From assembly GCA_014879575.1 (NCBI GenBank), contig JACSRU010000058.1, positions 1-64,000 of the forward strand: a DNA stretch of 64,000 bases, given 5' to 3'. The stretch is from Chthoniobacterales bacterium. Lineage in GTDB: Bacteria > Verrucomicrobiota > Verrucomicrobiia > Chthoniobacterales > Terrimicrobiaceae. The notes below the pieces were generated by a model, which was given only the letters and a program-made list of their open reading frames with translations, was not told where the DNA came from and did not search any database. The translations under genes and the position numbers were made by a program. Of the stretch, positions 1 to 64,000 are shown piece by piece. The stretch's first letter is position 1. Each line of letters starts with the position of its first letter.

Positions 1-19
1 AGATGTGTATAAGAGACAG
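1..19 (+). other. Residual Nextera/Tn5 mosaic-end adapter
   Basis: The first 19 bases, AGATGTGTATAAGAGACAG, are identical to the Tn5 mosaic end used in Nextera tagmentation libraries. They abut a coding frame that is cut exactly here, so this is untrimmed adapter at a contig end and not native DNA. Confidence 0.97.
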
Positions 20-251
20 GTGGAGGTGTGGGTTCGGGAGTCGTTTCCGGAGTGGGCTCCGGAGTGGGCTCCGGTGATTCAGGTTCCCCGGCAGGGCCGG
101 TCGCCTGGGCAAAGGCACCGGGATCCATCCAGACCACCTCCCCTGCCGGTTTTTTAATCTCCCTTTTTGTGAACACGACAAAGGCGAGGAGTGCCAGCAG
201 ATGAACGATGGCAACCAGGATCAGATTCCGCCGGAATCTTGGATCACCCAT
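20..251 (-). CDS. TonB-family energy transducer, N-terminal part (cut by contig end)
   Basis: Reading leftwards from the ATG at 251, the product starts MGDPRFRRN, has one membrane segment at about residues 9-26, and then enters a Pro/Glu-rich stretch of PEPTPEP-type repeats. This short cytoplasmic start, single transmembrane helix and periplasmic proline-rich spacer is the architecture of TonB. The C-terminal domain that contacts outer-membrane receptors lies beyond the contig edge. The start is one base past the exbD stop, so it is the third gene of an exbB-exbD-tonB operon. The TonB assignment rests on context and architecture because the diagnostic domain is missing. Confidence 0.75.
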
Positions 252-252
252 T

Positions 253-684
253 TCAGGGATTGGTCGGAACCGGTTGCTCCGGGTGAGTCATGACACCCAC
301 CTTTGTGATGCCGATGCGCTGCAGGATATCCATCACGGAAACAAACTTTTGGACCGCGAGATCCCGGTCGGGGCGGACGACAACCGCCGTCGCGGGGTTT
401 GCCGCGTGGAGGGTTGCCAGTCGGGCTTCGAGATCCGTCGGAGTGACGATCTCGGCGTTCAATTTCATCACATCATTTTTATCAATCGAAATCGTGAGGA
501 CCTCGGACGGATCAACGGATTTTTTGGCGGTGGAACTCGTGGGGACAACCAGTTCAATGCTGTTCTCGATCAGTGGCGTCGTGATCATGAAGATGATCAG
601 CAAAACAAACGCCAGGTCGAGAAGCGGAGTGATGTTGATCTCCGTGAGCGTCTGCAGGTTCTGTCTCGAGGAATAGCGCCTCAT
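253..684 (-). CDS. exbD: ExbD biopolymer transport protein
   Basis: This 143-residue inner-membrane protein is the proton-channel subunit that, with ExbB, energises TonB. It has a short cytoplasmic start, the family segment NITPLLDLAFVLLI with the conserved membrane Asp at residue 23, and a periplasmic domain of about 100 residues ending in GVMTHPEQPVPTNP. The length is normal for ExbD/TolR. TolR is the main alternative, but the adjacent TonB-like gene favours ExbD. Three bases separate it from the upstream exbB stop. Confidence 0.92.
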   Translation of the reverse strand: MRRYSSRQNLQTLTEINITPLLDLAFVLLIIFMITTPLIENSIELVVPTSSTAKKSVDPSEVLTISIDKNDVMKLNAEIVTPTDLEARLATLHAANPATAVVVRPDRDLAVQKFVSVMDILQRIGITKVGVMTHPEQPVPTNP

Positions 685-687
685 AAA

Positions 688-1431
688 TCAGGAGAGGGAA
701 ACGCGGCGACCTTCGCGCGTCCCGTGCTCGACGTAGCGGTGTTCGATTTCGGAGGAAAGTTCGGCGGCAAAGTTGTCGGCCTGCACGACCATCGAGCGCA
801 CGCTGGTGACCAAAAAATTGTATCCAAACATGGCGGGGATCGCAACGAGGAGCCCGGTCACGGTTGTGATCAGCGCGCCCGAAACGCCCGGTGCCATGGC
901 CGCAAGATTGGCGGTTCCGGCCGAGGCGATACCGGAAAACGCATCCATCACCCCCCAGACGGTTCCCAGCAGTCCCAGGAAGGGCCCGCCGCTCACGGCC
1001 GTGGAGAGGATGATCATTTGGGACTCGAGTTTCAAGGCCGACTCGCCGACAGCGCGCTCCATGGCCGCCTGGACCGCACGCATCTGCGCCGGGCTGATTT
1101 TGTTTGCGGTGTCCAGGCGCGCGCGAAAGGTTTCATCCACCTCGCTGGATCCCAACATTTGGAAGCAAAGCTCCGCAGTGCCGGCGGCGTAGATGGCATA
1201 GAGCGGCGAGCCCTCGAAGCGCACCCCCTGCTCGTAGATTCGGAGCGGTGCACGATCCCGGTGGAACAGGGCGGAAAAGTGTGTGCTCTGTCTTTTTGCA
1301 AAATGCAGATACCGCAATTTCGTCACCATCACCGCCCAACTGAAGATGGATGCGAGAAACAGGGTGAGAAGCACAAGCTTCCCCTCCACGGTGCTCTCCT
1401 GAAAAGCGTAGATGAGTCCCGTGGCAATCAT
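688..1431 (-). CDS. exbB: ExbB/TolQ-family proton channel (MotA/TolQ/ExbB domain)
   Basis: The frame is open upstream to 1923, but the family-like protein begins at the ATG at 1431 (MIATGLIYAF), giving 247 residues. It has an N-terminal membrane helix (about 17-37), a cytoplasmic loop, and two C-terminal helices containing GGPFLGLLGTVWGVMDAF and SGALITTVTGLLVAIPAM, the conserved ExbB/TolQ core. It forms the pentameric channel around the ExbD dimer in the inner membrane. It is first in the minus-strand operon and diverges from the gene at 1549; the 117-bp gap should hold both promoters. Confidence 0.92.
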   Translation of the reverse strand: MIATGLIYAFQESTVEGKLVLLTLFLASIFSWAVMVTKLRYLHFAKRQSTHFSALFHRDRAPLRIYEQGVRFEGSPLYAIYAAGTAELCFQMLGSSEVDETFRARLDTANKISPAQMRAVQAAMERAVGESALKLESQMIILSTAVSGGPFLGLLGTVWGVMDAFSGIASAGTANLAAMAPGVSGALITTVTGLLVAIPAMFGYNFLVTSVRSMVVQADNFAAELSSEIEHRYVEHGTREGRRVSLS

Positions 1432-1548
1432 CTGTGTTCGATCAGTTGCCGTCCGGCTCCGGTATTCATAAAAGCCTACCGGACACCGGATGGTTGAAAA
1501 ATGCAAAACTTTTTGCCACCGCTGCCCATTGGAGGTAAGGAGAGGGGC

Positions 1549-2364
1549 ATGTTTCGCGCGATTCCCTGCCTTCTCCTCGCCGCCACGCTGCCCCTCCAGG
1601 CGCAGGATGGCCCGCCCCGGGATAATCCCTACGATGTCGTCGGCAAAATCTTCCAACCATTTTGGGGCGTGCTGTTGGCGGAGACAAAAAATCCGAACCG
1701 CGCGGCGACGCTGACGCTCGAGATGGCCGGGGTGTCCGGACGACTGCCGTCCGCGATGAAGGGAGCCTCCCTGAAGGCAGCCGTCCAGTTTCCCGACAAG
1801 GTCCGGCTCGAGGCGCCCGTGCTGGGCGAACAATTTGTCGTCTGTCGGAATGGAAACGAAGTCTGGGCCATGCCCGGCAGCAAGGTGGAGTATTTGATTT
1901 CCCAGTTTCAGGTGAAACCCCAAAAAAATCTCAAACTCACGACCCCGATCCTGCTCCCGGTTTCCGCCCAGCAGGCGGTTTTTCTCCCGGCTCTCTTCGC
2001 GATAAAAAACTCGAACGTTGCGGAGATGGATGCCCTGAACGGCGAGGACTGCCGGGTTCTCACGGCCAGATTGATGCCCGAGCTGGCCAAGACGACCAAG
2101 GCGGAGGATTTTGAGGGGAGGGTGTGGGTAGCGTCCGGCTATGCGCCGCGTCGGATCGAGGTCGCTCGCCGCGACTTTACTCTTGCGGTGGACATCAAAA
2201 ACCTGGCCTTTTTCCCGTCACTTCCGGCGTCCACCTGGCAACCGCCGGACGAGGCGACGGATATCTACCGCACGACACCGGAAATGCTCGAAGCCCTGCT
2301 CTACATAGTCATGAACTCTGTAAAGGCCAGCGAAGCGGATGCGCCCTGGCTGAAGGCAAGGTGA
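1549..2364 (+). CDS. Secreted LolA-like periplasmic protein
   Basis: The start at 1549 is preferred over the upstream in-frame ATG at 1501 because GGAGG precedes it and the product then opens with a clean signal peptide, MFRAIPCLLLAATLPLQAQ. The mature part is about 250 residues of beta-rich sequence with alternating charged and hydrophobic strands, resembling the lipoprotein-sorting (LolA/LppX-like) superfamily. No catalytic motif or lipobox is visible. It is divergent from exbB, so an envelope role is plausible. The family assignment is tentative. Confidence 0.6.
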   Translation: MFRAIPCLLLAATLPLQAQDGPPRDNPYDVVGKIFQPFWGVLLAETKNPNRAATLTLEMAGVSGRLPSAMKGASLKAAVQFPDKVRLEAPVLGEQFVVCRNGNEVWAMPGSKVEYLISQFQVKPQKNLKLTTPILLPVSAQQAVFLPALFAIKNSNVAEMDALNGEDCRVLTARLMPELAKTTKAEDFEGRVWVASGYAPRRIEVARRDFTLAVDIKNLAFFPSLPASTWQPPDEATDIYRTTPEMLEALLYIVMNSVKASEADAPWLKAR

Positions 2365-2394
2365 CGAGAGTTGTCAGAGCCGCGCGGAGGATCC

Positions 2395-3180
2395 TCAGCA
2401 ATCCCTTTGCCAGTCGGGCTTGTTGTCGCGCACCCAACGGTAGTAGTCGCGGCGTTTGAGCAGGGAGGCGGATTTCTCGTCCAGGTAGATTTTTGCGGTC
2501 GGATGCATTTGAAGAATCGAGGCCGGATTGTTGGCGCTGATCGGCCCCTCCACGGCCCCCGCCACGGCTTCGGCCTTGTTCTCACCGAAAGCGAGAAGCA
2601 AGACCGCCCGCGCTTCCATGATGGTCCCGATGCCCATCGTGATCACATGATGGGGGACATCGTTTTCCGAGTCGAAGAAATGGGCGTTGTCGGAGCGGGT
2701 GCGGGTGGTGAGCGTCTTGATGCGCGTGCGAGAGGCCAGCGAGGAGGTCGGCTCGTTGAATCCGACATGCCCGTCGCTGCCGATCCCGAGGATCTGCACA
2801 TCAATGCCCCCCGCATCCAGAATGCTCTTCTCGTAGGCGGCGCAATGAGCGGGAATATCCGACGCCAAACCGTCCGGGATGTGGATGCGGTCGGCGGGCA
2901 GATTGATCGCCGAAAACAAATTTTCCTGCATGAAGCGCCGATACGACGCCGGGTGGTCCGCGCCGAGTCCAACGTATTCGTCGAGGTTGAAGCTCGTGCA
3001 ACCAGAAAAATCGAGACCCTCCTCGCGGTGTCGGCGGATGATCTCGCGATAGAGCGGAACGGGCGTGCTGCCGGTCGCCAGGCCGAGAACGGCACCCGGA
3101 TTTTTTCGGATGCGTGCAGCGAGAAATCGCGCGGCCTCGCGGGACGCGGTGGCGGAATCAGGTGAGATGATGATTTCCAT
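2395..3180 (-). CDS. nagB: Glucosamine-6-phosphate deaminase NagB
   Basis: This enzyme converts glucosamine-6-phosphate to fructose-6-phosphate and ammonia. The 261 residues match NagB length. The phosphate loop LATGSTPVPLY is at about 34-44, NLDEY at 65-69 carries the general-base Asp67, and GIGSDGHVGFNEP at 132-144 carries the Asp-His-Glu triad (136, 138, 143). It is the last gene of a five-gene minus-strand operon, nine bases after the PIG-L deacetylase. In Bacteroidetes a NagB domain is found fused to such a deacetylase, so the adjacency is functionally meaningful. Confidence 0.95.
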   Translation of the reverse strand: MEIIISPDSATASREAARFLAARIRKNPGAVLGLATGSTPVPLYREIIRRHREEGLDFSGCTSFNLDEYVGLGADHPASYRRFMQENLFSAINLPADRIHIPDGLASDIPAHCAAYEKSILDAGGIDVQILGIGSDGHVGFNEPTSSLASRTRIKTLTTRTRSDNAHFFDSENDVPHHVITMGIGTIMEARAVLLLAFGENKAEAVAGAVEGPISANNPASILQMHPTAKIYLDEKSASLLKRRDYYRWVRDNKPDWQRDC

Positions 3181-3189
3181 GGGGGCGTG

Positions 3190-4044
3190 TTATCCGAGGC
3201 GTTTGGTGAGGCGGTCGCGAACGTCGCCCTCGAAGCGGCGAAGGAATCCGAGGACGTAATCCAGGATGTCGAGCGAAGGATCCGCAACGAGCGGGGCAAG
3301 GTTCATGGCGAAGGAAACGCTCTCGCACTCGTCCGTGGCGTGGGACTCGAGATAGGTCGCGTTTGCGCGCCTTCTCCCGAGGGTGGCGAGATCGTAGCGC
3401 TTGCCTCCGGCGATCTGGGAATCGAAAACCCCGTTCAGGGCCGCCGCCAAATTCTCGTGGGCACTGACATTTTGGATCACTTTTTCGTTGTCCAACATCC
3501 AGTCCAACCCCCGCCAGACCTCGCAACCGTAAACAGCCTTCGGCCTCTCGGCGGATGGCATTTCCCGCAACGCCTGGATCGTGGCGGCAAAGACGCCGAT
3601 GTGCGTGTCATGTTTATCCGCCGGGTTGTGGGTGTAAACCACTTCCGGGCGGGTGGCGCGCAGGATCTGCAGAAGATCATTTTTCAGCGAGGGATCCGAG
3701 GGGCTTTTGACCGCGCTGCTCGGGAAACCGAGCTGGATCATGACTCCGTAATTTCCGACGACGGCCGCCGCATCCTGTTCCTGGATGCGCGCCTCCTGCA
3801 TTTCCTTGTCGGTGAAATTCGCATAGTCGCCGCTGCGGGAGCTGCCGGCACCGTCCGTGCAGGTGACACCACCGAACCATTTCTCCCGGCTGCGGAAGCA
3901 CTCCAGGATTCCGTGAAAGGCCATGAACTCGAGGTCGTCCTGATGGGCGCCGACGCCAAGATGCGTGATGCGGGACAGGGGATCGGAGGACTGATCCGGG
4001 ACAAATATGCGGGCTTGGGAATTGTGAAGTTTCATGGATGGCAT
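3190..4044 (-). CDS. PIG-L/LmbE-family N-acetylglucosaminyl deacetylase
   Basis: This is a zinc-dependent de-N-acetylase of the COG2120 family, 284 residues. The metal and catalytic motif is AHQDDLEF at 33-40, a variant of AHPDDE, and a second metal-binding stretch HNPADKHDTH is at 139-148. By context it should remove the acetyl group from a GlcNAc derivative before NagB, taking the place of NagA, which is not seen here. The start could also be Met4. The stop of the upstream ROK gene is immediately adjacent. Substrate (GlcNAc-6-P or free GlcNAc) is inferred only. Confidence 0.87.
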   Translation of the reverse strand: MPSMKLHNSQARIFVPDQSSDPLSRITHLGVGAHQDDLEFMAFHGILECFRSREKWFGGVTCTDGAGSSRSGDYANFTDKEMQEARIQEQDAAAVVGNYGVMIQLGFPSSAVKSPSDPSLKNDLLQILRATRPEVVYTHNPADKHDTHIGVFAATIQALREMPSAERPKAVYGCEVWRGLDWMLDNEKVIQNVSAHENLAAALNGVFDSQIAGGKRYDLATLGRRRANATYLESHATDECESVSFAMNLAPLVADPSLDILDYVLGFLRRFEGDVRDRLTKRLG

Positions 4045-5415
4045 TTAGTGGATTTTTGGAAGGCTGGCGGCGGCGACGGCCTGGCCGTGGCGTTTGTCTT
4101 TTTCATCCGGCGTGCGAAGCTGGATGGCAAGTTCCGGGAATTCGTCCCGGAGCACGGCACCCGCCCTTTCGAGAATGATCCCGCCCCCCTCGCCGGAAGT
4201 CACCCGACCCAGGATGAGCAGGTTGCGAATGTCGTAAAAATCGGCATAGTGGGCAATCGCGTAGCCAAAGCAGACACCGATGGTCTCGTAGATCGCCCGG
4301 GCTCTGGAATCCCCTTCGGCCATGAGCCGCTGGACCTCCACGAGTTGCTCGGCAAACGCCATGTCCGATGGAAAGGTGAGTCCCGCAAGCGGTGCCAGCC
4401 GGGCCACGCCCTGTTGCGAGAAGTATTGAACTCCGCAGCCGGCATCTCCCGACCATTCGTCCACGGGTCCGTTGTCCCGGTAGTCCACCGGCGCGAAGGC
4501 CAGTTCGTTGAGCCAGGGGCGGATATGGCCCTCGGGATCTACGTATCCGGCCGCGAGACTTGTGCCGAGCGAGATCCCCAGCACGGCGTTGTCATTCATC
4601 GACATGGATCCCGCAAGGGCGGTCACCTCACCGTCGTTTACCACCTCGAAGGGAATTCCGCCCCACTCCTTCTGCAGATCAAAGAAAATCCGGCGCACCT
4701 GTTTTTCGAAATCCTCTTCGGAAACTCCGCGAAACAACGACGCGACGCGCACCTCGTTGTTCACGTAAACTCCGGCCGCACTGCCGCCGATGGCATCCAC
4801 CTTTGGGAGATGTTCCGCCGCCCGGCGCAGGGTTTCCTGGATTCCCTCGTAATGATATTGGGGGTTGCTTTGAAAATAGGGATCCCAACGGATTTCCTCG
4901 GAGAAGACGACTTTGCCGTCCAGGAGGGCGGCGCACTTCCGGTCGCTTCCGCCCAGGTCAAAGCCGATCCGGCACCCGTCGAGATTGCGTCCGAGCGGAA
5001 TCGAAAGTTCGCGGGCTTCCGGGAGATTCTCCCACTCACAAGCGGCCACTTCCATCGTCCGCCCATAGACCTTGCGTCCCATGAAATGGTAGTCAAACGC
5101 CCGTTGTCCGTCCGGCGAGTAAATGGCCTGGATCTGTGCGGCCAACTCCGGCGCCCCGGCGATGAGGATGCGGTATCCTCCGCGCTGCCAGAGAAGAAAT
5201 TTCAACAACCGCTCGACATACCGGACGTTCAGCGCGTTGTTTCCCGCCGCAGCCGAGAGCACCTTCGTGCGATAAACCGACACGGTGGCATCCCCGCGTT
5301 CGAGGCTGATGGCCAACGGGCGCGCATCCGGCGCCTGTGCCACCTTTGCGGCGTAATTTCTGTTCCAGAGAACGGCGGGGCGGAAATCGGGGTCAAGAGG
5401 TGGATGATGTTTCAT
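4045..5415 (-). CDS. ROK-family protein (sugar kinase/regulator type) with N-terminal extension
   Basis: The ATG at 5415 overlaps the upstream epimerase stop as ATGA, which fixes the start and gives 456 residues. The ROK ATPase core begins near residue 150 with IGFDLGG (DLGG at 153-156), followed by NDGEVTAL, which supplies the catalytic Asp, and a LGISLGTSLAAGYV phosphate loop. The usual ROK zinc motif CXCGXXGC is not intact; the corresponding stretch reads GDAGCGVQYF. The first 150 residues are not a helix-turn-helix, so kinase is more likely than repressor. Glucosamine or GlcNAc is the inferred substrate from the flanking genes. Confidence 0.82.
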   Translation of the reverse strand: MKHHPPLDPDFRPAVLWNRNYAAKVAQAPDARPLAISLERGDATVSVYRTKVLSAAAGNNALNVRYVERLLKFLLWQRGGYRILIAGAPELAAQIQAIYSPDGQRAFDYHFMGRKVYGRTMEVAACEWENLPEARELSIPLGRNLDGCRIGFDLGGSDRKCAALLDGKVVFSEEIRWDPYFQSNPQYHYEGIQETLRRAAEHLPKVDAIGGSAAGVYVNNEVRVASLFRGVSEEDFEKQVRRIFFDLQKEWGGIPFEVVNDGEVTALAGSMSMNDNAVLGISLGTSLAAGYVDPEGHIRPWLNELAFAPVDYRDNGPVDEWSGDAGCGVQYFSQQGVARLAPLAGLTFPSDMAFAEQLVEVQRLMAEGDSRARAIYETIGVCFGYAIAHYADFYDIRNLLILGRVTSGEGGGIILERAGAVLRDEFPELAIQLRTPDEKDKRHGQAVAAASLPKIH

Positions 5416-6335
5416 GGGTGAGGTGGTGGTGGTGTAAAGTTGATGAGTTCCCTGAGCCCGCCGGCCACGTCGTAAAGCGGATTCCATCCCGCCGCACGCA
5501 ACTTGGAAGCGTCCGATGTGGAATGGCGGATGTCGCCCGCACGAACCGGTTCATGGCGCACTTCGGATCGCGAGCCCGTCCGTGTGAGGATTTCCCGCAC
5601 CAACTCAGCGATCGTCATGGCCGTCCCGTATCCGGCGTTGAAGACGCCTTGAACCGACGGCGTCTCAGCTGCGAAGGCGAGGGCGCCGACGATGTCCTTC
5701 ACATAGATGAAGTCGCGCGTCTGTCCGCCGTCCCCATAGATCGTGATCGGCTCGTTGTTTTTGGCGCGGTGGAGAAAAATGGGAACCGCCGCCGCGTAGG
5801 CGCTCTTGGGATCTTGACGGGGGCCGAAAACATTGAAAAACCGAAGACAGGCGGTGGGGAGCCATCCTTCCCGCGCATAGAGCCCACAATAATACTCGCC
5901 GTCGAGTTTGGTGATGGCATACGGACTCCGGGGATCGGGCGCCTGGGTTTCCCCCTTTGGCTGGATGGGATTTTCCCCATAGACGGCGGCCGAGCTGGCG
6001 AAGCAAAGCTTCTTCACCCCCTGCTGGCGCGCGGACTCCAGGACGTTGAGCAGGCCATGCACGTTGATGTCCACGGTGTCTCCCGGCAGGGACATGGATT
6101 CCGGCACGCTGACCAATGCCGCCAGGTGGATCACGTAATCCACTCCGTCCATCAATTCCTCCACAAGGGCTTTGTCGAGGATGGAGCCCTGGACAAACCG
6201 GCACTTCAGGCCGTCGAGATTTTTCCGGTGCCCCGTGCGCAGGTCATCCAACACAACGACCTCCGCACGGTCCTGATACCGTTCGACAACGTGGCTGCCA
6301 ATAAATCCGCTGCCGCCTGTCACGAGGACTTTCAT
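5412..6335 (-). CDS. NAD-dependent UDP-sugar 4-epimerase (extended SDR)
   Basis: This 307-residue extended short-chain dehydrogenase has the NAD-binding GGSGFIGSH at 7-15, the SSAAVYG strand at 114-120 and catalytic Tyr139-x3-Lys143 (YAITK). These are features of UDP-glucose or UDP-N-acetylglucosamine 4-epimerases. With an upstream hexosamine 1-kinase it plausibly interconverts UDP-GalNAc and UDP-GlcNAc or UDP-Gal and UDP-Glc. It overlaps both neighbours by four bases, showing translational coupling. The sugar specificity cannot be read from sequence alone. Confidence 0.9.
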   Translation of the reverse strand: MKVLVTGGSGFIGSHVVERYQDRAEVVVLDDLRTGHRKNLDGLKCRFVQGSILDKALVEELMDGVDYVIHLAALVSVPESMSLPGDTVDINVHGLLNVLESARQQGVKKLCFASSAAVYGENPIQPKGETQAPDPRSPYAITKLDGEYYCGLYAREGWLPTACLRFFNVFGPRQDPKSAYAAAVPIFLHRAKNNEPITIYGDGGQTRDFIYVKDIVGALAFAAETPSVQGVFNAGYGTAMTIAELVREILTRTGSRSEVRHEPVRAGDIRHSTSDASKLRAAGWNPLYDVAGGLRELINFTPPPPHP

Positions 6336-7450
6336 TTGGTTGCCTCCCGGACAAACGCGTTCATGGCCTCCTCCTGTTCCTCAATGCTTTTCACCAGTGC
6401 CAGCTGTGTCCGGCAACGGTCGAGGTTGTGATTGGGCCGGTGGGTCTTGAAATAAACATCCCCCTCGAGATGATCGGTGAGAAATCGAATCCCGATTTCC
6501 AGGGCGATCAGCTTCCCGGAAAAGGCGAGATGATTTTTCTCCACCGCATTGAGAAATCCCCCCGCCGTGGAGAGGTAGCCCCGGACCAGTGCCTGGAACA
6601 TCGGCATTTGCATGCGAACCTTCGACAGGTCGGTCTCATCCTCCGCCGCCGGGCTTGTGGCTGTGCGCACCATGTCCCCGAAGTCGTAGAGCGCGAGACC
6701 GGGCATCACGGTATCGAGATCCACCACGCAAATCCCGGTCTCCGTCGAATCGTCAATCATGACGTTGTTGAGTTTTGTGTCGTTGTGGGTCACCCGCTCG
6801 GGAATTTTTCCCGCCGCCTGCAAGTCGAGCAGGATATCCACGAGCGATTCCCGCCCGCGAATAAAATCCCACTCCGCCGTCACGGATGCCAGCCGTCCCT
6901 TTGGGTCGGCCGCCACCACTTCCCGCAGACGCTCAAACCGGCGGCGCGTGTTGTGGAAGTCCGGAATGGTTTCGTGGAGCCGCGGTCCCTCCAGCCCGGC
7001 CACAAGATTTTGAAATTCTCCAAACGCCCGGGCCGCCTCATAGGCCTGATTCGTATTCTGGATAATGTCATACGTCCGGGCTCCCTCGATGAAAGGATAG
7101 CATCTCCAGTAGCCACCCTCCTTGTCCCTGTAGAACGGCCTGCCATCCGTGGCCAGAACGACGCACAGCGCGCGCCGCGAGATGTCGGGAACTCCCGCCG
7201 CCTCCAACCGGGCCCGCGCCTCGTTCGTCACCCGGAGAATGTTCTCCATCAGGGCTTCCGGATTCTTGAAAATCCGGTGGTTGATCCTTTGAAAAATGTA
7301 GCGCACGCGGGTGCCGGACTGGCTAAAGGCAGCGGCCAGCGTGTCGTTGATGTGTCCGTTGCCGTAGGGGGCACTCTCCAACAGGGATCCGTGGATTTGA
7401 AAATTGTGACAAACGTCGGTGAGATCTGCGTTCATGTGGAGGGCTTTCAT
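6332..7450 (-). CDS. N-acetylhexosamine 1-kinase-like phosphotransferase (APH fold)
   Basis: This 372-residue protein has an aminoglycoside-phosphotransferase fold. The catalytic loop is THNDTKLNNV at 221-230 and the metal-binding DLDT is at 244-247, the form seen in bifidobacterial NahK, which phosphorylates GlcNAc and GalNAc at C1. YGNGHINDT at 29-37 fits the nucleotide-binding glycine loop. It is the first gene of the amino-sugar operon, so the promoter should lie in 7451-7654. Met6 is an alternative start. Substrate is inferred from family and operon. Confidence 0.82.
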   Translation of the reverse strand: MKALHMNADLTDVCHNFQIHGSLLESAPYGNGHINDTLAAAFSQSGTRVRYIFQRINHRIFKNPEALMENILRVTNEARARLEAAGVPDISRRALCVVLATDGRPFYRDKEGGYWRCYPFIEGARTYDIIQNTNQAYEAARAFGEFQNLVAGLEGPRLHETIPDFHNTRRRFERLREVVAADPKGRLASVTAEWDFIRGRESLVDILLDLQAAGKIPERVTHNDTKLNNVMIDDSTETGICVVDLDTVMPGLALYDFGDMVRTATSPAAEDETDLSKVRMQMPMFQALVRGYLSTAGGFLNAVEKNHLAFSGKLIALEIGIRFLTDHLEGDVYFKTHRPNHNLDRCRTQLALVKSIEEQEEAMNAFVREATK

Positions 7451-7530
7451 CAGGAACGGGAATCAACGACAGCGGAGAAAATCGGAATTTTCGGATTCAT
7501 GGAGCGAATTACACCGCGATCGGCACAATC

Positions 7531-7556
7531 TGCAAATAACATTTTTATTGCAAATA
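7531..7556. promoter_or_regulatory. AT-rich direct repeat upstream of the amino-sugar operon
   Basis: TGCAAATA occurs at 7531-7538 and again at 7549-7556, 18 bp start to start, in an AT-rich island of otherwise GC-rich DNA about 80 bp upstream of the first gene of the minus-strand amino-sugar operon. Paired direct repeats in this position look like a regulator site. No convincing -35/-10 pair could be fixed. Confidence 0.4.
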
Positions 7557-7654
7557 GAACTCCGCCCCGGCTCCGTGCGGTGTCCTCCGGTGCCCGGGGG
7601 AGTGCGTGCCGAACAGGGGGTTCACCGGATCCCCTCTCTTCATCGGGCGGCACC

Positions 7655-8200
7655 CTATTCCAGTGCCCGGCGCACCTGCCACTCGTTGAGAAGAAGATGC
7701 GGCTGGTTGGGATAGGAGGGCTGCAGGAAGAACACGAAGGGTTCGTCGCCGGGCTGCCAGCCGACAATCCCGCCATCCTTTCCCGGAAGGAAAAAGGAGG
7801 TTGGGGAGGATGCGCTTTTTGGCGGCTTTGCGGCCTTGGATGTTTTGGCGGAGGAGGCCGGACGGTCCGGCTTCTCCGATATCCACCGGTCGGCGGGTGC
7901 GTTGAGCGCCAGAATTGAGGAAATCTCGGCGGGAGAGAATCCGGTGAGGGGGCCCTTTGTGCGGGTGACCGCCAGATACCGTGCAATGTCATCAAAAAAT
8001 CCGACGATGATTTCGTTGCCGGATTGGGAATAGGCGTAGGCTTTTTCGCCCTGCGCCGTCATCCCCAGGAGTGCCCTCGCCATGACGGGCTTTCCAAGCA
8101 GGGCGTCCACCGCCTGCTTGTTGGACCCCAACACGGCGGGAGAGCCGGACGGAGCGGGGGCTCCGTCCGTTTCCAACTTTTTAGTAGGCGGCTTGGGCAC
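7655..8200 (-). CDS. Hypothetical protein downstream of ilvC
   Basis: This 181-residue frame overlaps the 3' end of ilvC by 20 bases on the same strand. It has a Lys/Pro/Ser-rich N-terminus, a compact central part around [25 protein letters not shown], a low-complexity Ser/Lys linker near 110-135 and a structured C-terminus ending [13 protein letters not shown]. No signal peptide or membrane segment is evident. I do not recognise a family. The sensible amino-acid make-up and operon position suggest a real gene. Confidence 0.55.
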
Positions 8201-9206
8201 CCGACAGATTTTTCTTTTTGATCCAGGGCATCAGCGAGCGGAGGCGGGTGCCCGTCTTCTCGATCTGATGCTGTTCGCCCTTTTTGAGGAGGGCATTGTA
8301 GCGCTTGTAACCGCCTTGGAATTCCTGGACCCAGTCCTTGGCGAATTTTCCGGTCTGGATGTCTTTGAGCGCGGCTTTCATGCGCTTCTTGACGCTGGCG
8401 TCGATGATTTTTGGACCGACGAGCACGTCGCCCCACTTCGCGGTCTCGCTGATCGAGAATCGCATGCCCGCGATGCCGGACTCATTCATCAAGTCCACGA
8501 TCAGTTTCAATTCATGCAGGCACTCGAAGTAGGCCATTTCGGGGGAGTATCCGGCTTCCACGAGTGTCTCAAATCCGGCCTGCACGAGAGCCGAAGCCCC
8601 TCCGCACAGCACGGTCTGCTCGCCGAAGAGATCGGTCTCGGTCTCTTCCTTGAAGCTCGTTTCGATGACCCCCCCACGGGTTCCGCCGACGCCCTTCGCC
8701 CAGGCCAACGCGATCTTTTTTGCGTCCTTTCCGGGGTTTTGGTAAATGGCGATTAGGGCCGGCACACCCTTGCCCTCGGTGAATTGGCGGCGCACGATGT
8801 GGCCGGGTCCCTTCGGGGCCACCATGATGACATTCACATTCTTCGGCGGAATGATCGTCTTGAAATGGATGCTGAACCCGTGACTGAAGAGGAGGGTCTT
8901 GCCGGGCTTCAGGTTCGGCGCGATGTCCTCGAGATACACGGAGGCTTGTTTGGTGTCGGGAATGGCAACGAAAATGACGTCCGCACGACGGACGGCCTCG
9001 GCGGTGTCGAAGACCTCAAAGCCGTATTTTTTCGCGACTGCGCGGCTTTTGGATTTCGGATAGAGGCCGATGATGACCTTTGCGCCGCTTTCCTTCAGGT
9101 TGAGAGCATGGGCATGGCCCTGGGATCCGAAGCCCAGAACGGCAAGGGTTTTTCCCTTGAACACTTTGAGGTCGGCGTCTTTGTCGGTATAGATCTTGGC
9201 TGGCAT
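8181..9206 (-). CDS. ilvC: Ketol-acid reductoisomerase IlvC (class I)
   Basis: This NADPH- and Mg-dependent enzyme makes 2,3-dihydroxy-isovalerate and 2,3-dihydroxy-3-methylvalerate in valine, leucine and isoleucine synthesis. The 341 residues match the short class I form. The Rossmann loop [15 protein letters not shown] is at about 23-37. The metal-binding region includes [12 protein letters not shown] and the second acidic cluster [12 protein letters not shown]. It follows ilvH at 37 bases on the same strand. Confidence 0.97.
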
Positions 9207-9243
9207 TTTTGGTTTTGGTTGGGTGAGAGATTTGGTGAAAGGA

Positions 9244-9720
9244 TTAGCTTGTGCGGGAAAGGGCGATCTTGCCGGTGCGGGTGAGGTCGCTGACTCCGAA
9301 GGTTTCCATGAGGGTCAGGAATTTGCTGATTTTTCCCTCGGTGCCGGTGATTTCTATGGCCAGCTTGCTCGGCTGGACGTCAATGATCTTGGCCCGGAAA
9401 ATGTCGCAGATCTGCATCACCTCGGCGCGATTTTTGGACGTCGCATTCACGCGGAGCAGGACCAGCTCGCGATCCACGTATTCCTCGTCGCGGAAATCCT
9501 GCACATCAATCACGTCCACAAGTTTTTCGAGTTGTTTGATGACCTGCTCGAGCACCTTGTCATCGCCCCGCACAACGATTGTCATGCGGGAGGCCGAGGA
9601 ATCAAGCGTCGGGCCGACGTTCAACGTGTCGATATTAAAACCGCGGCCGCTAAACATGCCGGCCACGCGGGTGAGCACGCCGAACTTGTTCTCAACGAGG
9701 ATCGAAATGGTATGTCGCAT
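9244..9720 (-). CDS. ilvH: Acetolactate synthase small (regulatory) subunit
   Basis: The 158-residue protein has an N-terminal ACT domain ([20 protein letters not shown] at about 5-24, then [12 protein letters not shown]) that binds valine for feedback control, followed by the usual C-terminal domain containing RELVLLRV. It regulates the catalytic IlvB subunit, whose gene is not in this window. It is transcribed ahead of ilvC, and a good promoter sits just upstream. Confidence 0.96.
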
Positions 9721-9738
9721 GAATGGAAAGAACCGTGC

Positions 9739-9767
9739 ATTTTGCCTGACCCCCCGGCAGGAGTCAA
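9739..9767 (-). promoter_or_regulatory. Predicted sigma-70 type promoter of ilvH-ilvC
   Basis: On the minus strand TTGACT (9767-9762) and CAAAAT (9744-9739) are separated by exactly 17 bases and lie about 20 bases upstream of the ilvH start. The short leader leaves no room for a peptide attenuator. Confidence 0.5.
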
Positions 9768-9846
9768 TCGTTTCCCGAAAAACCGCAGGGCAATCGGTTT
9801 ACAATTTGGGAATCTGAGGAGACAGGAGCGGTCCCGGCAACCGTCT

Positions 9847-11202
9847 TCACGGGGAAGTGAGCAGGTGTTTCACGAGGTGGCCGGTCCATTCGGCTTCCTC
9901 TTCGGTGAGATCAAAGGTGGGCGCGAAGGAAAGGACATTTCCATCCGACCCGCCGCCAAGAAGAATCAACCCGGATTTCAAGGCATCCCCCACCACGCGC
10001 GAAACGGTGGAGGCATCTGGTGCGCCTTTTGGGGTCAGAAGTTCCAGCCCGATCAGGGCGCCAAGACCGCGGAGGTGTGTGTTTGGGACGACGGGAAGCG
10101 CCGCGCGGAGGAAAAGGCCTGCATTTTTTGCGCGGGTGGCAACGCCGGGTTTCTCATGTTCGGAAATCGCGGCGAGTGCCATTGCGCACCCGACGGGATG
10201 CCCGAGAAACGTGCTCGTATGCAGGGCCTCGCCGTCCGAGCGCGGCCAGGCATCCATCACATGGGATTTTCCGACGCATGCAGAGAGCGGAAATCCGCCG
10301 GTGAGTCCCTTGCCGAGGCAGATGATGTCCGGAACGACGCCAGAGTGCTCACAGGCAAAAAATCGGCCCGTGCGGTGAAAGCCGGTATAGATTTCGTCCA
10401 CGATGAGCAGAATTTTGTATTCATCGCAAACCTGGCGCAACAACGGCAGGAAATCCTTTGGCGGGACGATGTCCCCCCCGCGCCCCTGGACAGGTTCCAC
10501 AAGGATGCAGCCGATTTCGCGATGGCGGATCGTCTTGTCGAGTTGGGCATGGAGCGACTCGATGCAGGCGGACGAGCAATTTGGAAAGTCCCGTCCTTCG
10601 AGGCGGAATCCCTCCGTTCGACCAAAGGGGCAGCGAAAACAATACGGGTAGGGCAGGCGCACTCCGAAGCGCGCGAGCTGGCCGGCAAATGGATCGCGGA
10701 AAAAGGGGAGACCGCACGTCTCGAGAGATCCATGCCCGAGTCCGTGGTAGGCACCGGTAAAGCTGAGCACTCCCGGCTTTCCGCTGTGCAGGAGGGCGGT
10801 TTTCAATGCGGCCTCGACCGCCTCGGAGCCGGAATTGCACAAGATGGTTTTTGCCGGGCCTTCCTTCCAGCGTTCGAAAGTGATCCGGCTGAGTGCCTGG
10901 CAGAGGGACGCCTTGAGGGGCGAGGGGTGGACATCCCCGAGGCCATGCACGAGCTTCGATGACTGTGCGGCCATCGCCTGGGCGGTGGCACCGTGGCCCA
11001 GCCCACAAACCCCGAAACCGGAGGTCATGTCGAGATACCGGTTGCCGTCCGCATCCCAAACATTGCCGCCCGACGCCCGCTCCCAAAAAATCGGAAAATG
11101 TTCGTTCGAGAACGTGACGTTTTGCGACTCGAAGTGCGCGAGTTTTTCGATCAGTTTCCGGGAATGCGGGCCGGGAATTTCCGTCAGAATTTCCGGGAGC
11201 AT
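9847..11202 (-). CDS. Class III PLP-dependent aminotransferase
   Basis: This 451-residue fold-type I aminotransferase resembles the ornithine/4-aminobutyrate/omega-amino-acid group. The phosphate-binding NSGSEAVEAA is at 123-132, the PLP-contacting Asp269 is in IVDEIYTGFHRTGRFFA, and the Schiff-base Lys298 is in CLGKGLTGGFPLSA. An insert with five cysteines near 165-215 (including CFRCPF and CSSAC) is a local peculiarity that could bind a metal. The substrate cannot be assigned; the downstream ilv genes are separated by a promoter and give no firm clue. Confidence 0.88.
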   Translation of the reverse strand: MLPEILTEIPGPHSRKLIEKLAHFESQNVTFSNEHFPIFWERASGGNVWDADGNRYLDMTSGFGVCGLGHGATAQAMAAQSSKLVHGLGDVHPSPLKASLCQALSRITFERWKEGPAKTILCNSGSEAVEAALKTALLHSGKPGVLSFTGAYHGLGHGSLETCGLPFFRDPFAGQLARFGVRLPYPYCFRCPFGRTEGFRLEGRDFPNCSSACIESLHAQLDKTIRHREIGCILVEPVQGRGGDIVPPKDFLPLLRQVCDEYKILLIVDEIYTGFHRTGRFFACEHSGVVPDIICLGKGLTGGFPLSACVGKSHVMDAWPRSDGEALHTSTFLGHPVGCAMALAAISEHEKPGVATRAKNAGLFLRAALPVVPNTHLRGLGALIGLELLTPKGAPDASTVSRVVGDALKSGLILLGGGSDGNVLSFAPTFDLTEEEAEWTGHLVKHLLTSP

Positions 11203-11221
11203 TTTTTGAGAGAGGGGGGGA

Positions 11222-12616
11222 TCAGGCCGCGACGGGTCTGCCGCTGGCGGCGAGAAGTCGGTTGTAGAGGGTCACATGGCGGGCGGCGGAAGAGGTCCAG
11301 GAAAAATCGGACATCCGGGCGGATTTTTCCATGTGCGACAAATCCGGCGACCTCGCCGCGCGGTTGATCGCATCCAGCAGGGCCTCCAGCGTGTTTTTGT
11401 AGAAAACAAATCCGTTCCCCTCTCCGGTGACCGGATCGAAGTCCTGCACAAGCTGGCGCAGTCCGCCGCAATGGGCGGCAATCGGGAGCACGCCGTTGCG
11501 GAGGGAGAGCATCAGGAGTTCTCCGCCGGGTTCCACGGGACCCGGAAGAACGAGAAATTCCGATGCGGAGAGCGCGAGGTGGAAGAGAGGGGCATCCACT
11601 TCCGGGAGATGCGCAAAGCGTCCCGCCTGTCGTCGCGTCGCGATCTCAAGAGCCCGCTGGCATGCCGCCTCGACCGGCCCCAGCAGAACGGCGCGCAAAT
11701 CCTCCAAGGGCAGGCGGTCAAGAGCTTCCAGGAGGAGGTCAATTCCCGCGCCGTTTGTCGCCGACGAGTCGGCGAGCAGGATGCGTCCCCCGGGTTCCAA
11801 GCCCGCGCGGCGACTCAGTTGTTCCACGGCACCGGCCCTTTCCCCAACAGGAAAAACCGGCCAGGCGGACTCCCGCAATCCGTTGGGGATGCCTTCCAGT
11901 TTGTGGCTTTGCTCGCGCAGCACGCTCTCGAGTCCGCATCCGAATTCCGGAGTCTGCATTTCCGCCACATGCCGGCGTCCCGGGAGCACAACCGCATCCG
12001 CAAATAAAATCCCCGCCTTCAGGAAGTTCATGCTCCCGAAAAACTCGAGCCCCCGCGCGGAAAAATACTCTTCCGGGAGGTTGGTGAGGCCGAAGTCGTA
12101 GCTCCAGAAGTTTCCCTGATATTCCAACCCGTGCGGAGTGAACACCGTCACGACCGGCAGTCGCTGATCCCGGGCAAACACCGGCAACAGGGCGGTCGGC
12201 CAACCGTGGGCATGCACGACATCCGGCCCAAGTTTCCGTGCGAGTTCGAGCACGCATTTCGTGAAGAAGATGAAGCGCGCGGAGTTGTCCTGATAGTCGC
12301 GGTCCTCGCCTCCGTAGATTCCCGTGCGATCAAAAAACTCCTCGCGCGCCACGAAAAGAACCTGCACACCTCCCGGCGCGGAGGCCTCAAAAATCTCCGC
12401 CGACAAGCGCGAGGGACCGACCGGGACCGAAAATTTGTGCTTCGCACGCTTTGCCTTCACGGATTTGTCCTCGCGAATGCACCGGTAATACGGGAGCACC
12501 ATGGTCACCTCGTGACCGGCTTCGCAAAGATGGGCCGCAAGGGCCAGAATCTCGTCGGCAAAATCTCCGGTTCGCGCAAAAGGCGCCATCTCACTCCCGG
12601 CCATCAAAATCTTCAT
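11222..12616 (-). CDS. Glycogen/starch synthase-like glycosyltransferase (GT5, divergent)
   Basis: The ATG at 12616 (MKILMAGSEMAPFARTGDF) is the natural start; the frame open upstream is non-family sequence. The 464 residues follow GlgA order: an N-terminal Rossmann domain with HAHGWPTALLPVFARD, a FTPHGLEYQG segment, and a C-terminal nucleotide-sugar domain with LVLPGPVEPGGELLMLSLRNG and HCGGLRQLV. The ADP-glucose signature KTGG reads RTGD, and the acceptor-side EPCG reads EPGG. A role in alpha-glucan synthesis is likely by family, but donor or acceptor may differ. Confidence 0.8.
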   Translation of the reverse strand: MKILMAGSEMAPFARTGDFADEILALAAHLCEAGHEVTMVLPYYRCIREDKSVKAKRAKHKFSVPVGPSRLSAEIFEASAPGGVQVLFVAREEFFDRTGIYGGEDRDYQDNSARFIFFTKCVLELARKLGPDVVHAHGWPTALLPVFARDQRLPVVTVFTPHGLEYQGNFWSYDFGLTNLPEEYFSARGLEFFGSMNFLKAGILFADAVVLPGRRHVAEMQTPEFGCGLESVLREQSHKLEGIPNGLRESAWPVFPVGERAGAVEQLSRRAGLEPGGRILLADSSATNGAGIDLLLEALDRLPLEDLRAVLLGPVEAACQRALEIATRRQAGRFAHLPEVDAPLFHLALSASEFLVLPGPVEPGGELLMLSLRNGVLPIAAHCGGLRQLVQDFDPVTGEGNGFVFYKNTLEALLDAINRAARSPDLSHMEKSARMSDFSWTSSAARHVTLYNRLLAASGRPVAA

Positions 12617-12788
12617 GCCGCATTCTCCGCTATCCGAACCATCGGAGTCGAATGGATTTTTCCGCACGCAATTTCTCGTGCTTGAAAGAGGATTTTGCGG
12701 ATCCCGAAGTTTGGGGGCGGGAGGTTCCGACGAGAATCTTTTCTCGCCGTCCACTTCCCTGAGACGGTATTTTCCCCGTCAGGATCCG

Positions 12789-13181
12789 ATGTGGAATTCG
12801 TATTTTGTTGTGATGGTGGGCGGGGCGCTCGGGAGTGCGGCCAGAATGTGGCTGTCTGTTTGGTGCGCCCTGCGATTTGGAGAGTCCTTTCCCGTGGGAA
12901 CCCTGGTGGTGAATGCCCTGGGATGTCTTGTGATCGGGAGTTTCTCGGCCTTGACCGGACCCGACGGACTGGTTGCGACATCGCCGATGGTGCGTCTGTT
13001 TGTGCTCGTCGGCGTCCTCGGCGGTTTCACGACCTTTTCCTCCTTTGGTCTGCAAACGATCAACCTTCTCACCGACGGGAAATGGCTTTACGCGGCGCTC
13101 TATGTGTTTCTCTCGGTCGCGATTTGTCTGACTTTTGTGTGGCTGGGAATGGTCCTCGTTTCCGCACTCACTCAGAAATAG
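12789..13181 (+). CDS. crcB: Fluoride channel CrcB/Fluc
   Basis: The 130-residue four-helix membrane protein exports fluoride by passive conduction as a dual-topology dimer. It has GGALGSAARMW near the N-terminus, the conserved GTLVVNALGCLVIG helix whose Asn lines the pore, and GGFTTFSSFGLQT, the Phe-box and sodium-site region. The ATG at 12789 gives the standard length. It diverges from the GlgA-like gene. I looked for a fluoride riboswitch in the 172-bp leader and did not find its conserved core. Confidence 0.95.
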   Translation: MWNSYFVVMVGGALGSAARMWLSVWCALRFGESFPVGTLVVNALGCLVIGSFSALTGPDGLVATSPMVRLFVLVGVLGGFTTFSSFGLQTINLLTDGKWLYAALYVFLSVAICLTFVWLGMVLVSALTQK

Positions 13182-13205
13182 CCTCCTCCCCGGAAAGCCC
13201 CGGAT

Positions 13206-13724
13206 TTATTTTTTGTTGTGCGTCGGCCCGGAGGCGTCTTTTGCGGGGGACATCATCTTTTTGACGGAGAGGGCGGTGCGGTCGCGCTTTGGCTGATGGT
13301 GGAGCAGGCCCTCGAGGGTCTTGATGACAAATTCCAGGTGATCGTCGCCCTCCAGCTGGTGCCGGGTTTCCACCAGATACTTATTGACCGCATTCAATCG
13401 CCGGGCAAGGAGTTTGCAGATCGCGTGGCTCACCTCCGGCGAGGATTGCAGAACGGCAAGGGCATCCGGGATGATGCAGAATGCACTGGGCTTGAGTGTG
13501 CGCACGGTCGCCGTGTGCGGGACATCGAGCAGGGCGGACATTTCACCAAAGATGACTCCCGACTCGGAGACCGTGGCGACCGACACCCCGTCCCGAAGGA
13601 TCTCGACAGCTCCCTCCACAAGAAAAAAGAGGCACCCGGTTTTTTCGCCCTGGCGGATCACTTCCTTTCCGGCAGCAAACTTCTGAGCCTTCTGCCCCTC
13701 AGCAAATTTCAAGATGTTTGCCAT
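13206..13724 (-). CDS. Cyclic nucleotide-binding domain protein (Crp-like sensor without a clear DNA-binding domain)
   Basis: From the ATG at 13724 (MANILKFAEGQKAQKFAAG) the product is 172 residues. Residues 1-120 form a cNMP-binding beta barrel with GEVIRQGE-like and VSESGVIFGEMSALLDVPHTATVRT segments; the phosphate-binding cassette is present as FGEMSALL. The C-terminal 50 residues are helical and Lys-rich and show no winged helix, so it is probably a stand-alone sensor. Starts further upstream in the same frame are possible. It converges on crcB. Confidence 0.75.
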   Translation of the reverse strand: MANILKFAEGQKAQKFAAGKEVIRQGEKTGCLFFLVEGAVEILRDGVSVATVSESGVIFGEMSALLDVPHTATVRTLKPSAFCIIPDALAVLQSSPEVSHAICKLLARRLNAVNKYLVETRHQLEGDDHLEFVIKTLEGLLHHQPKRDRTALSVKKMMSPAKDASGPTHNKK

Positions 13725-13958
13725 GTTGCCCACGATGCTACTGCCGGGATTTTTTTTGAGCAAAGTTTTTTGATCCAGCCGGTTCACGCCTCCGGGTCCG
13801 CGGACAAGTTTTCGTTCCCTCATTCCGCAACTCTCTCCCATGGAAAATTTCCCGTCATATCCCCTTTCTCCGCCAGGACGTCGGCCGGCTTTTTTGGGGA
13901 AAAAACGAAAATCCTCTCGCGACAAAACAATCCCCCACTATTCTCGGTTTCCCCTCAG

Positions 13959-14000
13959 GCCGACGTGGCGAAATGGCAGACGCAAGGGACTTAAAATCCC
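13959..14000 (+). pseudogene. 5' half of a tRNA-Leu(UAA) gene split by island insertion
   Basis: GCCGACG (acceptor 5' strand, 13959-13965), the D arm and the anticodon arm up to AAAATCCC are present, with anticodon TAA at 13992-13994. The sequence then leaves tRNA structure: no variable arm, T arm or acceptor 3' strand follows. The missing 3' half lies 28.8 kb away at 42783-42842, where CGTCGGC completes the acceptor stem with seven perfect pairs. Confidence 0.93.
13984..14000. repeat. attL: 17-bp direct repeat at the left island edge
   Basis: AAGGGACTTAAAATCCC is repeated exactly at 42783-42799. It covers the anticodon loop and most of its stem. The repeat ends where the left copy reads C and the right copy reads T, and the preceding bases also differ, so 17 bp is the full identity. 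Confidence 0.92.
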
Positions 14001-14078
14001 CACCCGTCTCCAAAGCGGTTCTTTTACAGTGTAGATGCAGGAGGGAAAGAGACGAAAATCCGTCATTTCTGGGGCTGA

Positions 14079-14096
14079 TTTGTCCAATTGGACAAA
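14079..14096. promoter_or_regulatory. 18-bp perfect palindrome between attL and the island tRNA
   Basis: TTTGTCCAATTGGACAAA is a perfect palindrome 48 bp upstream of the island tRNA-Leu and 79 bp from attL. It could be an operator for an element-encoded helix-turn-helix protein or a recombinase accessory site. Confidence 0.5.
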
Positions 14097-14143
14097 CGCT
14101 ATAGGCTGGCTTTTTGGCTTGAGTTCTGGGAGGGTTTCCTTTT

Positions 14144-14230
14144 CCGGGTGTGGCGAAATGGCAGACGCATTGGACTTAAAATCCAATGACCTTTTTGGTC
14201 GTGCGGGTTCGAGTCCCGCCACCCGGACCA
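14144..14230 (+). tRNA. tRNA-Leu (anticodon UAA), complete, carried by the island
   Basis: Acceptor CCGGGTG (14144-14150) pairs perfectly with CACCCGG (14220-14226), followed by encoded ACCA. The anticodon arm is TTGGA-CTTAAAA-TCCAA with anticodon TAA; a long variable arm with stem GACC/GGTC and a T arm GCGGG-TTCGAGT-CCCGC complete a class II tRNA. The acceptor stem differs from that of the split chromosomal gene, so this is not a local duplication. It reads the same codon (UUA, and UUG by wobble) that the split gene would have served. Confidence 0.96.
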
Positions 14231-14234
14231 CCCT

Positions 14235-14423
14235 TCAAAATCTCGCCCTCTGGCTGTAGAATTTGAGCTCTAGTTCCACCAACTCGGCCGATTTCTTTGC
14301 CCACGCGTCCCGCAAACGGCGATGATCGTGCTCCCGGAAAAACGTAGGCGGCTCGGACTGCAAGGCTCGGATTGCCGCCAGTTCGGCGACGACCCTTTCC
14401 CGCTGGGTGATCTTCCTGGCCAT
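14235..14423 (-). CDS. Small hypothetical protein (62 aa)
   Basis: The ATG at 14423 lies one base past the stop of the upstream DUF6573 gene. The product begins MARKITQRERVV and is a charged, helical 62-residue protein with an HDHRRLRDAWAKKSAELVELE segment. No family is recognised. The tight spacing to its upstream neighbour and the sensible composition support a real gene. It ends four bases short of the tRNA 3' end on the opposite strand. Confidence 0.6.
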   Translation of the reverse strand: MARKITQRERVVAELAAIRALQSEPPTFFREHDHRRLRDAWAKKSAELVELELKFYSQRARF

Positions 14424-14424
14424 T

Positions 14425-14844
14425 TCAAAAGTCCTCCGCGAATCCGATGGTAAGCACGGGCTCGGCGTCGTCGCCGGGGCCACAGTGGCAGACAAGCTGT
14501 GTGTATTGGCTGCGCTTGTCGGTGCGGTGCAGGATGAGTTCAAACACAAACTGGCTGACTCCTTCTTTGCATTTCCCTGCCTGCTGGCGTGCCATCCAAA
14601 TGACATCCCACAAACGGCCTTCCACGTCCTCGAAAGGATACCGGGCCGGGATGATTTCGATCACTTGCCACAGGGCGGCCGTGACAACGGTGTGATGTCG
14701 AAAACCTGCTTCTTTGGCGGTTGTGGTCACGTCGATCAAGAAGCCATCCGCGATGGCCTGCGCTCGCGTGTAGATGCTGATTGGCTCGCCGAGAATTTCG
14801 GTGAGATCGTTGCGGGTCTGGGGGTTCGATTCGTTCGAGTTCAT
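14425..14844 (-). CDS. DUF6573-like mobile-element protein
   Basis: The 139-residue product has a disordered Asn/Ser-rich start and then ISIYTRAQAIADGFLIDVTTTAKEAGFRHH-type sequence, matching a small family common on plasmids, phages and integrative elements. The family has no established function. The C-terminal part, with CHCGPGDDAEPVLTIGF, is compact and slightly acidic. It lies between the RadC-like gene and the 62-residue gene, a typical accessory neighbourhood. Confidence 0.7.
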   Translation of the reverse strand: MNSNESNPQTRNDLTEILGEPISIYTRAQAIADGFLIDVTTTAKEAGFRHHTVVTAALWQVIEIIPARYPFEDVEGRLWDVIWMARQQAGKCKEGVSQFVFELILHRTDKRSQYTQLVCHCGPGDDAEPVLTIGFAEDF

Positions 14845-14880
14845 GGAATTGATTTTGGTTTTTGATCGGTGGAACGGGCC

Positions 14881-15363
14881 TCAAACGAGACCCGCTTCGC
14901 GGAAAGAAAAGTGGGTGGACTCCCCGGCAATGACGTGGTCGAGGAAACGGATCTGGAGCAGGTCGGCACCGTCGCGCACGCGGCTAGTGACGCGCCTGTC
15001 GGCCTCGCTTGGCGCTGGGTCACCCGACGGGTGATTGTGCATCAGAACGATGCCGTAGGCGCTCGCCACAACCGCCGCCCGGAGGATTTCGCGGGGGTGG
15101 GCAACTGCTTCGTTCAGGCTTCCAACCGAAACAACGTGGTAACCAGTTGGACGCAATTTCGTATCCAACAGGATCGCGACAAGGTGCTCCTTGTCGGCTT
15201 CAAAAGCGGGTTCGGTCGCAACTACCGTCTGCCAGAATTCAAAGGCTTTAGCCGGTTCATCAAGAGGAGCCCGGCTGGCTCCGTAGTGGGCAAGCAACGG
15301 CTCGCCCACCCGAGTAAGAACGACACGAAGGGAAGTTTGCGACTTGGAAGAATTGTTTCTCAT
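14881..15363 (-). CDS. RadC-like JAB/MPN domain protein
   Basis: From the ATG at 15363 (MRNNSSKSQTSL) the product is 160 residues. It has a short N-terminal segment and then the RadC-type JAB domain: SVGSLNEAVAHPREILRAA, the metal site HNHPSGDPAPSEAD, and the closing LQIRFLDHVIAG. RadC-like proteins are frequent on mobile elements and sit near antirestriction genes; the molecular role is unsettled. The frame stays open upstream to 15804, but that part is Arg/Pro/Ser-rich and covers a structured GC-rich region, so I exclude it. Confidence 0.9.
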   Translation of the reverse strand: MRNNSSKSQTSLRVVLTRVGEPLLAHYGASRAPLDEPAKAFEFWQTVVATEPAFEADKEHLVAILLDTKLRPTGYHVVSVGSLNEAVAHPREILRAAVVASAYGIVLMHNHPSGDPAPSEADRRVTSRVRDGADLLQIRFLDHVIAGESTHFSFREAGLV

Positions 15364-15403
15364 AACAATTTTTTCCAAGAGCGAACTCCCCAGGTGTGAG
15401 CGG

Positions 15404-15835
15404 GCCGCCAAAGCCCGTTGAGTCACAGCCCAAGCGGAGCGCAGCACAAATTCTGAGAAGGGAGCGTAGGAGGGAACCCCGGGCGGCGGCCTAGCTCCCA
15501 GAATTTTGGAAAGGCTTGAGGCAGTAGCCGCGCCAGCGGGCGAGACGAAACCGAAGGTGGAGCGAGAGGCCGGCGGCAACACGGAGCCCGCAGGCGGAGT
15601 CACTACCGGAGCCGAAGGCGACCAGCGCGGAGCGCATCGGATCTTCCTGGCGATTCGGGCGAGGGACAACCGGAGACGAGGAACGAGCGTAGGGCGGCTC
15701 TCGATTGAATGGCCGCTGGCGCCCGGCGGGAACCCGCAGGGCGAGAGTCTATCAACCGACCTTGGATTGATTGTCTCTCGCCGCCGGCCGCCGTCCAAAA
15801 ACAAGGCGGCCTCCTAGGAGGCGGAGCCGCGTCGA
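15404..15835. other. GC-rich non-coding segment dense in strong hairpins
   Basis: The stretch 15364-15999 has no convincing gene. Within it lie successive inverted repeats: AAATTCT...GGGAGC with GCTCCCAGAATTT (15448-15465 and 15494-15507), GCCCGGCGGG/CCCGCAGGGC (15721-15742), GGCGAGAG/CTCTCGCC (15740-15747 and 15775-15782), GGCCGCC/GGCGGCC (15786-15792 and 15805-15811) and the perfect palindrome GCCTCCTAGGAGGC (15809-15822). This may be a structured RNA or a DNA-level recognition region. I match it to no known RNA family. Confidence 0.5.
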
Positions 15836-15999
15836 TTGATGCCTGGAGCCCGTAGAAAGGACCCCGCCCGCGAGAATGGGCGTCCCATCTGCTCGTCGGA
15901 GCCGGCGGCGGGAAACTCGACTATTTCCGCTCCCATGTTATAGGGTGGCGATGACCTTGGCAGACGTGCAGCCAGTTCTTCGAACTTTCCAATAAAGCA

Positions 16000-16185
16000 A
16001 TGCCCGCAACCCGCCGCGAAGTTCTGGAGGCATTGGAACGGCTCTGGGACAAATATCCAGACCAACGCCTTGGCCAGCTCGTTATGAATATCGCGATTTT
16101 CGCGGGCCGGGACCCGGAGGAGGTTTACGATCTCGACGAAGATGAAATCGTCGAGGCGATCACTCGGCACCTGGGGCCGGGTTAA
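16000..16185 (+). CDS. Small conserved-type acidic protein (61 aa)
   Basis: The product MPATRREVLEALERLW... contains DQRLGQLVMNIAIFAGRDPE and ends in an acidic DLDEDEIVEAI helix. Short proteins with this RLGQL-hydrophobic then D-x-D-E-E pattern occur in many bacteria and have no known role. It converges on, and overlaps by four bases, the minus-strand gene at 16182. The shadow frame opposite it is Arg/His-rich and rejected. Confidence 0.6.
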   Translation: MPATRREVLEALERLWDKYPDQRLGQLVMNIAIFAGRDPEEVYDLDEDEIVEAITRHLGPG

Positions 16186-16715
16186 TCGGTCGCCGGGGAT
16201 TTGTCTTTTTCGTCCGGCGGCTGGTCGAGGTGATCGGTGATCAACTCCCACTTGTCCTCGTATTCCGCGATGCTCCACCCGGCAAAATCGGTGTGAGGCG
16301 GGATGTGGACCGTTCGCACCGTGTTGTCCTGGTGCGGCCTGCCATTTACGCCCGGCGTCTTCAACCAAAGCTCGTGGGCCTCGTTCACGTTCTTCGCCAT
16401 GATGTCGGCGGGGATGACGTAGTAAACGAATGGCTTGGCGGAGCCCGGTGCGGGAATGCCTCCTAGCACCCAAAAGAATGAAGGTCCAAACTCCTTGGTG
16501 GCCTTCATGCCGACGCTGCAAGTGATCTTCCCCTTGCCTTCGGGCACGAAGGTCTTGACCTGCACGTGGGCGAAGCGGGTTCCGTCCTTGTTAGAAACGA
16601 GGATGTCTACGTTGGGCGTGTTGCCGAGGGTGACGACGGCGGCGTAACCCCGGCGGCAAAGCTCGCCAGCGATGAAAAATTGCGAAGCGTTTCCCCGGTG
16701 GCTCTTGTCGCTCAT
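16182..16715 (-). CDS. Putative PD-(D/E)XK-like nuclease fold protein
   Basis: The 177-residue product has AGELCRRGYAAVVTLGNTPN followed by VDILVSNKDGTRFAHVQVKT, the pattern E...xD-(9-15)-(Q/E)xK of small restriction-endonuclease-fold proteins often found on phages and islands. Here the D is in NVDILV and the final motif is QVKT. The remainder is soluble with no other motif. It starts as ATGA overlapping the stop of the upstream 122-residue gene. Whether it cuts DNA is unknown. Confidence 0.55.
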   Translation of the reverse strand: MSDKSHRGNASQFFIAGELCRRGYAAVVTLGNTPNVDILVSNKDGTRFAHVQVKTFVPEGKGKITCSVGMKATKEFGPSFFWVLGGIPAPGSAKPFVYYVIPADIMAKNVNEAHELWLKTPGVNGRPHQDNTVRTVHIPPHTDFAGWSIAEYEDKWELITDHLDQPPDEKDKSPATD

Positions 16716-17080
16716 ACGACGACGCCCAATGCGGCGAGCTGCTTCTTGTTGTAACCCTCAAGCAAGCCGAGGGCATAGGCCAGCTTCGGCAGGCCGTCCG
16801 TGTAGTTCATCTCGATCATGCATGCCGGTTCGTCTTCCTCGGGTTCGCCGTCTTCACCGGGCACTTCCTCGAATTCCATCACGGTCACCGTGACGGGATA
16901 TTCTTTCCCGTCATGGATGAGCGTGGCCGGGCCACATTCGAGTTGCTGGTCGGCGTCGGCGGCGATGACTTCCTCGGTCGCATACCAGGTATTGTCTTGC
17001 TGGAAGCCTTGAGGTTGGTGGTAGGCCAGTTCGGAAAGTGCGGCGATTGTGTCGCCTTGTTTGAGGGTAATTTTTGGCAT
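16712..17080 (-). CDS. Hypothetical acidic protein (122 aa)
   Basis: This product starts MPKITLKQGDTIAALSELAY and is strongly acidic in its middle (EEVPGEDGEPEEDEPA). The sequence ACMIEMNYTDGLPKLAYALGLLEGY near the end looks like a compact helical segment. No family is recognised. It is coupled to the downstream nuclease-like gene by a four-base overlap. Acidic small proteins on islands sometimes mimic DNA, which is only a thought here. Confidence 0.55.
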   Translation of the reverse strand: MPKITLKQGDTIAALSELAYHQPQGFQQDNTWYATEEVIAADADQQLECGPATLIHDGKEYPVTVTVMEFEEVPGEDGEPEEDEPACMIEMNYTDGLPKLAYALGLLEGYNKKQLAALGVVV

Positions 17081-17127
17081 GGCTATGAAATCAGGCTACG
17101 AGGTTAGCCAAAACAAACTAAATCGAC

Positions 17128-17367
17128 CTATGGTGAAGTCTCGTCTCCGTCTTCCATTTGGGCGAGAAATGCAAGGAGGCTGTCATGACTGTTGCTAGGA
17201 TCGAAAGATTCAGGAGAATTCTTTGCAAGATACCTGGCGGCGAGCACGCGAGCTTCGTCGGTCCCGTGCTCATTCTCGATGCCTGGATTTTCTCGCAGAA
17301 AAGATGTAATCGCGATTTCGAGCTGCTCTGAAATTTCAGCAGGTTCAGATTGATCTGATGAAGACAT
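17128..17367 (-). CDS. Hypothetical small acidic protein (79 aa)
   Basis: The 79-residue product is acidic and Ser/Glu-rich (MSSSDQSEPAEISEQLEIAI) with a helical centre and an acidic end. It lies eight bases after the GHKL ATPase stop on the same strand, so it may be the last gene of the defence run. No family is recognised and no motif is visible. Confidence 0.5.
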   Translation of the reverse strand: MSSSDQSEPAEISEQLEIAITSFLRENPGIENEHGTDEARVLAARYLAKNSPESFDPSNSHDSLLAFLAQMEDGDETSP

Positions 17368-17375
17368 AAAGAAAT

Positions 17376-19412
17376 TTAAGCTGAGGTCTGGTTTTCGGGA
17401 TTAACAACGGTTGTCACCAATTCTTCTGTGGGGTCTTTCCCGCTATCTGTCTCTTCTGCGAGATCGCTTTCTGTGGGAATAAACTTGGCATGAGTCGCTT
17501 CCAAATAGGTCCTCGAACTTTCCCTGCTGGCTTCGTAACTAAGCGATTCATTTATGAATTGAAGCCGTGCGCGGGCATTCCCGATGACCTCGTTCCACTC
17601 GAATGCCCAAACCTGAATATTCAAGTCGCCGTCATCGAATACCAGTCCTTTACGCCGTTCCCGTTGATTTGCCTTCCGCTTGGCGTGGTCATCCATCTCG
17701 TTCGAAACAACGATGAATTTCCATCGTGTTTTCTCCTTCTGAAATCTACTGTCCTGGGCGACAGCAAGGGCATAACTTTCAGCTTGGGAAAGGATTTTTG
17801 AGTTAATTCGCTGTTTAGGGCGCTTCAACTCCACAACGAGGTGATCCCGCTCATCGTGTCTCGGCTGCACACTTCGACTCAACATGAGGTCAATTCTGCC
17901 TGCTTGTTCGTCTTCTCGAAGAACTGGGTCAGTAATTTCCTCACGCAATTTGTCCAGGTGAATAGCAAGAACCTCTTCAAGCGTTTTCTCACTTCCGGAG
18001 AGAGAAAATTCTTCGTCGAATATCCACGCTTCCGTTTCGAGAATTTTATGAAGCTGATCGCGTTCAAGAAGCTTCGCTTTAGTCTCCTTGTCATTAACCA
18101 GGTTTTCCAACGCAAGGAGAAAATCCAATCGATTAGCTACTGTTCTTGCGGAGCTGATGATATTCGAAAGCGATGTCGATTCAAGTAGCTGGGACAAGCT
18201 CTCCTGCTCCTCTTTCTTTAAGTTCAGCATCTCCGTGATGATCCGCTGAACCGATTCAGGATTCTCCTTCAAGGCCTGCGCAAGCAGGCGGAACATGAAT
18301 CGTTTGGATTTCGGGTCGGCCTCCTCAAACGAGGGCAAGTATGACTCAACGTTTACTGCCAGAATGTCGAAGACTTGCCGCTCTGCTTCCTCAACAACAT
18401 TTAGATGCTCTTTTTCTTCGAAGGGGTAAATTTGCTCGCGCTTCCAACGCTCCACAATCTGGCTTTGGCGCTCATGGAGTTTGCGGCGAAAGTGAGCTTT
18501 GACTGCCTGCTTTGCACTTCCAACAATGGCTGCTACATCGGCGTGCAACTCGTCCAGTGTAAGTAAACCCTGCTTATCAAGCTCTCGAAAGTGATCGCTC
18601 TTTACGTAGGCGGTGAATTCGAATCCTGGCGCTCGAATCTGTTGGCCGGCTTCCGTTTCGTGAAGAGAGACTCCATCCTTATCGCAAAGATGCACTACTC
18701 TTTTAGCAGGCATTAGCCATTCGACGACCGTAACGGAAGCCTCAACCTTCCGCCCGTCAGGAAGAAGGATCTCATCCAGAGGAATCTCCTTTTTGTCTTT
18801 TTGAAAAGAACCGGGATCAACCTTCACTCCATCATACTCTAAAGTGATAGATGGATATTGGCCCAAGTATGCCGCAAACAGCTTTGCAAACTCTTCTCGG
18901 GCGCTTTCATTGAGCAATGAACCGAGGCTCTTTTCGATACCCGAAATCACGACCTCCGTTCCGCATCCATTGCCGTTTGCCGGAGTCGGATCGGAAAATT
19001 GCAGGTTGGTCAAAGCATTGGAACGTCCGACAATCCTATAAGTAAACCGCGCACTATTGCTCTCATAGGTGGTGAGCCACTCTACCTGCGACCCCAGTGA
19101 AAATGCTTTGAAGCGTCCTTGCCCACTTTTGCCATGCAACGCGCGACCATTCATGCGAGCTTTTTTCTTCTTCCATGAGTCTCCGAGATTCCCAAAGAGA
19201 TGGCCCACCTCGGAATGGTCTATACCTACGCCTGTGTCTTTGACTCGGATTGTTTCGACACCATCAAGTTGATTGGTTTCAAGCCTGACAGAGACATTGT
19301 TTGCGCCAGCATCAAGGCCGTTCCAAATTAACTCCGCGACCGCCTTAATTGGCGAGGTATTGGCTAGGCTTTCGAGGAAGTCCTCCTTGGCTGCAATGGC
19401 GATTTTGTTCAT
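17376..19412 (-). CDS. GHKL (HSP90-type) ATPase with C-terminal PD-(D/E)XK-like nuclease domain
   Basis: The 678-residue protein opens with a Bergerat ATP-binding fold: AVAELIWNGLDAGA (metal Asn31), DTGVGID at 59-65 and GKSGQGRFKAFSLG at 94-107. This arrangement is typical of MORC-like and MutL/HSP90-like ATPases. A long middle region follows. The C-terminal part has GRIDLML around 505 and HLVVELKRPKQRI around 522-534, then SQAESYALAV, resembling Shedu/restriction-type endonuclease folds. A nucleotide-driven clamp coupled to a nuclease is inferred. Base composition is visibly less GC-rich than its neighbours, suggesting separate acquisition. Confidence 0.75.
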   Translation of the reverse strand: MNKIAIAAKEDFLESLANTSPIKAVAELIWNGLDAGANNVSVRLETNQLDGVETIRVKDTGVGIDHSEVGHLFGNLGDSWKKKKARMNGRALHGKSGQGRFKAFSLGSQVEWLTTYESNSARFTYRIVGRSNALTNLQFSDPTPANGNGCGTEVVISGIEKSLGSLLNESAREEFAKLFAAYLGQYPSITLEYDGVKVDPGSFQKDKKEIPLDEILLPDGRKVEASVTVVEWLMPAKRVVHLCDKDGVSLHETEAGQQIRAPGFEFTAYVKSDHFRELDKQGLLTLDELHADVAAIVGSAKQAVKAHFRRKLHERQSQIVERWKREQIYPFEEKEHLNVVEEAERQVFDILAVNVESYLPSFEEADPKSKRFMFRLLAQALKENPESVQRIITEMLNLKKEEQESLSQLLESTSLSNIISSARTVANRLDFLLALENLVNDKETKAKLLERDQLHKILETEAWIFDEEFSLSGSEKTLEEVLAIHLDKLREEITDPVLREDEQAGRIDLMLSRSVQPRHDERDHLVVELKRPKQRINSKILSQAESYALAVAQDSRFQKEKTRWKFIVVSNEMDDHAKRKANQRERRKGLVFDDGDLNIQVWAFEWNEVIGNARARLQFINESLSYEASRESSRTYLEATHAKFIPTESDLAEETDSGKDPTEELVTTVVNPENQTSA

Positions 19413-19430
19413 CTGGGGATGATTTTATAG

Positions 19431-22247
19431 TTACTCCCAATCTTTTGTTTTGAAGCCGAGCGCCGTTGCGTTTTCGGAGACGGCACGCTTCGTCTGATCC
19501 GAAGCGCCTTCCGGGAAGTCGGCCGAAATTTCCAAAGTCACTTTCACGTTAGCATTGGGATCGTTGCCGAGAACGGAGATGATTTCCTCCGCGATCTGAA
19601 CGAGGCGCACCTTGGCGGTCGCCGGGGTAATATCGGCCGAACCATAGAACGCCTTGGCCTTCGCCGTTGTGGGCGTCGCCGGCGGAACCGGCGTGGACGT
19701 TCCAGTTGTCGGCGGTGTTTCCTGAACTGGAGGAGCTGTCGGCGATGGAATTGTGCCGCCACTCGGCGGTGCAGGGGCCTGCTTGGCTGCGTAGTCCCTC
19801 GCTGCCTGAGGTTCGATTAGCAGAAGCGTATCATCGAACTGGATGTTAGCGTCGCCGAGTTTGAACCCGTCGAATGTGTCCCCGGACTGGCCGTAAGCCG
19901 TCCCGAAGAAATCTTTCGTGTCGGCTCCCTTGACGATGGCCTGAGCCAATACGCCATTGTCCCGAAGGCGCGGAAGGTAGAGGTAACGAAGAGTGTCCTC
20001 CCAGAAATCGAAAGCGCGGATCGCCGTTTTATCGGCCTTCCAATACAGCTCCTTCAACTTCGTGCGAAGGTGGATGGGTGACCATGCCGGAATAACGAGT
20101 TCGTTTTCGGACGTGACGCGCTCAACCTCTTTTCCGAGTGACGATCCGCTCGTGTTCAACGCGAAAGCCTCCACGGAAATTTTCGTCTCGGTCGCATTGT
20201 ATTGAACGGGGCAGAGCAACCATTTGTAGCAGTCCCTCGCCACGCGGGCCAAAACGTCGGTGGCCGTTTCAAATTCCTTCTCGGCCTGCTTTTGCTGCAA
20301 GAGGTCGATGTTCAGTCGAGTCAATTTGATGTCTTCGACGATGCTTCCCCATGCGAGGGCTGTGCGGATGCTGTCGTTCAGGCGCGACAAGCCTCCGTGG
20401 TCGGCGGCGAGGAAGACGAGGCGGTTGCCGCGATACCGGGGTTTGCCGCCGTTGTTGCGAACGTAATCCAGCACCGCGTCGAAAGCCATACGCGTCTCTT
20501 CCTTCGCATAGGCATTGTTGGGAGGAAGCACAACCAGCCGCAATTCGCTGTCGTCCGGAACGTCGGAGTGCGGGGTGAAGATGTGCGTGCCGTCGAAGGT
20601 GGCTATTCCGCTAGCCAGCTTTTTCAAGACATCGGCGATTTTCCCGCGAACCTCGTTCTTTTCCTCGAAGCGCCGCTTGCGATCCTCCATCTCGCGCCGG
20701 AGGTTGGCACGGGTGTCGAACCAGAAACGGGTGTTGTCCTGCGCCTTGTCGCCGGAATTGTTCAGGTAATGAAGCCGGTCGGCGATCCGGTTGAGCGCGT
20801 CTGTGTAAACGGAAGCCGTCTGGCCCGGCTGAAGGCAGCCGAGCAGGATGCGGGCGCGGTCCAGCCCGCGCACGCCCGGCTTTGTTGCAACGGAGGACGG
20901 CGCGGTGCCGAGGAACAGCGTGCGAGCGGCGCGGCGGGCGGCCTGGATGGCTCCGAAACGCGGCTCCTTCGATTCAAGTTCCGTCGTTTCCGCCCGGTCA
21001 CCGTCGATGTCCTTTTCCAAAACTGGGTCCCAGCCGGCGGGCAGATAGTAGGTCAGTTCGTTTCGCGTGTTGCCGTCGTAAAGCGGCAGGCTGCCCGGCA
21101 GGATGAGCAAATCCTTGTTGTCGTCCTTCCAAAGCCGATAGATGACCTTCGCCATCAATTTCAGAACGCCACGGGTGCGCTGAAAACCATCGATGGTCGT
21201 CCAGTCCTCATAGAGCCGGTCGAAGACTTCGGGATGGATCGGGTAGGCTCGCAGCAGCCTCTCGAAATACTGCACCTCCTGCGTCTCGGATGGCAGGCGG
21301 GTTCCCTCCCCGATGTAGGCGTCGGCAAATGCCCGGCTGACGGTTTCCCGCATTTTGGGATCGCGCAGTTCCGGCTCAAAGAGCCTGCGCCGCACGATTT
21401 CAAAGGCTTCCTCCGTGGCCACGGGTTTCCAGAGGGCTTGCACCCGCCCGAAAGTCTTTTCCAACGCCTTGAGCGTGGCGACGCCGCGCTGGCTGCCGAC
21501 CTCGATTTCCGATTCCGGGAGCGATGCGAGGATAACCGCGTTGGGAACCAGCTTGGCCGCCTCCGTCAACGCCTGCACGAAGGACAGATTGCTGTCGTAG
21601 GTCCCCCCGCAAATTTGGCTGCTCTCGGGGAACTGGCGGATGTAGGCGACCAGTTCATCCACGAGGACCACGCAAGGTGCGTGCTGCTCTAAAAGTGTGA
21701 CGAGAGCGGATTTCCCCGGAGAGGTCCCGCTCGCATCTGCCTCTCCCACGAGAGAAAAAGCGCTCTCGCCGCCCAACTGCCACGCCAGTTCTCCCCAGAG
21801 CGTGTTGACGGTGCTGCCACCCATCTTGCGAGGAATATCGGGAGCGAGGTCTGTGCCGTCGAGCACCGCGATGCGGGCCTGCGGAACGTCCATCAGCCCA
21901 GCTTTGTCGAGAAGATCGGGCACCCCCGGCAGGTCTTGAATCGAGCACTTCCGCGAGGCGAGATGATAGACCGCGAGCAACGTGTGCGTTTTGCCGCCGC
22001 CGAAGGCCGTTTGAAGCTGAATGACCGGCTCGCCCCCTTTGCCGTTGAGACGCTGCGCGACCTGCGTAAGCAACAGGCGCATGCCCTCGGTGATGAACGT
22101 GCGCTGAAAAAATGCCTGGGCATCGCCGTATTCCTTTCCGGCCTTGCCTTTGCGCACGGCGGTAATGTCGGCGGCGAACTCCGACTGCTGGAATGTGCCT
22201 TCCAATACGTCGGGATGCGGGATGGCGATTTCTCTCCAAGGTTTCAT
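19431..22247 (-). CDS. DUF499-family AAA+ ATPase (anti-phage associated)
   Basis: The start is fixed at 22247 ([19 protein letters not shown]) by the ATGA overlap with the methylase stop, giving 938 residues. Walker A is [10 protein letters not shown] with GGGKT at 83-87, and Walker B is [14 protein letters not shown] at 193-206. The remainder has the family order ending in a Pro/Thr-rich linker near 825-865 and a short C-terminal domain. DUF499 (COG1483) proteins recur beside DUF1156 methylases in predicted defence islands and are thought to be ATP-driven partners. A biochemical role is not established. Confidence 0.88.
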
Positions 22248-25135
22248 AGGGTTTCTCCGAAGAGGTCTTTGTCCTCCGTGATCTGGCCAGCGGCGGCTTC
22301 GATAGCTGTCCAGCCGGTGATGAGTTCGTTGTAGGCACGGGCGTCCTCGGCGCGGTTGGAACGCTCGCACAGCGTGTAAAGGCGGTAGGCGAGTTGGCGG
22401 GTGGCCTCGGCCTTGTGGCGGATCGTGGAGAGGAGGTGGGCGGCGGCAACGTCGCCGCCGTTTTTGTGAGCACGGATGAGGTGATGAAGGCTTTCCCATA
22501 CCGGAAGGCGTGGGTCGGCAGCAGGGTTCCAATCCTCGGGATACTCGGACCATTTGAGCAGGCGCACCTTGCCGCCTCCGCTTTCCAGCACGCCGGAGTG
22601 CTTCACCCCATCCACGCTCGTGCCCTTGGCGCGGGCCAGCACATCGGCCTCGCCGAAAGGACCGGAGTTCCAGCTGTATTGATCAAACCAATGCAGACAG
22701 AATTGCGTATCGTGATCGAAATCGTCCTCGGCGAGGAAGCGGTTGATGAGTTGCAGTGCGGTGCGAACGGTCATCGGCGTGCCGTCCGCCTCCAGCACGG
22801 CGGTGTATTTGGAGAAGACGGCCATGCCGGGGCCGATGATGGCCTGGGACAAATCTACCGGCGCGACCGGCGACCGATCTTCGCCTGCACCCTTGGTCAT
22901 TTCGTCGAGGGCTTCGGGGAGGACGGTATTGAGTTCGCGAATGAACTCACGGCGCGAAATGCTCGGCGCGTCGGTAGGGCGCTTACGGCAGACAAGAATA
23001 ACGCTGGAGGCAAGGGCGTTTGCATCCGCCCCAATCATTCTATTACCCATTTCGGTGCGCATGGGCCACGTGCCCGAGAGCTGGAGATCTGATCTGTGGA
23101 CGGCCTCAAGGAACGTCTCCCAGCCGGTCGAGCTAGTTCCCGATTCCGATTCTGTATCCGATTGTTTAAATGCGTAATAAATCGTGATCGGATACGAGGC
23201 GTGCCCCTGAGTGGCCAAGCTCCGCATTGCCTTGGTCATTCCAACCAGGAAAAACTGTTCAGCCTTCTCTTTGGAGCCATGCCGGTATGGCGTTGCAACT
23301 AACTCTTCAGCCTTTGGCGTTGCGACTGTTGAAAGGACGGATGAGAAGACATCCCGCAACCCCCGCCGCAACCAAATGTAAAAGAAATCCGACAGATCAG
23401 CATAGCCAATATTATCGTAGTATGGCGGGTCTGTCGAAATTACCTTCGCCGTAGAGAAAGATTGAGTTTGCGCATCGGCTTGCGCCACCACCCCTGGATG
23501 GCCGTTCCCAAGACGATCAAGAACTCGCATCATGTTTTGGAGAGAAACGAGGTAGTCGCCCGCCATTCCGCCCAACGCGTTTGCCTCAGAAAAATCCCAA
23601 ACCATCGGGAGTGCCTGTCGGCCAAATGTGGCGATGGATTGGTCCATTGTGGTTTTCCACCGACAGAGAGATGTTTGAGCATCCGACATTTTGCTTACGG
23701 CCAATGCGAGATACACGCTGACAGCTTCGGCGTAGGCTTGGGAGCCAGTGCCGCCGGATTCGAGGGGGCGGGAATCGTCGGGCAGACCGGAGGCTTCCGC
23801 ATCTTGGCGGATGCGCTCCCGCGCCTCGCCCACCAGATCGCTGAAGGTCGTCAGCGCTACCAACTGCCGGGAGGTGAAAAGGTCGCCGTAGGTCGTGAGG
23901 CCATAGTTGGGAGTCTTGAAGTCGCGTGGATTGTTGGGAAGAAGCATCTCTGGCTTCCATGTCGGTTCCGCCCGTGCTGCGGCAGCTTCCATTTCGACAG
24001 TCGACGCAAGATAAACTCGACCGCGAACGCCTTCAGCAACAATTGCCATGAGCTTTTGCTCCATTCGGCCAGCCTTTCCTTGCTCGCGAATGTAATCGTA
24101 GTCGATGGGCGTATCGGACATCAGGCAGCGAAAAGCCTTTCGCTTCCCGGCAGTCGTGCCGCCCAAGGCCTCCGGCGGCGGCGTGCCAATCTTGACGTTG
24201 AAGCGGTAGCTGTCTCCCTCGACAATGGGCTGCACGTAGGCCTCTTTGCCTGCCTTGCTCGACAGAATGAAAGTCGAGGCGAGCGGCACATCCACATGGG
24301 AAAAGGCGGGGTTTGGGCTTTTTACGGTGCGTGCCCAGAGCCACGCGATGACGGTGAGCTTCTGGCCGACGAAGGGTTTGAGGTCGGACCGTTCGCGGGC
24401 CATCTCAGCGGTGATTTCCACCTTGGGATACAAATGTCCGATGCGTTTCTCCGCCTCGGCACGTATCCACGCGCCGTAGTGCCGCACGTCCTCAGCGAGT
24501 CCCGTGGCCCCTTTCCACGATGCCGAGCGTTCGCCCCGCTTGACCGCCGCGGGATTCACCGGCGGTTTTCCGGCGAAGCGCGGCGGAATCTCGATCATGG
24601 CCTTATTGATAAGCACGGGCACGGGATTGAGGTCGGAGGCATACGCCTCCAGCCCGAGCCTCTGTGCTTCCAGCGGGATGGCCCCGCCCCCGGCGAAGGG
24701 ATCGTGCAAGGCGGGAAGCTTGTCGGGGTTGAACAACTCGGCGGCCTGCGGGTGATCCCTATTGAGTTCGCAGACCTCGCGCCACGAGCGGCGTATCTCG
24801 ACGCGAGCGCGTTCCAGCACGGCCTCGTTGGTGGTGTTTTCCCACTGCACGAGGTCTTCGATGATCTTGAATAGTTCCTTCCGCTTCTTCGCGGCTTCGT
24901 GCTTGTTCACGCCATACTTGAACCCCTGCCCCTGCTGGTAACCGGGATCATTGACAAGTTGAGCAAAGATGACCGCCCGCGCCGCCGCCAACGGTCGCCG
25001 TGCCCACCAAAGATGCAGCGTGGATGGATGCCCATGCCGGATGGATTTCTCCCGCGCTGCGGCAGCATTGATCGCATCAAGCGGCAACGCGACCTCGATG
25101 AGCTTGCGGGGGGATTTGATGGGGTGGGCGGACAT
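22244..25135 (-). CDS. DUF1156 adenine-specific DNA methyltransferase
   Basis: This 963-residue enzyme starts with the DUF1156 signature ([20 protein letters not shown], then [20 protein letters not shown]). The AdoMet-binding motif [13 protein letters not shown] is at 145-157 and the catalytic motif [20 protein letters not shown] is near residue 568, as in N6-adenine or N4-cytosine methylases of COG1743. In defence loci such enzymes mark self DNA. It overlaps both flanking genes, by one base upstream and four downstream, so expression is tied to the TOPRIM and DUF499 genes. Confidence 0.92.
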
Positions 25136-25830
25136 CAGGCGGCGGGTGGTGCAGGAGCAGGTGCAGGCGGGACCGCGACAGGGTTCAAAGAGCCAGGGTA
25201 GAATCGTTCGATTTCATGAATTAGAAATTCCGCGAAGCTCCGAATACCTTGAAGGTTATGAGGATTGGTAGCGGGCTGGTGCCCGAGATTCGCCTTCACG
25301 TTGCGCAAAGATTCCCAGGAGACAAAGTCAGCAGGGAGACTGCCCTTACCGTAACCGGGGAAGATGCGCTTGATCTCTGGGAGATAGCCTTCGGAATGAA
25401 GCGGCGTGATAAAATGACGAAGGCCGCCGGGACCACCGAATTTAAGCCACTCTGCCAAGGGGGCACCATCGAAATGCAGGGCGAAGAAATCCTCGAAATT
25501 GTGAAAAGAGAACAGAAAGTCGGGGATGCCGGCTGTCTTTGCGGCATAGTTGTCGGCGCAATGGTAATCGTTGCGATGGTAGAGGTCGAAGTCCGCCCAG
25601 ACCTGAATGGAAGGGATTTTCCGATTGTCAGTGCGGGTTCGGTTGTAGGCACTCTTGATTTTCCCGAAGGAGCCAGTCTTGGCAACGGCATGCATCGGGC
25701 CGATAAAGCGCAGGGGCGCTTCAAAGGTGTCGGGAGGCAATGGCTGAGAGTCCAGAAAACTTTGCAGGCGCTGTAAATAGGCGTGCTCCGATTCTCCTTC
25801 GCAGACAATAATGTGGCGAGTGCAAGGCAT
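25135..25830 (-). CDS. TOPRIM-like nuclease (RloB/DUF4276/AbiLii type)
   Basis: The 231-residue protein starts [19 protein letters not shown], with the TOPRIM catalytic Glu11, and has [11 protein letters not shown] with Asp80 and Asp82, the DxD metal site. [14 protein letters not shown] corresponds to the conserved motif of RloB-type proteins. The C-terminus is a Pro/Ala tail. Such TOPRIM proteins pair with OLD/RloA-like ATPases in abortive infection systems, and the AAA ATPase is directly upstream. It overlaps the methylase start by one base (TGATG). Confidence 0.78.
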
Positions 25831-25832
25831 GG

Positions 25833-27119
25833 CTACAGCGCCGGGTGGGGAACGCCGGAATAGAATCCAGCGAGATATTGCTTGCGGAAGTTGGTGACAT
25901 TTCGAATGTCTTCGCCGTCTTTTTTGAGATCAACCAGGCGGCGAACGAGGGTGCCGTTGGCGAGCGTTTTCTTGACCAATGCGATTTCGGAAAGCCGCAG
26001 AATGGCGTCGTCGAGGATGTCGGTATTATGCGTGGTAAAGATGAGCTGCGCGCCCTTGGGGTTGGTTCGTCGTGTTTTGAATAACATCACGATTTCCCGC
26101 ATGAGTAAGGGATGGAGCGAGCATTCGAGTTCGTCCACCAGCAGAATTCCACCGATCTTGAGCGAATAGAGAACGAGGCCGACGAGGCCGGCCAGCCTTT
26201 GGGTGCCGTCGGACTCGTGCTTTATGAAGTCGAGCAACGTGAGTTTGCCGGCCGCGTTTTTGTGACTGCTGGTAATTAACAGCGCATGTTTTGCTCCTGT
26301 AGCCTGATTGATCCTGGTAATGCCCGGCAACTCAACCTCGTCCTTGGCTATCTCTTTTTGGACAATGTCGATCGCAGCGATGTCAATATCGAGGCGGCGA
26401 ACCACATCCGTAATTTCCCGAAGAGCGGCGTCTTCGTCTCCGTCCAGCGTCGAGGCCAGAATCTCGACAGCGACAGGAAGCAAAACTGTTTCGCTGTTGA
26501 TCAGCAAATGGAGCGATTTCGCAAAAAATCCAAAGACGTTGCTTAGATCGCTATTCAAACCTCGATAGCCGCGAGCGATGCGATTAAGAAAAGGCTTAGT
26601 TTGCCGTCCCTCACCGTCAGAGGATTCCACTCGAAGAATATCAGAAAGTTTTTTCTCAGAGTAAGATTCGGAAATGATCTGCGGGGCAAAAACGCCCTCA
26701 AGCTTCTTAATGGCGTAAAGCGGTTCTCCGTTTTTGCTTAATGCTTCGTCGAGAATTTCCTTCGCATTGTAGGTGAGGCGATACTCGAAACATTCTCCCT
26801 CGATGAGAAACTTCAGTTCGAATGTCGTCTCGGAGAATTTCGGGTTGAGCAAATTTGGTTCGAAGACCTCTGGAAGTTTTGGGCCGGCAGTCACCAAATG
26901 CCTGAATACCGCGAGGGCTTTGAGAATGTTCGTTTTCCCTGAGGCATTCGCACCAAAGAATGCCATGCAAGGCGTAAGGCGATGATTTTCGCCTGCATCA
27001 AGAAACGGGAGAATTTCTTGTTTTTGGTAGCCGTTGGGCGCTTTCCCCTCGCCGTATGAAAAGTCCAATTTCAGCTCCAGAATGGACCTGAAATTCCGAA
27101 CGAAAAAGGAGGATAACAT
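25833..27119 (-). CDS. OLD/RloA-like AAA ATPase (AAA_15/AAA_21 type)
   Basis: The 428-residue product has an SMC-like ABC ATPase layout. The N-terminus is MLSSFFVRNFRSILELKLDF, Walker A is FFGANASGKTN at 54-64, and Walker B is GGILLVDELECSLHPLL near 325, followed by FTTHNTDILDD containing the switch His. No nuclease domain is fused; the TOPRIM partner is the next gene, two bases downstream. This resembles two-gene defence modules such as AbiL or PARIS. The sequence is less GC-rich than the helicase and methylase genes. Confidence 0.82.
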   Translation of the reverse strand: MLSSFFVRNFRSILELKLDFSYGEGKAPNGYQKQEILPFLDAGENHRLTPCMAFFGANASGKTNILKALAVFRHLVTAGPKLPEVFEPNLLNPKFSETTFELKFLIEGECFEYRLTYNAKEILDEALSKNGEPLYAIKKLEGVFAPQIISESYSEKKLSDILRVESSDGEGRQTKPFLNRIARGYRGLNSDLSNVFGFFAKSLHLLINSETVLLPVAVEILASTLDGDEDAALREITDVVRRLDIDIAAIDIVQKEIAKDEVELPGITRINQATGAKHALLITSSHKNAAGKLTLLDFIKHESDGTQRLAGLVGLVLYSLKIGGILLVDELECSLHPLLMREIVMLFKTRRTNPKGAQLIFTTHNTDILDDAILRLSEIALVKKTLANGTLVRRLVDLKKDGEDIRNVTNFRKQYLAGFYSGVPHPAL

Positions 27120-27199
27120 GATTTTGTGATGGATTTCTACTCATTCAAGGCGAAATCCGGGATATGGCAACAAGAATAAACAGATTTTTTGTTTATTTT

Positions 27200-30100
27200 T
27201 CACGCTGAATGGATCGGTTTCGAACGGGCGAGAAGCTGCTTCAGGTCGAAGTTGATGGAGGAAACGCCCCAGCCCGGTTCGGCATCGAACGGGTTTTGGA
27301 TGTAGTGCGGCCCGTCCACAGCGTCATCTTCGCCGACAAGCACGATGGCGAGGCGGAATTTGTCGGCCTGGTTCAAGGCGTAAAGCATCTCGTTTCGCGT
27401 GATGGTGACGGTGCTTGCACCCTTTACCCGGCCTTTTACTTCGATATGACGCGGCTCTGGCAACTTGCCATCCACGGCGGGGGGATAGGACGTGATGTCC
27501 CACCCGCATTTCAGTGCGGAAACGTCCGACACAGTGCATCCAAGGGCTTCCTCCGCTTGGCGGACGGCCTCCATCGCAAGGCGTTCGATTTTGATCCGCG
27601 CTGCTGGATCGGAAGAGAATGCTCCCCCGGTTTCCTGCGGCTCACCCCGCAATTTGCGCAGTAGCCCTGCGGGGATAACCAACGCTCCGCCGAGGGCGAC
27701 TGGGGTGCCATTGACGACGTGGCGCATGGCCTGCAGTTCCTTTTTCCGATTCTCCAGCCGGCCGCCAAGGTCGTTGATGGTGCGCTGAATATTGTCGAGA
27801 TTCAGGCGCACGTCTTTTCCCGCCTCCTGATCCTCCTTCAATTTTATCCATCGGTCGGACCAGTAGGCAATTTCCTTGGTCAGCCGTTCATTCACGGCGG
27901 CAAGGGTCTTGTCCACGTGAGCAACGCGCCGATCCGCAATTTCTTTATAGTGCTCGGGAACGAGCGTCCCCGCGGCGAGAGCGAGTGCTTTTTGTTCCTG
28001 ATCGGCCCGAATCCAGTCTGAACGAAGGAGGTCGGCCAAGATCGGAAGGTCGGAGGAATCTAACGGTTCGTAGTCGAGGTGCGGTGCCCATCCCGCGAAG
28101 GTGGCGGAGCCATCAGGGGCGACTTGAACGAACTGGAGACGCTTGGAAAGCGTGGTGCCGTCACCGGATTTGATCTCATGGGTGATGAGGAACAGGAGCG
28201 AGGCTTCCTCCCCCTCGTCCGTGGGATTTACGAGGATGGTGCCCTGACGGAGAAGGTTGCTGTTTTTCTCCAGTATGATGTCGCTCACCGCGAGCATCAG
28301 CGGATGTCCGGGATGGAGCATCTGCGCAAACGGTGCGTTGGGTCGGTCCAGCGGTCGAACGCAGTCCTTGGTGAAGCAAACGCGTTCGTATCGTTTAAGG
28401 ACGGGCGCGAGTTCGCGGCGATTTCGTCCGCTGATTTGACGGTCACGCTCACGGATGAGTGCGGGAACGTGCGTGATCTCGAACCGGCCCGGCTCTCGGG
28501 GATACATCGCCCCGCCCAAGCTCTCGAAGGCCTTGGCGAAAAATGAACGGACAAAATATGGCTGGAGCCGCCGTGCCTCAGCGATCTCCATTTGCTCCTT
28601 CACAGCAAAAAGCCGCTCGGTGCTCATGCTCTCCTGCGCGAGAGCGTTGCGGTCCAGAAGCTCCTTGATGTGGATCGTATCAAAGGCTGTGTCGATCTTC
28701 TCTAGTCGGCTTGCTCGGCGCTCCGGTTGATCGTTGTATCGGATGGCGTCGAGGAGCAAATCCTTGAGACTCCTTTCCTCAAAAACTTCGCCAAGAATAT
28801 CGAAGACGCGGCCATTGAAAGCGTCGTTGATGGTTTCGAGCTTGGTCAGGAGCCGGTGATAGACCTCGCCCTCGCGAGTCTCCTTGGCCACGAGATTCCA
28901 GAGGTGGCAAACCTCCTGCTGGCCGATACGATGAATGCGCCCGAATCGCTGTTCCAGCCGGTTCGGATTCCATGGCAGGTCGTAATTGACCATGAGGTTG
29001 GCATTCTGGAGGTTGACGCCTTCGCCGGCGGCATCCGTGGCCAGAAGAATACGAACTTCCGGGTCGGAACGGAAAAGTGCCTGCCGTTTTCGTCGTTCGT
29101 CCCGGTGCGTGCCGCCGTGAATCGTCGTAATTGCGTCCGGGTTGCCGAGAACGCCTGCAATTCTCTTCTCCAAGTAATTCAGCGTGTCCCGATGCTCGGT
29201 GAATATGATGAGCTTGCGCTGGCGTCCGTCGGTATCGCGCATTTTTGGGTCATTCTGGAGGATCTGGGAAAGCTCGTCCCATTTCCGATCCTGACCAGAA
29301 TCCACGACTCCTCGTGCCTGATTGACAAGCTTGGCGAGAATGGCAATTTCCGATTCCAGCTCCGCGATGGTCGCCGCTGCGGTTGCCGTGTCGGCGAGCT
29401 TTTCCTCAAGCTCTTCCTGCTCCTCTGCGTTCAGGTCGTCGTCGTCTTCCGGCGCAGCTTCGAGGCTCTGGGAAAACTGCTGACCGCGAGCGAGGAGCTT
29501 TTCCTCGCGCAGACGGCGTTCCAGCCGGTCGTGGCGGCGGCGAAGGGATTGAAAGATGGCTTCCGGGCTGGATGCGAGACGGCGCTGCAAGGCGGTGAGT
29601 GCGAAGCCGACCGAACCTTTGCGCGGGCCTTGCAGGGCGTCGGCTTTACCCATTTCCGTTTTCACGTAGGAGGTGACCGCTTCGTAAAGGGCGGACTCAA
29701 TGCCACTCAGCGTGTAGTTGGCCGTATAGGCACGGCGCTCGGGAAATAGCCGGGTGCCATCGAAGCGCACCATGTCTTCCTTCACCATGCGGCGCATCAG
29801 GTCGGAGGCGTCAACCTTGTGGCTGCCATCGCGGGGCCGGCCATAGAAACGGTCTGAATCCAGCAACGACAGGAAAAGCTGAAAATCCTCGTCCTTCCCG
29901 TTGTGTGGTGTCGCGCTCATCAGCAGAAGATGCCTGGTGCGTGCGCCAAGCTTCTCGGCAAGGCTGAACCGGCCCGTGCGTTTGATCTCGTTGCCGAAAA
30001 AATGAGCGGAGAGTTTGTGGGCTTCGTCGAAAATCACCAAGTCCCACGAAGTGGCCAGCAGCTTTTCCTGAAGCTCTTCATTCCGCGCCATTTGATCGAG

Positions 30101-30715
30101 GCGGACGATGAGATGATCCAAATCCTCGAAAGGATTTCCGGTTGGCGTCGCCGCTTGCAGCGCGGCGGAGAAGACATTGAACTGGAGTCCGAATTTCTCG
30201 AACAATTCATCGCGCCATTGCTCGACGAGGCTGCCGGGAGCAACCACGAGGATGCGGCGGGAGTCGGCACGCATGATGAGTTCGCGGATGAAGAGGCCGG
30301 CCATGATGGTTTTTCCCGCGCCGGGATCGTCGGCGAGAACGAACCGAAGCGGCTGCCGGGGCAACATGGATTCATAGACTGCCGTGATCTGGTGCGGGAG
30401 CGGGTCCACGTTCGACGTGTGGACGGCCATCATTGGATCGAACAGAAATGCAAGGTCGATCCGCTTGGCTTCTACGGCGAGCTTGAACGCCTCCCCGTCG
30501 CCGTCGAAGGACCACGGACGTTCGGCGGTGGCGATGGAAATTTGATCAAGGTCAGCCGGTCCAATCAATCGCTCGCGGATTGTTCCGTCGGGGAGTCTAT
30601 AGATGAGCGTGGCTGACTCGGGAGGGATGGGAACTACGGCAACAATCGTGACAACGAGAGTCGGCTCCACGCCGCTCAAGCTCGCTCCCGGGGTCAGATT
30701 CAGTAGGTTCGCCAT
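27200..30715 (-). CDS. SNF2-like helicase with C-terminal DUF3883 (DrmD-like)
   Basis: This 1171-residue SF2 ATPase has [11 protein letters not shown] (Walker A, 131-136 core), [12 protein letters not shown] near 230, SATPHNGK, and motif [17 protein letters not shown] near 593. Residues about 1050-1140 form a DUF3883 domain with [29 protein letters not shown]. This architecture matches the SNF2 helicase of class 1 DISARM (DrmD). The other DISARM subunits DrmA, DrmB and DrmC are not in the island. An 80-bp AT-rich gap separates it from the AAA gene, where a second promoter could sit. Confidence 0.88.
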
Positions 30716-30806
30716 GAACCCTCAATTGATACACGTTTGCCCGCTACCGAAAAGGCGGCATTTCACTCTGTTTTTCCTGCCATTTTTGCCGCGGCAAAAG
30801 GGAGAG

Positions 30807-31619
30807 CTACGTGCGCTCTTCCGGAGAGAGGTAAGGCAGGTTACAGAGGTCAAAAACATGCCGTTCCGACTCGGCGCGAATCGTTTTTCCGTTTGGCAGG
30901 GTGAAGCCAACACCGTAAGGATTCCATTTCCAGTCCTTCGCCTTTGCGGCTGAGGCGATCCGGATGTTGCTGGCCGTGCCTCCAGTGCGATTTACCAGCA
31001 TGTTATACCAGCGGCTTTCGTCGGTAAAAAACAGGTCCACCTTCATGCCGGTTTCTCGATGGACCATGAGCTTGTTTTCCGCGGCGTTTCCAGCGATGCG
31101 GCCATCCTCAGCCAGCCGGGGCGCAAGTATGCCGTCGTCGAGCATGGCTTCGATCACTGCGTCGGTTTCCGGAACGAAGATTCGGCAACGAGGAATGATG
31201 AGTAGTTCCACATCGCCAACGAGCGGCTTTTTCCGGCGAACGGAACCAGCGATCTCAATGCGCTCGGTGGCGGGGCCAAGCCGTTCGATCAAGTCGGCGG
31301 CGACGATGCGGGCGGAGGCGCGAGGCCATTTTTGTTTCACCGCGAATATTCCACGATATTTTTTCGGCACGCGCTTCGGCGGCGGAGGCACGACAAGGAT
31401 TTCCTCGAATGCCGCTTCCGGCCTGGTGGGCGAGAGCCACACTCGGCGGCAGCCCACGCCGCGCTTTTGCGCGAATGCGCGGGCTTCTGCTTCCCCCTCC
31501 TCGTCGTCCTCGAATTTCCGCACCCCTGCGAGGATACTGGTTTTAAGCGGAGCGAGAGCGAGGAAGGCGAGAGCGTCGGCGGTGTAGCGGTGTTTGGCGT
31601 CGGAGGTCGGTGTTTTCAT
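30807..31619 (-). CDS. DNA polymerase X/beta-like nucleotidyltransferase
   Basis: The 270-residue protein has the Pol-beta superfamily active site: IEIAGSVRRKKPLVGDVELL with Gly-Ser at 125-126 and Asp136/Glu138, then KVDLFF near 195 with the third carboxylate. The stretch WYNMLVNRTGGTASNIRIAS is typical of the family-X palm and thumb. It lacks the PHP and long N-terminal domains of cellular PolX. Comparable small proteins occur in phages and plasmids. It could serve repair, replication or nucleotide signalling; position ahead of the helicase does not decide. Confidence 0.72.
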   Translation of the reverse strand: MKTPTSDAKHRYTADALAFLALAPLKTSILAGVRKFEDDEEGEAEARAFAQKRGVGCRRVWLSPTRPEAAFEEILVVPPPPKRVPKKYRGIFAVKQKWPRASARIVAADLIERLGPATERIEIAGSVRRKKPLVGDVELLIIPRCRIFVPETDAVIEAMLDDGILAPRLAEDGRIAGNAAENKLMVHRETGMKVDLFFTDESRWYNMLVNRTGGTASNIRIASAAKAKDWKWNPYGVGFTLPNGKTIRAESERHVFDLCNLPYLSPEERT

Positions 31620-31625
31620 GCCATG

Positions 31626-32483
31626 TTACCTCCCGTTTAAGCCTCGAATCCAGTTCCAAGCGCTCCGCACGTCGCAGACATTGCTGCGCTTTTCCACAAT
31701 GCGGCTACCGTCTTGTTTGATTGTGATGAGGTTGGCTTCGAGAACGTCAGGATCGTCAGGATCGCCACCCATATCGGTTGCCATGAGCAGCACAAGAGTG
31801 CCGTCTTCGGCTTCGTGCGCGGCAATCGCCCCGTGAATTTCACAGAGGATTTCGTGAAGCGGGGTTGCCTCCTCGTCTTCGTCATCCCTTGGTTCCTCGC
31901 TGTCAGGGCCGGGGTCGCCGTCCTCGGGTTCATAGTCCGCCGACGAATCGTGGGCGGTGGAGAGAGCTGCGAAATAATCGTCCTCCTCTGGGCTGAACGG
32001 CTCATTGGCGAGGAAACAGGAGTAATCCCCGGCAAGGTAATGACGGTGGCGAGAGCCGTCCAGCTCAACGCGGAGGAAGCCACCGTCGCACAGGTAACGG
32101 ACGGCTGCGTCCACTTCGTAGCTGTGACCCATCGCACGCAATGCGAGTTTGGGAGCCCCTGGCGTGGCGACGAGAAACTCGACCATGCGGCGGATGACTG
32201 CGAAAGGCTTGTCGTCTTCCGGGCCGTGGCCGGGATCACCATCTCCGGGGATGTATTCTTCGGGACCGGGATCACCGTCCTCTGGTTCCCAGTCCGCTTG
32301 AGAATCGCGGGCGGCGGCGAGGGCTGCGAAATGTTCATCCTCGCCGGAGAGGCCGGGGCCGCCGAATCCGAAAAGGAATTGGACACCTTGGCGGCGGGTG
32401 TGCTCGGCGAGGAGGACTCCGCCCGATGCGAGATGGCCGAGCGTGGTGGTTACGTTGCTGGTGCTGGTGTGGTAGGTATTCAT
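31626..32483 (-). CDS. Hypothetical protein with duplicated acidic module and winged-helix-like part
   Basis: The ATG at 32483 (MNTYHTSTSNVTT) gives 285 residues; the open frame upstream is shadow of the ATPase gene end. A module with H/Y-FAAL, DS-x-AD-W/Y-EPEDGDPGP occurs twice, at about 49-80 and 167-200. Between them, a segment ending DGSRHRHYLAGDYS resembles the end of the neighbouring ATPase (GNSHRHYLTEKAE), suggesting a shared winged-helix ancestor. No family is recognised. Six bases separate it from the nucleotidyltransferase gene. Confidence 0.6.
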   Translation of the reverse strand: MNTYHTSTSNVTTTLGHLASGGVLLAEHTRRQGVQFLFGFGGPGLSGEDEHFAALAAARDSQADWEPEDGDPGPEEYIPGDGDPGHGPEDDKPFAVIRRMVEFLVATPGAPKLALRAMGHSYEVDAAVRYLCDGGFLRVELDGSRHRHYLAGDYSCFLANEPFSPEEDDYFAALSTAHDSSADYEPEDGDPGPDSEEPRDDEDEEATPLHEILCEIHGAIAAHEAEDGTLVLLMATDMGGDPDDPDVLEANLITIKQDGSRIVEKRSNVCDVRSAWNWIRGLNGR

Positions 32484-32508
32484 GATGTCGTTGTGGTTTT
32501 GTTGATTG

Positions 32509-33711
32509 TTAAACTTTGTCCCGGCCCGGCTTTTTCGATGCCGCCTCCGGCCTGTAGTCCCCCGGCTCGAACGTGGCGGCGGGCTGCTCCGCTTTTTCGG
32601 TGAGGTAATGGCGGTGTGAATTCCCCTCTTTGATGACGCGGATTTCTCCTGCCTCATGGAGTTTATTGATCGCCCAATCAACGCCGTCTGAGGAACCGAG
32701 CTTGCGAAGCTCGCGTTTGACTTCGCCTGGATATTTCTGCAAATGGTCGACGATCCGGCCCATGAGAACGGTCGGCTTTTCGCCTCCGTCCTCTGCGGAC
32801 TGGCGAGCGTCCTTGCCTTCAGGGCGGAGGTCTGTCCACGTCAGACGCGTTTGCCCGACGCCGACAGGATCAAACCAGAGACGGGCGATGCGCTCGCCCT
32901 CAGCAGCACCAAGGCCGCTATGCCGGTCTTTGACAACTTCGATCTCGATGCCTCCCGCCTTGCCGGGATGGATGCGTCCGTCTTTGTCTTCGATGGTCGC
33001 GGAATACTTGCCGTCTTTGCCCCTCATGGCGCGAATCGCAAAGGCCGAGCCGTCGGTAAGGTCAAGTTTGCTCGTCGCACCTTTGGCGTGGCGGGCGTCC
33101 ACGTCGCGACCAAAGTGGTCGGCGATAATCACGGCGCACCCCGCCGCCGTCGCGGGTTGAAGGAGTCCTTGAATTAAGGAGTAAGCGTCGTCGTTGTCGT
33201 TGATTTTTAGACCGAGCTTGCGGAGGACGGAGGCCACACCGTCAATGATGATGGTCGGCTTGTCCTCCTGAACTGCCGCCTGTTGGACGACAAATTTTAG
33301 GTCCTCTGCGTCGGGCTTTTGCGAATAGACCAGCATCTCCGCAAACGAACGGGGATAGCCAAAAGACTTCGCGCGGCGGAGCATCCGCTGGCAAACATCC
33401 TCGGGATCAACCCACAAAAAGCGGCGTCCGGCTGCTGCTTCCGAACGGGCAATTTCCAGGAGAATGTTGGATTTTCCGATGCCGGTTGGCCCGGCAATCG
33501 GATTGATCGCGCCGGGATAGATGAGCGGGAGGCCAGGCAACACCTCCCCAAGTTCCGGCAGGGTAACGGTTCCGGTATCGCCGTCCCAGATGGCGAGTTG
33601 GTCAACGACGGATCCACCGAAAGCGCCGTTCCAGCCGGGGACGGCTTTTTTCTTCTTTTCTTCGGTCTCGGCTGCGGTGGTGTTTTCGGCGCGGTCGGGC
33701 GCGGTGTCCAT
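32509..33711 (-). CDS. RepA-like RecA-fold ATPase (AAA_25), plasmid replication type
   Basis: The 400-residue product has Walker A GPTGIGKSN at 74-82, Walker B PTIIIDGVAS near 153, and a KGATSKLDLTDGSAFAIR segment as in RepA/RSF1010-type replicative helicases and related mobile-element ATPases. The C-terminal 80 residues look like a winged helix (ELRKLGSSDGVDWAINKLHEAGEI). It probably drives replication or maintenance of the excised island. The iteron-like field lies about 2 kb upstream on the same strand. Confidence 0.8.
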   Translation of the reverse strand: MDTAPDRAENTTAAETEEKKKKAVPGWNGAFGGSVVDQLAIWDGDTGTVTLPELGEVLPGLPLIYPGAINPIAGPTGIGKSNILLEIARSEAAAGRRFLWVDPEDVCQRMLRRAKSFGYPRSFAEMLVYSQKPDAEDLKFVVQQAAVQEDKPTIIIDGVASVLRKLGLKINDNDDAYSLIQGLLQPATAAGCAVIIADHFGRDVDARHAKGATSKLDLTDGSAFAIRAMRGKDGKYSATIEDKDGRIHPGKAGGIEIEVVKDRHSGLGAAEGERIARLWFDPVGVGQTRLTWTDLRPEGKDARQSAEDGGEKPTVLMGRIVDHLQKYPGEVKRELRKLGSSDGVDWAINKLHEAGEIRVIKEGNSHRHYLTEKAEQPAATFEPGDYRPEAASKKPGRDKV

Positions 33712-33963
33712 TTACATACCCTCCTTTTCCGTGTGGAGGGGTTTGCGGCCGGGGCGTCCTTTGCCGGGTGCGGCTTTAAGCGCGTCTTCGGCGTCGTAGT
33801 AGCGGAGGCCGTAACGGCGGATTTTTCCCGCGTCGGCGGCGCGTAGGATTCCTGCGGAATGGCACGTGAGCCAGCGGGCGAGGTCGGCGGCGGTGGCTAC
33901 AACGCGATCATTGCCGAGAAGGCGCACAGCACCGGGAAAGTCGAGTTTGGATTGCGATTTCAT
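33712..33963 (-). CDS. Small hypothetical, probably DNA-binding, protein (83 aa)
   Basis: This 83-residue basic protein has ATAADLARWLTCHSAGILRAADAGKIRRYGLRYYDAEDALKA, which resembles the helix-turn-helix used by excisionases and MerR-type domains (a D-L-A-x-x-L start and a R-x-G-x-x-Y-x-x-x-D-A end). Its stop abuts the start of the RepA-like ATPase gene, so both are co-expressed. A role as replication or excision accessory factor is inferred. Confidence 0.6.
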   Translation of the reverse strand: MKSQSKLDFPGAVRLLGNDRVVATAADLARWLTCHSAGILRAADAGKIRRYGLRYYDAEDALKAAPGKGRPGRKPLHTEKEGM

Positions 33964-33974
33964 GGGTCGGGGAT

Positions 33975-34005
33975 GGAGCCGGGCGGGGTCGTTCCGCCCG
34001 GCTCC
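33975..34005. repeat. 12-bp stem hairpin, copy 1 of a pair shared with 38440-38470
   Basis: GGAGCCGGGCGG and CCGCCCGGCTCC form a perfect 12-bp stem with a 7-nt loop, in the gap between the 371-residue gene and the 83-residue gene. The same arms recur at 38440-38470. No T-run follows on either strand, so it is not a standard terminator; RNA processing or protein binding is possible. Confidence 0.7.
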
Positions 34006-34012
34006 GGTTGGG

Positions 34013-35128
34013 TCAGGCGGCCTTGATGAGGCCGATTTTTTCGAGTTCCGATTTCCACGGCGTCACGTCGTGGCCTTCCATCGCGGTGCGGATGTCGGCC
34101 ACCTTTGCGGCATCACGTCCGTCCATGCCGATTTCCGAGAGGAAGGCGGCGGTTCCCTCCGAACAGAAGCCGAGGGCTTCAGCGTCTTTGAGGGTGAGGC
34201 GTGCACGGTCATCGAGATAGCCTCCTCCGTTTTTGAGGACGGCACGGGCTTTTTCGATGAGGCCGGAAACGGCTTTGCAGACGGTGCCCGCGTGGTAGTT
34301 CGTTCCGAAGGCTTCCGCGACGTAGAGCGGGAAGCCTTCTCCGAACAGACGGAGCGTGGTCAATCTGATGCATCGGCGGATCACCGGCTCGCCGACCGGC
34401 AGCATCGCACCGGATTGGGTCAACGCCGTGCGCTTCCCTGTGGTGAGGCCAAGGGCCTTGCCGACTTCGGCGAGCCAGTCGCCTTTGCGGGCCGCAAACT
34501 CCATCGTGTCGAGGGTGTCGCCCTCTACAGTGATGAGCTTCGCCTCGTAGCTCGTCGAGCGAGAGGAGGGCCAGCGGGAGCTGCGGCGGGAGTTATCCCA
34601 CCAAGCCGAATCCTTGCGGATGACGAGGAGCATTTTACCCTCGTTGAGGGCGATTTGTGCTTTGCCGTTCTCGGGCCAACCGCGCAGTTCTTCGTTGATT
34701 TCCTCGACGGATTGGCAGAGGCGGGCACCAACGAGCGTGTCACGGTTTTTGCGGCGTTCGTTGTCGCGGTCTATGATGCGTTCGCGGTAGGTAAGGACAG
34801 CCTGCGAGCACCCGCCGGGGTGGTAATACGCCTTCGCGTTCGCCGCGATCTTCGCGGCGCGGGACGGGCGAGAGCGCGGATAGTAGGCTTTCGTCGCCTC
34901 GACGATGGCGTCAATAGCGCCATCAAGTTTGAGGCCACGAGCGCGGTAGTCCCACACGGGGCGGATGTCCGCCGCCTTTGTGGCGCGACGGAGCCGGATG
35001 GCGTCGCGGGGGGCGATACCGAGATCGGCGCACGCTAGGGCGAGCGAGCCAGGGTTGAGGTTGAGTTTAGTTTTCTCCGCCTTGGAGGCGGACGTATCAG
35101 CTGGGTTTTGGTTGTTGGATTGCTGCAT
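34013..35128 (-). CDS. Hypothetical island protein (371 aa), first gene of the minus-strand run
   Basis: From the ATG at 35128 (MQQSNNQNPADTSASKAEK) the product is 371 residues. After a disordered start it is soluble and mixed-charge, with RLRRATKAADIRPVW, a Ser/Arg-rich patch (NSRRSSRWPSSRSTSY) and a helical C-terminus. I recognise no domain. The frame stays open to 35257, but that part translates the tandem hairpins upstream, so I exclude it. It is first in the 21-kb minus-strand run, downstream of two terminator-like hairpins. Confidence 0.65.
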   Translation of the reverse strand: MQQSNNQNPADTSASKAEKTKLNLNPGSLALACADLGIAPRDAIRLRRATKAADIRPVWDYRARGLKLDGAIDAIVEATKAYYPRSRPSRAAKIAANAKAYYHPGGCSQAVLTYRERIIDRDNERRKNRDTLVGARLCQSVEEINEELRGWPENGKAQIALNEGKMLLVIRKDSAWWDNSRRSSRWPSSRSTSYEAKLITVEGDTLDTMEFAARKGDWLAEVGKALGLTTGKRTALTQSGAMLPVGEPVIRRCIRLTTLRLFGEGFPLYVAEAFGTNYHAGTVCKAVSGLIEKARAVLKNGGGYLDDRARLTLKDAEALGFCSEGTAAFLSEIGMDGRDAAKVADIRTAMEGHDVTPWKSELEKIGLIKAA

Positions 35129-35161
35129 TGTTTGCGGTGCAATCCGGCCTGATTTGGGCAC

Positions 35162-35255
35162 AAAAAAGGCCGGTATCGCGTGGTTTTGCGATCCGGCTAT
35201 GATGTGATCAGGGCACAAAAAAAGGCCGGGAATCGCGTGTTGATGCGATCCGGCC
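35162..35255 (-). terminator. Two tandem intrinsic-terminator-like hairpins in the leader of the minus-strand run
   Basis: Read on the minus strand, GGCCGGATCGC...GCGATTCCCGGCC (35255-35224) is followed by seven T, and GCCGGATCGC...GCGATACCGGC (35197-35169) by six T. The two copies are about 57 bp apart and nearly identical, with a third half-arm (GCAATCCGGCC) at 35139-35149. They lie 34-128 bases upstream of the 371-residue gene, so they could insulate it from upstream transcription or act as an attenuator. Confidence 0.65.
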
Positions 35256-35528
35256 AAACATTCCAGGGTTATCCCGGCTGAGTCCGATTGTTGTGTAGCG
35301 GCTCTCGGTGAACGAGTGCTCTTTCGCTGTATCTACACTTGGGAGGGGTATTTTTTTCGGCTTACTCCCGTCTCCGCCCGGACTATCAAAGATCAAATGC
35401 CTTCTTAATTTGAAGGTAGGCTCACACAAATGGAACCGCTAGGCCGAAATGTCAACGAAAATCGAAAAAGAATTTAAGTGGGAATCCCAAAACTCCAACT
35501 CAAACCAACTCCTGGCGCTAGAATCGTC

Positions 35529-35952
35529 GTGCCCCCTATTCCCGCCGGAATCGTGCGACGCGAGCGTCTCGCCGTTTCTCGCTGCCGCTCAAGCAGCATC
35601 TTTTTAGAAAGGCACGTATTTGTTTCTATATATCAACGATTTACAACACAAGAATCAAGTCGTGCCCAGATCGTGCCAAAAATCCAACGGCGCGTCGGAA
35701 CTACCTGTAAACCAAGATTATATTAAAAGATACGCCCGCAAGCCCGAAAATCGGGCAAGACCGAAGACGGGCGAGCGTGCCTAAAACGTGCCCAACGAGT
35801 CAGGCACACTTTTATATCTGTTAATCAGGAATTTCTGATGATCGTGCCTATGTGCCTAAAACGTGCCTTTTTTGTGCCTTTTCTTCCCCTCGCGACATCG
35901 TGCCTACCCGTGCCAGCGCCCCTATAGGGGGCGCGTCAGGCACGGTCGGCAC
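35529..35952. repeat. Iteron-like field of GTGCC/GGCAC repeats, possible replication origin
   Basis: GTGCC or its complement starts at 35529, 35611 (rev), 35662, 35673, 35777, 35788, 35803 (rev), 35844, 35852, 35863, 35874, 35900, 35910, 35939 (rev) and 35948 (rev). Several neighbours are exactly 11 bp apart, one helical turn, and GTGCCTAAAACGTGCC occurs twice. AT-rich patches lie between. This pattern fits an iteron-type origin or a multi-site operator. Confidence 0.65.
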
Positions 35953-36000
35953 GTATTCGCGGGGTAAGGCATAAGGAAGATGATCGAGGATTATCTTCAT

Positions 36001-36519
36001 GGCCGGGGCTGCGCCCCGGCCTAGAGGGGTGACGATCAACAGGAGGGGGGCGGTAGGGCCAAAGGCCCTGCCGCCGCCTTCGGGGCTGCGCCCCTACGGC
36101 ATAAAAGCTGTCACCGGGCAATGCCCGGCAAAGTTCCCGCGCAAAGCGCGGGGGATTTGCCGACAGGGAATAAGATACACGACGTTTTGATTGTCCGGGA
36201 GGGCGAGGACAGCAGGCCGCCCGCTCCGACGATTTCTAGCGCTTTTCCTGCATGTGGGAAAGACGGCGCGGCGTTCCTCTTTGCGGCGGTTTTCTGGTTC
36301 TCCCGTCCCCGGTGACCTTTAACCCGACAGGGCGCGCTTGCGCCCTGCGTTCGCGGCTGGCCCTCCGGGCCATGCCGCCCCGTTCCTCCCGGAGGGTAGT
36401 CATCCACCGTTGAAAAATTCAGGAAAAGAGCGGCGAGCCACGTCCTTTTTCTCAGGTGCGACATTTGGGGTTCCGGTGGGCGATAGCCTCGCCGGGTTTA
36501 TGAGGACGCCCGTAGGGCG
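36001..36519. repeat. Array of perfect short-loop hairpins upstream of the relaxase gene
   Basis: The gene-free stretch 35129-36580 ends in this array. Stems include GGCCGGGGC-TGC-GCCCCGGCC (36001-36021), CGGTAGGGCC-AAA-GGCCCTGCCG (36051-36073), CCGGGC-AAT-GCCCGG (36114-36128), CCCGCGC-AAA-GCGCGGG (36136-36152), CAGGGCGC-GCTT-GCGCCCTG (36328-36347), TGGCCC-TCC-GGGCCA (36358-36372) and CGCCC-GTA-GGGCG (36507-36519). They differ in sequence but share a three- or four-base loop. An origin of transfer for the adjacent relaxase may lie here. Confidence 0.65.
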
Positions 36520-36580
36520 CAACATAAATAAATCTAGAAACCCCAAATGCTTCATTGGTTGACGGGTCGGCATTGGATGT

Positions 36581-37744
36581 ATGATTCGAGAACTTTCCCG
36601 CGAAGCTGCCGAGCACGATAACGCATCCGCAAAACCCAAACGCGGCAAGGAATCTCGCCACCAGCGGGACAAGCGCGAAAAAAAGGAACGCGTGGCGACA
36701 GAATACCGGGCGACGGTCGCGCTCGCCCGCGAAGCCGGCTCCCGAATCGTCGATGGCATCTTCGACGAGAAGGGCGAGGAACATTCCTTTTGCTTCCGGT
36801 TCTATGGTGGCCGGATTTGCCGCGAAAAGGACGCGGCCAAATATACCCGCGCCGCAATCAAGATGTCGGCGGAACGCGCCGTTTACCAGCGCACGAAGGA
36901 GGTCACCGACAAGGACGGCAAAACCATCCTGCGCCCGAACGGGCATGGCCGTTACGCTCATGGCGCGGTTTCGATGATTTCCAGCGTCGCCCCGTGGCAG
37001 GTGGCGACAATCAAACGACTGCCTCAAGACGAGCGGGATTTGCTATTGCTCCAGCTTGCGGAAGTTGAGGCAAAGACGATCAAGGATGTTTCCGGGCGCG
37101 AAGTCTTCGGCGGCTCCGCTCACTACGATACCGCCGTCCCTCACCGGCATATCCACGTCCCGAAAACGGACAAGGACGGCAACATTTACCCGAAAGCTGA
37201 TTTCCTGACGGCGGGCGGGGCAACAGTCGGGTGGGACAGAATCATCCGCCAGTTCGGAGAGGACTCCGGCCTCGTCAGCGAGCAGAATCTTGAACGCTAC
37301 CGTTCCAATCTCGCCAAGAAATACGACAATGGCCGTAAGCTAATTGATGTGGAATGCGCTCGCGCCTGCGACGATTTTTTCGTGAACGTCTGGCTCCAAA
37401 AAAACCCCGAATACCGAAAATCATTCCAGAAAGATTGCCTGGGGTATTCCCGCCGGAAGATAGCAGCACTCAAAGCAGAGAAACACCGGCCTTTGATGTC
37501 TGCGGCCGTAGATGAGTTCGTCACCGTTGGCATTTGGCCGCTCGCCTATCAAGCCATGAATTTTGCCATGTGGCGGCTCATTCCCCGCGATATTCGCCCC
37601 GTCGTGGTCATCGCGATCCGCACAACCCAAGCTGTCCGGCGTCCACTGCGTCTCGTTAAGCAGGCAGTCCGCGTCGTTGATATGCTGGCTGTCCTAGAAC
37701 GGACGAAGGAGATGCCGCCGATTGAGCGCATTTCTATGCGTTAA
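36581..37744 (+). CDS. MOBV-type relaxase (Mob/Pre family)
   Basis: The 387-residue protein carries the HUH signature HYDTAVPHRHIHVPKTDKDG followed by NIYPKADFL, which matches motif III of Mob/Pre relaxases (H-x-D-x-x-x-P-H-x-H). The N-terminus is highly basic (KPKRGKESRHQRDKREKKER). A Lys/Arg-rich C-terminal region has LIPRDIRPVVVIAIRTTQAVRRPLRL. Such enzymes nick oriT and lead single-stranded transfer using helper conjugation machinery. It is transcribed rightward from the hairpin array, where an oriT is expected. Confidence 0.78.
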   Translation: MIRELSREAAEHDNASAKPKRGKESRHQRDKREKKERVATEYRATVALAREAGSRIVDGIFDEKGEEHSFCFRFYGGRICREKDAAKYTRAAIKMSAERAVYQRTKEVTDKDGKTILRPNGHGRYAHGAVSMISSVAPWQVATIKRLPQDERDLLLLQLAEVEAKTIKDVSGREVFGGSAHYDTAVPHRHIHVPKTDKDGNIYPKADFLTAGGATVGWDRIIRQFGEDSGLVSEQNLERYRSNLAKKYDNGRKLIDVECARACDDFFVNVWLQKNPEYRKSFQKDCLGYSRRKIAALKAEKHRPLMSAAVDEFVTVGIWPLAYQAMNFAMWRLIPRDIRPVVVIAIRTTQAVRRPLRLVKQAVRVVDMLAVLERTKEMPPIERISMR

Positions 37745-37754
37745 TGAGTATTAT

Positions 37755-37790
37755 TTTTGACAAAAAAAGAACCGTTTTTTTTCGTGTCAA
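37755..37790 (+). terminator. AT-rich hairpin after the relaxase gene
   Basis: TTGACA with an A-run and a T-run with TGTCAA form a long A/T stem around ACCG just after the relaxase stop (37744). It may end the relaxase transcript; the A and T runs on both sides would let it work in both directions. Confidence 0.45.
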
Positions 37791-37792
37791 CC

Positions 37793-37811
37793 TGCGCCAA
37801 ATAGTGGCGCA
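37793..37811 (+). promoter_or_regulatory. Inverted repeat overlapping a start codon
   Basis: TGCGCCA and TGGCGCA form a perfect 7-bp inverted repeat with a 5-base spacer. Its last base is the A of the ATG at 37811, so a bound protein or RNA hairpin would block initiation of the downstream gene. Confidence 0.45.
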
Positions 37812-38266
37812 TGGACGCGAACAAACTAGAACGTCGCTTTTCAAAGCTCGAACGCCAATGCTTGGGCTTCCGCCGCGAGATTGATTTTCTCGCCCTCGCC
37901 GCCGAGGGTCAGAATGAAACCCTCCTTGGTGTTTGCGAGACTCTTTGGGAGATGCTCAAGGCCGAGGGCGACTCCGCCAAGGCGGGTCGCTTGCGCGAAA
38001 CTCTGTTACGTGGCCTGGATGGCATCCGCTGCTTTCCGCTCGGATTCTCCCCAGCAGGAAAGGAATACGATTTCCACCGAGCCACCGAAACAGAGGAACA
38101 CCATGCCCTCCGTATCCGTCGCCAAAACGCGCTGCTCGAACGACGCGATTTCATTCGCAAGGCCGCGCTGGCCCAAAAGAAGGAGGAAGCGGAAAAGGCG
38201 AAAAAGAAGGCGGAATACAATGCTTTCATCGGCCGCATGGCCGGGGTGAAGGAGGATGTAGAATAA
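37811..38266 (+). CDS. Hypothetical coiled-coil protein (151 aa)
   Basis: The 151-residue product is charged and helical, with LERRFSKLERQCLGFRREID at the start and a Lys/Glu-rich coiled coil (KKEEAEKAKKKAEYNAF) near the end. No family is recognised. It follows the relaxase on the same strand behind an inverted repeat that spans its start codon, which suggests it is separately controlled. Confidence 0.6.
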   Translation: MDANKLERRFSKLERQCLGFRREIDFLALAAEGQNETLLGVCETLWEMLKAEGDSAKAGRLRETLLRGLDGIRCFPLGFSPAGKEYDFHRATETEEHHALRIRRQNALLERRDFIRKAALAQKKEEAEKAKKKAEYNAFIGRMAGVKEDVE

Positions 38267-38439
38267 TGAATTTCGGTGCTCGCTGCATGGCATCGCCGGG
38301 ACTGGGCGTTTCTGGGAATTTTCGCCCACTCCCGAAATTTTGGAACGCGATGAGCGTTCCGGGTGGGGGGCGGGATTCTTCGATTGTCCGCTTCCACATC
38401 ACCCAGCCGGAACGGTCGGGTTTCGGTTCGGTGGCAATG

Positions 38440-38470
38440 GAGCCGGGCGGGTTCGGTTCCCGCCCGGCTC
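38440..38470. repeat. 12-bp stem hairpin, copy 2 of a pair shared with 33975-34005
   Basis: GAGCCGGGCGGG and CCCGCCCGGCTC form a perfect 12-bp stem with 7-nt loop TTCGGTT, 18 bases upstream of the ATG at 38489. Arms and loop closely match the hairpin at 33975-34005. The gene-free gap 38267-38488 holds nothing else I can identify. Confidence 0.7.
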
Positions 38471-38488
38471 TCACTGATTTCTAACTTT

Positions 38489-39091
38489 ATGCTGACGCTC
38501 GAATCTAAACCTTCGCTCCGTGTTCTGCGGGCGCTTCGTGGGCAGCAAGTCCGTTGGGGTTCGCTCGGAGAGCGGGATCGCGAATACTGCGCGGCGTGGG
38601 ACTCCCTGCCGGAAGATGCCCGCTTGCAGCTTGCCGCCCAGGGCGTGACGGGGCCGTTGCTGCCGGAGTGTTCGCGCGAGGAAACGCCCGCCGCTCCCTT
38701 GCCTTCCTCCAACGACGCTCCGCTTGCCGTCGAGTATGACGCGGCAGAATCGGTCTTGCGAGTGCTGCAAATCCTTACCAGCTCTCACCATCCCTCCTTG
38801 CGGTTGGCTGCTGATTGTCTCCTACTCATCATCAACCGTTCCGACGAAAAGAACGAGGCGGCGGTTGCAAAGAAGCACGGCATCACCCGCGCGGCGGTCA
38901 GCAAACGAATCCGTGAGATGCGGAAGGGCCGATTCCTCGACGGTTTCGAGATTCACTATTTCGGCGGTCGCCGGGCGGACAGCGAACGCGCCCGTGTCCG
39001 TGCTCTTCGTGTCCACAAACAACGAAAACAACAATGCAAACATCAACCCCAAGCGAAACAAGCGGCCTTGTCCCTGCTGTCGGAATTGTGA
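38489..39091 (+). CDS. Helix-turn-helix protein (200 aa)
   Basis: The ATG at 38489 (MLTLESKPSLRVLRAL) gives 200 residues; sequence further upstream in frame translates a hairpin and is excluded. The centre has EAAVAKKHGITRAAVSKRIREMRKG, a good helix-turn-helix with the A-V-A-x-x-x-G-I-T-x-x-A-V-S pattern, and the C-terminus is basic and Gln-rich. It probably binds DNA on the island, as regulator or initiator. It overlaps the next gene by 58 bases in another frame. Confidence 0.65.
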   Translation: MLTLESKPSLRVLRALRGQQVRWGSLGERDREYCAAWDSLPEDARLQLAAQGVTGPLLPECSREETPAAPLPSSNDAPLAVEYDAAESVLRVLQILTSSHHPSLRLAADCLLLIINRSDEKNEAAVAKKHGITRAAVSKRIREMRKGRFLDGFEIHYFGGRRADSERARVRALRVHKQRKQQCKHQPQAKQAALSLLSEL

Positions 39092-39651
39092 CCGTGAACG
39101 TGGAGGAAATCCGCGGAAGCTACGACCGCACCGTCACGGCACTTAAAACTGTGGCTCTAGCCTCGCACGAGTTTTTCGTTTCATGCGTTGAAACGGGTCA
39201 GCTCCTGGCCGCCAAACGCGAAGAATACCGCGACAAATCGGGCTGGCTCGAATGGCTCCGCCGGGAAGTCCCGGAAATCAGCCAACCCACGGCATCCCGC
39301 CTCATGGCGATAGCCGCGAGCTATTTCAGCGGAAACACCTCGCCCGCGCTTCCAGATCGGCTCTCGTCCATCCGCGCCCTACACGATGCCTTAAAGGCGA
39401 CGGCGGAGGAGGATAAAGACGCTTCGCCGAAGACAGTCCGGACGGCGGCAGTAAAAACGACGAAGACAGATGGGATATTTTTTCGGCTGTTCCGAATGAT
39501 CTCCAGGCCCGCCTTGGCGACTCCCGAACAGCAGGCATTTATCACGAATACAGCGGAGGCGGTTCGGCTTTGTGAAGAACGCGGATGGAAACTGCCAACA
39601 ATCGACGTGATGACCAAAGTCATGCCAATGGACAGCCGATCACTTGAGTAA
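39034..39651 (+). CDS. DUF3102-like protein (205 aa)
   Basis: The 205-residue product contains HEFFVSCVETGQLLAAKREE and SGWLEWLRREVPEISQPTASR, the pattern of DUF3102-like proteins on mobile elements, which often sit near replication or partition genes. The C-terminal half is less structured. The start at 39034 overlaps the previous gene by 58 bases; a later internal start is possible but would lose conserved sequence only after residue 30. Confidence 0.55.
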   Translation: MQTSTPSETSGLVPAVGIVTVNVEEIRGSYDRTVTALKTVALASHEFFVSCVETGQLLAAKREEYRDKSGWLEWLRREVPEISQPTASRLMAIAASYFSGNTSPALPDRLSSIRALHDALKATAEEDKDASPKTVRTAAVKTTKTDGIFFRLFRMISRPALATPEQQAFITNTAEAVRLCEERGWKLPTIDVMTKVMPMDSRSLE

Positions 39652-39665
39652 CGTGCGTCGAAAAT

Positions 39666-39944
39666 ATGTCCATCGAGAAGTCTTCCCATCATGAAAAGGA
39701 CCGGAAATCCCGGTCTGAAATTGAGGCCGAAAATGCCCAACTAAAGGGCATGAACGATCTCCTGCGTTACACTCTTGGTTGCAGGGAAACGGATATTGCC
39801 CGGCTCGAAAAAGACCTCGCGTGCGCTGAAGCCGATGGCGAAAACCTTAGGTGGGCTTATGACGCATGTAACGAGGCATTGCGATCTGAGTGCGAGCGGA
39901 ATGCCGGGGACACCCCTTACTGGGCGGCCATTGCCTTCGACTAA
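39666..39944 (+). CDS. Small coiled-coil hypothetical protein (92 aa)
   Basis: The product is 92 residues, hydrophilic, with a heptad-like helix (EIEAENAQLKGMNDLLRYTL and ETDIARLEKDLACAEADGEN). No family is recognised. It follows the DUF3102-like gene by 14 bases and its stop overlaps the convergent secreted-protein gene by four bases. Confidence 0.5.
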   Translation: MSIEKSSHHEKDRKSRSEIEAENAQLKGMNDLLRYTLGCRETDIARLEKDLACAEADGENLRWAYDACNEALRSECERNAGDTPYWAAIAFD

Positions 39945-40456
39945 CTCTTGCTCACTCGCATGATGGTGGCGACGATTTCGCCGTCGGCTTCGGGCGAAGA
40001 CTTCGCCTCCGCGATGATCTTCCCCTCGGCGTCCTCAAGCTCTGCCGTCCAACCCACGATTTTCGGCGAGATGGGTGTTTCCCTGCCGCAGCATTTACAT
40101 CCCCAAATCACCACTTTACCCGCGACCGCCCGGGGTTTTCCGCCCGGCTTTACGTTCTTCTCGCCGACAAGGATTCGATAATTCTTCCGCACTTCCGGAT
40201 CGCTCATTTTCTTCCGGTCATCCTTGCCCGCGTAGCGGGGGACCGCCTCAACGACCGCGTAGATTCGGAGCTTCGCCGGTGCCTCAAGGCCATCAATCAC
40301 CGGCTTGAAACTTGTCTTCTCGTAGTGATCTACCCAGCATCCGGTTTCAAGCGGAGTGTGGCCGGGTTCTTTTTCTGAGCTGGTTTCCATCGTCACGGTT
40401 GGTTCCGCGAACGCGACGGCGGCGGACAAGAGCAAGGAGAGTGCGGCAAGTTTCAC
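39941..40456 (-). CDS. Secreted hypothetical protein (171 aa)
   Basis: The product opens with a clear signal peptide, MKLAALSLLLSAAVAFAEP. The mature domain, about 153 residues, is beta-rich, with two Cys in KVVIWGCKCCGRETPIS and others, and reads like a small periplasmic domain. No family is recognised. It is an isolated minus-strand gene among plus-strand island genes, so it is probably cargo. Confidence 0.6.
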   Translation of the reverse strand: MKLAALSLLLSAAVAFAEPTVTMETSSEKEPGHTPLETGCWVDHYEKTSFKPVIDGLEAPAKLRIYAVVEAVPRYAGKDDRKKMSDPEVRKNYRILVGEKNVKPGGKPRAVAGKVVIWGCKCCGRETPISPKIVGWTAELEDAEGKIIAEAKSSPEADGEIVATIMRVSKS

Positions 40457-40550
40457 AGCGATTCCGCATATCGAGAAACCTTGTCCGCTTCAAGCAAAAA
40501 CCTCTCCTAGGCGAGGATGCAGGAAAGGGAACCGTGGCAGGCTGTTGTCG

Positions 40551-40802
40551 ATGTCGATCCGAAATACAGTCGCGCTCCCTGCTGACGCAAAAAATATATT
40601 CGGTCCAAAGCTCAAAAAGATGCGACTGTCGAAAGGGCTTTCGATCAAGGACGCGGCGGCACAACTCCAAACGGGGCGGCCGGTATGGAACTTATCTGAG
40701 ACAGGACTCCAACATCTCGAAGCCCGCCGACGGGCGATTACGGACTCCGAACTGGTCACGCTTTTGAGGCTCTACGGCAAAAAGCTGGCTGACCTCGATT
40801 GA
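40551..40802 (+). CDS. Xre-type helix-turn-helix regulator (83 aa)
   Basis: From the ATG at 40551 (MSIRNTVALPADAKNIF) the 83-residue product has LKKMRLSKGLSIKDAAAQL, then SETGLQHLEARRRAITDSEL, the five-helix Cro/CI/Xre pattern. It is the likely element regulator. A 16-bp perfect palindrome 145 bp downstream, between this gene and the integrase operon, is a candidate operator. Confidence 0.7.
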   Translation: MSIRNTVALPADAKNIFGPKLKKMRLSKGLSIKDAAAQLQTGRPVWNLSETGLQHLEARRRAITDSELVTLLRLYGKKLADLD

Positions 40803-40946
40803 CGGGCCGGCGGTCCAGATGATCGACGCTGTGGCGTCATCATTAAGCTTTCTCTGTTGCTCGCTCTAGCTGCGCTCTCTGCGACCCCGTTGGGTTCCGC
40901 CGTTAAGACAGTCGCCGACCGTGTCGCACGCGGGCGACATCCACAT

Positions 40947-40962
40947 TGCTCACGCGTGAGCA
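40947..40962. promoter_or_regulatory. 16-bp perfect palindrome between regulator and integrase operon
   Basis: TGCTCACGCGTGAGCA is perfectly palindromic. It sits in the 290-bp gene-poor gap 40803-41092, downstream of both the Xre-type gene and the small membrane protein gene. I see no convincing gene in this gap. Confidence 0.45.
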
Positions 40963-41092
40963 GTCGCAAATACGATACGATTGCGTTCTTCCGCCGGCGG
41001 GAGATCGAGCGTTGCCCAATCTGCTTGTCGCATGTCGCTGGGAGCGCGGCGGAAATCACCTTCGCAACTGGCGCGAAGGAGTCTACGTTCCG

Positions 41093-41266
41093 CTAGGCTT
41101 GCAGGAAAACCGCAAGGAGCCGGAGGGCAACCGGAGCGGCGAACAAAACCCCGATAGACAACGGAACTATGAGGAGGATTCCGAGAAACCCGAAACGTCG
41201 CTCAACGCTGCGAAGCAATGCGAATATGAAGTAAGTGAAGAAGATTCGGAAGAAGTAACGAGTCAT
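41093..41266 (-). CDS. Small membrane protein (57 aa) after the integrase
   Basis: The ATG at 41266 lies five bases past the integrase stop on the same strand, with GAGG about ten bases ahead. The 57-residue product starts MTRYFFRIFFTYFIFALL and has two hydrophobic stretches, about 4-18 and 28-56, separated by RSVERR. No family is recognised. The position and composition suggest a real co-transcribed gene; the opposite strand also has an open frame, but it is charged and repetitive. Confidence 0.5.
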   Translation of the reverse strand: MTRYFFRIFFTYFIFALLRSVERRFGFLGILLIVPLSIGVLFAAPVALRLLAVFLQA

Positions 41267-41271
41267 AGTTT

Positions 41272-42699
41272 TTAACCCTCAAAGTCGGGTTCGGGGGTGG
41301 GTTCGTCTGGTAAATCTGGAAGGTTTTCTTGCGTCTCAGGAGTTTGGGCGAGTGCCTCAACAACGGACGGGAAGAGCCGCCAGAACTGCGAGCAATCTCC
41401 CGGCCTCACCGCATTGAGGTAATTGGCTTTGATCACGGCCTCGCTATTTCCGACTTCGGTGGCCGTGAGTGCGGCGTCCTTGTAGAGCTGGTAATGGTAA
41501 GAGCTGAAACAGTGGCGCAAGGAGTTCTGCGGCCATTTTTTGAAGCCGGCGGCGGTCGCGATTTCGCGTAGAGCAATTTGCCAAGCGGCCTCGCGGCCTT
41601 CCTTACCCTTCCGGTTCGGGAGGTAATCGAAAACCAAATCGCCGGGCTCTTTATCGCCGACGATAAATTCGAGCCAAGCCGTGAGAACGGGTTCGACGGT
41701 TGAAGCTCGGGTCCGTCCGGTTTTTACGTGAGCCGCTTTGAGGAAAACCGATCCATCCAAAATGGCGCCCCATCGGACGGACTCCATCTCGTTATTCCGC
41801 ATGCCCGAGAAGAGCTTCAAGCAAAGCCCACCCAAGGCCTCGGGCCGCTGGTTCTGCGCTGCCCAAAGGAGCCTCGCAACTTCCAACGGCGAAAGGATGT
41901 ATTTCTCTTCCTTGTTCCGGTCGGTCGCCAGTTTCTTTTTTCGGCGGACAAGTCCGAGCGGGTTGGCGTCTCGGGGGAGCCAGAATTGGTCGATGGCAAA
42001 ATTGAAGAGGATTCGTGAATAGCGTTTCCGCTTCTCACGTAGAGCCAAGCTCGCCGGAGGGCCAACCTTCGGTTCCACCTTGGGAGCGACCTGGGGTACC
42101 CGAGGGGGTTGGCCTTTCTTTGGCCGGTCTGCCTTCACGTTCGGGTCTTTGGGAGGCTTTGGGGCCTTCTCCCGGTGCATGCCTGCGGGTTTCTTGAGCA
42201 TCTCGGAAACGTCCTCGGGCGTGATTTCCGAAACCTTCTTGTCGAGGAAGCCTCCCCAAAAATGGAGGAGCTTGGCTTTGCAATCTCGGATATGCCGGTC
42301 GGTGAGTCCTTCCAATTTCTGCTCGTCGTGGAGGGCGGTAATCGCCTCCCGCATAGTTTTCGTGGTCTTCACGCGTTCGAGGTGTTGCACCCATGCTTGC
42401 GCGGCTGCGAGTAGGCTTGGCCGTCCATCCAAAACGGCAAGGGCGGCACTTACTTCCCGGAGGGTTTCCTCGGAAAGATTCCAGACTTCCGAAACAGCCT
42501 TGGCCTTCTTCTCCTTCCCGAGGTTCTCTTGCTCCTCGAAAACCCAAGCCTCGGCCTCGGCGTAGGTCGGGAAGGCTTTCTTCTTCGACCCCTCGCCAAG
42601 AAAAACGTGCGAGAGTCGGGCACGAAAAAAGGGTGTTCCCTTCGCGCTCGTCTCCTCGCTTATTCCCGCCCCAGGTGGGAGGTTTTTCTTACGTGCCAT
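41272..42699 (-). CDS. Tyrosine recombinase (island integrase)
   Basis: The 475-residue protein has an N-terminal arm-binding-like region, a core-binding domain (about 100-260, with a Pro/Lys-rich insert near 175-215), and the catalytic domain. SGMRNNEMESVRW supplies Arg I, HVKTGR the Lys, NSLRHCF the Arg II box, EVGNSEAVIKANYLNAV the Tyr near 426. Both conserved His positions are Asn (NSLRH for HxLRH, GN for GH), a variant I recall in verrucomicrobial integrases. It ends 84 bases before the attR repeat and should cut within the tRNA anticodon arm. Confidence 0.92.
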   Translation of the reverse strand: MARKKNLPPGAGISEETSAKGTPFFRARLSHVFLGEGSKKKAFPTYAEAEAWVFEEQENLGKEKKAKAVSEVWNLSEETLREVSAALAVLDGRPSLLAAAQAWVQHLERVKTTKTMREAITALHDEQKLEGLTDRHIRDCKAKLLHFWGGFLDKKVSEITPEDVSEMLKKPAGMHREKAPKPPKDPNVKADRPKKGQPPRVPQVAPKVEPKVGPPASLALREKRKRYSRILFNFAIDQFWLPRDANPLGLVRRKKKLATDRNKEEKYILSPLEVARLLWAAQNQRPEALGGLCLKLFSGMRNNEMESVRWGAILDGSVFLKAAHVKTGRTRASTVEPVLTAWLEFIVGDKEPGDLVFDYLPNRKGKEGREAAWQIALREIATAAGFKKWPQNSLRHCFSSYHYQLYKDAALTATEVGNSEAVIKANYLNAVRPGDCSQFWRLFPSVVEALAQTPETQENLPDLPDEPTPEPDFEG

Positions 42700-42782
42700 G
42701 CGAGATCAATAACCAGAAAAGAAGAGCGAGAAAAGCACGATTTCCAATTTCTGTCCAAACTTATCTGAAACCTCTGTAATCG

Positions 42783-42799
42783 AAGGGACTTAAAATCCC
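42783..42799. repeat. attR: 17-bp direct repeat at the right island edge
   Basis: AAGGGACTTAAAATCCC is identical to 13984-14000. The distance between the copies is 28,799 bp. The next base continues the tRNA variable arm, unlike the left copy. Confidence 0.92.
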
Positions 42800-42842
42800 T
42801 TATCCCGAAAGGGGTGTGCGGGTTCGAGTCCCGCCGTCGGCA
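42783..42842 (+). pseudogene. 3' half of the split tRNA-Leu(UAA) gene
   Basis: After the shared repeat come the variable arm (CCC-GAAA-GGG stem), T arm GCGGG-TTCGAGT-CCCGC and acceptor strand CGTCGGC with discriminator A at 42842; no CCA is encoded. Joining 13959-14000 to 42800-42842 restores an 85-nt class II tRNA with a fully paired acceptor stem. Confidence 0.93.
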
Positions 42843-42878
42843 GTTTGCCGGACTTGCCCGCTTTTTTTGAGGGGAGGA

Positions 42879-43364
42879 TCAGACGATGGGTTTTCCCCGG
42901 TAGAGAAGGAGCCCTGGAGCGGCGAGGCCGACGGACATGGCGCCGACGAGGAGGAAGGTTTTGAGGCCGTTCTCCACGGCGATCCCCCAGAGTTCGGGCG
43001 TGAATCCCTGGTGGGAGATTTCGAGAATGGCCATGAGGGAGGTATAGGCCGGGACACCGGGGATCATGGGAATGATGGCCGCGACGGTGAAGACCTTGGG
43101 ATGGGCGTTGAGGCGGCGGGCCCACCACACGCCGAGCATTCCGAAAAGTGAGACGGCAAGGAGAGTGGAGAGTTCGATGCTCATCCCGGCGCCCTGAACG
43201 AAAAGGGTCCGGAGCCCGCGGGCGATGGCACCCCCGCATGCCACATAGGGGAGAGCCTGGACGGGGACATTAAAAAGCAGGGCAAATCCGACGGCCGGCA
43301 CGGCGGCGACGAGGGCATTGACAAGAACGGTGTGCAGGAGATCCATGAGAAAATTCAAAACCAT
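42879..43364 (-). CDS. ThrE/YjjB-type threonine/serine exporter subunit
   Basis: From the ATG at 43364 the product is 161 residues, all membrane: four to five helices including AVPAVGFALLFNVP and FTVAAIIPMIPGVPAYTSL, the DUF3815 (YjjB) pattern. With YjjP it forms the two-gene version of the ThrE exporter; in E. coli the YjjPB pair exports succinate. The start overlaps the yjjP-like stop by ten bases. The frame extends further upstream, but that part is a shadow of yjjP. Confidence 0.85.
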   Translation of the reverse strand: MVLNFLMDLLHTVLVNALVAAVPAVGFALLFNVPVQALPYVACGGAIARGLRTLFVQGAGMSIELSTLLAVSLFGMLGVWWARRLNAHPKVFTVAAIIPMIPGVPAYTSLMAILEISHQGFTPELWGIAVENGLKTFLLVGAMSVGLAAPGLLLYRGKPIV

Positions 43365-44143
43365 CCGCGCACGTTCCAAACCCTCAGGGCAAAGGCCGTC
43401 CCCAGGCACACTCCCAGGCAGAGGAGCAGGGCAAAGCCGAGCCTCGCGATCCCGGTATTGACGTATCCCTTCACCATATCCGCGAGCGAATTGATGAGGG
43501 GCATGCCGGGAACGAGCATGAGCAGGCAGGATGCCAGCGCGATGTGCGGAGTCTTCGTGCCGGGGGGGAAGTTCAGCAACTGCACCGCAATTGAGGTGGC
43601 CAAAAAGGCGGTAACCGAGAAATTGATCAGGGGATTGAAGTGCCAGAACGCAAGCTGCTGGCGCACGACCATTGCGCAGACGCTGGCCGCAAACGTGATC
43701 CAGAGCGCGGGAAAATCCGCTCCGGCCAGGAAGGCGAAGGCCGAGCACGAGATCCCGACCATCCCCACCACAAGCCATCTGTTGTAGTGGGAAGGGCGGA
43801 GGGCGGTCAGCTGCCTCTCGACCTCGGCGATGTCCATCCGCTTTTTTTCCATGTCGAGCATGATGCGCTGAACTTCGACGGCCATGGTCATGTTGATTCC
43901 ACGATCGGCCATGCGCCGCACGGTCGTGATGCAGTGTCCGTCAACGAGCGTGCTGACCACAATGGCGTTCGACAGAAGGGCGATTTCCACGCTGTCGGCA
44001 CCGGCGGCGATCCCGATCCGTTTCGCCGTATTTTCCACAAGGGCACTCTCCGAGCCGTGTTGCATCAGCAGAAGGGCAGCCTGCGCACACGCGCGGGTTA
44101 CCGCCCGCTGCCCGGGTTCGCCGTGGACTTTGCTTTCGGACAT
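43355..44143 (-). CDS. ThrE/YjjP-type exporter subunit (DUF1212)
   Basis: The 262-residue protein has a cytoplasmic N-terminal domain (ALLLMQHGSESALVENTAKR, then SVEIALLSNAIVVSTL) and about five C-terminal membrane helices with a LMLVPGMPLINSLADMVKGY signature, the DUF1212/YjjP form. It is the larger partner of the gene at 42879 and is translated first. It belongs to the host chromosome, just outside the island. Confidence 0.9.
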   Translation of the reverse strand: MSESKVHGEPGQRAVTRACAQAALLLMQHGSESALVENTAKRIGIAAGADSVEIALLSNAIVVSTLVDGHCITTVRRMADRGINMTMAVEVQRIMLDMEKKRMDIAEVERQLTALRPSHYNRWLVVGMVGISCSAFAFLAGADFPALWITFAASVCAMVVRQQLAFWHFNPLINFSVTAFLATSIAVQLLNFPPGTKTPHIALASCLLMLVPGMPLINSLADMVKGYVNTGIARLGFALLLCLGVCLGTAFALRVWNVRGWF

Positions 44144-44173
44144 TTCAGCGGGTTGGCGCGGGGAAAAGGGAAG

Positions 44174-44587
44174 TCACAGTCGGCCCTCGTCCGCATCAAG
44201 GTATTGGAACATCGTCTGGATGTCGTCGCGGGATTCAAATCCGCTTTCTTTTTTCCGGCGGGCAAGAATTTCGGAGAGTTCGTCGTTCCATCCGCATTTT
44301 GTCATAAAGCCGTTCCAGACCTCGATCTGTCCGGCGGTGGGTTTGGTTCCGTGCGCGAAGCACCATTCGAGAGCCTGTGCGTCATCGAGGCCGCCCGCCA
44401 CCTTTTCGCGCAGGGCCTCGTAGCTGACCCCGAGGAAGTCCACGCACCGCCGGTCGAACCTTTTCCCGAGATTCGCATGGAAGTCGGGCGGCAATTCGCC
44501 GGTCGCATGGAGGCGGATCTTGCCGGTCAGGCGCGCGAAGTAAACGATGCCATCGGTTAGAAGCTGCGGAGAGGGTGGATATTTCAT
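44174..44587 (-). CDS. DUF5069 protein
   Basis: From the ATG at 44587 ([20 protein letters not shown]) the product is 137 residues and fits DUF5069, a small family common in Verrucomicrobiota and Planctomycetes. It has [20 protein letters not shown] and [17 protein letters not shown]. The function is unknown. The frame is open far upstream to 45412, but that part is antisense to thiG. The start lies 84 bp from the divergent thiG start. Confidence 0.8.
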
Positions 44588-44671
44588 GGCGGGAATTTTT
44601 GCAGAAGGAACGAAATCGTCACGCCTTCTTTGTTGCCCCCCGGCGGGGAGCGTGGGCATGATGGGCCGCCT

Positions 44672-45457
44672 GTGAACGGACCATTGATCATCGCCGGGCG
44701 GGAGTTTTCCTCGCGACTCCTTCTGGGAACGGGAAAATTTTCCTCCAACGAAACCATGCGGGATGCGCTCGAAGCGAGCGGCGCGCAAATCGTCACGGTC
44801 GCCCTGCGGCGGGCGGATCTGAGCGGGAGAAAGGATCCCTTCGCGAACATCCTGGATTTTGTGGATGCCAAAAAATACCTGGTGCTTCCGAACACGAGCG
44901 GTGCCCGGAACGCGGAGGAGGCCGTGCGGCTGGCCCGTCTGGCGGCTGCGGCGGGCCTTCCCATGTGGGTGAAACTCGAGATCCACCCGGATCCCCAGTA
45001 TCTGCTGCCCGATCCGGTCGAGACACTCGAAGCGGCCCGCGTGCTTGTGAAGGAGGGCTTCACCGTTCTTCCGTATATCAACGCGGATCCCGTTCTCGCC
45101 CGGCGGCTTCAGGATGTCGGCACGGCGACCGTGATGCCGCTCGGCTCGCCGATCGGCAGCAACCGGGGGATCGAAACCCGCGCCCAAATCGAGATTCTCA
45201 TTCGCCAGGCAACGGTGCCGGTCGTGGTGGATGCCGGGATCGGGGCGCCGAGCCACGCGGCGGAGGCGATCGAACTCGGTGCCGACGCTGTGCTTGTGAA
45301 CACCGCAATTGCCGCCGCAGAGGATCCCCTCCGCATGGCACGGGCTTTTCGGCGGACGGTGGAAGCCGCCCGCGAAGCCGTGGAAGCCGGCCTTGCGACA
45401 CGCCTGGACCATGCCTCGGCCACGAGTCCGCTCGGAACCTTTCTCGACACTCTCTGA
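44672..45457 (+). CDS. thiG: Thiazole synthase ThiG
   Basis: This TIM-barrel enzyme makes the thiazole phosphate of thiamine from deoxyxylulose-5-phosphate, dehydroglycine and ThiS-thiocarboxylate. [17 protein letters not shown] opens the family match; [18 protein letters not shown] contains the Schiff-base Lys; [18 protein letters not shown] and [21 protein letters not shown] complete it. A GTG start at 44672 gives the normal length (261 residues); a TTG at 44630 is possible. Its stop overlaps the mutS start by one base (TGATG). The dxs gene supplying its substrate is a few kb away. Confidence 0.93.
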
Positions 45458-47928
45458 TGGCCTCGGAAACCGTCACTCCGATGATGCAGCAATATCACGC
45501 CGTGCGGCGCGATCTGCCGCCCGGCACATTGTTGATGTTCCGGCTGGGGGATTTTTACGAGATGTTCGGCGAGGATGCCCAGGCGGCCGCGCCGGTTTTG
45601 AACGTGGCATTGACCAAGCGCGGAACGACTCCGATGTGTGGGGTCCCCTTCCATGCGGCGCGCAGCTATATCGAAAAGCTGATTGCCGCAGACTGGCGGG
45701 TTGCAATCTGCGACCAGGTCGGCGAGGTCACCGCCGGGAAGCTGGTGCGCCGCGAGGTGTCGCAAATCCTGAGTCCGGGGACTCTCGACGATTTCGGACT
45801 CGATGACCGCAAGCCCAATTATGTGGCGGCTGTAAGCGAAAAGAATGGCGCCTTCGGGCTTTCCTTCGCGGATTTGAGCACCGGGGAGTTTCGGCTCACC
45901 GAACTGGAGTCGCTGGAGGCTTTGCTCGACGAGCTGGCCCGGGTGGGACCGGCCGAAATTTTGATTCCGGAGCATCAGGCCGGACTGTTTGCCGGGCTTC
46001 CCCGGCACGCGGCGGTGGACGGCTATCTTTTCGAGTCCGAGCCTGCCACGGAAATTTTGCTTGGGCATTTCAAGGTCCAGTCGCTCGATGGGTTTGGGTG
46101 CGGGGACTTGCCCGTCGGCGTGGGAGCCGCCGGGGCGCTTCTCCACTACGTGACCCGCCAGATGCGCCGCCAGGCCGGGCACCTCCGCCAACTGCGTCCT
46201 TACCGGCGCGCGTCCTACCTGATTCTGGACGCCTCCACGCAGAGCCACCTCGATCTGGTGGCTTCCCGCTCGGGGCGGACCATGACCCTGCTTGGTGCTC
46301 TGGACCGGACGGCGACTCCGATGGGTGCCCGACGGCTTCGCGAGTGGGTGCTGCACCCGTTGAACACCGCCGGGGAAATCGAAGCCCGGCAGGACGCCCT
46401 TGCCGCCCTCCTGGAAGAAGCCCTCCTGCTTGGCGACCTTCGCTCCCGGCTGGCGGAGATCCGCGACATCGAGCGGGCGACCGCGCGCCTCGGCGGACCC
46501 TCCGGAAATGCGCGCGACCTCGCCGCCCTTTCCCAATCCCTCGAGCGCATTCCGGTCCTCGCCGCGAGCCTCGGGGGTGCGGACCACATGCCCTCGGAGC
46601 TTCTCAGCGGCATGAGCGCAGGCTTGCACGCCCTCCCCGAGCTGACCGCCCGACTCCGCGCGGCCTTGGTGGATGAACCCCCGGCACTCGTCCGGGAAGG
46701 CGGAATCATCCGTCCGGGATTTGATCCCGCGCTCGATGAATTGCGCGCCGCCTCCCACGAAGGGAAAAACTGGATCGCCACCCTCCAGGAAAAGGAAATC
46801 GCGCGCACCGGCGTCAAGTCCCTGAAAGTGCGCTACACCTCGGTCTTCGGATACTTCATCGAGGTCACCAATGCGAATCTCTCTTCCGTGCCTGCGGACT
46901 ACATCCGCAAACAAACCACTGTCAACGGCGAACGTTTCATCACGCCGGAACTCAAGGAGGTCGAAGGAAAAATCCTCGGTGCCGACGAGCGTGCCCGCGC
47001 CCGCGAAATCGAACTGTTCGGTGGCCTGCGGGCCGATGTGCTCGCCGAACTGCCGAAGCTCCAGGAAACCGCAAACACGCTGGCCACGTTGGACGCCCTG
47101 TGTTCGTTGGCCGAGACCGCCCGGCTCCACGGATACTGCCGTCCGGAAATTGATGAGGCCCCCCTCCTTCTCATCGAGGAGGGGCGCCATCCGGTCCTTG
47201 ACCAGCAACCCGGCGGCGAACGCTTCGTCCCCAATGACGCCGATCTCGGCACCGACGGAAAATTTTTTGCGATTCTCACAGGTCCGAACATGGCCGGAAA
47301 ATCCACCTACATCCGTCAGGTTGCCCTCCTCGTTCTCATGGCCCAGATGGGAAGTTTCGTGCCCGCGAAGTCCATGCGTTTCGGCCTCGCCGACCGGATC
47401 TTCACCCGGGTCGGCGCCAATGATGACCTCGCCCGCGGGCAGTCCACCTTCCTCGTCGAAATGAACGAGACGGCAAACATCCTCAATAATGCCACCCCAA
47501 GGAGCCTTGTCCTCCTCGACGAAATCGGACGCGGCACCTCGACCTTCGATGGGCTCTCCATCGCCTGGAGCGTCGCCGAGTATCTCATTGATTCGATCAG
47601 TTGCCGGACCCTCTTCGCCACCCACTACCACGAACTTACCGACCTCGAGCGCACCCGCAAGGGCGTCCTCAATCTCAATGTCGCCGTCCGCGAGTGGAAC
47701 GACCAGGTCATCTTCCTGCGGAAAATCCTCCCGGGCCGCGCGGACCAAAGCTACGGAATCCAGGTCGCCCGACTCGCCGGCCTGCCGGATGCCATTATTT
47801 CCCGCGCCAAGGAAATCCTCGCCAACCTCGAGAAAGCCGAACTCAATGCCGATGGCGAACCCGCCTTCGCCAAGGGCCGCCGCAAACGACTTACCCCGGA
47901 TCCCGATGCCCAACTGACGATGCTTTAA
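45457..47928 (+). CDS. mutS: DNA mismatch repair ATPase MutS
   Basis: The 823-residue protein recognises mismatches and recruits MutL. The start at 45457 gives [20 protein letters not shown], with the mismatch-wedge FYE at 33-35. Domains follow in order: connector, lever and clamp, and ATPase with Walker A GPNMAGKST at about 609, LLDEIGRGTSTFDGLSIAW at about 687, and ATHYHEL. The C-terminus is slightly short and the beta-clamp and tetramerisation tail is reduced. A start further upstream would run antisense-like Arg-rich sequence through thiG and is rejected. Confidence 0.97.
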   Translation: MASETVTPMMQQYHAVRRDLPPGTLLMFRLGDFYEMFGEDAQAAAPVLNVALTKRGTTPMCGVPFHAARSYIEKLIAADWRVAICDQVGEVTAGKLVRREVSQILSPGTLDDFGLDDRKPNYVAAVSEKNGAFGLSFADLSTGEFRLTELESLEALLDELARVGPAEILIPEHQAGLFAGLPRHAAVDGYLFESEPATEILLGHFKVQSLDGFGCGDLPVGVGAAGALLHYVTRQMRRQAGHLRQLRPYRRASYLILDASTQSHLDLVASRSGRTMTLLGALDRTATPMGARRLREWVLHPLNTAGEIEARQDALAALLEEALLLGDLRSRLAEIRDIERATARLGGPSGNARDLAALSQSLERIPVLAASLGGADHMPSELLSGMSAGLHALPELTARLRAALVDEPPALVREGGIIRPGFDPALDELRAASHEGKNWIATLQEKEIARTGVKSLKVRYTSVFGYFIEVTNANLSSVPADYIRKQTTVNGERFITPELKEVEGKILGADERARAREIELFGGLRADVLAELPKLQETANTLATLDALCSLAETARLHGYCRPEIDEAPLLLIEEGRHPVLDQQPGGERFVPNDADLGTDGKFFAILTGPNMAGKSTYIRQVALLVLMAQMGSFVPAKSMRFGLADRIFTRVGANDDLARGQSTFLVEMNETANILNNATPRSLVLLDEIGRGTSTFDGLSIAWSVAEYLIDSISCRTLFATHYHELTDLERTRKGVLNLNVAVREWNDQVIFLRKILPGRADQSYGIQVARLAGLPDAIISRAKEILANLEKAELNADGEPAFAKGRRKRLTPDPDAQLTML

Positions 47929-47931
47929 GAG

Positions 47932-47972
47932 AGGAAATTTTACGCAACGTTGCATGATTTCCTACAGTTTTT
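47932..47972 (+). terminator. Probable intrinsic terminator of mutS
   Basis: AGGAAAT (47932-47938) and ATTTCCT (47957-47963) enclose the palindrome GCAACGTTGC, and five T follow at 47968-47972. It begins four bases after the mutS stop. Confidence 0.5.
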
Positions 47973-48039
47973 CCCTGATAAAGAATGCGGGATTGCTTTT
48001 GTTGTGGATTTTCCGGGATCGAGGGAAACTGACACCGCT

Positions 48040-48429
48040 ATGAAAAAACCAACCAACAAACCATCGTTTCAATCGGGCTTCAGCCTGGTTGAATTACTCG
48101 TTGTGATTGCGGTGATCGCGGTGATCGCGGCCATTGCCATTCCCAACATCGCAGGAATCACAGGTGGAGCAAATGATGCCAAGAACCGGCGCAATGCGCA
48201 GAACTTCGCATCGTTGGCTTCAGCGGCAGTCGCCGCAGGCCACGCGGGAACAAATACCGTGGCTGGGTGGGTCACACTGCTTACGAACGGAATCACCGTC
48301 ACCAACAGCTTTGGCGGCACCAATGGTACGTTCAAAGTGGATGGCATCTCATCAACGGATGCCTCCAATGCCGTGACCTTCCTCACCAACAGCGGCAACA
48401 ACTTGGTTTACAAGCCAAGCACAAACTAG
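48040..48429 (+). CDS. Type IV pilin-like (pseudopilin) protein 1
   Basis: The ATG at 48040 gives 129 residues with a basic leader, MKKPTNKPSFQSG, and the cleavage site G/FSLVELLVVIAVIA, followed by a hydrophobic helix and a short Ala/Asn/Thr-rich globular part. It would be cut and N-methylated by a prepilin peptidase. The C-terminal VTNSFGGTNGTFKVDGISS motif is shared with the next gene. Verrucomicrobiota have many such short pseudopilins, mostly without known role. Confidence 0.85.
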   Translation: MKKPTNKPSFQSGFSLVELLVVIAVIAVIAAIAIPNIAGITGGANDAKNRRNAQNFASLASAAVAAGHAGTNTVAGWVTLLTNGITVTNSFGGTNGTFKVDGISSTDASNAVTFLTNSGNNLVYKPSTN

Positions 48430-48450
48430 CCGTCTCAACGACTCCCTTCC

Positions 48451-48482
48451 GACACCTGGAGACCATAACTCTCCAGAGTGTC
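48451..48482 (+). other. Hairpin between tandem pilin genes
   Basis: GACACCTGGAGA and TCTCCAG-A-GTGTC form a 12-bp stem with one bulged base and a 7-nt loop CCATAAC. No T-run follows, so it may act in mRNA stability or processing between the two genes. Confidence 0.45.
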
Positions 48483-48535
48483 GCGGGGGAGGAGGACGCA
48501 AGAAAGTTGGCCAAAGTTCGAGGAGGTGAGTGGCA

Positions 48536-48973
48536 ATGCCCCAACTCTCAACTCTACAGAAATCGGCCGGACATTTTAGAAGAGTCAGAACAAATTATTT
48601 TGGGAGGGGTGGCTCGGCCTTCAGCTTGGTCGAACTCTTGGTGGTAATCGCAGTAGTTGCCATCCTTGCCGCCCTGGGAATTCCGGCGATCAAAGGCACC
48701 CTGGGAGTCTCCGAGGATTCCAAAGACCGCAGAAACGCGCAACATTTGGCGAGTCTTTCGACATCCATCGTCTCCAGTGGAAATCCTGGAACAAACAGTG
48801 TGGACGCATGGATCACGTGGCTTACGAACGGAGTGACTGTCACAAATTCCTTTGGGGAAACGATCGCCGAGTTTCGTTCGGATGGACTCGGGCCGGGAGA
48901 CATTGAAGGCCTACGTCGTTTTATCGGCATCACCAACTCGCAGTTGGTTTACTTGCCGGAGGGAACGAACTGA
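48536..48973 (+). CDS. Type IV pilin-like (pseudopilin) protein 2
   Basis: AGGAGG at 48521-48526 places the start at the ATG at 48536 rather than the GTG six bases before. The 145-residue product has a long basic leader and the processing site SA/FSLVELLVVIAVVA, with Ala instead of the usual Gly before the Phe. The globular part repeats the DSKDRRNAQHLASL and WITWLTNGVTVTNSFGET pattern of the first gene. The two are tandem paralogues. Confidence 0.83.
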   Translation: MPQLSTLQKSAGHFRRVRTNYFGRGGSAFSLVELLVVIAVVAILAALGIPAIKGTLGVSEDSKDRRNAQHLASLSTSIVSSGNPGTNSVDAWITWLTNGVTVTNSFGETIAEFRSDGLGPGDIEGLRRFIGITNSQLVYLPEGTN

Positions 48974-49042
48974 CATCCGGGGCCGGGAGACCTGGAGGGA
49001 TCTTTTCAGGGGATATTTCCTCCCATCCGGGCTGTCGCCGGA

Positions 49043-50965
49043 TCAGGCGGCGGGTTGGACGCTCTCGGAGGTTTTGACAGGGAGGGCGGCGAGGATTTTT
49101 TGGACAGTCGCGGCGGCGGTGAGGCCGTGTTTGGCGCGGAGGATCGGGACTGTGCCGTGTTCGATGAATTGGTCCGGCCAGCCGATGCGGACAACCGGGG
49201 TTTTAATGTTTTGATCTGAGAGGTGCTCGACGACCGCGCTGCCGAATCCGTTGTGGAGGACATGGTCCTCCATGGTGCAGACCACCTCGCAGCCGCGGGC
49301 AAAGAACTCGATCATTGAGGTGTCCAGGGGTTTGATCCACCGGGCATTGATGACGGCGGTGGAGACGCCGGACTGTTCGAGAGTGGCCGCCGCTTCGAGG
49401 GCCAATTCGCACATGTTGCCCAAGGCAATGATCGCCGCCTTCGACCCGTGGCGGAGCACTTCGGATTTTCCGACTTCGAGAAGTTGCGGTTGTTTCCGGG
49501 GGACGGCACCGGTTCCGGCGCCCCGCGGGTAGCGGATGGCGATCGGTCCGGCGTGGTGGTTGACCATCGTCCAGAGCATGTCCACAAATTCCTCCTCATC
49601 CTTCGGCTGCATGTGGATGATGCCGGGTATCGGGCGGAGGTAGCCGATGTCGAAGAGTCCGTGATGGGTCGGGCCGTCGTCGCCGGAGAGCCCGGCGCGA
49701 TCCATGCAGAGGGCGACGTTGAGGTTCTGCAGGGCGAGATCATGGAGGATCATGTCAAAGGCCCGCTGCATGAACGTGCTGTAAATCGCGAGGAAGGGCT
49801 TCATGCCCTGCGCGGCCAGTCCGCAGGCGAAGAGCGCGGCATGTTCCTCGGCGATGCCGACATCAAAGAAGCGATCCGGATGGCGCTTGGCAAAGCCGAC
49901 GAGTCCCGTGCCGGTCGGCATGGCGGCGGTGATGGCCGCAATTTTGTTGTTGTGGTCGGCGAAGTTCGCCAGCGAGGTGCCGAGGAGTTCGGAATAGGTG
50001 GGCGTCGGCGAGGCAACGGTCTCGCCGGTGTCGAGATGGAATTTTCCCAGTCCGTGAAATTTGTCCGGCTTCTCAAGCGCGGGCGCATACCCCTTGCCTT
50101 TCTGCGTCAGGATGTGGAGGATCACCGGATCGTTCTGGGTTTTAAGAAACTCAAACGTCTCGATGAGGAGGGCGACGTCGTGTCCATCAATCGGACCGTA
50201 ATACCGGATTCCGAGATCTTCGAAAATCACGCTGGGCGCGAGGAGGTTTTTGAGGCCGACCTCCGCCTTGTGGGCGAGCTTGCGGGCACCCTTGCCGGCG
50301 ATCCACTCGACGAACTTCGCGGCCTTGTCATGAAGGTGCGCGTAGGCGGGGCTTGCAACCAGGCGGCTGAGATATTCCGCGATGGCGCCGACATTTTTTG
50401 CGATCGACCATTCGTTGTCGTTGAGGACGATAATGAGGCGTTTCGTGGTTGAGGCCACGTTGTTCAGAGCCTCGTAGCTCACGCCGCAAGTGAAGGCGGC
50501 ATCGCCCGCGACGCAGACCACGTGCTCGTCCCCGCCCAACATGTCGCGCGCGGCAGCCATCCCGAGTGCCGCCGACAGGGCGGTCCCGGCATGTCCCGCA
50601 CCGTAGCAATCGTGCTCGCTTTCCGTGCGCAAAAGAAATCCGTTGAGTCCCTCGTATTGGCGGATCGAGGGAAATCGCTCGCGGCGACCGGTCAGCAATT
50701 TGTGGACGTAGCCCTGATGGCTGACATCGAAGAGAAACTTGTCCTTTGGGGTTTCAAACACCCGGTGGAGGGCGAGGGTTAATTCCACCACGCCCAGGTT
50801 CGGCCCGAGGTGTCCGCCGGTGTTCGAGAGCACGCGGATGAGTTCCCCGCGGATTTCCGAAGCCAGTTGCGGCATGGCCTCCACCGGCAATGCCTTGACG
50901 TCGGCCGGAGACGATATCGTGTTCAGGAGGTTGGCAGACTCACGGAAGGACATGGTCTCAGGCAT
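49043..50965 (-). CDS. dxs: 1-deoxy-D-xylulose-5-phosphate synthase
   Basis: The 640-residue thiamine-diphosphate enzyme condenses pyruvate and glyceraldehyde-3-phosphate, first step of isoprenoid, thiamine and pyridoxal supply. HLGPNLGVVELTLALHRVF, DVSHQGYVHKLLTGR, then the cofactor segment GDAAFTCGVSYEALNN...LNDNEWSI, FYGPIDGHD-like YGPIDGHDV, and the C-terminal transketolase domain with GDDGPTHHG and RYPRGAGTG are present. The usual GDG of the diphosphate motif reads GDA. It starts eight bases inside the end of xseB. Confidence 0.96.
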   Translation of the reverse strand: MPETMSFRESANLLNTISSPADVKALPVEAMPQLASEIRGELIRVLSNTGGHLGPNLGVVELTLALHRVFETPKDKFLFDVSHQGYVHKLLTGRRERFPSIRQYEGLNGFLLRTESEHDCYGAGHAGTALSAALGMAAARDMLGGDEHVVCVAGDAAFTCGVSYEALNNVASTTKRLIIVLNDNEWSIAKNVGAIAEYLSRLVASPAYAHLHDKAAKFVEWIAGKGARKLAHKAEVGLKNLLAPSVIFEDLGIRYYGPIDGHDVALLIETFEFLKTQNDPVILHILTQKGKGYAPALEKPDKFHGLGKFHLDTGETVASPTPTYSELLGTSLANFADHNNKIAAITAAMPTGTGLVGFAKRHPDRFFDVGIAEEHAALFACGLAAQGMKPFLAIYSTFMQRAFDMILHDLALQNLNVALCMDRAGLSGDDGPTHHGLFDIGYLRPIPGIIHMQPKDEEEFVDMLWTMVNHHAGPIAIRYPRGAGTGAVPRKQPQLLEVGKSEVLRHGSKAAIIALGNMCELALEAAATLEQSGVSTAVINARWIKPLDTSMIEFFARGCEVVCTMEDHVLHNGFGSAVVEHLSDQNIKTPVVRIGWPDQFIEHGTVPILRAKHGLTAAATVQKILAALPVKTSESVQPAA

Positions 50966-51200
50966 CCGGCTCCTCGAAGTCGGTCAGGGCCGCCGCACCC
51001 GTGGCATCGCGGGAAATGATCTGGATCTTCTGTTCGGCCGCAGTGAGTTTTTCCTGACAAAACTTCACGAGCCCGACCCCTTCCTCGTAACGGACAATCA
51101 AAGTTTCCAGCGGGAGGTCGCCCGCCTCCATCTCCGAGACGATCGCCGTGATTCTCTGCATCGCGGACTCGAGCGTCGGTTTTTCAGATTTTTGCCCCAT
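50958..51200 (-). CDS. xseB: Exodeoxyribonuclease VII small subunit
   Basis: The 80-residue product fits XseB: MQRITAIVSEMEAGDLPLETLIVRYEEG is the conserved helical core that binds the XseA large subunit. The xseB-dxs overlap on the minus strand is a common bacterial arrangement (xseB, ispA, dxs). XseA is not in the window. Confidence 0.93.
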   Translation of the reverse strand: MGQKSEKPTLESAMQRITAIVSEMEAGDLPLETLIVRYEEGVGLVKFCQEKLTAAEQKIQIISRDATGAAALTDFEEPDA

Positions 51201-51319
51201 GGGATTCGTGGACCAATTTCAATAAAGATCCCCGGGAATGCAATCAGGAACATTGCGTCGCCGGGTGGATTCCCAAGGCAAAATGTTCCTGCCACCCGGG
51301 TGGGAGAAGTGGCCCGATT

Positions 51320-52060
51320 TCAGACATAGATCGGTTGACCGGCTCCCGGGGGCAGCAACTTTTGGGAGATGAGGCATTGGCGAAAAGCATGGAGGCCTTC
51401 CCGTTCCGAGAGGGCAAACGGATGATGAATCGAGCGGGTGAGGTAGTGAAGGGCGGCGGGGGGGTCGGGTTCCCCGGCCGCAATTTCCGGCAAGGCGGCG
51501 AGGCCCGCCCGGGCGGTCTGCCGGAGGAGATCGGCCGTGTGGGGCGGGGCGTCGTCCGCAAGCGTCCAGACGGCATAAACAAACGGCAGGCCGGTCCACT
51601 CGAACCAGGATTTTCCAAGGTCAAAAATCTGCCAGGCGGGGTCGCGGTGCTTTTGGAAGTGGATTGCGGGGTCGCCAATGATGAGGCGGGCGGCCAGCGG
51701 ATCTTCCGAGTGGTTGACAAGCGGGATGGGGAGCCTGAGATGATCGGAGAGGAGGATTTTGAGCAGGTTGACGGATGTCCGGGATGCGGGATCCCGCAGG
51801 ATTTCCGGCGTTCGCTCGAGCGGCTGACGGTGAGCAACGATGACGCTGTGGACCGGACCCACCGAGCCGATCCCGAAGCCGTCCACAATCCGGGGACGCG
51901 CCAGACTGAGCGTCTCAAAAACGGGAAGCAGCGCCGCATCGAAATCGCCGACATGAAATCGCCGGGCCAGCACGGCGGGAACCTCCAGCGAGGCCTCCAG
52001 ACCATGAATAAGCGGCCGGGCGTTCAGGTAGGGGACGCTGCCGAGACGGGGAGTCCTCAC
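51320..52060 (-). CDS. mqnA: Chorismate dehydratase MqnA (futalosine pathway)
   Basis: The 246-residue periplasmic-binding-fold enzyme dehydrates chorismate to 3-enolpyruvyl-benzoate, entry to the futalosine menaquinone pathway. LGSVPYLNARPLIHGL at the start and VGDFDAALLPVFETL and GSVGPVHSVIVAH are typical of MqnA. Its start overlaps the stop of mqnE by four bases, so the two are coupled. Confidence 0.93.
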   Translation of the reverse strand: MRTPRLGSVPYLNARPLIHGLEASLEVPAVLARRFHVGDFDAALLPVFETLSLARPRIVDGFGIGSVGPVHSVIVAHRQPLERTPEILRDPASRTSVNLLKILLSDHLRLPIPLVNHSEDPLAARLIIGDPAIHFQKHRDPAWQIFDLGKSWFEWTGLPFVYAVWTLADDAPPHTADLLRQTARAGLAALPEIAAGEPDPPAALHYLTRSIHHPFALSEREGLHAFRQCLISQKLLPPGAGQPIYV

Positions 52061-53190
52061 GCCGCGAGTTCCGAGCCCCGTGTTCCATTGATTCGCCCGT
52101 AAAAGCTGTCACGTTGCCTGGGGACCCGCCCGGCCTCGATGATCGCCTTTTCGAGTGTGGCGATGGTCTGTTGTTGGGGGGTCAGGGCACCGGCCATGTG
52201 GAAGATTTTTTCCTCGATGATCGTGCCGTGGAGGTCATCCACGCCAAAGTTCAGGGAAATCTGCGCCAGGGGGAGTCCCATGCTGATCCAGTAGCCGGTG
52301 ATATGTCCGAAATTGTCGAGGTAGATCCGGCTGATGGCCAGATTGCGAAGTTCCTCGTGGGCCGTGGCGTGGGGGATGTCCTTGAGGGCCGGGCGTGCGC
52401 CATCCGGCTCGAAGGCAAAGGGAACAAACCCGGTGAATCCCCCGGTCTCGTCCTGCAATTCCCGCAACCGCCGCAGATGGTCCACGCGATGTGCGGCAGT
52501 TTCGATATGTCCATAGAGCATGGTGCAGGTGCTGCGTCCGCCAAGTTGGTGCCAGACGCGGTGGACCTCCGCCCATTCCTCCGCCGTTTCCTTGCCCTTG
52601 CAAATTTTGTCGCGGATTTCCTGGTCGAAGATTTCCGCTCCGCCCCCCGTGATGGCGCCGAGGCCGTTCTCCTTCAGCAGGAGGAGGGTTTCGCGCAGCG
52701 GCATCTTGAAAATCCGGTCGGCCAGGTGGCGAATCTCCACGGCGGTAAACGCCTTGATGACCAGGCGGGGATCCAGGGCCCGCAGCTCACGGAGCAGGTT
52801 CAGATACCACTCGCCCGGCAGCGTGGGGTGCAACCCCCCGACCATGTGGATTTCCGTGATCCCCAGATCCAATCCCTCGCGAACCGCCGTGACAATTTCC
52901 GGAACCGCCATCTCAAAGGCATGTTCCTCGCGCTTCTTCGCGCCAAAGGCGCAGAACTGGCAGGAGAGCAGGCAGACGTTCGAGTAGTTGATGTAGCGGT
53001 TGTGGATGTAGGTGGCCACGTTGCCATTGAGGCGTTCGCGGAGGACGTTGGCAATCTGCCCAACGCCATTCAAATCGCGGCTGGCATAGAGGGTGAGAGC
53101 ATCCTCGTCGGAGATGCGCGTGCCAGAGCGGACTTTATCCGCTATCGGTCGGAGCTCGGGTGCCAGAAGACGGGCGTTCATGTTCCCCAT
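52057..53190 (-). CDS. mqnE: Aminofutalosine synthase MqnE (radical SAM)
   Basis: This radical SAM enzyme joins 3-enolpyruvyl-benzoate and SAM-derived adenosine to aminofutalosine. The cluster motif CLLSCQFCAFG supplies C-x3-C-x2-C, followed by EIHMVGGLHPTLPGEWYL and the family-typical GGGAEIFDQEIRDKICKGKE, which separates MqnE from MqnC. The start at 53190 (MGNMNARLLAPELR) matches family N-termini; the frame extends to 53400 with unrelated sequence, and Met at 53181 is equally possible. It is coupled to mqnA. Confidence 0.93.
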   Translation of the reverse strand: MGNMNARLLAPELRPIADKVRSGTRISDEDALTLYASRDLNGVGQIANVLRERLNGNVATYIHNRYINYSNVCLLSCQFCAFGAKKREEHAFEMAVPEIVTAVREGLDLGITEIHMVGGLHPTLPGEWYLNLLRELRALDPRLVIKAFTAVEIRHLADRIFKMPLRETLLLLKENGLGAITGGGAEIFDQEIRDKICKGKETAEEWAEVHRVWHQLGGRSTCTMLYGHIETAAHRVDHLRRLRELQDETGGFTGFVPFAFEPDGARPALKDIPHATAHEELRNLAISRIYLDNFGHITGYWISMGLPLAQISLNFGVDDLHGTIIEEKIFHMAGALTPQQQTIATLEKAIIEAGRVPRQRDSFYGRINGTRGSELAA

Positions 53191-53302
53191 ATCAATCCCG
53201 AATACTCCGCGATCTGCAAGCTGGATTGCCGACGGCTCGACGCCTCCGGCGGAGGGCGCAGCCATTTTTTTAGGATACCTGCGGGTTGCAGGGAGGGGAA
53301 AA

Positions 53303-53995
53303 ATGCGTATTACTCCCGGGATGACAACATGGATTTTACTGATTGGTGTGCCGATGCTGATCGGCTTGTGGGCCCAGGCCAAGGTGTCCCGCGCGTTCAA
53401 GCACTGGAGTCAGGTGCGGGCGGCCTCGAATCTTACGGGTGCGGAGGCCGCGCAGCGGATTCTTTCGGCGGCAGGCATCCAGGATGTCGAGATTGTGGCC
53501 ATCCGGGATGCCCTGGGAGACCACTACGACCCCACGCACCGCAGGCTTTGCCTTTCGCCCGAGGTTTACGGCACTCCCTCGGTGGCGGCACTGGGGATTG
53601 CCGCCCACGAATGCGGCCACGCCATCCAGCACTCGAAGGCCTATGCGCCGCTCAAATGGCGGATGCTCGCCGTGCCGGCCACGCAATTTGCCTCCCAGAT
53701 GCTCCCGATCATTTTTCTGGCCGGGCTTTTTTTCCATGCCTTCCACCTTCTCGTGGTGGCGATCGTATGTTTCCTGGTGCTCGTGATTTTCAATCTGATC
53801 ACGCTTCCGGTGGAATTCGATGCCTCGCGCCGGGCAAAAGTGATCCTCCAGCAAATGGGGATGGTCCGGGAGGGCGAGGAGGCGGGTGGAGTGAACGACG
53901 TCCTGAATGCCGCCGCGCTCACCTATGTCGCCGCGTTTGTCGCCGCCCTGGGCCAACTCATTTTCTTTATCCTGCAGGCCACCCGGTCCAGATAG
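53303..53995 (+). CDS. Membrane zinc metallopeptidase (YugP/neutral zinc peptidase family)
   Basis: A strong ribosome site (GGGAGGGG) precedes the ATG at 53303, giving 230 residues. There is an N-terminal helix (TTWILLIGVPMLIGLWA), a zinc site HECGH in AAHECGHAIQH at about 94-104, two central hydrophobic helices and a C-terminal helix (FVAALGQLIFFIL). This is the PF04298-type peptidase architecture. Its substrate is unknown. It is one base from the thiD start, so both are co-expressed; the frame upstream of 53303 is antisense to mqnE. Confidence 0.85.
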   Translation: MRITPGMTTWILLIGVPMLIGLWAQAKVSRAFKHWSQVRAASNLTGAEAAQRILSAAGIQDVEIVAIRDALGDHYDPTHRRLCLSPEVYGTPSVAALGIAAHECGHAIQHSKAYAPLKWRMLAVPATQFASQMLPIIFLAGLFFHAFHLLVVAIVCFLVLVIFNLITLPVEFDASRRAKVILQQMGMVREGEEAGGVNDVLNAAALTYVAAFVAALGQLIFFILQATRSR

Positions 53996-53996
53996 A

Positions 53997-54782
53997 ATGC
54001 CGCCGGTCGTCCTCACGATTGCGGGGTCGGACAATTCCTGCGGAGCCGGTGCCCAGGCGGATCTGAAGACGATCACCGCGCTCGGGGGCTACGCCCAAAC
54101 CGCGATCACCTGCGTGGTGGCGGAGGTTCCCGGCCGGGTGACTTCGATCCAGGCGATCACGCCCCGGATCGTTGCCGAGCAGATCCGATTGAGTTTCCAG
54201 GCCTTTCCCGTCGCGGCCATCAAGACCGGGATGCTCTATTCCGCTCCGGTCATTGCGGCGGTTGCGGACGAACTCGACAAGCTCCGCAAGTTGCCGCCCG
54301 TCGTGGTGGATCCGGTAATGGTTGCCTCGAGCGGGGATCCGCTTTTGAAAAAATCCGCCATCGCCGCATATGAAACCCTGCTTTTTCCCCGTGCCGCGCT
54401 GGTGACTCCGAACCTCGACGAACTGTGCATCCTCTCCGGCAGGCCGTGTCGGAACCTCGAGGAGATGCGCTCGGCGGGACGGGAGATGTTCGAAAAATTC
54501 GGCGTGCCCTTCCTGCTCAAAGGGGGGCACCTGAAAACGAAGGTCGCCGTGGACATCCTCGTGAGCAGGGCGGGTTGCGAGGAGTTCCACATGGACTTCC
54601 TTCGCGGAGCCGACACGCATGGCACGGGGTGCACGTTTTCCGCCGCCATCGCCACGGGCCTCGCGTACGGACTCCCCCTCACGGCCTCGGTGGCGCAGGC
54701 CAAAGCGTATGTCACCGAGGCCATCGCAACCAGGTTTCTCTGGAAAAAAACCTCCGCACTCAATCACTCCGCCCGGGTCTGA
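53997..54782 (+). CDS. thiD: Hydroxymethylpyrimidine/phosphomethylpyrimidine kinase ThiD
   Basis: This ribokinase-fold enzyme phosphorylates HMP and HMP-P in thiamine synthesis. The 261 residues start PPVVLTIAGSDNSCGAGAQAD, the canonical ThiD opening. VAAIKTGMLYS, VVVDPVMVASSGDPLL, LVTPNLDEL and the anion-hole HGTGCTFSAAIA with catalytic Asp in GADTHGTGC are all present. It follows the zinc peptidase directly; thiG lies about 9 kb away, so the thiamine genes are dispersed. Confidence 0.95.
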   Translation: MPPVVLTIAGSDNSCGAGAQADLKTITALGGYAQTAITCVVAEVPGRVTSIQAITPRIVAEQIRLSFQAFPVAAIKTGMLYSAPVIAAVADELDKLRKLPPVVVDPVMVASSGDPLLKKSAIAAYETLLFPRAALVTPNLDELCILSGRPCRNLEEMRSAGREMFEKFGVPFLLKGGHLKTKVAVDILVSRAGCEEFHMDFLRGADTHGTGCTFSAAIATGLAYGLPLTASVAQAKAYVTEAIATRFLWKKTSALNHSARV

Positions 54783-54785
54783 ACG

Positions 54786-54802
54786 GGCGAATTTTATTCG
54801 CC
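54786..54802 (+). other. Hairpin after thiD in a gene-free stretch
   Basis: GGCGAAT-TTT-ATTCGCC is a perfect 7-bp stem four bases past the thiD stop, probably an RNA 3'-end hairpin though no T-run follows. The rest of 54783-55225 (443 bp) contains no convincing gene on either strand; the frames there are short and Arg/Pro-rich. Confidence 0.4.
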
Positions 54803-55225
54803 GACCGGTTGGGGGGAGGTGCGTCCGGTTTTGTGCCCATTTCCGACTGAGACCCCGTTGAAGGCGTGGACGGCGGTCCCCTCAATCCGGGGAGGGTTTT
54901 TTTCCAAAAATGAAATGCGATGTTTGCCCAGGTATCGCCGGGCAGGGCATCGAGACCGAGCGTCGCGCTCGGCTCATACCCGCAGTGGACCCTGCAGTTT
55001 TTTGCAACGTGTGCCGCGAGGTAATTGCGCATTTGTTCACGCCCCGGAGTTTTTCCCAAGGATATGGCACGCAACCCGGGCCGTCAGCGCGAGCGGAAAC
55101 CTCATAGGCGAGGCATGAGACGGAGCAGAGGAGGAGGTGTCAAGGCCGGCGGCCTTGCGCCATGGAGGGCTCGCGTGCAGTCCGCAGCAGTCGAGGCGGG
55201 CGACACTCGGGATGGCACGCGATAC

Positions 55226-56194
55226 CTACCGCCTGTCCATCCAACAGCAATAGGTCTTCGTGAGGGCGTCGCAAATCTCGGTGAGCCGCAGCTGCATCTG
55301 ATCCAGATATTGATGCAGGCCGACAGAAAAGATGGCATCAATGCTGTTGTAATCGAGGCTGGAACGGAGCAACCCACTGAGTCGCTCGGCTTCGTTCGAG
55401 TAATGCGCCCGCGCACAACCCGAGATCTGGTGGATTGCCGCATCCAGGCGGTCCACGCAAAACCGGAGGGAGCGGGGAAAGGTGTCGTGGAGGATGAGGA
55501 ACTCGGCAACCCCCCAACTCGTCACCTGCCCGTGGGAGACTTTGAAAAAGGCCTCCATCGCGCTGCAGGAACGAAGCACCGCCATCCATTGCGTGATGTC
55601 CACATCGCCGCCCACCGGTTCCCCGCTGGGCAGCAGGATGTGATATTTGACATCCAGCACCCGCGAAGTGGAATCCGCCCGCTCAAGAAATTTTCCCGCC
55701 TGGAGAAACTGCCATCCCTCACCGTGGGTCATTGTGGCATCGGTGACACCCTGGAACGAGTGGAGACTGTCCACCAGGGTGCGGTAGAAGCCGATCGGGC
55801 TGTCGGTGTGAGCCATGCGGGCGTTTCGGCTGAGGAGGTGGAGATACAGGCGATTCAACTGCACCCACATTTCACTGGAGATCTGCTCGCGGACCATGCG
55901 GGCGTTCTCCCGCGCGTAGGTGATGCTCGAGAGGATCGAGTGGGGGTTTTTCTTCTCGAAAGTCACGAAATCCATGACCGCGTCCCCCGAAATGCCTTCG
56001 TGGATTTCCTGGAAGAGTTCCTGATCCTCGAGCGTTGCCAGGATGGGTTGCCAGTGTTGCTGGGCGGTCTCCGCCTTTTGATCTTCAAAATCGAGCAGGA
56101 GCTGGATGTTGACATCCAGAAGGCGGGCGTGTGCCTCCGCGCGTTCCATGTAGCGACTCAACCAGAAACAGGCGTCCGCGACCCGGCTCAGCAT
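55226..56194 (-). CDS. Alpha-E domain protein (DUF403)
   Basis: The 322-residue all-helical protein opens [20 protein letters not shown], the signature of the alpha-E family, and has [20 protein letters not shown] later, also typical. The family is co-encoded with circularly permuted ATP-grasp proteins and sometimes with transglutaminases, in a pathway thought to make or modify a peptide. Here only the ATP-grasp partner is present, and the start overlaps its stop by seven bases. Confidence 0.92.
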
Positions 56195-57663
56195 GCGGCC
56201 TCCTCGTTGTCCAGGACCCAGGTATCCTTGCTTCCGCCGCCCTGCGAGGAATTGACCACGAGCGATCCCCTGCGCATGGCGACGCGGGTGAGTCCGCCGG
56301 GAATGATCGTCGTTTTTTCCCCGGAGAGAATGTAGGGCCGGAGATCAATGTGCCGACCCTCGGTCCCGCCGTCCATGTAGCAGGGGGAGCGGGAAAGTTG
56401 CACGACGGGCTGGGCAACATATCCGCGGGGATCGGAAAGGATCGCGCTGCGGAATTTCGCGATTTCCTCCCTCGTGGCCTGGGGACCGATCATCATGCCG
56501 TAACCGCCGCTTTCATTGGCCGCCTTCACAACGAGCTCCGGCAGGTGGTCGAGAATGTATTTGCGGTCGCTCTCCACGGCCGAGAGATATGTCCGGACGT
56601 TCGCGAGGACCGGTTCCTCGCCGAGGTAGTATTTGATCATGGCCGGCACGTAGTAATAAACGACCTTGTCATCGGCGACTCCCGTTCCAAGGGCGTTGGC
56701 GAGCGTCACATGGCCCGCGCGGTAGGCCTCGACAATCCCCGGCACGCCAAGCAGGGAATCCTTGCGAAAGACGAGGGGATCCAGAAAATCGTCATCAATC
56801 CGGCGATAGATGACATCCACCTGACGGAGGCCTTTCGTCGTCTTCATGAAGACGCGGGAGTTTTCGACGAGGAGATCCTGGCCGACCACGATTTCGATGC
56901 CCATCGCGCGCGCGAGGAACGAATGCTCGAAGTAAGCCGAGTTGTAGATGCCCGGACTGAGCACCACGACCGTGGGATCCGGATTTCCGTGCGGGGCGAC
57001 ATGGCGGAGCGAAGCCAGGAGTTCCTGCGGATACCTCTCGACTGGACGCACGGCGTAATGGCCGAAGAGGCGGGGAAAGACACGCTTCATTGCCTGCCGA
57101 TTTTCGAGAAGATACGAGACCCCCGACGGGCAGCGGCCATTGTCCTCGAGGACCAGATATTGGCCGTCTGCGTCCCGGATCAAATCGGTGCCGCAGATAT
57201 GGATGTAAATGTCGCGGGGAATGTCAAAGCCCACCAGCTCGGGCCGGAAGTGTTTCGCGCTGCGGACGATTTCCTCCGGAATCACCCCCTCCCGGAGAAT
57301 TTTCTGTTCGTGGTAAATGTCGTGGAGAAAAAGGTTCAGTGCCGCGAGCCGCTGGGTGAGTCCTCTTTCGATCAGTGCCCACTCATTGGCCGGAATGATC
57401 CTCGGAATGAGATCAAAGGGCATGATCCGCTCCGTGCCCTCTTCGTCGCTGTAAACCGTGAACGTGATTCCCTGGGTGAGATACGACTTCTCCGCGAGGG
57501 CGCGCTTGCGTTCGAATTCCGCAGGCTCAAGGCGTCCGATCTGGTCGAGGAGTCGCTCGTAATGCGGACGGATTTGACCGTCCTTCCCGAACATCTCATC
57601 AAAAAAATTCCCCGGATCGTACGACTGAAATATCCCCGGCATTCCGAGCGAGGAGCCTTGCAA
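56188..57663 (-). CDS. Circularly permuted type 2 ATP-grasp protein
   Basis: The 491-residue protein contains [38 protein letters not shown] and [18 protein letters not shown], the conserved segments of the permuted ATP-grasp family (DUF404/DUF407). It is expected to form an amide bond from ATP, amino acid or peptide substrates. It is translationally coupled to the alpha-E gene. The product of this pair is unknown in any organism I can name. Confidence 0.92.
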
Positions 57664-57690
57664 ACTTGCCCGCCTTGGGAAAGCGCAAAA

Positions 57691-58203
57691 TCAGGCAGTC
57701 TTCAGGGGATCACCCTCGAAGGGTCGCTGGGTGCCCCCGAATTTCGAATAGATAAATCTCGCGGTGATCGAGTTCGCGCGGGTGATTCCCCTCGCGATGG
57801 GGAGTTCTTTTTTCCGGAGAAAGGCGAGCGATGCCGCCAGAAGTCCGCTTGCCAGGCCACGGTTTCGGTATTCGTGCAGGATGCAGGGACCGCTGATCAG
57901 ATGGTTCGGAGAATCGGGGGCGACCTCCAGAATGGAAGCCCCGATGATGCGTGCTCCATGAGCAAGAACCATGCAGGAGGGCTCGGATTGCGAAAAGGTG
58001 GATTCGAGATCCCGCGAAAATTTTTCCTCGAGGGGCTTGCTTACATCCCCCCAAGTCGGGTCCAGCGAGAATGCGCTCTTGATTGTCCGGGCCACGGCGT
58101 CCTTCTCGTCCTTCTCCGCCGTGCGGATGACAAGCGGCTCAACAGAAACCTCGTCCTTGGGAAGCGTGTCGGTCTTCCACTCGAAGCAGATCCAGGGAAT
58201 CAT
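57691..58203 (-). CDS. GNAT-family N-acetyltransferase
   Basis: From the ATG at 58203 (MIPWICFEWKTDTLPKDEV) the product is 170 residues. The acetyl-CoA loop region HEYRNRGLASGLLAASLAFL is the R/Q-x-x-G-x-G/A motif A, with ISGPCIL just before it and ARFIYSKFGG at the end. The substrate is unknown. An upstream extension to 58233 exists but lacks support. In the gap 58204-58400 a 29-residue hydrophobic frame (58332-58243, minus) is noted but not called. Confidence 0.75.
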   Translation of the reverse strand: MIPWICFEWKTDTLPKDEVSVEPLVIRTAEKDEKDAVARTIKSAFSLDPTWGDVSKPLEEKFSRDLESTFSQSEPSCMVLAHGARIIGASILEVAPDSPNHLISGPCILHEYRNRGLASGLLAASLAFLRKKELPIARGITRANSITARFIYSKFGGTQRPFEGDPLKTA

Positions 58204-58400
58204 ACAGAAAATTTGCGCGGAGCGAGGACGCAAAAAGCGTGATCAGGAAGCCCCTTGATCATCGCGGCTCACCCACCACACGCATCCGAGAAGCGCGGTC
58301 GAGAGCACGGTAAAAGCAGTAAAAGTCAACATAGGCAGCGGCGGGGAAATCCCAAGTTTTCGGCCCGGAGTCAATCATATTCCGCACACTTTGCGAAATC

Positions 58401-58841
58401 TCATTTCAGTTCGATCTGGAAAAAATCGCGGAAAACCCTCCGATAAACGTCCCGTTTAATCGGCGGCACCCAGTCGAGGAGGAAGGTTTCCGGTTTGATC
58501 CAGCGGAAGCGCCGGAATTCTTTTTTATCCACGGCGATTTCCCCGGTGCCGAGCCATTCGGCCTGGAAGTAGATTTGTTCCTGCCCATCGCACCCTTCCT
58601 TGCGGGAGCCGGAGCGGAAGACATACCGATAGGGGCCATGCTGGAGAACCACGCGGTAGGTCTCCGGCGGCAGGGAGATTTCCTCCAGCACCTCCCGGTG
58701 CAGGGCTTCGAGATCGGATTCGTCATTGCGGGCTCCTCCTTGGGGGAACTGCCACGAGTCCTTGAAGTCGCTCCGCTCGCAAACAAGGATTTCCCCGAGC
58801 GGACGGGTGAGAATAAAGGCGACGTTGCGGCGGAATTTCAT
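58401..58841 (-). CDS. Nudix hydrolase, RppH-like
   Basis: The 146-residue product carries the Nudix box GGARNDESDLEALHREVLEEI, preceded by WQFPQGG, the arrangement of RppH/Ap4A hydrolases. The early FRRNVAFILT segment also fits that group. It would remove pyrophosphate from RNA 5' ends or hydrolyse diadenosine polyphosphates. It starts seven bases after the agmatine deiminase stop on the same strand. Confidence 0.85.
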   Translation of the reverse strand: MKFRRNVAFILTRPLGEILVCERSDFKDSWQFPQGGARNDESDLEALHREVLEEISLPPETYRVVLQHGPYRYVFRSGSRKEGCDGQEQIYFQAEWLGTGEIAVDKKEFRRFRWIKPETFLLDWVPPIKRDVYRRVFRDFFQIELK

Positions 58842-58847
58842 GAGAAC

Positions 58848-59888
58848 TCAAACGGCCGGTTGTTGTTGGGTGAGACAGTGGAAAGCGCCAAGCCCCCAGA
58901 TCAGCTCCCGGCAGTCAATCCCCACGATTCTGCGGGTTGGGAAGACTTCTGTGAGCACGGATTCCGCCCAGGCATCATTTCTTTCCCCGTAGGTTGGGAG
59001 CAGGACAATTTCGTTGGCGATGTAAAAATTTGCGTAACTGGCCGGCAGCCGGAGCCCCTCGCGCACAATGCGGGTCGGCATGGGAAGGGGGAGCACATGG
59101 AGGGGCTCGCCATCTGGGAGGCGCATCTCCCGCAGGCGTTCGAGGTTCCGTCGCAGCGGCTCGCAGTTTGGATCGTTCTCATCGTCTTCGGAGGCTGCCA
59201 CGACGACCGCCCTGGAGACGAAGCGGGCGATGTCATCAATGTGGCCATCGGTGTCATCCCCCTCGATGCCATCGCCAAGCCAGAGGACCTGGCGGACCCC
59301 CAGGACCTCCTGCAATTTTTTTTCGATCTGGTGGCGGCTGAGTTTCGGGTTGCGATTCGGATTGAGCAGGCAACTCTCCGTCGTCAGCACGGTGTCGGCG
59401 CCGTTGACGTCAATGGAACCCCCTTCGAGAACAAAGTCGCTGTGATCCAGGAGGGGCAGCCCGAGCTTCCGGGCCACGCGCTGCGGGACCTCGTCATCGT
59501 CCTCAAAAGGGGAGAGCTTCCATCCCCAGGCGTTGAATTCGAAATCCAACACCGCAAGTCGGGGAGCGGTCTTCCGGCGCACGAAGACCGGCCCGTGATC
59601 CCGGCACCATGGCTCATTGGTCGGGATGTGAAAATACTCCACGCGTTCCGGAGGGGCTCCCCGCAGGAGACGGCGCACCAACTTTTCCTGCGCGGCATCC
59701 AACACATTGATGCGGACGATTTCCGACTCCGCCAGTGCCGCGACCATTTGCACGAACGTCGGGAGAACGCGCTCATACGAGCCCGGGAAGCTGTTGCCGC
59801 CGGGCTGGGGCCACGAGATCCAGGTGGCCTCGTGGGGCTCCCACTCGGCAGGCATCGCATAGCCGTTTGCGTTCTGGGTTGAAGTCAT
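58848..59888 (-). CDS. aguA: Agmatine deiminase (PPAD family)
   Basis: The ATG at 59888 (MTSTQNANGYAMPAEWEPHE) gives 346 residues. EATWISWPQ, NEPWCRDHGPVFV, FVLEGGSIDVNG, WLGDGIEGDDTDGHIDDIARF with the catalytic Asp-His pair, and the C-terminal Cys in WGLGAFHCLTQQ match AguA, which turns agmatine into N-carbamoylputrescine. The frame upstream is non-family sequence. No N-carbamoylputrescine amidohydrolase is in the window. Confidence 0.93.
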   Translation of the reverse strand: MTSTQNANGYAMPAEWEPHEATWISWPQPGGNSFPGSYERVLPTFVQMVAALAESEIVRINVLDAAQEKLVRRLLRGAPPERVEYFHIPTNEPWCRDHGPVFVRRKTAPRLAVLDFEFNAWGWKLSPFEDDDEVPQRVARKLGLPLLDHSDFVLEGGSIDVNGADTVLTTESCLLNPNRNPKLSRHQIEKKLQEVLGVRQVLWLGDGIEGDDTDGHIDDIARFVSRAVVVAASEDDENDPNCEPLRRNLERLREMRLPDGEPLHVLPLPMPTRIVREGLRLPASYANFYIANEIVLLPTYGERNDAWAESVLTEVFPTRRIVGIDCRELIWGLGAFHCLTQQQPAV

Positions 59889-60002
59889 CGTGGCATACCA
59901 TCCGCGCGGGAGTGTGGGGAAAACAAGCCGTTTTTTTTCGGAACTTTTCTGTGCGTGTGATTTCCCTTCCGGAGAAGTGGACGATTTGATAGGCTCGCGG
60001 CG

Positions 60003-60212
60003 ATGAGCGACCACATTTACAAAAAAATTGAACTCGTCGGCACGTCCCCTGTGGGTGTTGAAGAAGCGGTGCAGAACGCGGTGGCCAAGGCGGCCCGCTC
60101 GATCCGCAACATGCGGTGGTTCGAAGTCATCGATACACGCGGACACATCGAAAACAACCGCGTCGCCCATTGGCAGGTGACGGTCAAAATCGGATTCACC
60201 CTCGAGGACTAG
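60003..60212 (+). CDS. Dodecin (flavin-binding)
   Basis: The 69-residue protein [20 protein letters not shown] matches dodecin, a small dodecameric shell that stores riboflavin, FMN or FAD and can bind CoA. The conserved [20 protein letters not shown] with the flavin-stacking Trp is present. It is followed after three bases by the HdeD-like gene. Confidence 0.93.
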
Positions 60213-60215
60213 GCC

Positions 60216-60761
60216 GTGAGCATTTTACACAGGGGCTTTGCCCGCAGCCGGAACTGGATGTTTTTTGGCGGGATTCTCTCCCTCCTGGTGGGTGTCTTTG
60301 CGATCGCCGCGCCCTACCAATTTTCCAATTTGCTCACCCAGTTGATCGGCGCCCTCTGTCTGGTCAGCGGGTTGATTTCCCTTTTTCAGGCATTCTTCGG
60401 ACAAAACCGCCGGCACCAGATTTACTCCGTGCTCTCCGCGATCATCCGCATTGCTGCGGGAGCCGCGTTGTTCTTTTTTACGGAAGCCGGCCTGGCGGCT
60501 CTCACGCTGATTCTTGCGATTGTCTTTTTGGCGGAAGGTCTTGCCTGCATCGTGACCGCCTTCCGGTTGCGCGCGAATCCGGCGTGGATTTGGCTGCTGC
60601 TCAACGGAGTCGCGGCCCTGGTGCTGGGGGGGATGATCTATGCCCGCTGGCCGGTTGATGCTGCCTGGACGGTCGGGCTGCTCTTTGGCATCCAATCCCT
60701 TTTGAGCGGCCTCACGATGCTGACGCTGGGGATTTATTCCAAACCCCCCGCGAAGTCCTGA
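60216..60761 (+). CDS. HdeD-family (DUF308) membrane protein
   Basis: The 181-residue protein starts at a GTG and has six membrane helices in pairs (GGILSLLVGVFAIAAP, LTQLIGALCLVSGLISLF, LSAIIRIAAGAALFFF, ALTLILAIVFLAEGLACI, WIWLLLNGVAALVLGGMIY, VGLLFGIQSLLSGLTML), the HdeD pattern. The E. coli HdeD is linked to acid resistance; a general stress role is a guess here. It shares an operon with dodecin. Confidence 0.88.
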   Translation: MSILHRGFARSRNWMFFGGILSLLVGVFAIAAPYQFSNLLTQLIGALCLVSGLISLFQAFFGQNRRHQIYSVLSAIIRIAAGAALFFFTEAGLAALTLILAIVFLAEGLACIVTAFRLRANPAWIWLLLNGVAALVLGGMIYARWPVDAAWTVGLLFGIQSLLSGLTMLTLGIYSKPPAKS

Positions 60762-60762
60762 G

Positions 60763-61938
60763 TCAGCGGCCGGACACCGGACCCTGCGGCCCATACAGGC
60801 TTGCAAGGATGGCACGCACCCGTTCGCCGGGCAGGACGCCGGGTTCCATCTGGTTCATGACATAGCCAAAACCGATCCTGTTTTCCGGATCCGCAAACCC
60901 AAGGCTCCCTCCCGCGCCCGGATGGCCGAAGGCCTGAAGCGACGGCCCGAGCAGGGCGCGGGATTTCTCCCCCGAGGGGCCGAGCGGATCCATCAGGAAT
61001 CCTGCGGAAAATGACGTGTCCAATTGGAGCACCTTGTCAAACCCCTGTGACAGGCGGGTGGACATCCACCCCAGAGCCTTGCGGCTGAAAAAGGATTCTC
61101 CCTGCCAGATTCCCCCCCGGGCAAGGAGCGCGTAAAATTTTGCCAGGGCGGAAGCCGTGCCGATGCCTCCCATCGAGGGGATTGCGGATGAGCGCACGGC
61201 GGGGGAGTTCATCGCCGAGACAGCCAGGAGACCCCCGGGAGAGGAGAAGGCTTTTTTGGTAAACGAGCCGGGACGCTTCATTTCCTCCAAAAAAGGGTCT
61301 GCGGAATTGAGGGCGGTGGCTTTTGGCGGGAGCATGGCCGCCGCACGACCGTGAAGTTCCGGAGGCAGCCCGATCCAGAGATCCAAACCGAGGGGATCGC
61401 CGAAGTGTCTGCGCCAATAGACACCGAGGGAAATTTCTCCGCTCAGTCGTCGGACGATTTCGTCGGCGAGGAACCCGAAAGTGCGCGGACCGTAACCGGG
61501 ACTCCCGAGCGCATCCTGAAACGGGGGCTGTTCTTCAATCGCGCGCACGACCTCGTCGTGGTCGAGCATGGAGAGATCCTGCCGGTCCAGGGCGCCCAGC
61601 CCCGCGCTGTGGGAGAGAACCTGCCCCATGCTGATGGCCACCTTGCCTCCGCCGGCAAATCCCGGCCAGACGCTCGCCACCGTTGTCTCGAGGTCCCGTC
61701 CCGCAGCATCGAGCGCGTGAAGAACGCAGGCGGAGGCCATTCCCTTGGTGGCGGACCAGATCAGGACGAGAGTGTCCGGCTGCCAGGGCTGACTCCGAAC
61801 CCCGTCGCGAACCCCACCGCAAAGGTTGAGGATCTCCCGGCCATCCTTCCAGATCGAAAGGGCGGCGCCGACCTCGAGACCCTTCGCAAAATTTGCGTGA
61901 AAGGCGTCGGCAACTCGGGAAACCCAGGGTTCGCTCAC
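60763..61938 (-). CDS. Beta-lactamase-fold serine hydrolase (class C/EstB-like)
   Basis: A GTG at 61938, four bases after the TPR gene stop, gives a 391-residue protein beginning VSEPWVSRVADAFHANF. The SxxK motif is SATK in LIWSATKGMAS; PGYGPRTFG supplies the Y-x-N-like position and the late HPGAGG the third box. Family members are esterases or peptidases as often as beta-lactamases. No signal peptide is seen, so it is probably cytoplasmic. The long upstream open frame is antisense-like. Confidence 0.82.
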   Translation of the reverse strand: MSEPWVSRVADAFHANFAKGLEVGAALSIWKDGREILNLCGGVRDGVRSQPWQPDTLVLIWSATKGMASACVLHALDAAGRDLETTVASVWPGFAGGGKVAISMGQVLSHSAGLGALDRQDLSMLDHDEVVRAIEEQPPFQDALGSPGYGPRTFGFLADEIVRRLSGEISLGVYWRRHFGDPLGLDLWIGLPPELHGRAAAMLPPKATALNSADPFLEEMKRPGSFTKKAFSSPGGLLAVSAMNSPAVRSSAIPSMGGIGTASALAKFYALLARGGIWQGESFFSRKALGWMSTRLSQGFDKVLQLDTSFSAGFLMDPLGPSGEKSRALLGPSLQAFGHPGAGGSLGFADPENRIGFGYVMNQMEPGVLPGERVRAILASLYGPQGPVSGR

Positions 61939-61942
61939 CGGA

Positions 61943-62410
61943 TCACAAAAGCTCGACCACCGATGTGAGGTCGGGATCGTATTTGGCAATTTCCGCGAAC
62001 TTGCCGTCCATTTCAAAGCTCGTGCGCAGCGAGATGGCCGCCTCCTCGAGGTTGCCCAGCACGGCATCATAACACCCGAGGTTGTAGAAATATGTGGCTT
62101 CCTTGGCGAGGCTGGAAGGGCCGCTCAGCAACATCTCCTTGGCAGCCAATGTGCGGCCCAGCTCGTGAAGGCAAAAGGCGCCGTGAATATAGCCGGTCGA
62201 GCCCTCCGGATACTTCTGTCGCAGGCGCTCACAGACGGTGATCCCCTGCTCCCACCGCCGCACGCGCATGAGCACGAACAGGCGAAGTTGCAGGATTTCC
62301 TCGAGGTCTTGATCCTCTGCGCCAAGGGAATCCAACTCGGCCAGCGCTTCGTTCGGCATCTTCAGTTCAAGGTATCCCTGCGCCGCAAGCAGGACGCGTT
62401 CGATTGACAT
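61943..62410 (-). CDS. Tetratricopeptide-like repeat protein (155 aa)
   Basis: From the ATG at 62410 (MSIERVLLAAQGYLELKMPN) the 155-residue protein has TPR-like helix pairs: AAQGYLELKMPNEALAELDSL, VRRWEQGITVCERLRQKYPEG and FYNLGCYDAVLGNLEEAAISL. It probably mediates protein contacts. It is translated just before the serine hydrolase and may be its partner. Confidence 0.78.
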   Translation of the reverse strand: MSIERVLLAAQGYLELKMPNEALAELDSLGAEDQDLEEILQLRLFVLMRVRRWEQGITVCERLRQKYPEGSTGYIHGAFCLHELGRTLAAKEMLLSGPSSLAKEATYFYNLGCYDAVLGNLEEAAISLRTSFEMDGKFAEIAKYDPDLTSVVELL

Positions 62411-62853
62411 CGCAGGGAGGGTAGCGGTGACAACAGGATTTTCAATGCGCTTTCTTGCGAAGAAGACGCCTTCACGGCCATGAGGTTTCTTGTCGCCTTT
62501 TCCCGCAGGTTGCTCCACCTCCCTGTCCACAAGGCGTCGCGCGATATCTGTGCGACCCACCCCGAGCTGTGACGATGCCGCGCCAGCGGCTCTCGATCCT
62601 CGAAAACGCCCGCCAGTTCGGCAGCAGCGTGAAGCTGGAAACCCGGATCGCCCGGACCCGCACCGTGCCTGATCAGGCGATTGCCATCCAAGCGACGCCG
62701 TCCACGGTCGAGGTGACCGGCGAGATCAAAATCCGCGACGACGCGGATGCCAGAAAAGTCGTGATCACCTCCCCCGCCGCCCTCACTCCCCCGAGATCGT
62801 TCAGCAGATCCGCAGTTCCGGGTTCGCCCCCAAAGCCGGGCGCATGGCTTGTT
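62411..62853. other. Gene-free stretch upstream of the TPR gene
   Basis: Nothing recognisable was found in these 443 bases. A plus-strand frame covers it but is antisense to vapC further on and has unlike-protein composition. A fragment of a decayed gene is possible. Confidence 0.4.
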
Positions 62854-63267
62854 TCACGCGAAGGGGTTCAGCAAATTGACGCCCGTATTTTTGAAATCGG
62901 AAGAGTTTCTTGTGACGACGGTCAACCCGTGCCGGACAGCAATGGCGGCGATCTGGCTGTCGAGCGAGGGGATGACGAGTCCGGCAGCATCCGACTTGGC
63001 TTTCATTTGTCCCCAGACATGGGCGGCTCCCGTGTTGTAGGAAAGCACGCGCCCTTTCATGCAATGGCAAAGGTTTTGCAGCCACTCTTGGAGGCCGGAC
63101 TTCCGGCGTCCGTCGGTAAGGGATTCGATCCCCCGCCTCAACTCCCCAATCGTGATCGTGCTGACGTAGATCTCCCGCTCGTGTCCTCGCAGCCACTCGA
63201 CGACAGCGACAGATGGGCGGACCTTCGTCGGCTCGCTGAAGACATCGGTATCAACCAGAAAACTCAC
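62854..63267 (-). CDS. vapC: VapC-type PIN-domain toxin
   Basis: The 137-residue ribonuclease has the PIN motif FLVDTDVFSEPTK with Asp6, the acidic site TITIGELRRGIESL with Glu42, and IPSLDSQIAAIAVRHGLTVVTRN with the C-terminal Asp cluster. It cleaves RNA unless bound by its antitoxin. The start overlaps the vapB stop by four bases, as in most vapBC operons. Confidence 0.92.
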   Translation of the reverse strand: MSFLVDTDVFSEPTKVRPSVAVVEWLRGHEREIYVSTITIGELRRGIESLTDGRRKSGLQEWLQNLCHCMKGRVLSYNTGAAHVWGQMKAKSDAAGLVIPSLDSQIAAIAVRHGLTVVTRNSSDFKNTGVNLLNPFA

Positions 63268-63500
63268 AGCACGACAGGAGCGGAAGCGTCTTTTTCCCGT
63301 GCCGGAATCTCAAAAAACGATGGACAGGCGAGAAGGAGATCCACGAGCCCGGTGTTGGGCGGACTGGAGATGCGCCGGAGCGTAATCGTGTCGTCTCCTT
63401 CGATGCCCACTTCAAAATCGTCGCCCGGTTCAAGGTGCAACTTCTGCCGAACGAGAACCGGAAGGACAACCTGGCCTTTTTGTGAGAGAACCGTGGTCAT
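63264..63500 (-). CDS. vapB: VapB-type AbrB-fold antitoxin
   Basis: The 78-residue product begins MTTVLSQKGQVVLPVLVRQKL, a SpoVT/AbrB swapped-hairpin DNA-binding motif (KGQVVLP), with LEPGDDFEVGIEGDDTI. The C-terminal tail should block VapC. It is translated first and probably autorepresses the operon. The gap 63501-63753 shows no gene. Confidence 0.9.
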   Translation of the reverse strand: MTTVLSQKGQVVLPVLVRQKLHLEPGDDFEVGIEGDDTITLRRISSPPNTGLVDLLLACPSFFEIPAREKDASAPVVL

Positions 63501-63753
63501 GGTAGGAAAATCCTACCGTCGGCGTGGGATCATGACAAGTTTTTCGTGCGGTCATTGGGAACAATGATTGTCCATGACGGGGAGCGTGAGTCCGGTGGAA
63601 ATTTCCTTGCTGACATGGAGGCGGACATCAAGTGCTGCAAATCGTCCGCGCATTGGCTTTGCATGACTTGCAGGCGACCGAGATCGTGTAAGAATTTCTC
63701 TCTATTTCTGCTCGGCGGCCAGCGAGACGATCTTGCTTTTTGCAGACACGGGC

Positions 63754-64000
63754 ATGATGATTCCCGCGATGCCGCATACGGTTGCCTCCTCGGACTCCCT
63801 GGAACTTGCCGCCCCTGTCGATGAACCGGGGGATTCGCTGAAGGTTCTTGTGGTGGAGGATGACCGTCCCACGCGCCTCCTGCTCGAGCGCATGATCCGT
63901 GGTCGCGGACATGAAGTCCACGGCTGTGAGTCCGCCGAACAAGCCCGCGACCTGCTCGGCAGGATTTTTTTCCCCCTCATTGTTTTGGACATCCAACTGC
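63754..64000 (+). CDS. Response-regulator receiver domain protein, N-terminal part (cut by window end)
   Basis: From an ATG at 63754 or 63757, 82 residues are visible. After a variable 29-residue lead, LKVLVVEDDRPTRLLLERMI begins a receiver domain with acidic residues Glu35-Asp36-Asp37, and VLDIQL carries the phosphoacceptor Asp79. The rest, which may include a histidine kinase or output domain, lies past the window. The ordering suits a hybrid kinase or a long regulator. Confidence 0.75.
   Translation, partial: MMIPAMPHTVASSDSLELAAPVDEPGDSLKVLVVEDDRPTRLLLERMIRGRGHEVHGCESAEQARDLLGRIFFPLIVLDIQL

Follow-up and report, generated by a model that had tools for sequence, protein, structure and literature searches.

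An apparent defence island of a Verrucomicrobiota bacterium lies inside a tRNA-Leu(UAA) gene and carries a different tRNA-Leu(UAA)

Disruption of a host tRNA gene by an element that brings its own substitute has been described for actinobacteriophages, in which tRNA-dependent lysogeny was tested at the bench (Guerrero-Bustamante & Hatfull 2024, PMC10865867). The parts of that paper on which we draw give as examples Fionnbharth (tRNA-Lys) and Gaia (tRNA-Leu-CAA, with an 8-bp core). Cores there range from 8 to 17 bp, and the relation of tRNA-dependent to canonical integration was left open by the authors. In addition, Sinorhizobium meliloti AK21 and RU11/001 have phage-related sequences integrated in tRNA-Leu(UAG) (PMC11476347).

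We analysed a 64,000-nucleotide stretch of contig JACSRU010000058.1 from a Chthoniobacterales bacterium (GCA_014879575.1), hereafter the window. A 28.8-kb island in it separates two halves of a tRNA-Leu(UAA) gene. The features at its ends are:

13959–14000, plus strand: 5' part of the split native tRNA-Leu(UAA), with the 17-bp core at its end (attL)
13984–14000, plus strand: crossover core (17 bp, anticodon arm), left copy
14080–14095, no strand assigned: palindrome TTGTCCAATTGGACAA, lying after the core and before the replacement tRNA; a weak, putative integrase arm-type site, not above controls
14144–14230, plus strand: complete replacement tRNA-Leu(UAA), CCA encoded
41272–42699, minus strand: tyrosine integrase, reading away from attR
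42741–42757, plus strand: arm-like site TTTCCAATTTCTGTCCA within the island's right end, 15/17 (29 controls, 11 or less)
42783–42799, plus strand: right copy of the 17-bp core
42783–42842, plus strand: 3' part of the split native tRNA-Leu(UAA) (attR)

The core, AAGGGACTTAAAATCCC, is identical at 13984–14000 and 42783–42799 over exactly 17 bp, and a search of both strands found only these two occurrences in the window. A sequence-only reading had proposed a split tRNA-Leu(UAA) whose halves share this core, and all of its coordinates were correct. Joining 13959–14000 to 42800–42842, the check that it suggested, gave a complete 85-nt tRNA-Leu(UAA) by ARAGORN. The joined tRNA was 97.6% identical (83/85) to the intact gene of a genome of the same genus (G001), one of the related genomes in which the gene is undisturbed. 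Its two mismatches to that gene fall at positions 5 and 80, which pair in the acceptor stem, so that one change compensates the other. Among the 58 genomes searched, no relative with the split and no island, which the sequence-only reading had named as a refutation, was noted. ARAGORN found no functional tRNA at either junction, and ARAGORN and Rfam both reported one tRNA only in the window, the tRNA-Leu(taa) with CCA at 14144–14230 (62.3 bits against RF00005). This agrees with the earlier claim that neither junction regenerates the target; that reading placed the full tRNA 144 bp into the island, and the distance measured from the end of the left core is 143 bp, an agreement to within one base. 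As in canonical Islander islands of subsite A, the anticodon loop (PMC4383910), there is a tyrosine integrase, a crossover in the anticodon arm and tRNA fragments at the ends. Unlike in those islands, the target was restored at neither junction.

A second case was found in another genus, in Spartobacteria bacterium LR76 (G009). Its 49.7-kb island is located in tRNA-Leu(UAA) with a 17-bp core, and the joined halves gave a tRNA-Leu(UAA). The integrase adjoins the 3' half and is related to that of the window (36%). A different tRNA-Leu(UAA) lies 192 bp inside the left edge (attL), and the one other tRNA-Leu match was UAG. Two short repeats, one of 11 bp (E 0.011) and one of 10 bp (E 0.042), are present at each end of this island and separate its core from its replacement tRNA; thus, the replacement tRNA belongs inside the element. 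Judged from its sequence, this island repeats the design of a split gene plus a replacement. The second case also bears on whether the halves were parted by an assembly artefact or a chromosomal rearrangement. The window's assembly is fragmented and we found no syntenic empty site: its flanking ORFs had no counterpart in the 19.6 kb that surround the intact gene of G001, and the right-flank gene (product threonine/serine exporter-like, below the curated cut-off) was present in one of 25 genomes, its own, and absent from the 24 other relatives (E ≤ 1e-15). However, the direct-repeat core and the adjoining integrase argue against such an explanation, as does the location of the G009 island on a 1.56-Mb contig in a record not titled MAG, and we consider it very improbable indeed.

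The genome's assembly is 97.7% complete in 178 contigs, and our tRNA census comprised 56 RF00005 matches, all of which were fetched. ARAGORN called the leucine anticodons CAG (two), GAG, UAG and CAA, plus the island's UAA. The five matches without an ARAGORN call were inspected by eye: four of them, located at contig ends, were Thr, Thr, Gly and Met, and the fifth (C67:3592–3664) had a Thr-like anticodon. A second tRNA-Leu(UAA), which the sequence-only reading had said would remove the need for a replacement, was not found among the 56 matches of this incomplete assembly, and querying the genome directly with the joined tRNA gave no intact copy. We found no tRNA-Leu(UAA) in the genome other than the island's; a second copy may lie in an assembly gap, as some tRNAs that a bacterium would be expected to have were not seen in the 178 contigs.

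The replacement tRNA differed from the attB core at 3 of 17 positions in its anticodon stem. No close relative of it was found among 213 genomes (best match 85%, over part of the gene), and its best end-to-end identity among the sequences compared was 81.2%. No sigma-70-type promoter, the one promoter type sought, was found before the replacement tRNA or the native 5' half. Outside the island, 24 ORFs chosen mechanically had 9,377 codons, of which 6 were UUA, spread over six of the ORFs; two of these six ORFs had Pfam matches (glycogen synthase and 1-deoxy-D-xylulose-5-phosphate synthase) and the other four had none. Inside the island it made up 17 of 7,237 codons, in 9 of 18 ORFs chosen in the same mechanical way. 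Eight of 12 chosen island genes (11 with family matches, plus 36581–37744) use UUA (16/6,501 codons).

We consider it highly probable that the island integrated into the sole tRNA-Leu(UAA) found, destroyed it and supplies a replacement. The tyrosine integrase would act at attB in the host tRNA gene, recombining the 17-bp core in the anticodon arm so that the 28.8-kb island enters the chromosome. Because attP lacks the 3' half of the gene, integration destroys the host tRNA, as the two junctions show. The complete tRNA-Leu(UAA) observed just inside attL would replace the lost function. With the reading of UUA codons then reliant on the island's tRNA, loss of the island should be difficult save by precise excision, which should restore the native gene. 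The anticodon-stem differences from the attB core may shield the replacement from the integrase. We infer both the host's need for the replacement tRNA and the activity of the island.

In the respects covered by the parts of PMC10865867 used here, the island resembles tRNA-dependent lysogeny in its tyrosine integrase, its attB in a host tRNA and its short core (here 17 bp). As in that system, the tRNA is not rebuilt, the element's complete tRNA shares the isotype of the disrupted one but not its sequence, and the disrupted tRNA is otherwise unique, in our case within an incomplete assembly. Compared with the actinophages, both the window and G009 have the replacement tRNA at the attL end, and both are known from sequence alone. 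The Sinorhizobium cases (PMC11476347) likewise have a centrally disrupted tRNA-Leu, and there too the element carries a tRNA of that isotype; they differ in being phage-derived, in belonging to Alphaproteobacteria and in their anticodon. A further difference from tRNA-dependent lysogeny, as those parts of PMC10865867 present it, is the carrier, which here looks like a Verrucomicrobiota defence island. Its other annotated genes are:

14425–14844, minus strand: DUF6573 protein
14881–15804, minus strand: RadC-like JAB-domain protein
17376–19412, minus strand: HATPase_c_3 protein, possible defence gene, with a weak match to a restriction-enzyme model
19431–22553, minus strand: HmaC, AAA+ ATPase (DUF499); the ORF overlaps HmaB and its true start may be further in
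22244–25135, minus strand: HmaB, DNA adenine methylase (DUF1156)
25135–25830, minus strand: RloB/AbiLii-like
25833–27119, minus strand: AAA_21 ATPase, AbiLi-like
27200–30715, minus strand: HmaA helicase with NOV_C domain
30807–31619, minus strand: protein with a DNA polymerase beta thumb match
32509–33711, minus strand: AAA_25 ATPase, which we take to be RepA-like
36581–37744, plus strand: backbone protein common to the canonical G041 element (34%), with a weak MobV relaxase-like motif
38363–39091, plus strand: backbone ORF, C-terminal part common to the G041 element (61%)
39034–39651, plus strand: DUF3102-like protein (below cut-off), common to the G041 element (42%)

All three genes of the Hma candidate defence system (PADLOC HmaABC) are present, as cargo only and outside the integration mechanism. 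With the AbiL-like genes, they make the carrier look like a defence island. The motif in 36581–37744 is of HxH type, which we take to resemble that of MobV relaxases. There was no Pfam relaxase match, and a low-confidence model (mean pLDDT 50) matched MobM only at E 0.87–1.5 (probability 0.23–0.33), so that its identity as a relaxase is only suggestive; the island is possibly mobilizable. The island could instead be a decayed prophage or phage satellite, and thus an ordinary case of tRNA-dependent lysogeny or its remnant. The mechanism is known in phages, and distant relatives of the integrase occur in three Akkermansia phage records and four IMG/VR contigs; no plasmid match to the integrase was found. 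Set against this, no phage structural family was detected in 20 island ORFs (PHROGs) or 24 (Pfam), and the relaxase-like ORF is common to a canonical sister element, which make this reading unlikely. Membership of tRNA-dependent lysogeny implies a temperate phage. Because no phage structural family was detected, we classed the island as working like that system and not as a member of it.

The survey of integrase relatives covered 39 loci, a number that includes duplicates. R301, K326, R395 and Y427, which we take to be its catalytic residues, were invariant in seven aligned sequences, the window's included. Both ends were readable in eight loci: two were split with a replacement, and six (G041, G200, G062, G416, L141, L148) were canonical and rebuild their tRNA, ARAGORN calling a complete tRNA at both ends of L141. 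Elsewhere the ends were not readable owing to contig ends, another end beyond reach, or the lack of a tRNA half close to the integrase, the last for example in 12 loci of one genus (L183–L187, L189–L194, L196), two of which bear a provisional Akkermansia label in the tree. An arm motif derived from the left end of G009, where it scores 17/17 by construction, scored 15 at the window's right end, 13 at G009's right end, 14 and 12 in G041, and 11 and 12 in G200. The window's left arm-like site scored 10/17, within the range of 29 native controls (9–11).

A tree of 25 integrases including the window's (G051, a 227-aa fragment, was dropped and further loci were left out) placed both replacing cases and two of the six canonical relatives in one Leu-targeting clade (100/99), within which the branching order lacks resolution. 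Because both integration modes occur in this clade and canonical members lie outside it, the data suggest that the canonical, rebuilding layout is ancestral and that the tRNA-replacing state is derived, by loss of the rebuilding half and gain of a whole tRNA. A single clade with two members of each kind is not enough to establish which way the change went. The element could also have once been canonical, its own 3' half decaying later while an unrelated tRNA in the cargo made up for the loss by chance. Islands can carry tRNA genes, and the closest readable relatives beyond the two cases are canonical. Against this order of events, which is the main point on which it departs from integration with a ready replacement, the two cases have different replacement tRNAs that nevertheless agree in isotype and position, with no common cargo detected besides the integrase (24 island ORFs compared). 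The core measures exactly 17 bp in each case, and no 3'-half remnant was seen by eye beside attL. We regard secondary decay as improbable.

A distinct tRNA-Leu(UAA) type, with acceptor CGGCKCG and 94–96% identity to the query consensus, was present in 6 of 213 genomes of the order: G009 and G003, G006, G012, G034 and G035. The latter five are candidate hosts for a substitute that outlived its island. In these five, no native tRNA copy or half was found at E ≤ 0.001 (weaker matches in G003, G006, G012 and G035 were tRNA-Leu(UAG)), and no integrase of the window's family was found in the stretches fetched around the gene. Upstream arm-like sites scored 9–12/17 versus 9–11 in the 29 native controls, only G003 (12) being higher, and in G006 and G012 the tRNA gene lies 3' of the same 7.5-kb block, as expected of an inherited chromosomal gene. 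Permanent takeover, although conceivable, was thus unsupported. The wider proposal, that non-viral defence islands break the sole UUA-reading tRNA and hold its substitute as a toxin-free addiction in which imprecise loss is lethal, and that the substitute outlives the island in some lineages as the sole copy, is in our view doubtful.

The principle was already known from phages; what appears new is an apparently non-viral defence-island carrier, in Verrucomicrobiota, for which no such case was found among the literature matches listed. A strategy described for phages in 2024 is thereby extended to an apparent bacterial defence island, and the presence of both modes within one integrase clade bears on the relation between tRNA-dependent integration and the canonical kind. 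We predict that such an island would stabilise itself without a toxin.

The native tRNA-Leu(UAA) gene lay in two pieces at exactly the coordinates proposed in the sequence-only reading, which had held that the island splits the tRNA and brings its own replacement; both this observation and its interpretation held. The features that bear on it were:

13959-14000, 5' half of the native tRNA-Leu(UAA)
14144-14230, complete tRNA-Leu(UAA), the replacement
19431-30715, complete HmaABC defence set; an AbiL-like gene pair separates HmaA from HmaB
41272-42699, tyrosine integrase, adjoining the right tRNA half
42783-42842, 3' half of the native tRNA-Leu(UAA)

The identity common to the two halves was 17 bp exactly, with nothing beyond, and neither ARAGORN nor Rfam detected a regenerated tRNA at either junction, as had also been claimed. 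The joined halves gave an 85-nt tRNA-Leu(UAA) (ARAGORN) with 97.6% identity to an intact gene of a same-genus genome, and the two mismatches formed a single compensated acceptor-stem pair. The copy at 14144-14230 was the sole full tRNA detected in the window (ARAGORN, Rfam).

We found no second UAA tRNA-Leu besides the island's among 56 tRNA matches in the organism's own genome (a 3.6-Mb assembly of 178 contigs, 97.7% complete, in which the window falls within the 67.6-kb contig C68). UUA codons were rare outside the island (6 among the 9,377 codons of 24 mechanically chosen ORFs, 0.64 per 1000). Two of the six ORFs containing them were host genes by Pfam, encoding glycogen synthase and 1-deoxy-D-xylulose-5-phosphate synthase, whereas the remaining four had no Pfam match. 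The latter enzyme belongs to the isoprenoid pathway and is commonly essential. Under the decoding rules a CAA tRNA-Leu cannot read UUA, and a cell that loses its UAA tRNA should therefore not survive. Inside the island, UUA made up 17 of 7,237 codons in 18 mechanically chosen ORFs (2.35 per 1000, ~3.7 times the rate of the flanking ORFs), so the tRNA would benefit genes of the island itself as well; 12 chosen island genes had 16 in 6,501 codons. Elsewhere in this genome, a 5.2-kb contig (C67:1-5235) held 12 tRNA genes by ARAGORN (Met, Ile, Asn, Gln, Arg, His, Pro and Leu-CAG), a cluster that resembles the tRNA arrays of some phages and mobile elements.

A second case was found in Spartobacteria bacterium LR76 (G009). 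Here the tRNA-Leu(UAA) halves were 49.7 kb apart, again shared a 17-bp core, and when joined gave a tRNA-Leu(UAA). The integrase (36% identity to the window's) adjoined the 3' half, and a different complete tRNA-Leu(UAA) lay 192 bp inside the left end, where the tRNA half was only 112 bp from the contig end. Short repeats of 11 and 10 bp were present at both ends of this island and lay between the core and the replacement tRNA, so that tRNA belongs inside the element. The two replacement tRNAs were 72% identical to one another, and 71% and 75% identical to the genes they replace. Among 24 ORFs of the window's island only the integrase matched the LR76 island, whose cargo near the left end includes genes for a type I system's restriction and methylation subunits. 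We concluded that layout, not cargo, is conserved between the two cases. Comparison of the replacement tRNA with the core gave 3 differing positions out of 17 in the window and 4 out of 20 aligned in LR76, every one in the stem. These differences might shield it from the integrase; because the anticodon loop was identical between replacement and core, such protection is a guess.

Other tRNA-Leu loci were also recorded. By eye, a GGCTGGC/CGCTGGC-type motif, perhaps a promoter of this lineage, lay ~35-45 bases 5' of tRNA-Leu(UAA) in the window (14100-14143) and in G003, G006, G009 and G034. Six genomes of the order (G003, G006, G009, G012, G034, G035), spread patchily across three families, carried a separate type of tRNA-Leu(UAA), with acceptor CGGCKCG; in five of the six no other UAA copy was found. 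Genome G037 carried a tRNA-Leu(CAA) 5' half (C37:12514-12553), accompanied by a close copy of its upstream sequence, and, 23 kb beyond, a full tRNA-Leu(CAA) (C37:35715-35798), a mirror-image element that apparently supplies promoter and 5' half.

Integrases of this family were found at the anticodon arm of Leu, Tyr, Thr, Ser and Met tRNA genes and probably also of His tRNA genes; several of these isotypes were assigned by eye from 3' halves. Among the elements with both ends visible, six rebuild the tRNA by their own 3' half (G041 at Leu-UAA, G200 at Leu-CAA, G062 and locus L148 at Thr, locus L141 at Ser, and G416 at Met). The four Leu-targeting integrases formed one clade (100/99) of two replacing and two rebuilding elements, and G041 had three further ORFs in common with the window's island (34%, 61% over part, and 42% identity). 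The most economical reading, of which the tree is no proof, takes rebuilding as the ancestral state and replacement as derived once or twice. The G200 record (RFPR01000001.1, L137) is titled 'Proteobacteria bacterium' yet was placed in the window's order; the title looks wrong.

Further cargo of the window's island comprised a RadC-like gene, an AAA_25 ATPase and one ORF with a motif weakly resembling MobV relaxases. No phage structural families were found in 20 island ORFs with PHROGs or in 24 with Pfam. An arm-like site, a 17-position motif from the LR76 left end, scored 15/17 at the right end against at most 11 in 29 controls; at the left end it scored 10/17 and did not stand out from controls.

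The site, core, split, integrase gene and complete tRNA on the element were observed directly, with no other copy found. On the proposed mechanism, the island's integrase would have made both junctions, the replacement tRNA would be expressed and charged, the cell would depend on it, and precise excision would restore the native gene.

In principle the mechanism was already known. In earlier work, tRNA-dependent lysogeny was demonstrated by genetics in actinophages, with a Lactobacillus prophage also cited (PMC10865867), phage-related elements in two Sinorhizobium strains inactivate tRNA-Leu(UAG) and bring a substitute (PMC11476347), another Sinorhizobium prophage group reportedly does not behave in this way (PMC12429752), and Islander treats target restoration as the rule (PMC4383910). 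The principle is the same in the actinophages, but the carrier there is a phage and here a non-viral-looking defence island. Among the matches listed in a literature with few subscription papers, none was a non-phage island of this kind or a Verrucomicrobiota case. What is new is thus a carrier that looks like a non-viral defence island, the phylum Verrucomicrobiota as far as the literature covered shows, and two cases with different substitutes that have canonical sisters within the same integrase clade.

Follow-up and report, generated by a model that had tools for sequence, protein, structure and literature searches.

A phased GTGCC repeat field as a candidate replication origin of a tRNA-Leu island in a Chthoniobacterales bacterium

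An island of 28.8 kb is inserted in the tRNA-Leu(UAA) gene of a Chthoniobacterales bacterium and carries, between divergent transcription units (a relaxase-like gene on one side and a rep operon on the other), a compact field of GTGCC repeats. The question that this locus raises is what such a field is for. We studied it within the window, that is, the whole 64,000-nucleotide stretch of DNA analyzed here. The reading that we consider probable, from sequence comparison, is that the field is the vegetative origin (oriV) of the excised integrative mobilizable island, providing iterons and an unwinding region for an initiator/helicase of its own. Table 1 collects the features.

Table 1. Features of the island discussed in the text, ordered by position in the window
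Feature	Position	Strand	Basis
Left attachment repeat in split tRNA-Leu(UAA)	13984–14000	+	
ORF with second copy of the ATPase C-terminal winged-helix-like segment	31626–32681	-	
AAA_25 RecA/RadA-like ATPase, proposed replicative helicase, with winged-helix-like tail	32509–33711	-	
Xis-like DNA-binding protein of 83 aa, with a relative in the G512 island	33712–33963	-	Homology
Orphan protein of 371 aa and candidate initiator, encoded first in the rep operon	34013–35128	-	Coding-like codon use
Rep operon leader with two hairpin-forming 39-nt repeats, then T-runs and GTGCC	35159–35254	-	
GTGCC/GGCAC array (n = 15), proposed oriV iterons	35529–35952	.	Site count and shuffles
Least stable AT-rich stretch within the array, candidate unwinding element	35598–35647	.	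Stability scan
Second low-stability stretch within the array	35812–35861	.	Stability scan
GC-rich palindrome cluster, candidate oriT	36000–36470	.	Sequence, inverted repeats
Relaxase-like protein, 387 aa, conserved HxD...PHxH	36581–37744	+	
HTH protein (61% identity to its G512 counterpart)	38363–39091	+	
DUF3102-like protein (42% identity to its G512 counterpart)	39034–39651	+	
Island tyrosine integrase, right end	41272–42699	-	
Right end: attachment repeat and displaced tRNA 3′ half	42783–42842	+	

The repeat field and the genes around it

The 424 bp of the field contain 15 sites, 11 of them GTGCC and 4 GGCAC. An earlier note on this DNA had given the same count against about one expected by chance, and the window average (182 sites in 64 kb, or about 1.2 per 424 bp) bears this out; the next-densest 424-bp stretch elsewhere in the window contains 7 sites. 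Start-to-start gaps along the field are 82, 51, 11, 104, 11, 15, 41, 8, 11, 11, 26, 10, 29 and 9 bp. The four gaps of exactly 11 bp that had been reported are therefore present, whereas the gaps of 8–11 bp, reported as six, are seven upon recount. Four GTGCC pairs at 11 bp exceed the maximum of two obtained in 2000 dinucleotide shuffles of positions 35400–36000, a statistic that was picked after the array had already been seen; 14 such pairs exist genome-wide, and these four are among them. The core of the repeat is nearer CGTGCC, of which the intergenic region contains 12 copies, against at most 8 in shuffles. The 16-mer GTGCCTAAAACGTGCC occurs twice (35777 and 35852), again as claimed, and has no third site anywhere in the 3.6-Mb genome when up to two mismatches are allowed.

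AT-rich patches had also been described among the repeats, and they are real: both low-stability stretches of Table 1 rank within the bottom three for stability of all 50-bp stretches across 6.5 kb. No exact DnaA box is present, only sites with one mismatch; such a box is not known to be required in helicase-initiated origins such as that of SaPI. Several features by which an iteron origin is recognized are found together at this place: short non-random repeats in a compact non-coding region, helical phasing, an AT-rich unwinding region in or adjoining the array, and the gene of an AAA_25 ATPase in the adjacent operon.

That operon runs leftward from the array on the minus strand, in the order 371-aa orphan protein, 83-aa Xis-like protein, ATPase and tail-duplicate ORF. 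The earlier note had called the ATPase RepA-like. It is an ATPase, but of the AAA_25/RadA-like type (Pfam E 4e-11), and its C-terminal segment is 42% identical over 60 aa to the copy in the last ORF. No Pfam or NCBIfam family matches the Xis-like protein, and no primase was recognized among the products of the operon. Searches of the family, of a phylum sample and of the plasmid and viral collections gave no relative of the 371-aa protein; the latter two collections likewise gave none for the relaxase-like protein and the ATPase, two scans of genome contigs were also negative, and no close relative of the replication cassette of the window was found. Structure models of two orphan proteins, built with no alignments, reached a pLDDT of 37–38 (38 for the 371-aa protein, a useless model) and were not used as evidence. 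Upstream of the operon, two further GGCAC sites outside the field (35157 and 35212) adjoin the two terminator-like hairpins of the leader, for which attenuation control is possible. A similar hairpin precedes the rep operon of the sister locus G512.

Rightward from the array come the palindrome cluster, located upstream of the relaxase-like gene, then that gene itself and the HTH and DUF3102-like genes. The designation as a relaxase, also made in the earlier note, has the conserved HxD...PHxH as its sole support, as no relaxase family is matched in Pfam or NCBIfam.

The island and its relatives

The tRNA-Leu(UAA) gene is split at the anticodon region into a 5′ half (13959–14000) and a 3′ half (42783–42842), both of which contain AAGGGACTTAAAATCCC, and the joined halves match the whole tRNA gene of G004 at 98%. 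A tyrosine integrase, a flanking direct repeat in a tRNA gene and the intact site in G004 are what is expected of a tRNA-integrative element. Ordinary tRNA islands regenerate their target (PMC4383910). Here the host gene is broken and not restored, and the island has a complete tRNA-Leu(UAA) of its own, located separately at 14144–14230, immediately within its left end; the other close tRNA match in the genome is, in a partial census, a UAG tRNA. The same split plus replacement, with a related integrase, is seen in G009. Such an arrangement could make the host depend on the island. The cargo includes an Hma defence system (HmaA, HmaB and HmaC; 19431–30715), with an AbiL-like pair between HmaB and HmaA.

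Searches with the relaxase-like protein led to two sister loci, G512 and G532, and the search with the ATPase to a third element, G240. The G512 island occupies the same tRNA-Leu(UAA) site and has homologous relaxase-like, HTH (61%), DUF3102, Xis and integrase proteins, the shared block being inverted relative to the integrase. Its helicase is of the P4 family (TIGR01613, 2e-14) with a Primase_Cterm/D5-type match, unlike the AAA_25 protein of the window. Between its relaxase and Xis genes there is no GTGCC cluster; at the corresponding place, and as in the window between divergent genes, three TGGGA pairs at 9 bp are found, an arrangement absent from 2000 shuffles. Among 344 sliding 450-bp windows (53 kb) of G512, the only one with at least three pairs is the TGGGA array; the plain TGGGA count is marginal (p 0.03), its strength lying in the paired spacing.

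G532 carries four copies of AGGTGCGA in both orientations (p 0.003), with no helical phasing. They flank a 50-bp stretch whose stability is the lowest in 7 kb (z 4.6) and lie in the gap between a 638-aa replication-type gene, immediately beyond its 3′ end, and a convergent HNH-type gene. As no named helicase family was matched by the 638-aa protein in Pfam or NCBIfam (the only match was a PHROG of unknown function), it is termed helicase-like from a Walker-type motif and its position only. In G240, 14 copies of GGAACT fall within 281 bp just past the 3′ end of the gene of its ATPase, the AAA_25 relative of that of the window. In the window, G512 and G532, a DNA stretch that ranks among the least stable of its surroundings lies within the array or directly beside it, and the three relaxase-helicase regions share no sequence longer than expected by chance. 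The relative order of array, helicase and Xis genes varies between elements. The comparison set is small, being four elements with four motifs chosen via relaxase or helicase matches.

Same-motif pairs were also surveyed in 100 intergenic stretches across all loci, with a threshold of at least three pairs. Three stretches reached it: the window array, the G240 array and the 207-bp start of the window. The latter (1–207) contains three TCCGG pairs at 12 bp. The G512 array was missed by this ORF-based cut because spurious ORFs cover it. Around the weak relaxase-like relatives (L071–L075 and L085–L089), no array with at least three same-motif pairs was found.

Two look-alikes were considered and rejected as equivalent arrays because, in the stretch read, neither adjoins a recognized helicase. 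The viral contig L041, obtained in a 17-mer DNA search, has a 22-bp stretch identical to window sequence, and GTGCC sites at 11-bp spacing (8700–9030) that flank a tRNA-like attachment region and also fall within the 3′ end of the integrase gene; these appear to be integrase arm sites. L042, from a 20-base pattern search, has a phage intergenic array (4786–4890) of the 11-bp units ACGTGCCCAAA and ACGCACCYAAA. The CCCGGCAC repeat of L040 (11419–11483) was not counted, being a simple tandem repeat.

Origin or another kind of binding array

The earlier note had named a lack of conservation of motif or spacing in related islands as refuting its reading. This is literally what is seen, as the sister islands have no GTGCC array. 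We do not regard it as fatal, since the sisters have different helicases and, at the corresponding place, short-motif arrays of their own. That the field would let the excised island replicate is still the best-supported reading of the sequence, with the argument for an origin resting on conservation of position and kind instead of on motif or spacing. Taking into account that G512 keeps the HTH protein while its motif differs and its helicase is unrelated, the array motif appears to track the replication gene.

Phased short sites also fit cooperative repressors, HTH proteins are encoded on the island, and the genes on either side of the array diverge both in the window and in G512; a regulator bound to the GTGCC sites could control the relaxase and rep promoters with no origin function at all. 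We consider this unlikely. Convergent genes point their 3′ ends at the G532 array, which speaks against an operator, and the G240 array lies past the 3′ end of the helicase gene; the HTH proteins of the window and G512 are 61% identical, but the motifs are completely different, and a regulator leaves the match with low-stability DNA unexplained. Operator and origin are in any case not mutually exclusive, because origin iterons often regulate rep as well. Less likely again is a relaxosome or transfer site, in which the repeats would be accessory-protein sites of an oriT beside the relaxase-like gene: the gene is only 0.6 kb away, with the palindrome cluster in between, but the relaxase-like proteins of the window, G512 and G532 are homologous, their motifs are unrelated and no stretch longer than chance is common to the three regions, and G240 was reached via the helicase, not the relaxase.

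Partition sites typically carry short repeats phased at 10–11 bp, so that a centromere-like site for a ParR- or ParB-like protein also comes into consideration. It seems very improbable, as none of the island proteins that were scanned was recognized as ParA/ParM-like and conservation of the DUF3102 protein is not accompanied by conservation of the motif. The reading to which we give least credence, almost none, is that the GTGCC sites are arm-type sites for a tyrosine integrase, as they apparently are in L041. Arm sites should sit within a few hundred bases of the core, whereas the attachment sites of the island lie about 7 and 21 kb from the array and lack a GTGCC cluster.

A putative replication cassette

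If the field is an origin, replication would begin with integrase-mediated excision of the island. An island-encoded initiator would then bind the short CGTGCC iterons; this role could fall to the AAA_25 ATPase through its winged-helix-like tail, to the copy of that tail in the ORF at 31626–32681 or to the orphan 371-aa protein. Binding on one helical face may melt an AT-rich stretch, at about 35600–35650 or at 35812–35860, upon which the helicase would be loaded and the host polymerase would copy the circle. The relaxase-like protein could then mobilize the copies. Helicase and iterons would form a cassette exchangeable between islands.

Among known systems, SaPI Rep recognizes short iterons, and SCCmec Cch2 depends on a 5-nt iteron, AAGTG, that lies downstream of the Cch2 gene (PMC7581432). 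In both, as proposed here, short iterons lie by the gene of an initiator helicase, whose C-terminal domain is the DNA binder (PMC7581432), and the G512 helicase matches the same Primase_Cterm/D5-type family. The helicase of the window, in contrast, is RecA/RadA-like (AAA_25) and not of the D5 or DUF927 type; the G512 sister alone has a D5/P4-type protein. An additional orphan gene lies between the helicase gene of the window and the array. In SGI1, the iteron oriV adjoins rep and xis, and relatives have alternative replication modules (PMC7433901). SGI1 is likewise an integrated mobilizable island with an iteron origin near rep/xis, AT-rich stretches and modules replaced in relatives, but its four iterons are 17 bp long, and it has a putative DnaA box and a RepA_C initiator (PMC7433901), as opposed to the 5–6-bp sites, the lack of an exact DnaA box and the AAA_25 ATPase of the window. 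The Vibrio cholerae PLE satellite, another anti-phage island of the chromosome, also combines an initiator of its own with an iteron origin; it differs in its RepA_N initiator, its semi-palindromic iterons and the helper phage needed for its replication (PMC7145576).

A RecA-like helicase, separate candidate DNA-binding proteins and iterons are features common to the window and the IncQ (RSF1010) replicon, which uses the RepA helicase, the RepC initiator and 20-bp iterons. The units of the window are 5–6 bp and not 20 bp, there is no plasmid match, and Pfam and NCBIfam recognized no RepC or RepB′ relatives among the neighbours.

A broader proposal, which we advance tentatively and hold to be somewhat less probable than its converse, is that islands of this group consist of a backbone (relaxase-like, HTH, DUF3102, Xis and integrase proteins) that receives swapped cassettes of a helicase plus its cognate iterons. 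The cassette of the window, with the orphan 371-aa protein and the AAA_25 ATPase with its winged-helix-like tail recognizing CGTGCC, would then represent an uncharacterized type of initiator.

The sister arrays suggest a rule for finding origins, namely, to look for an element-specific field of short motifs beside a helicase. If the origin reading is true, a defence island of a little-studied lineage would be a conditional plasmid, beyond a passenger of the chromosome, and the copy number of its defence genes, their spread by mobilization and incompatibility between islands at the same tRNA could depend on this origin.
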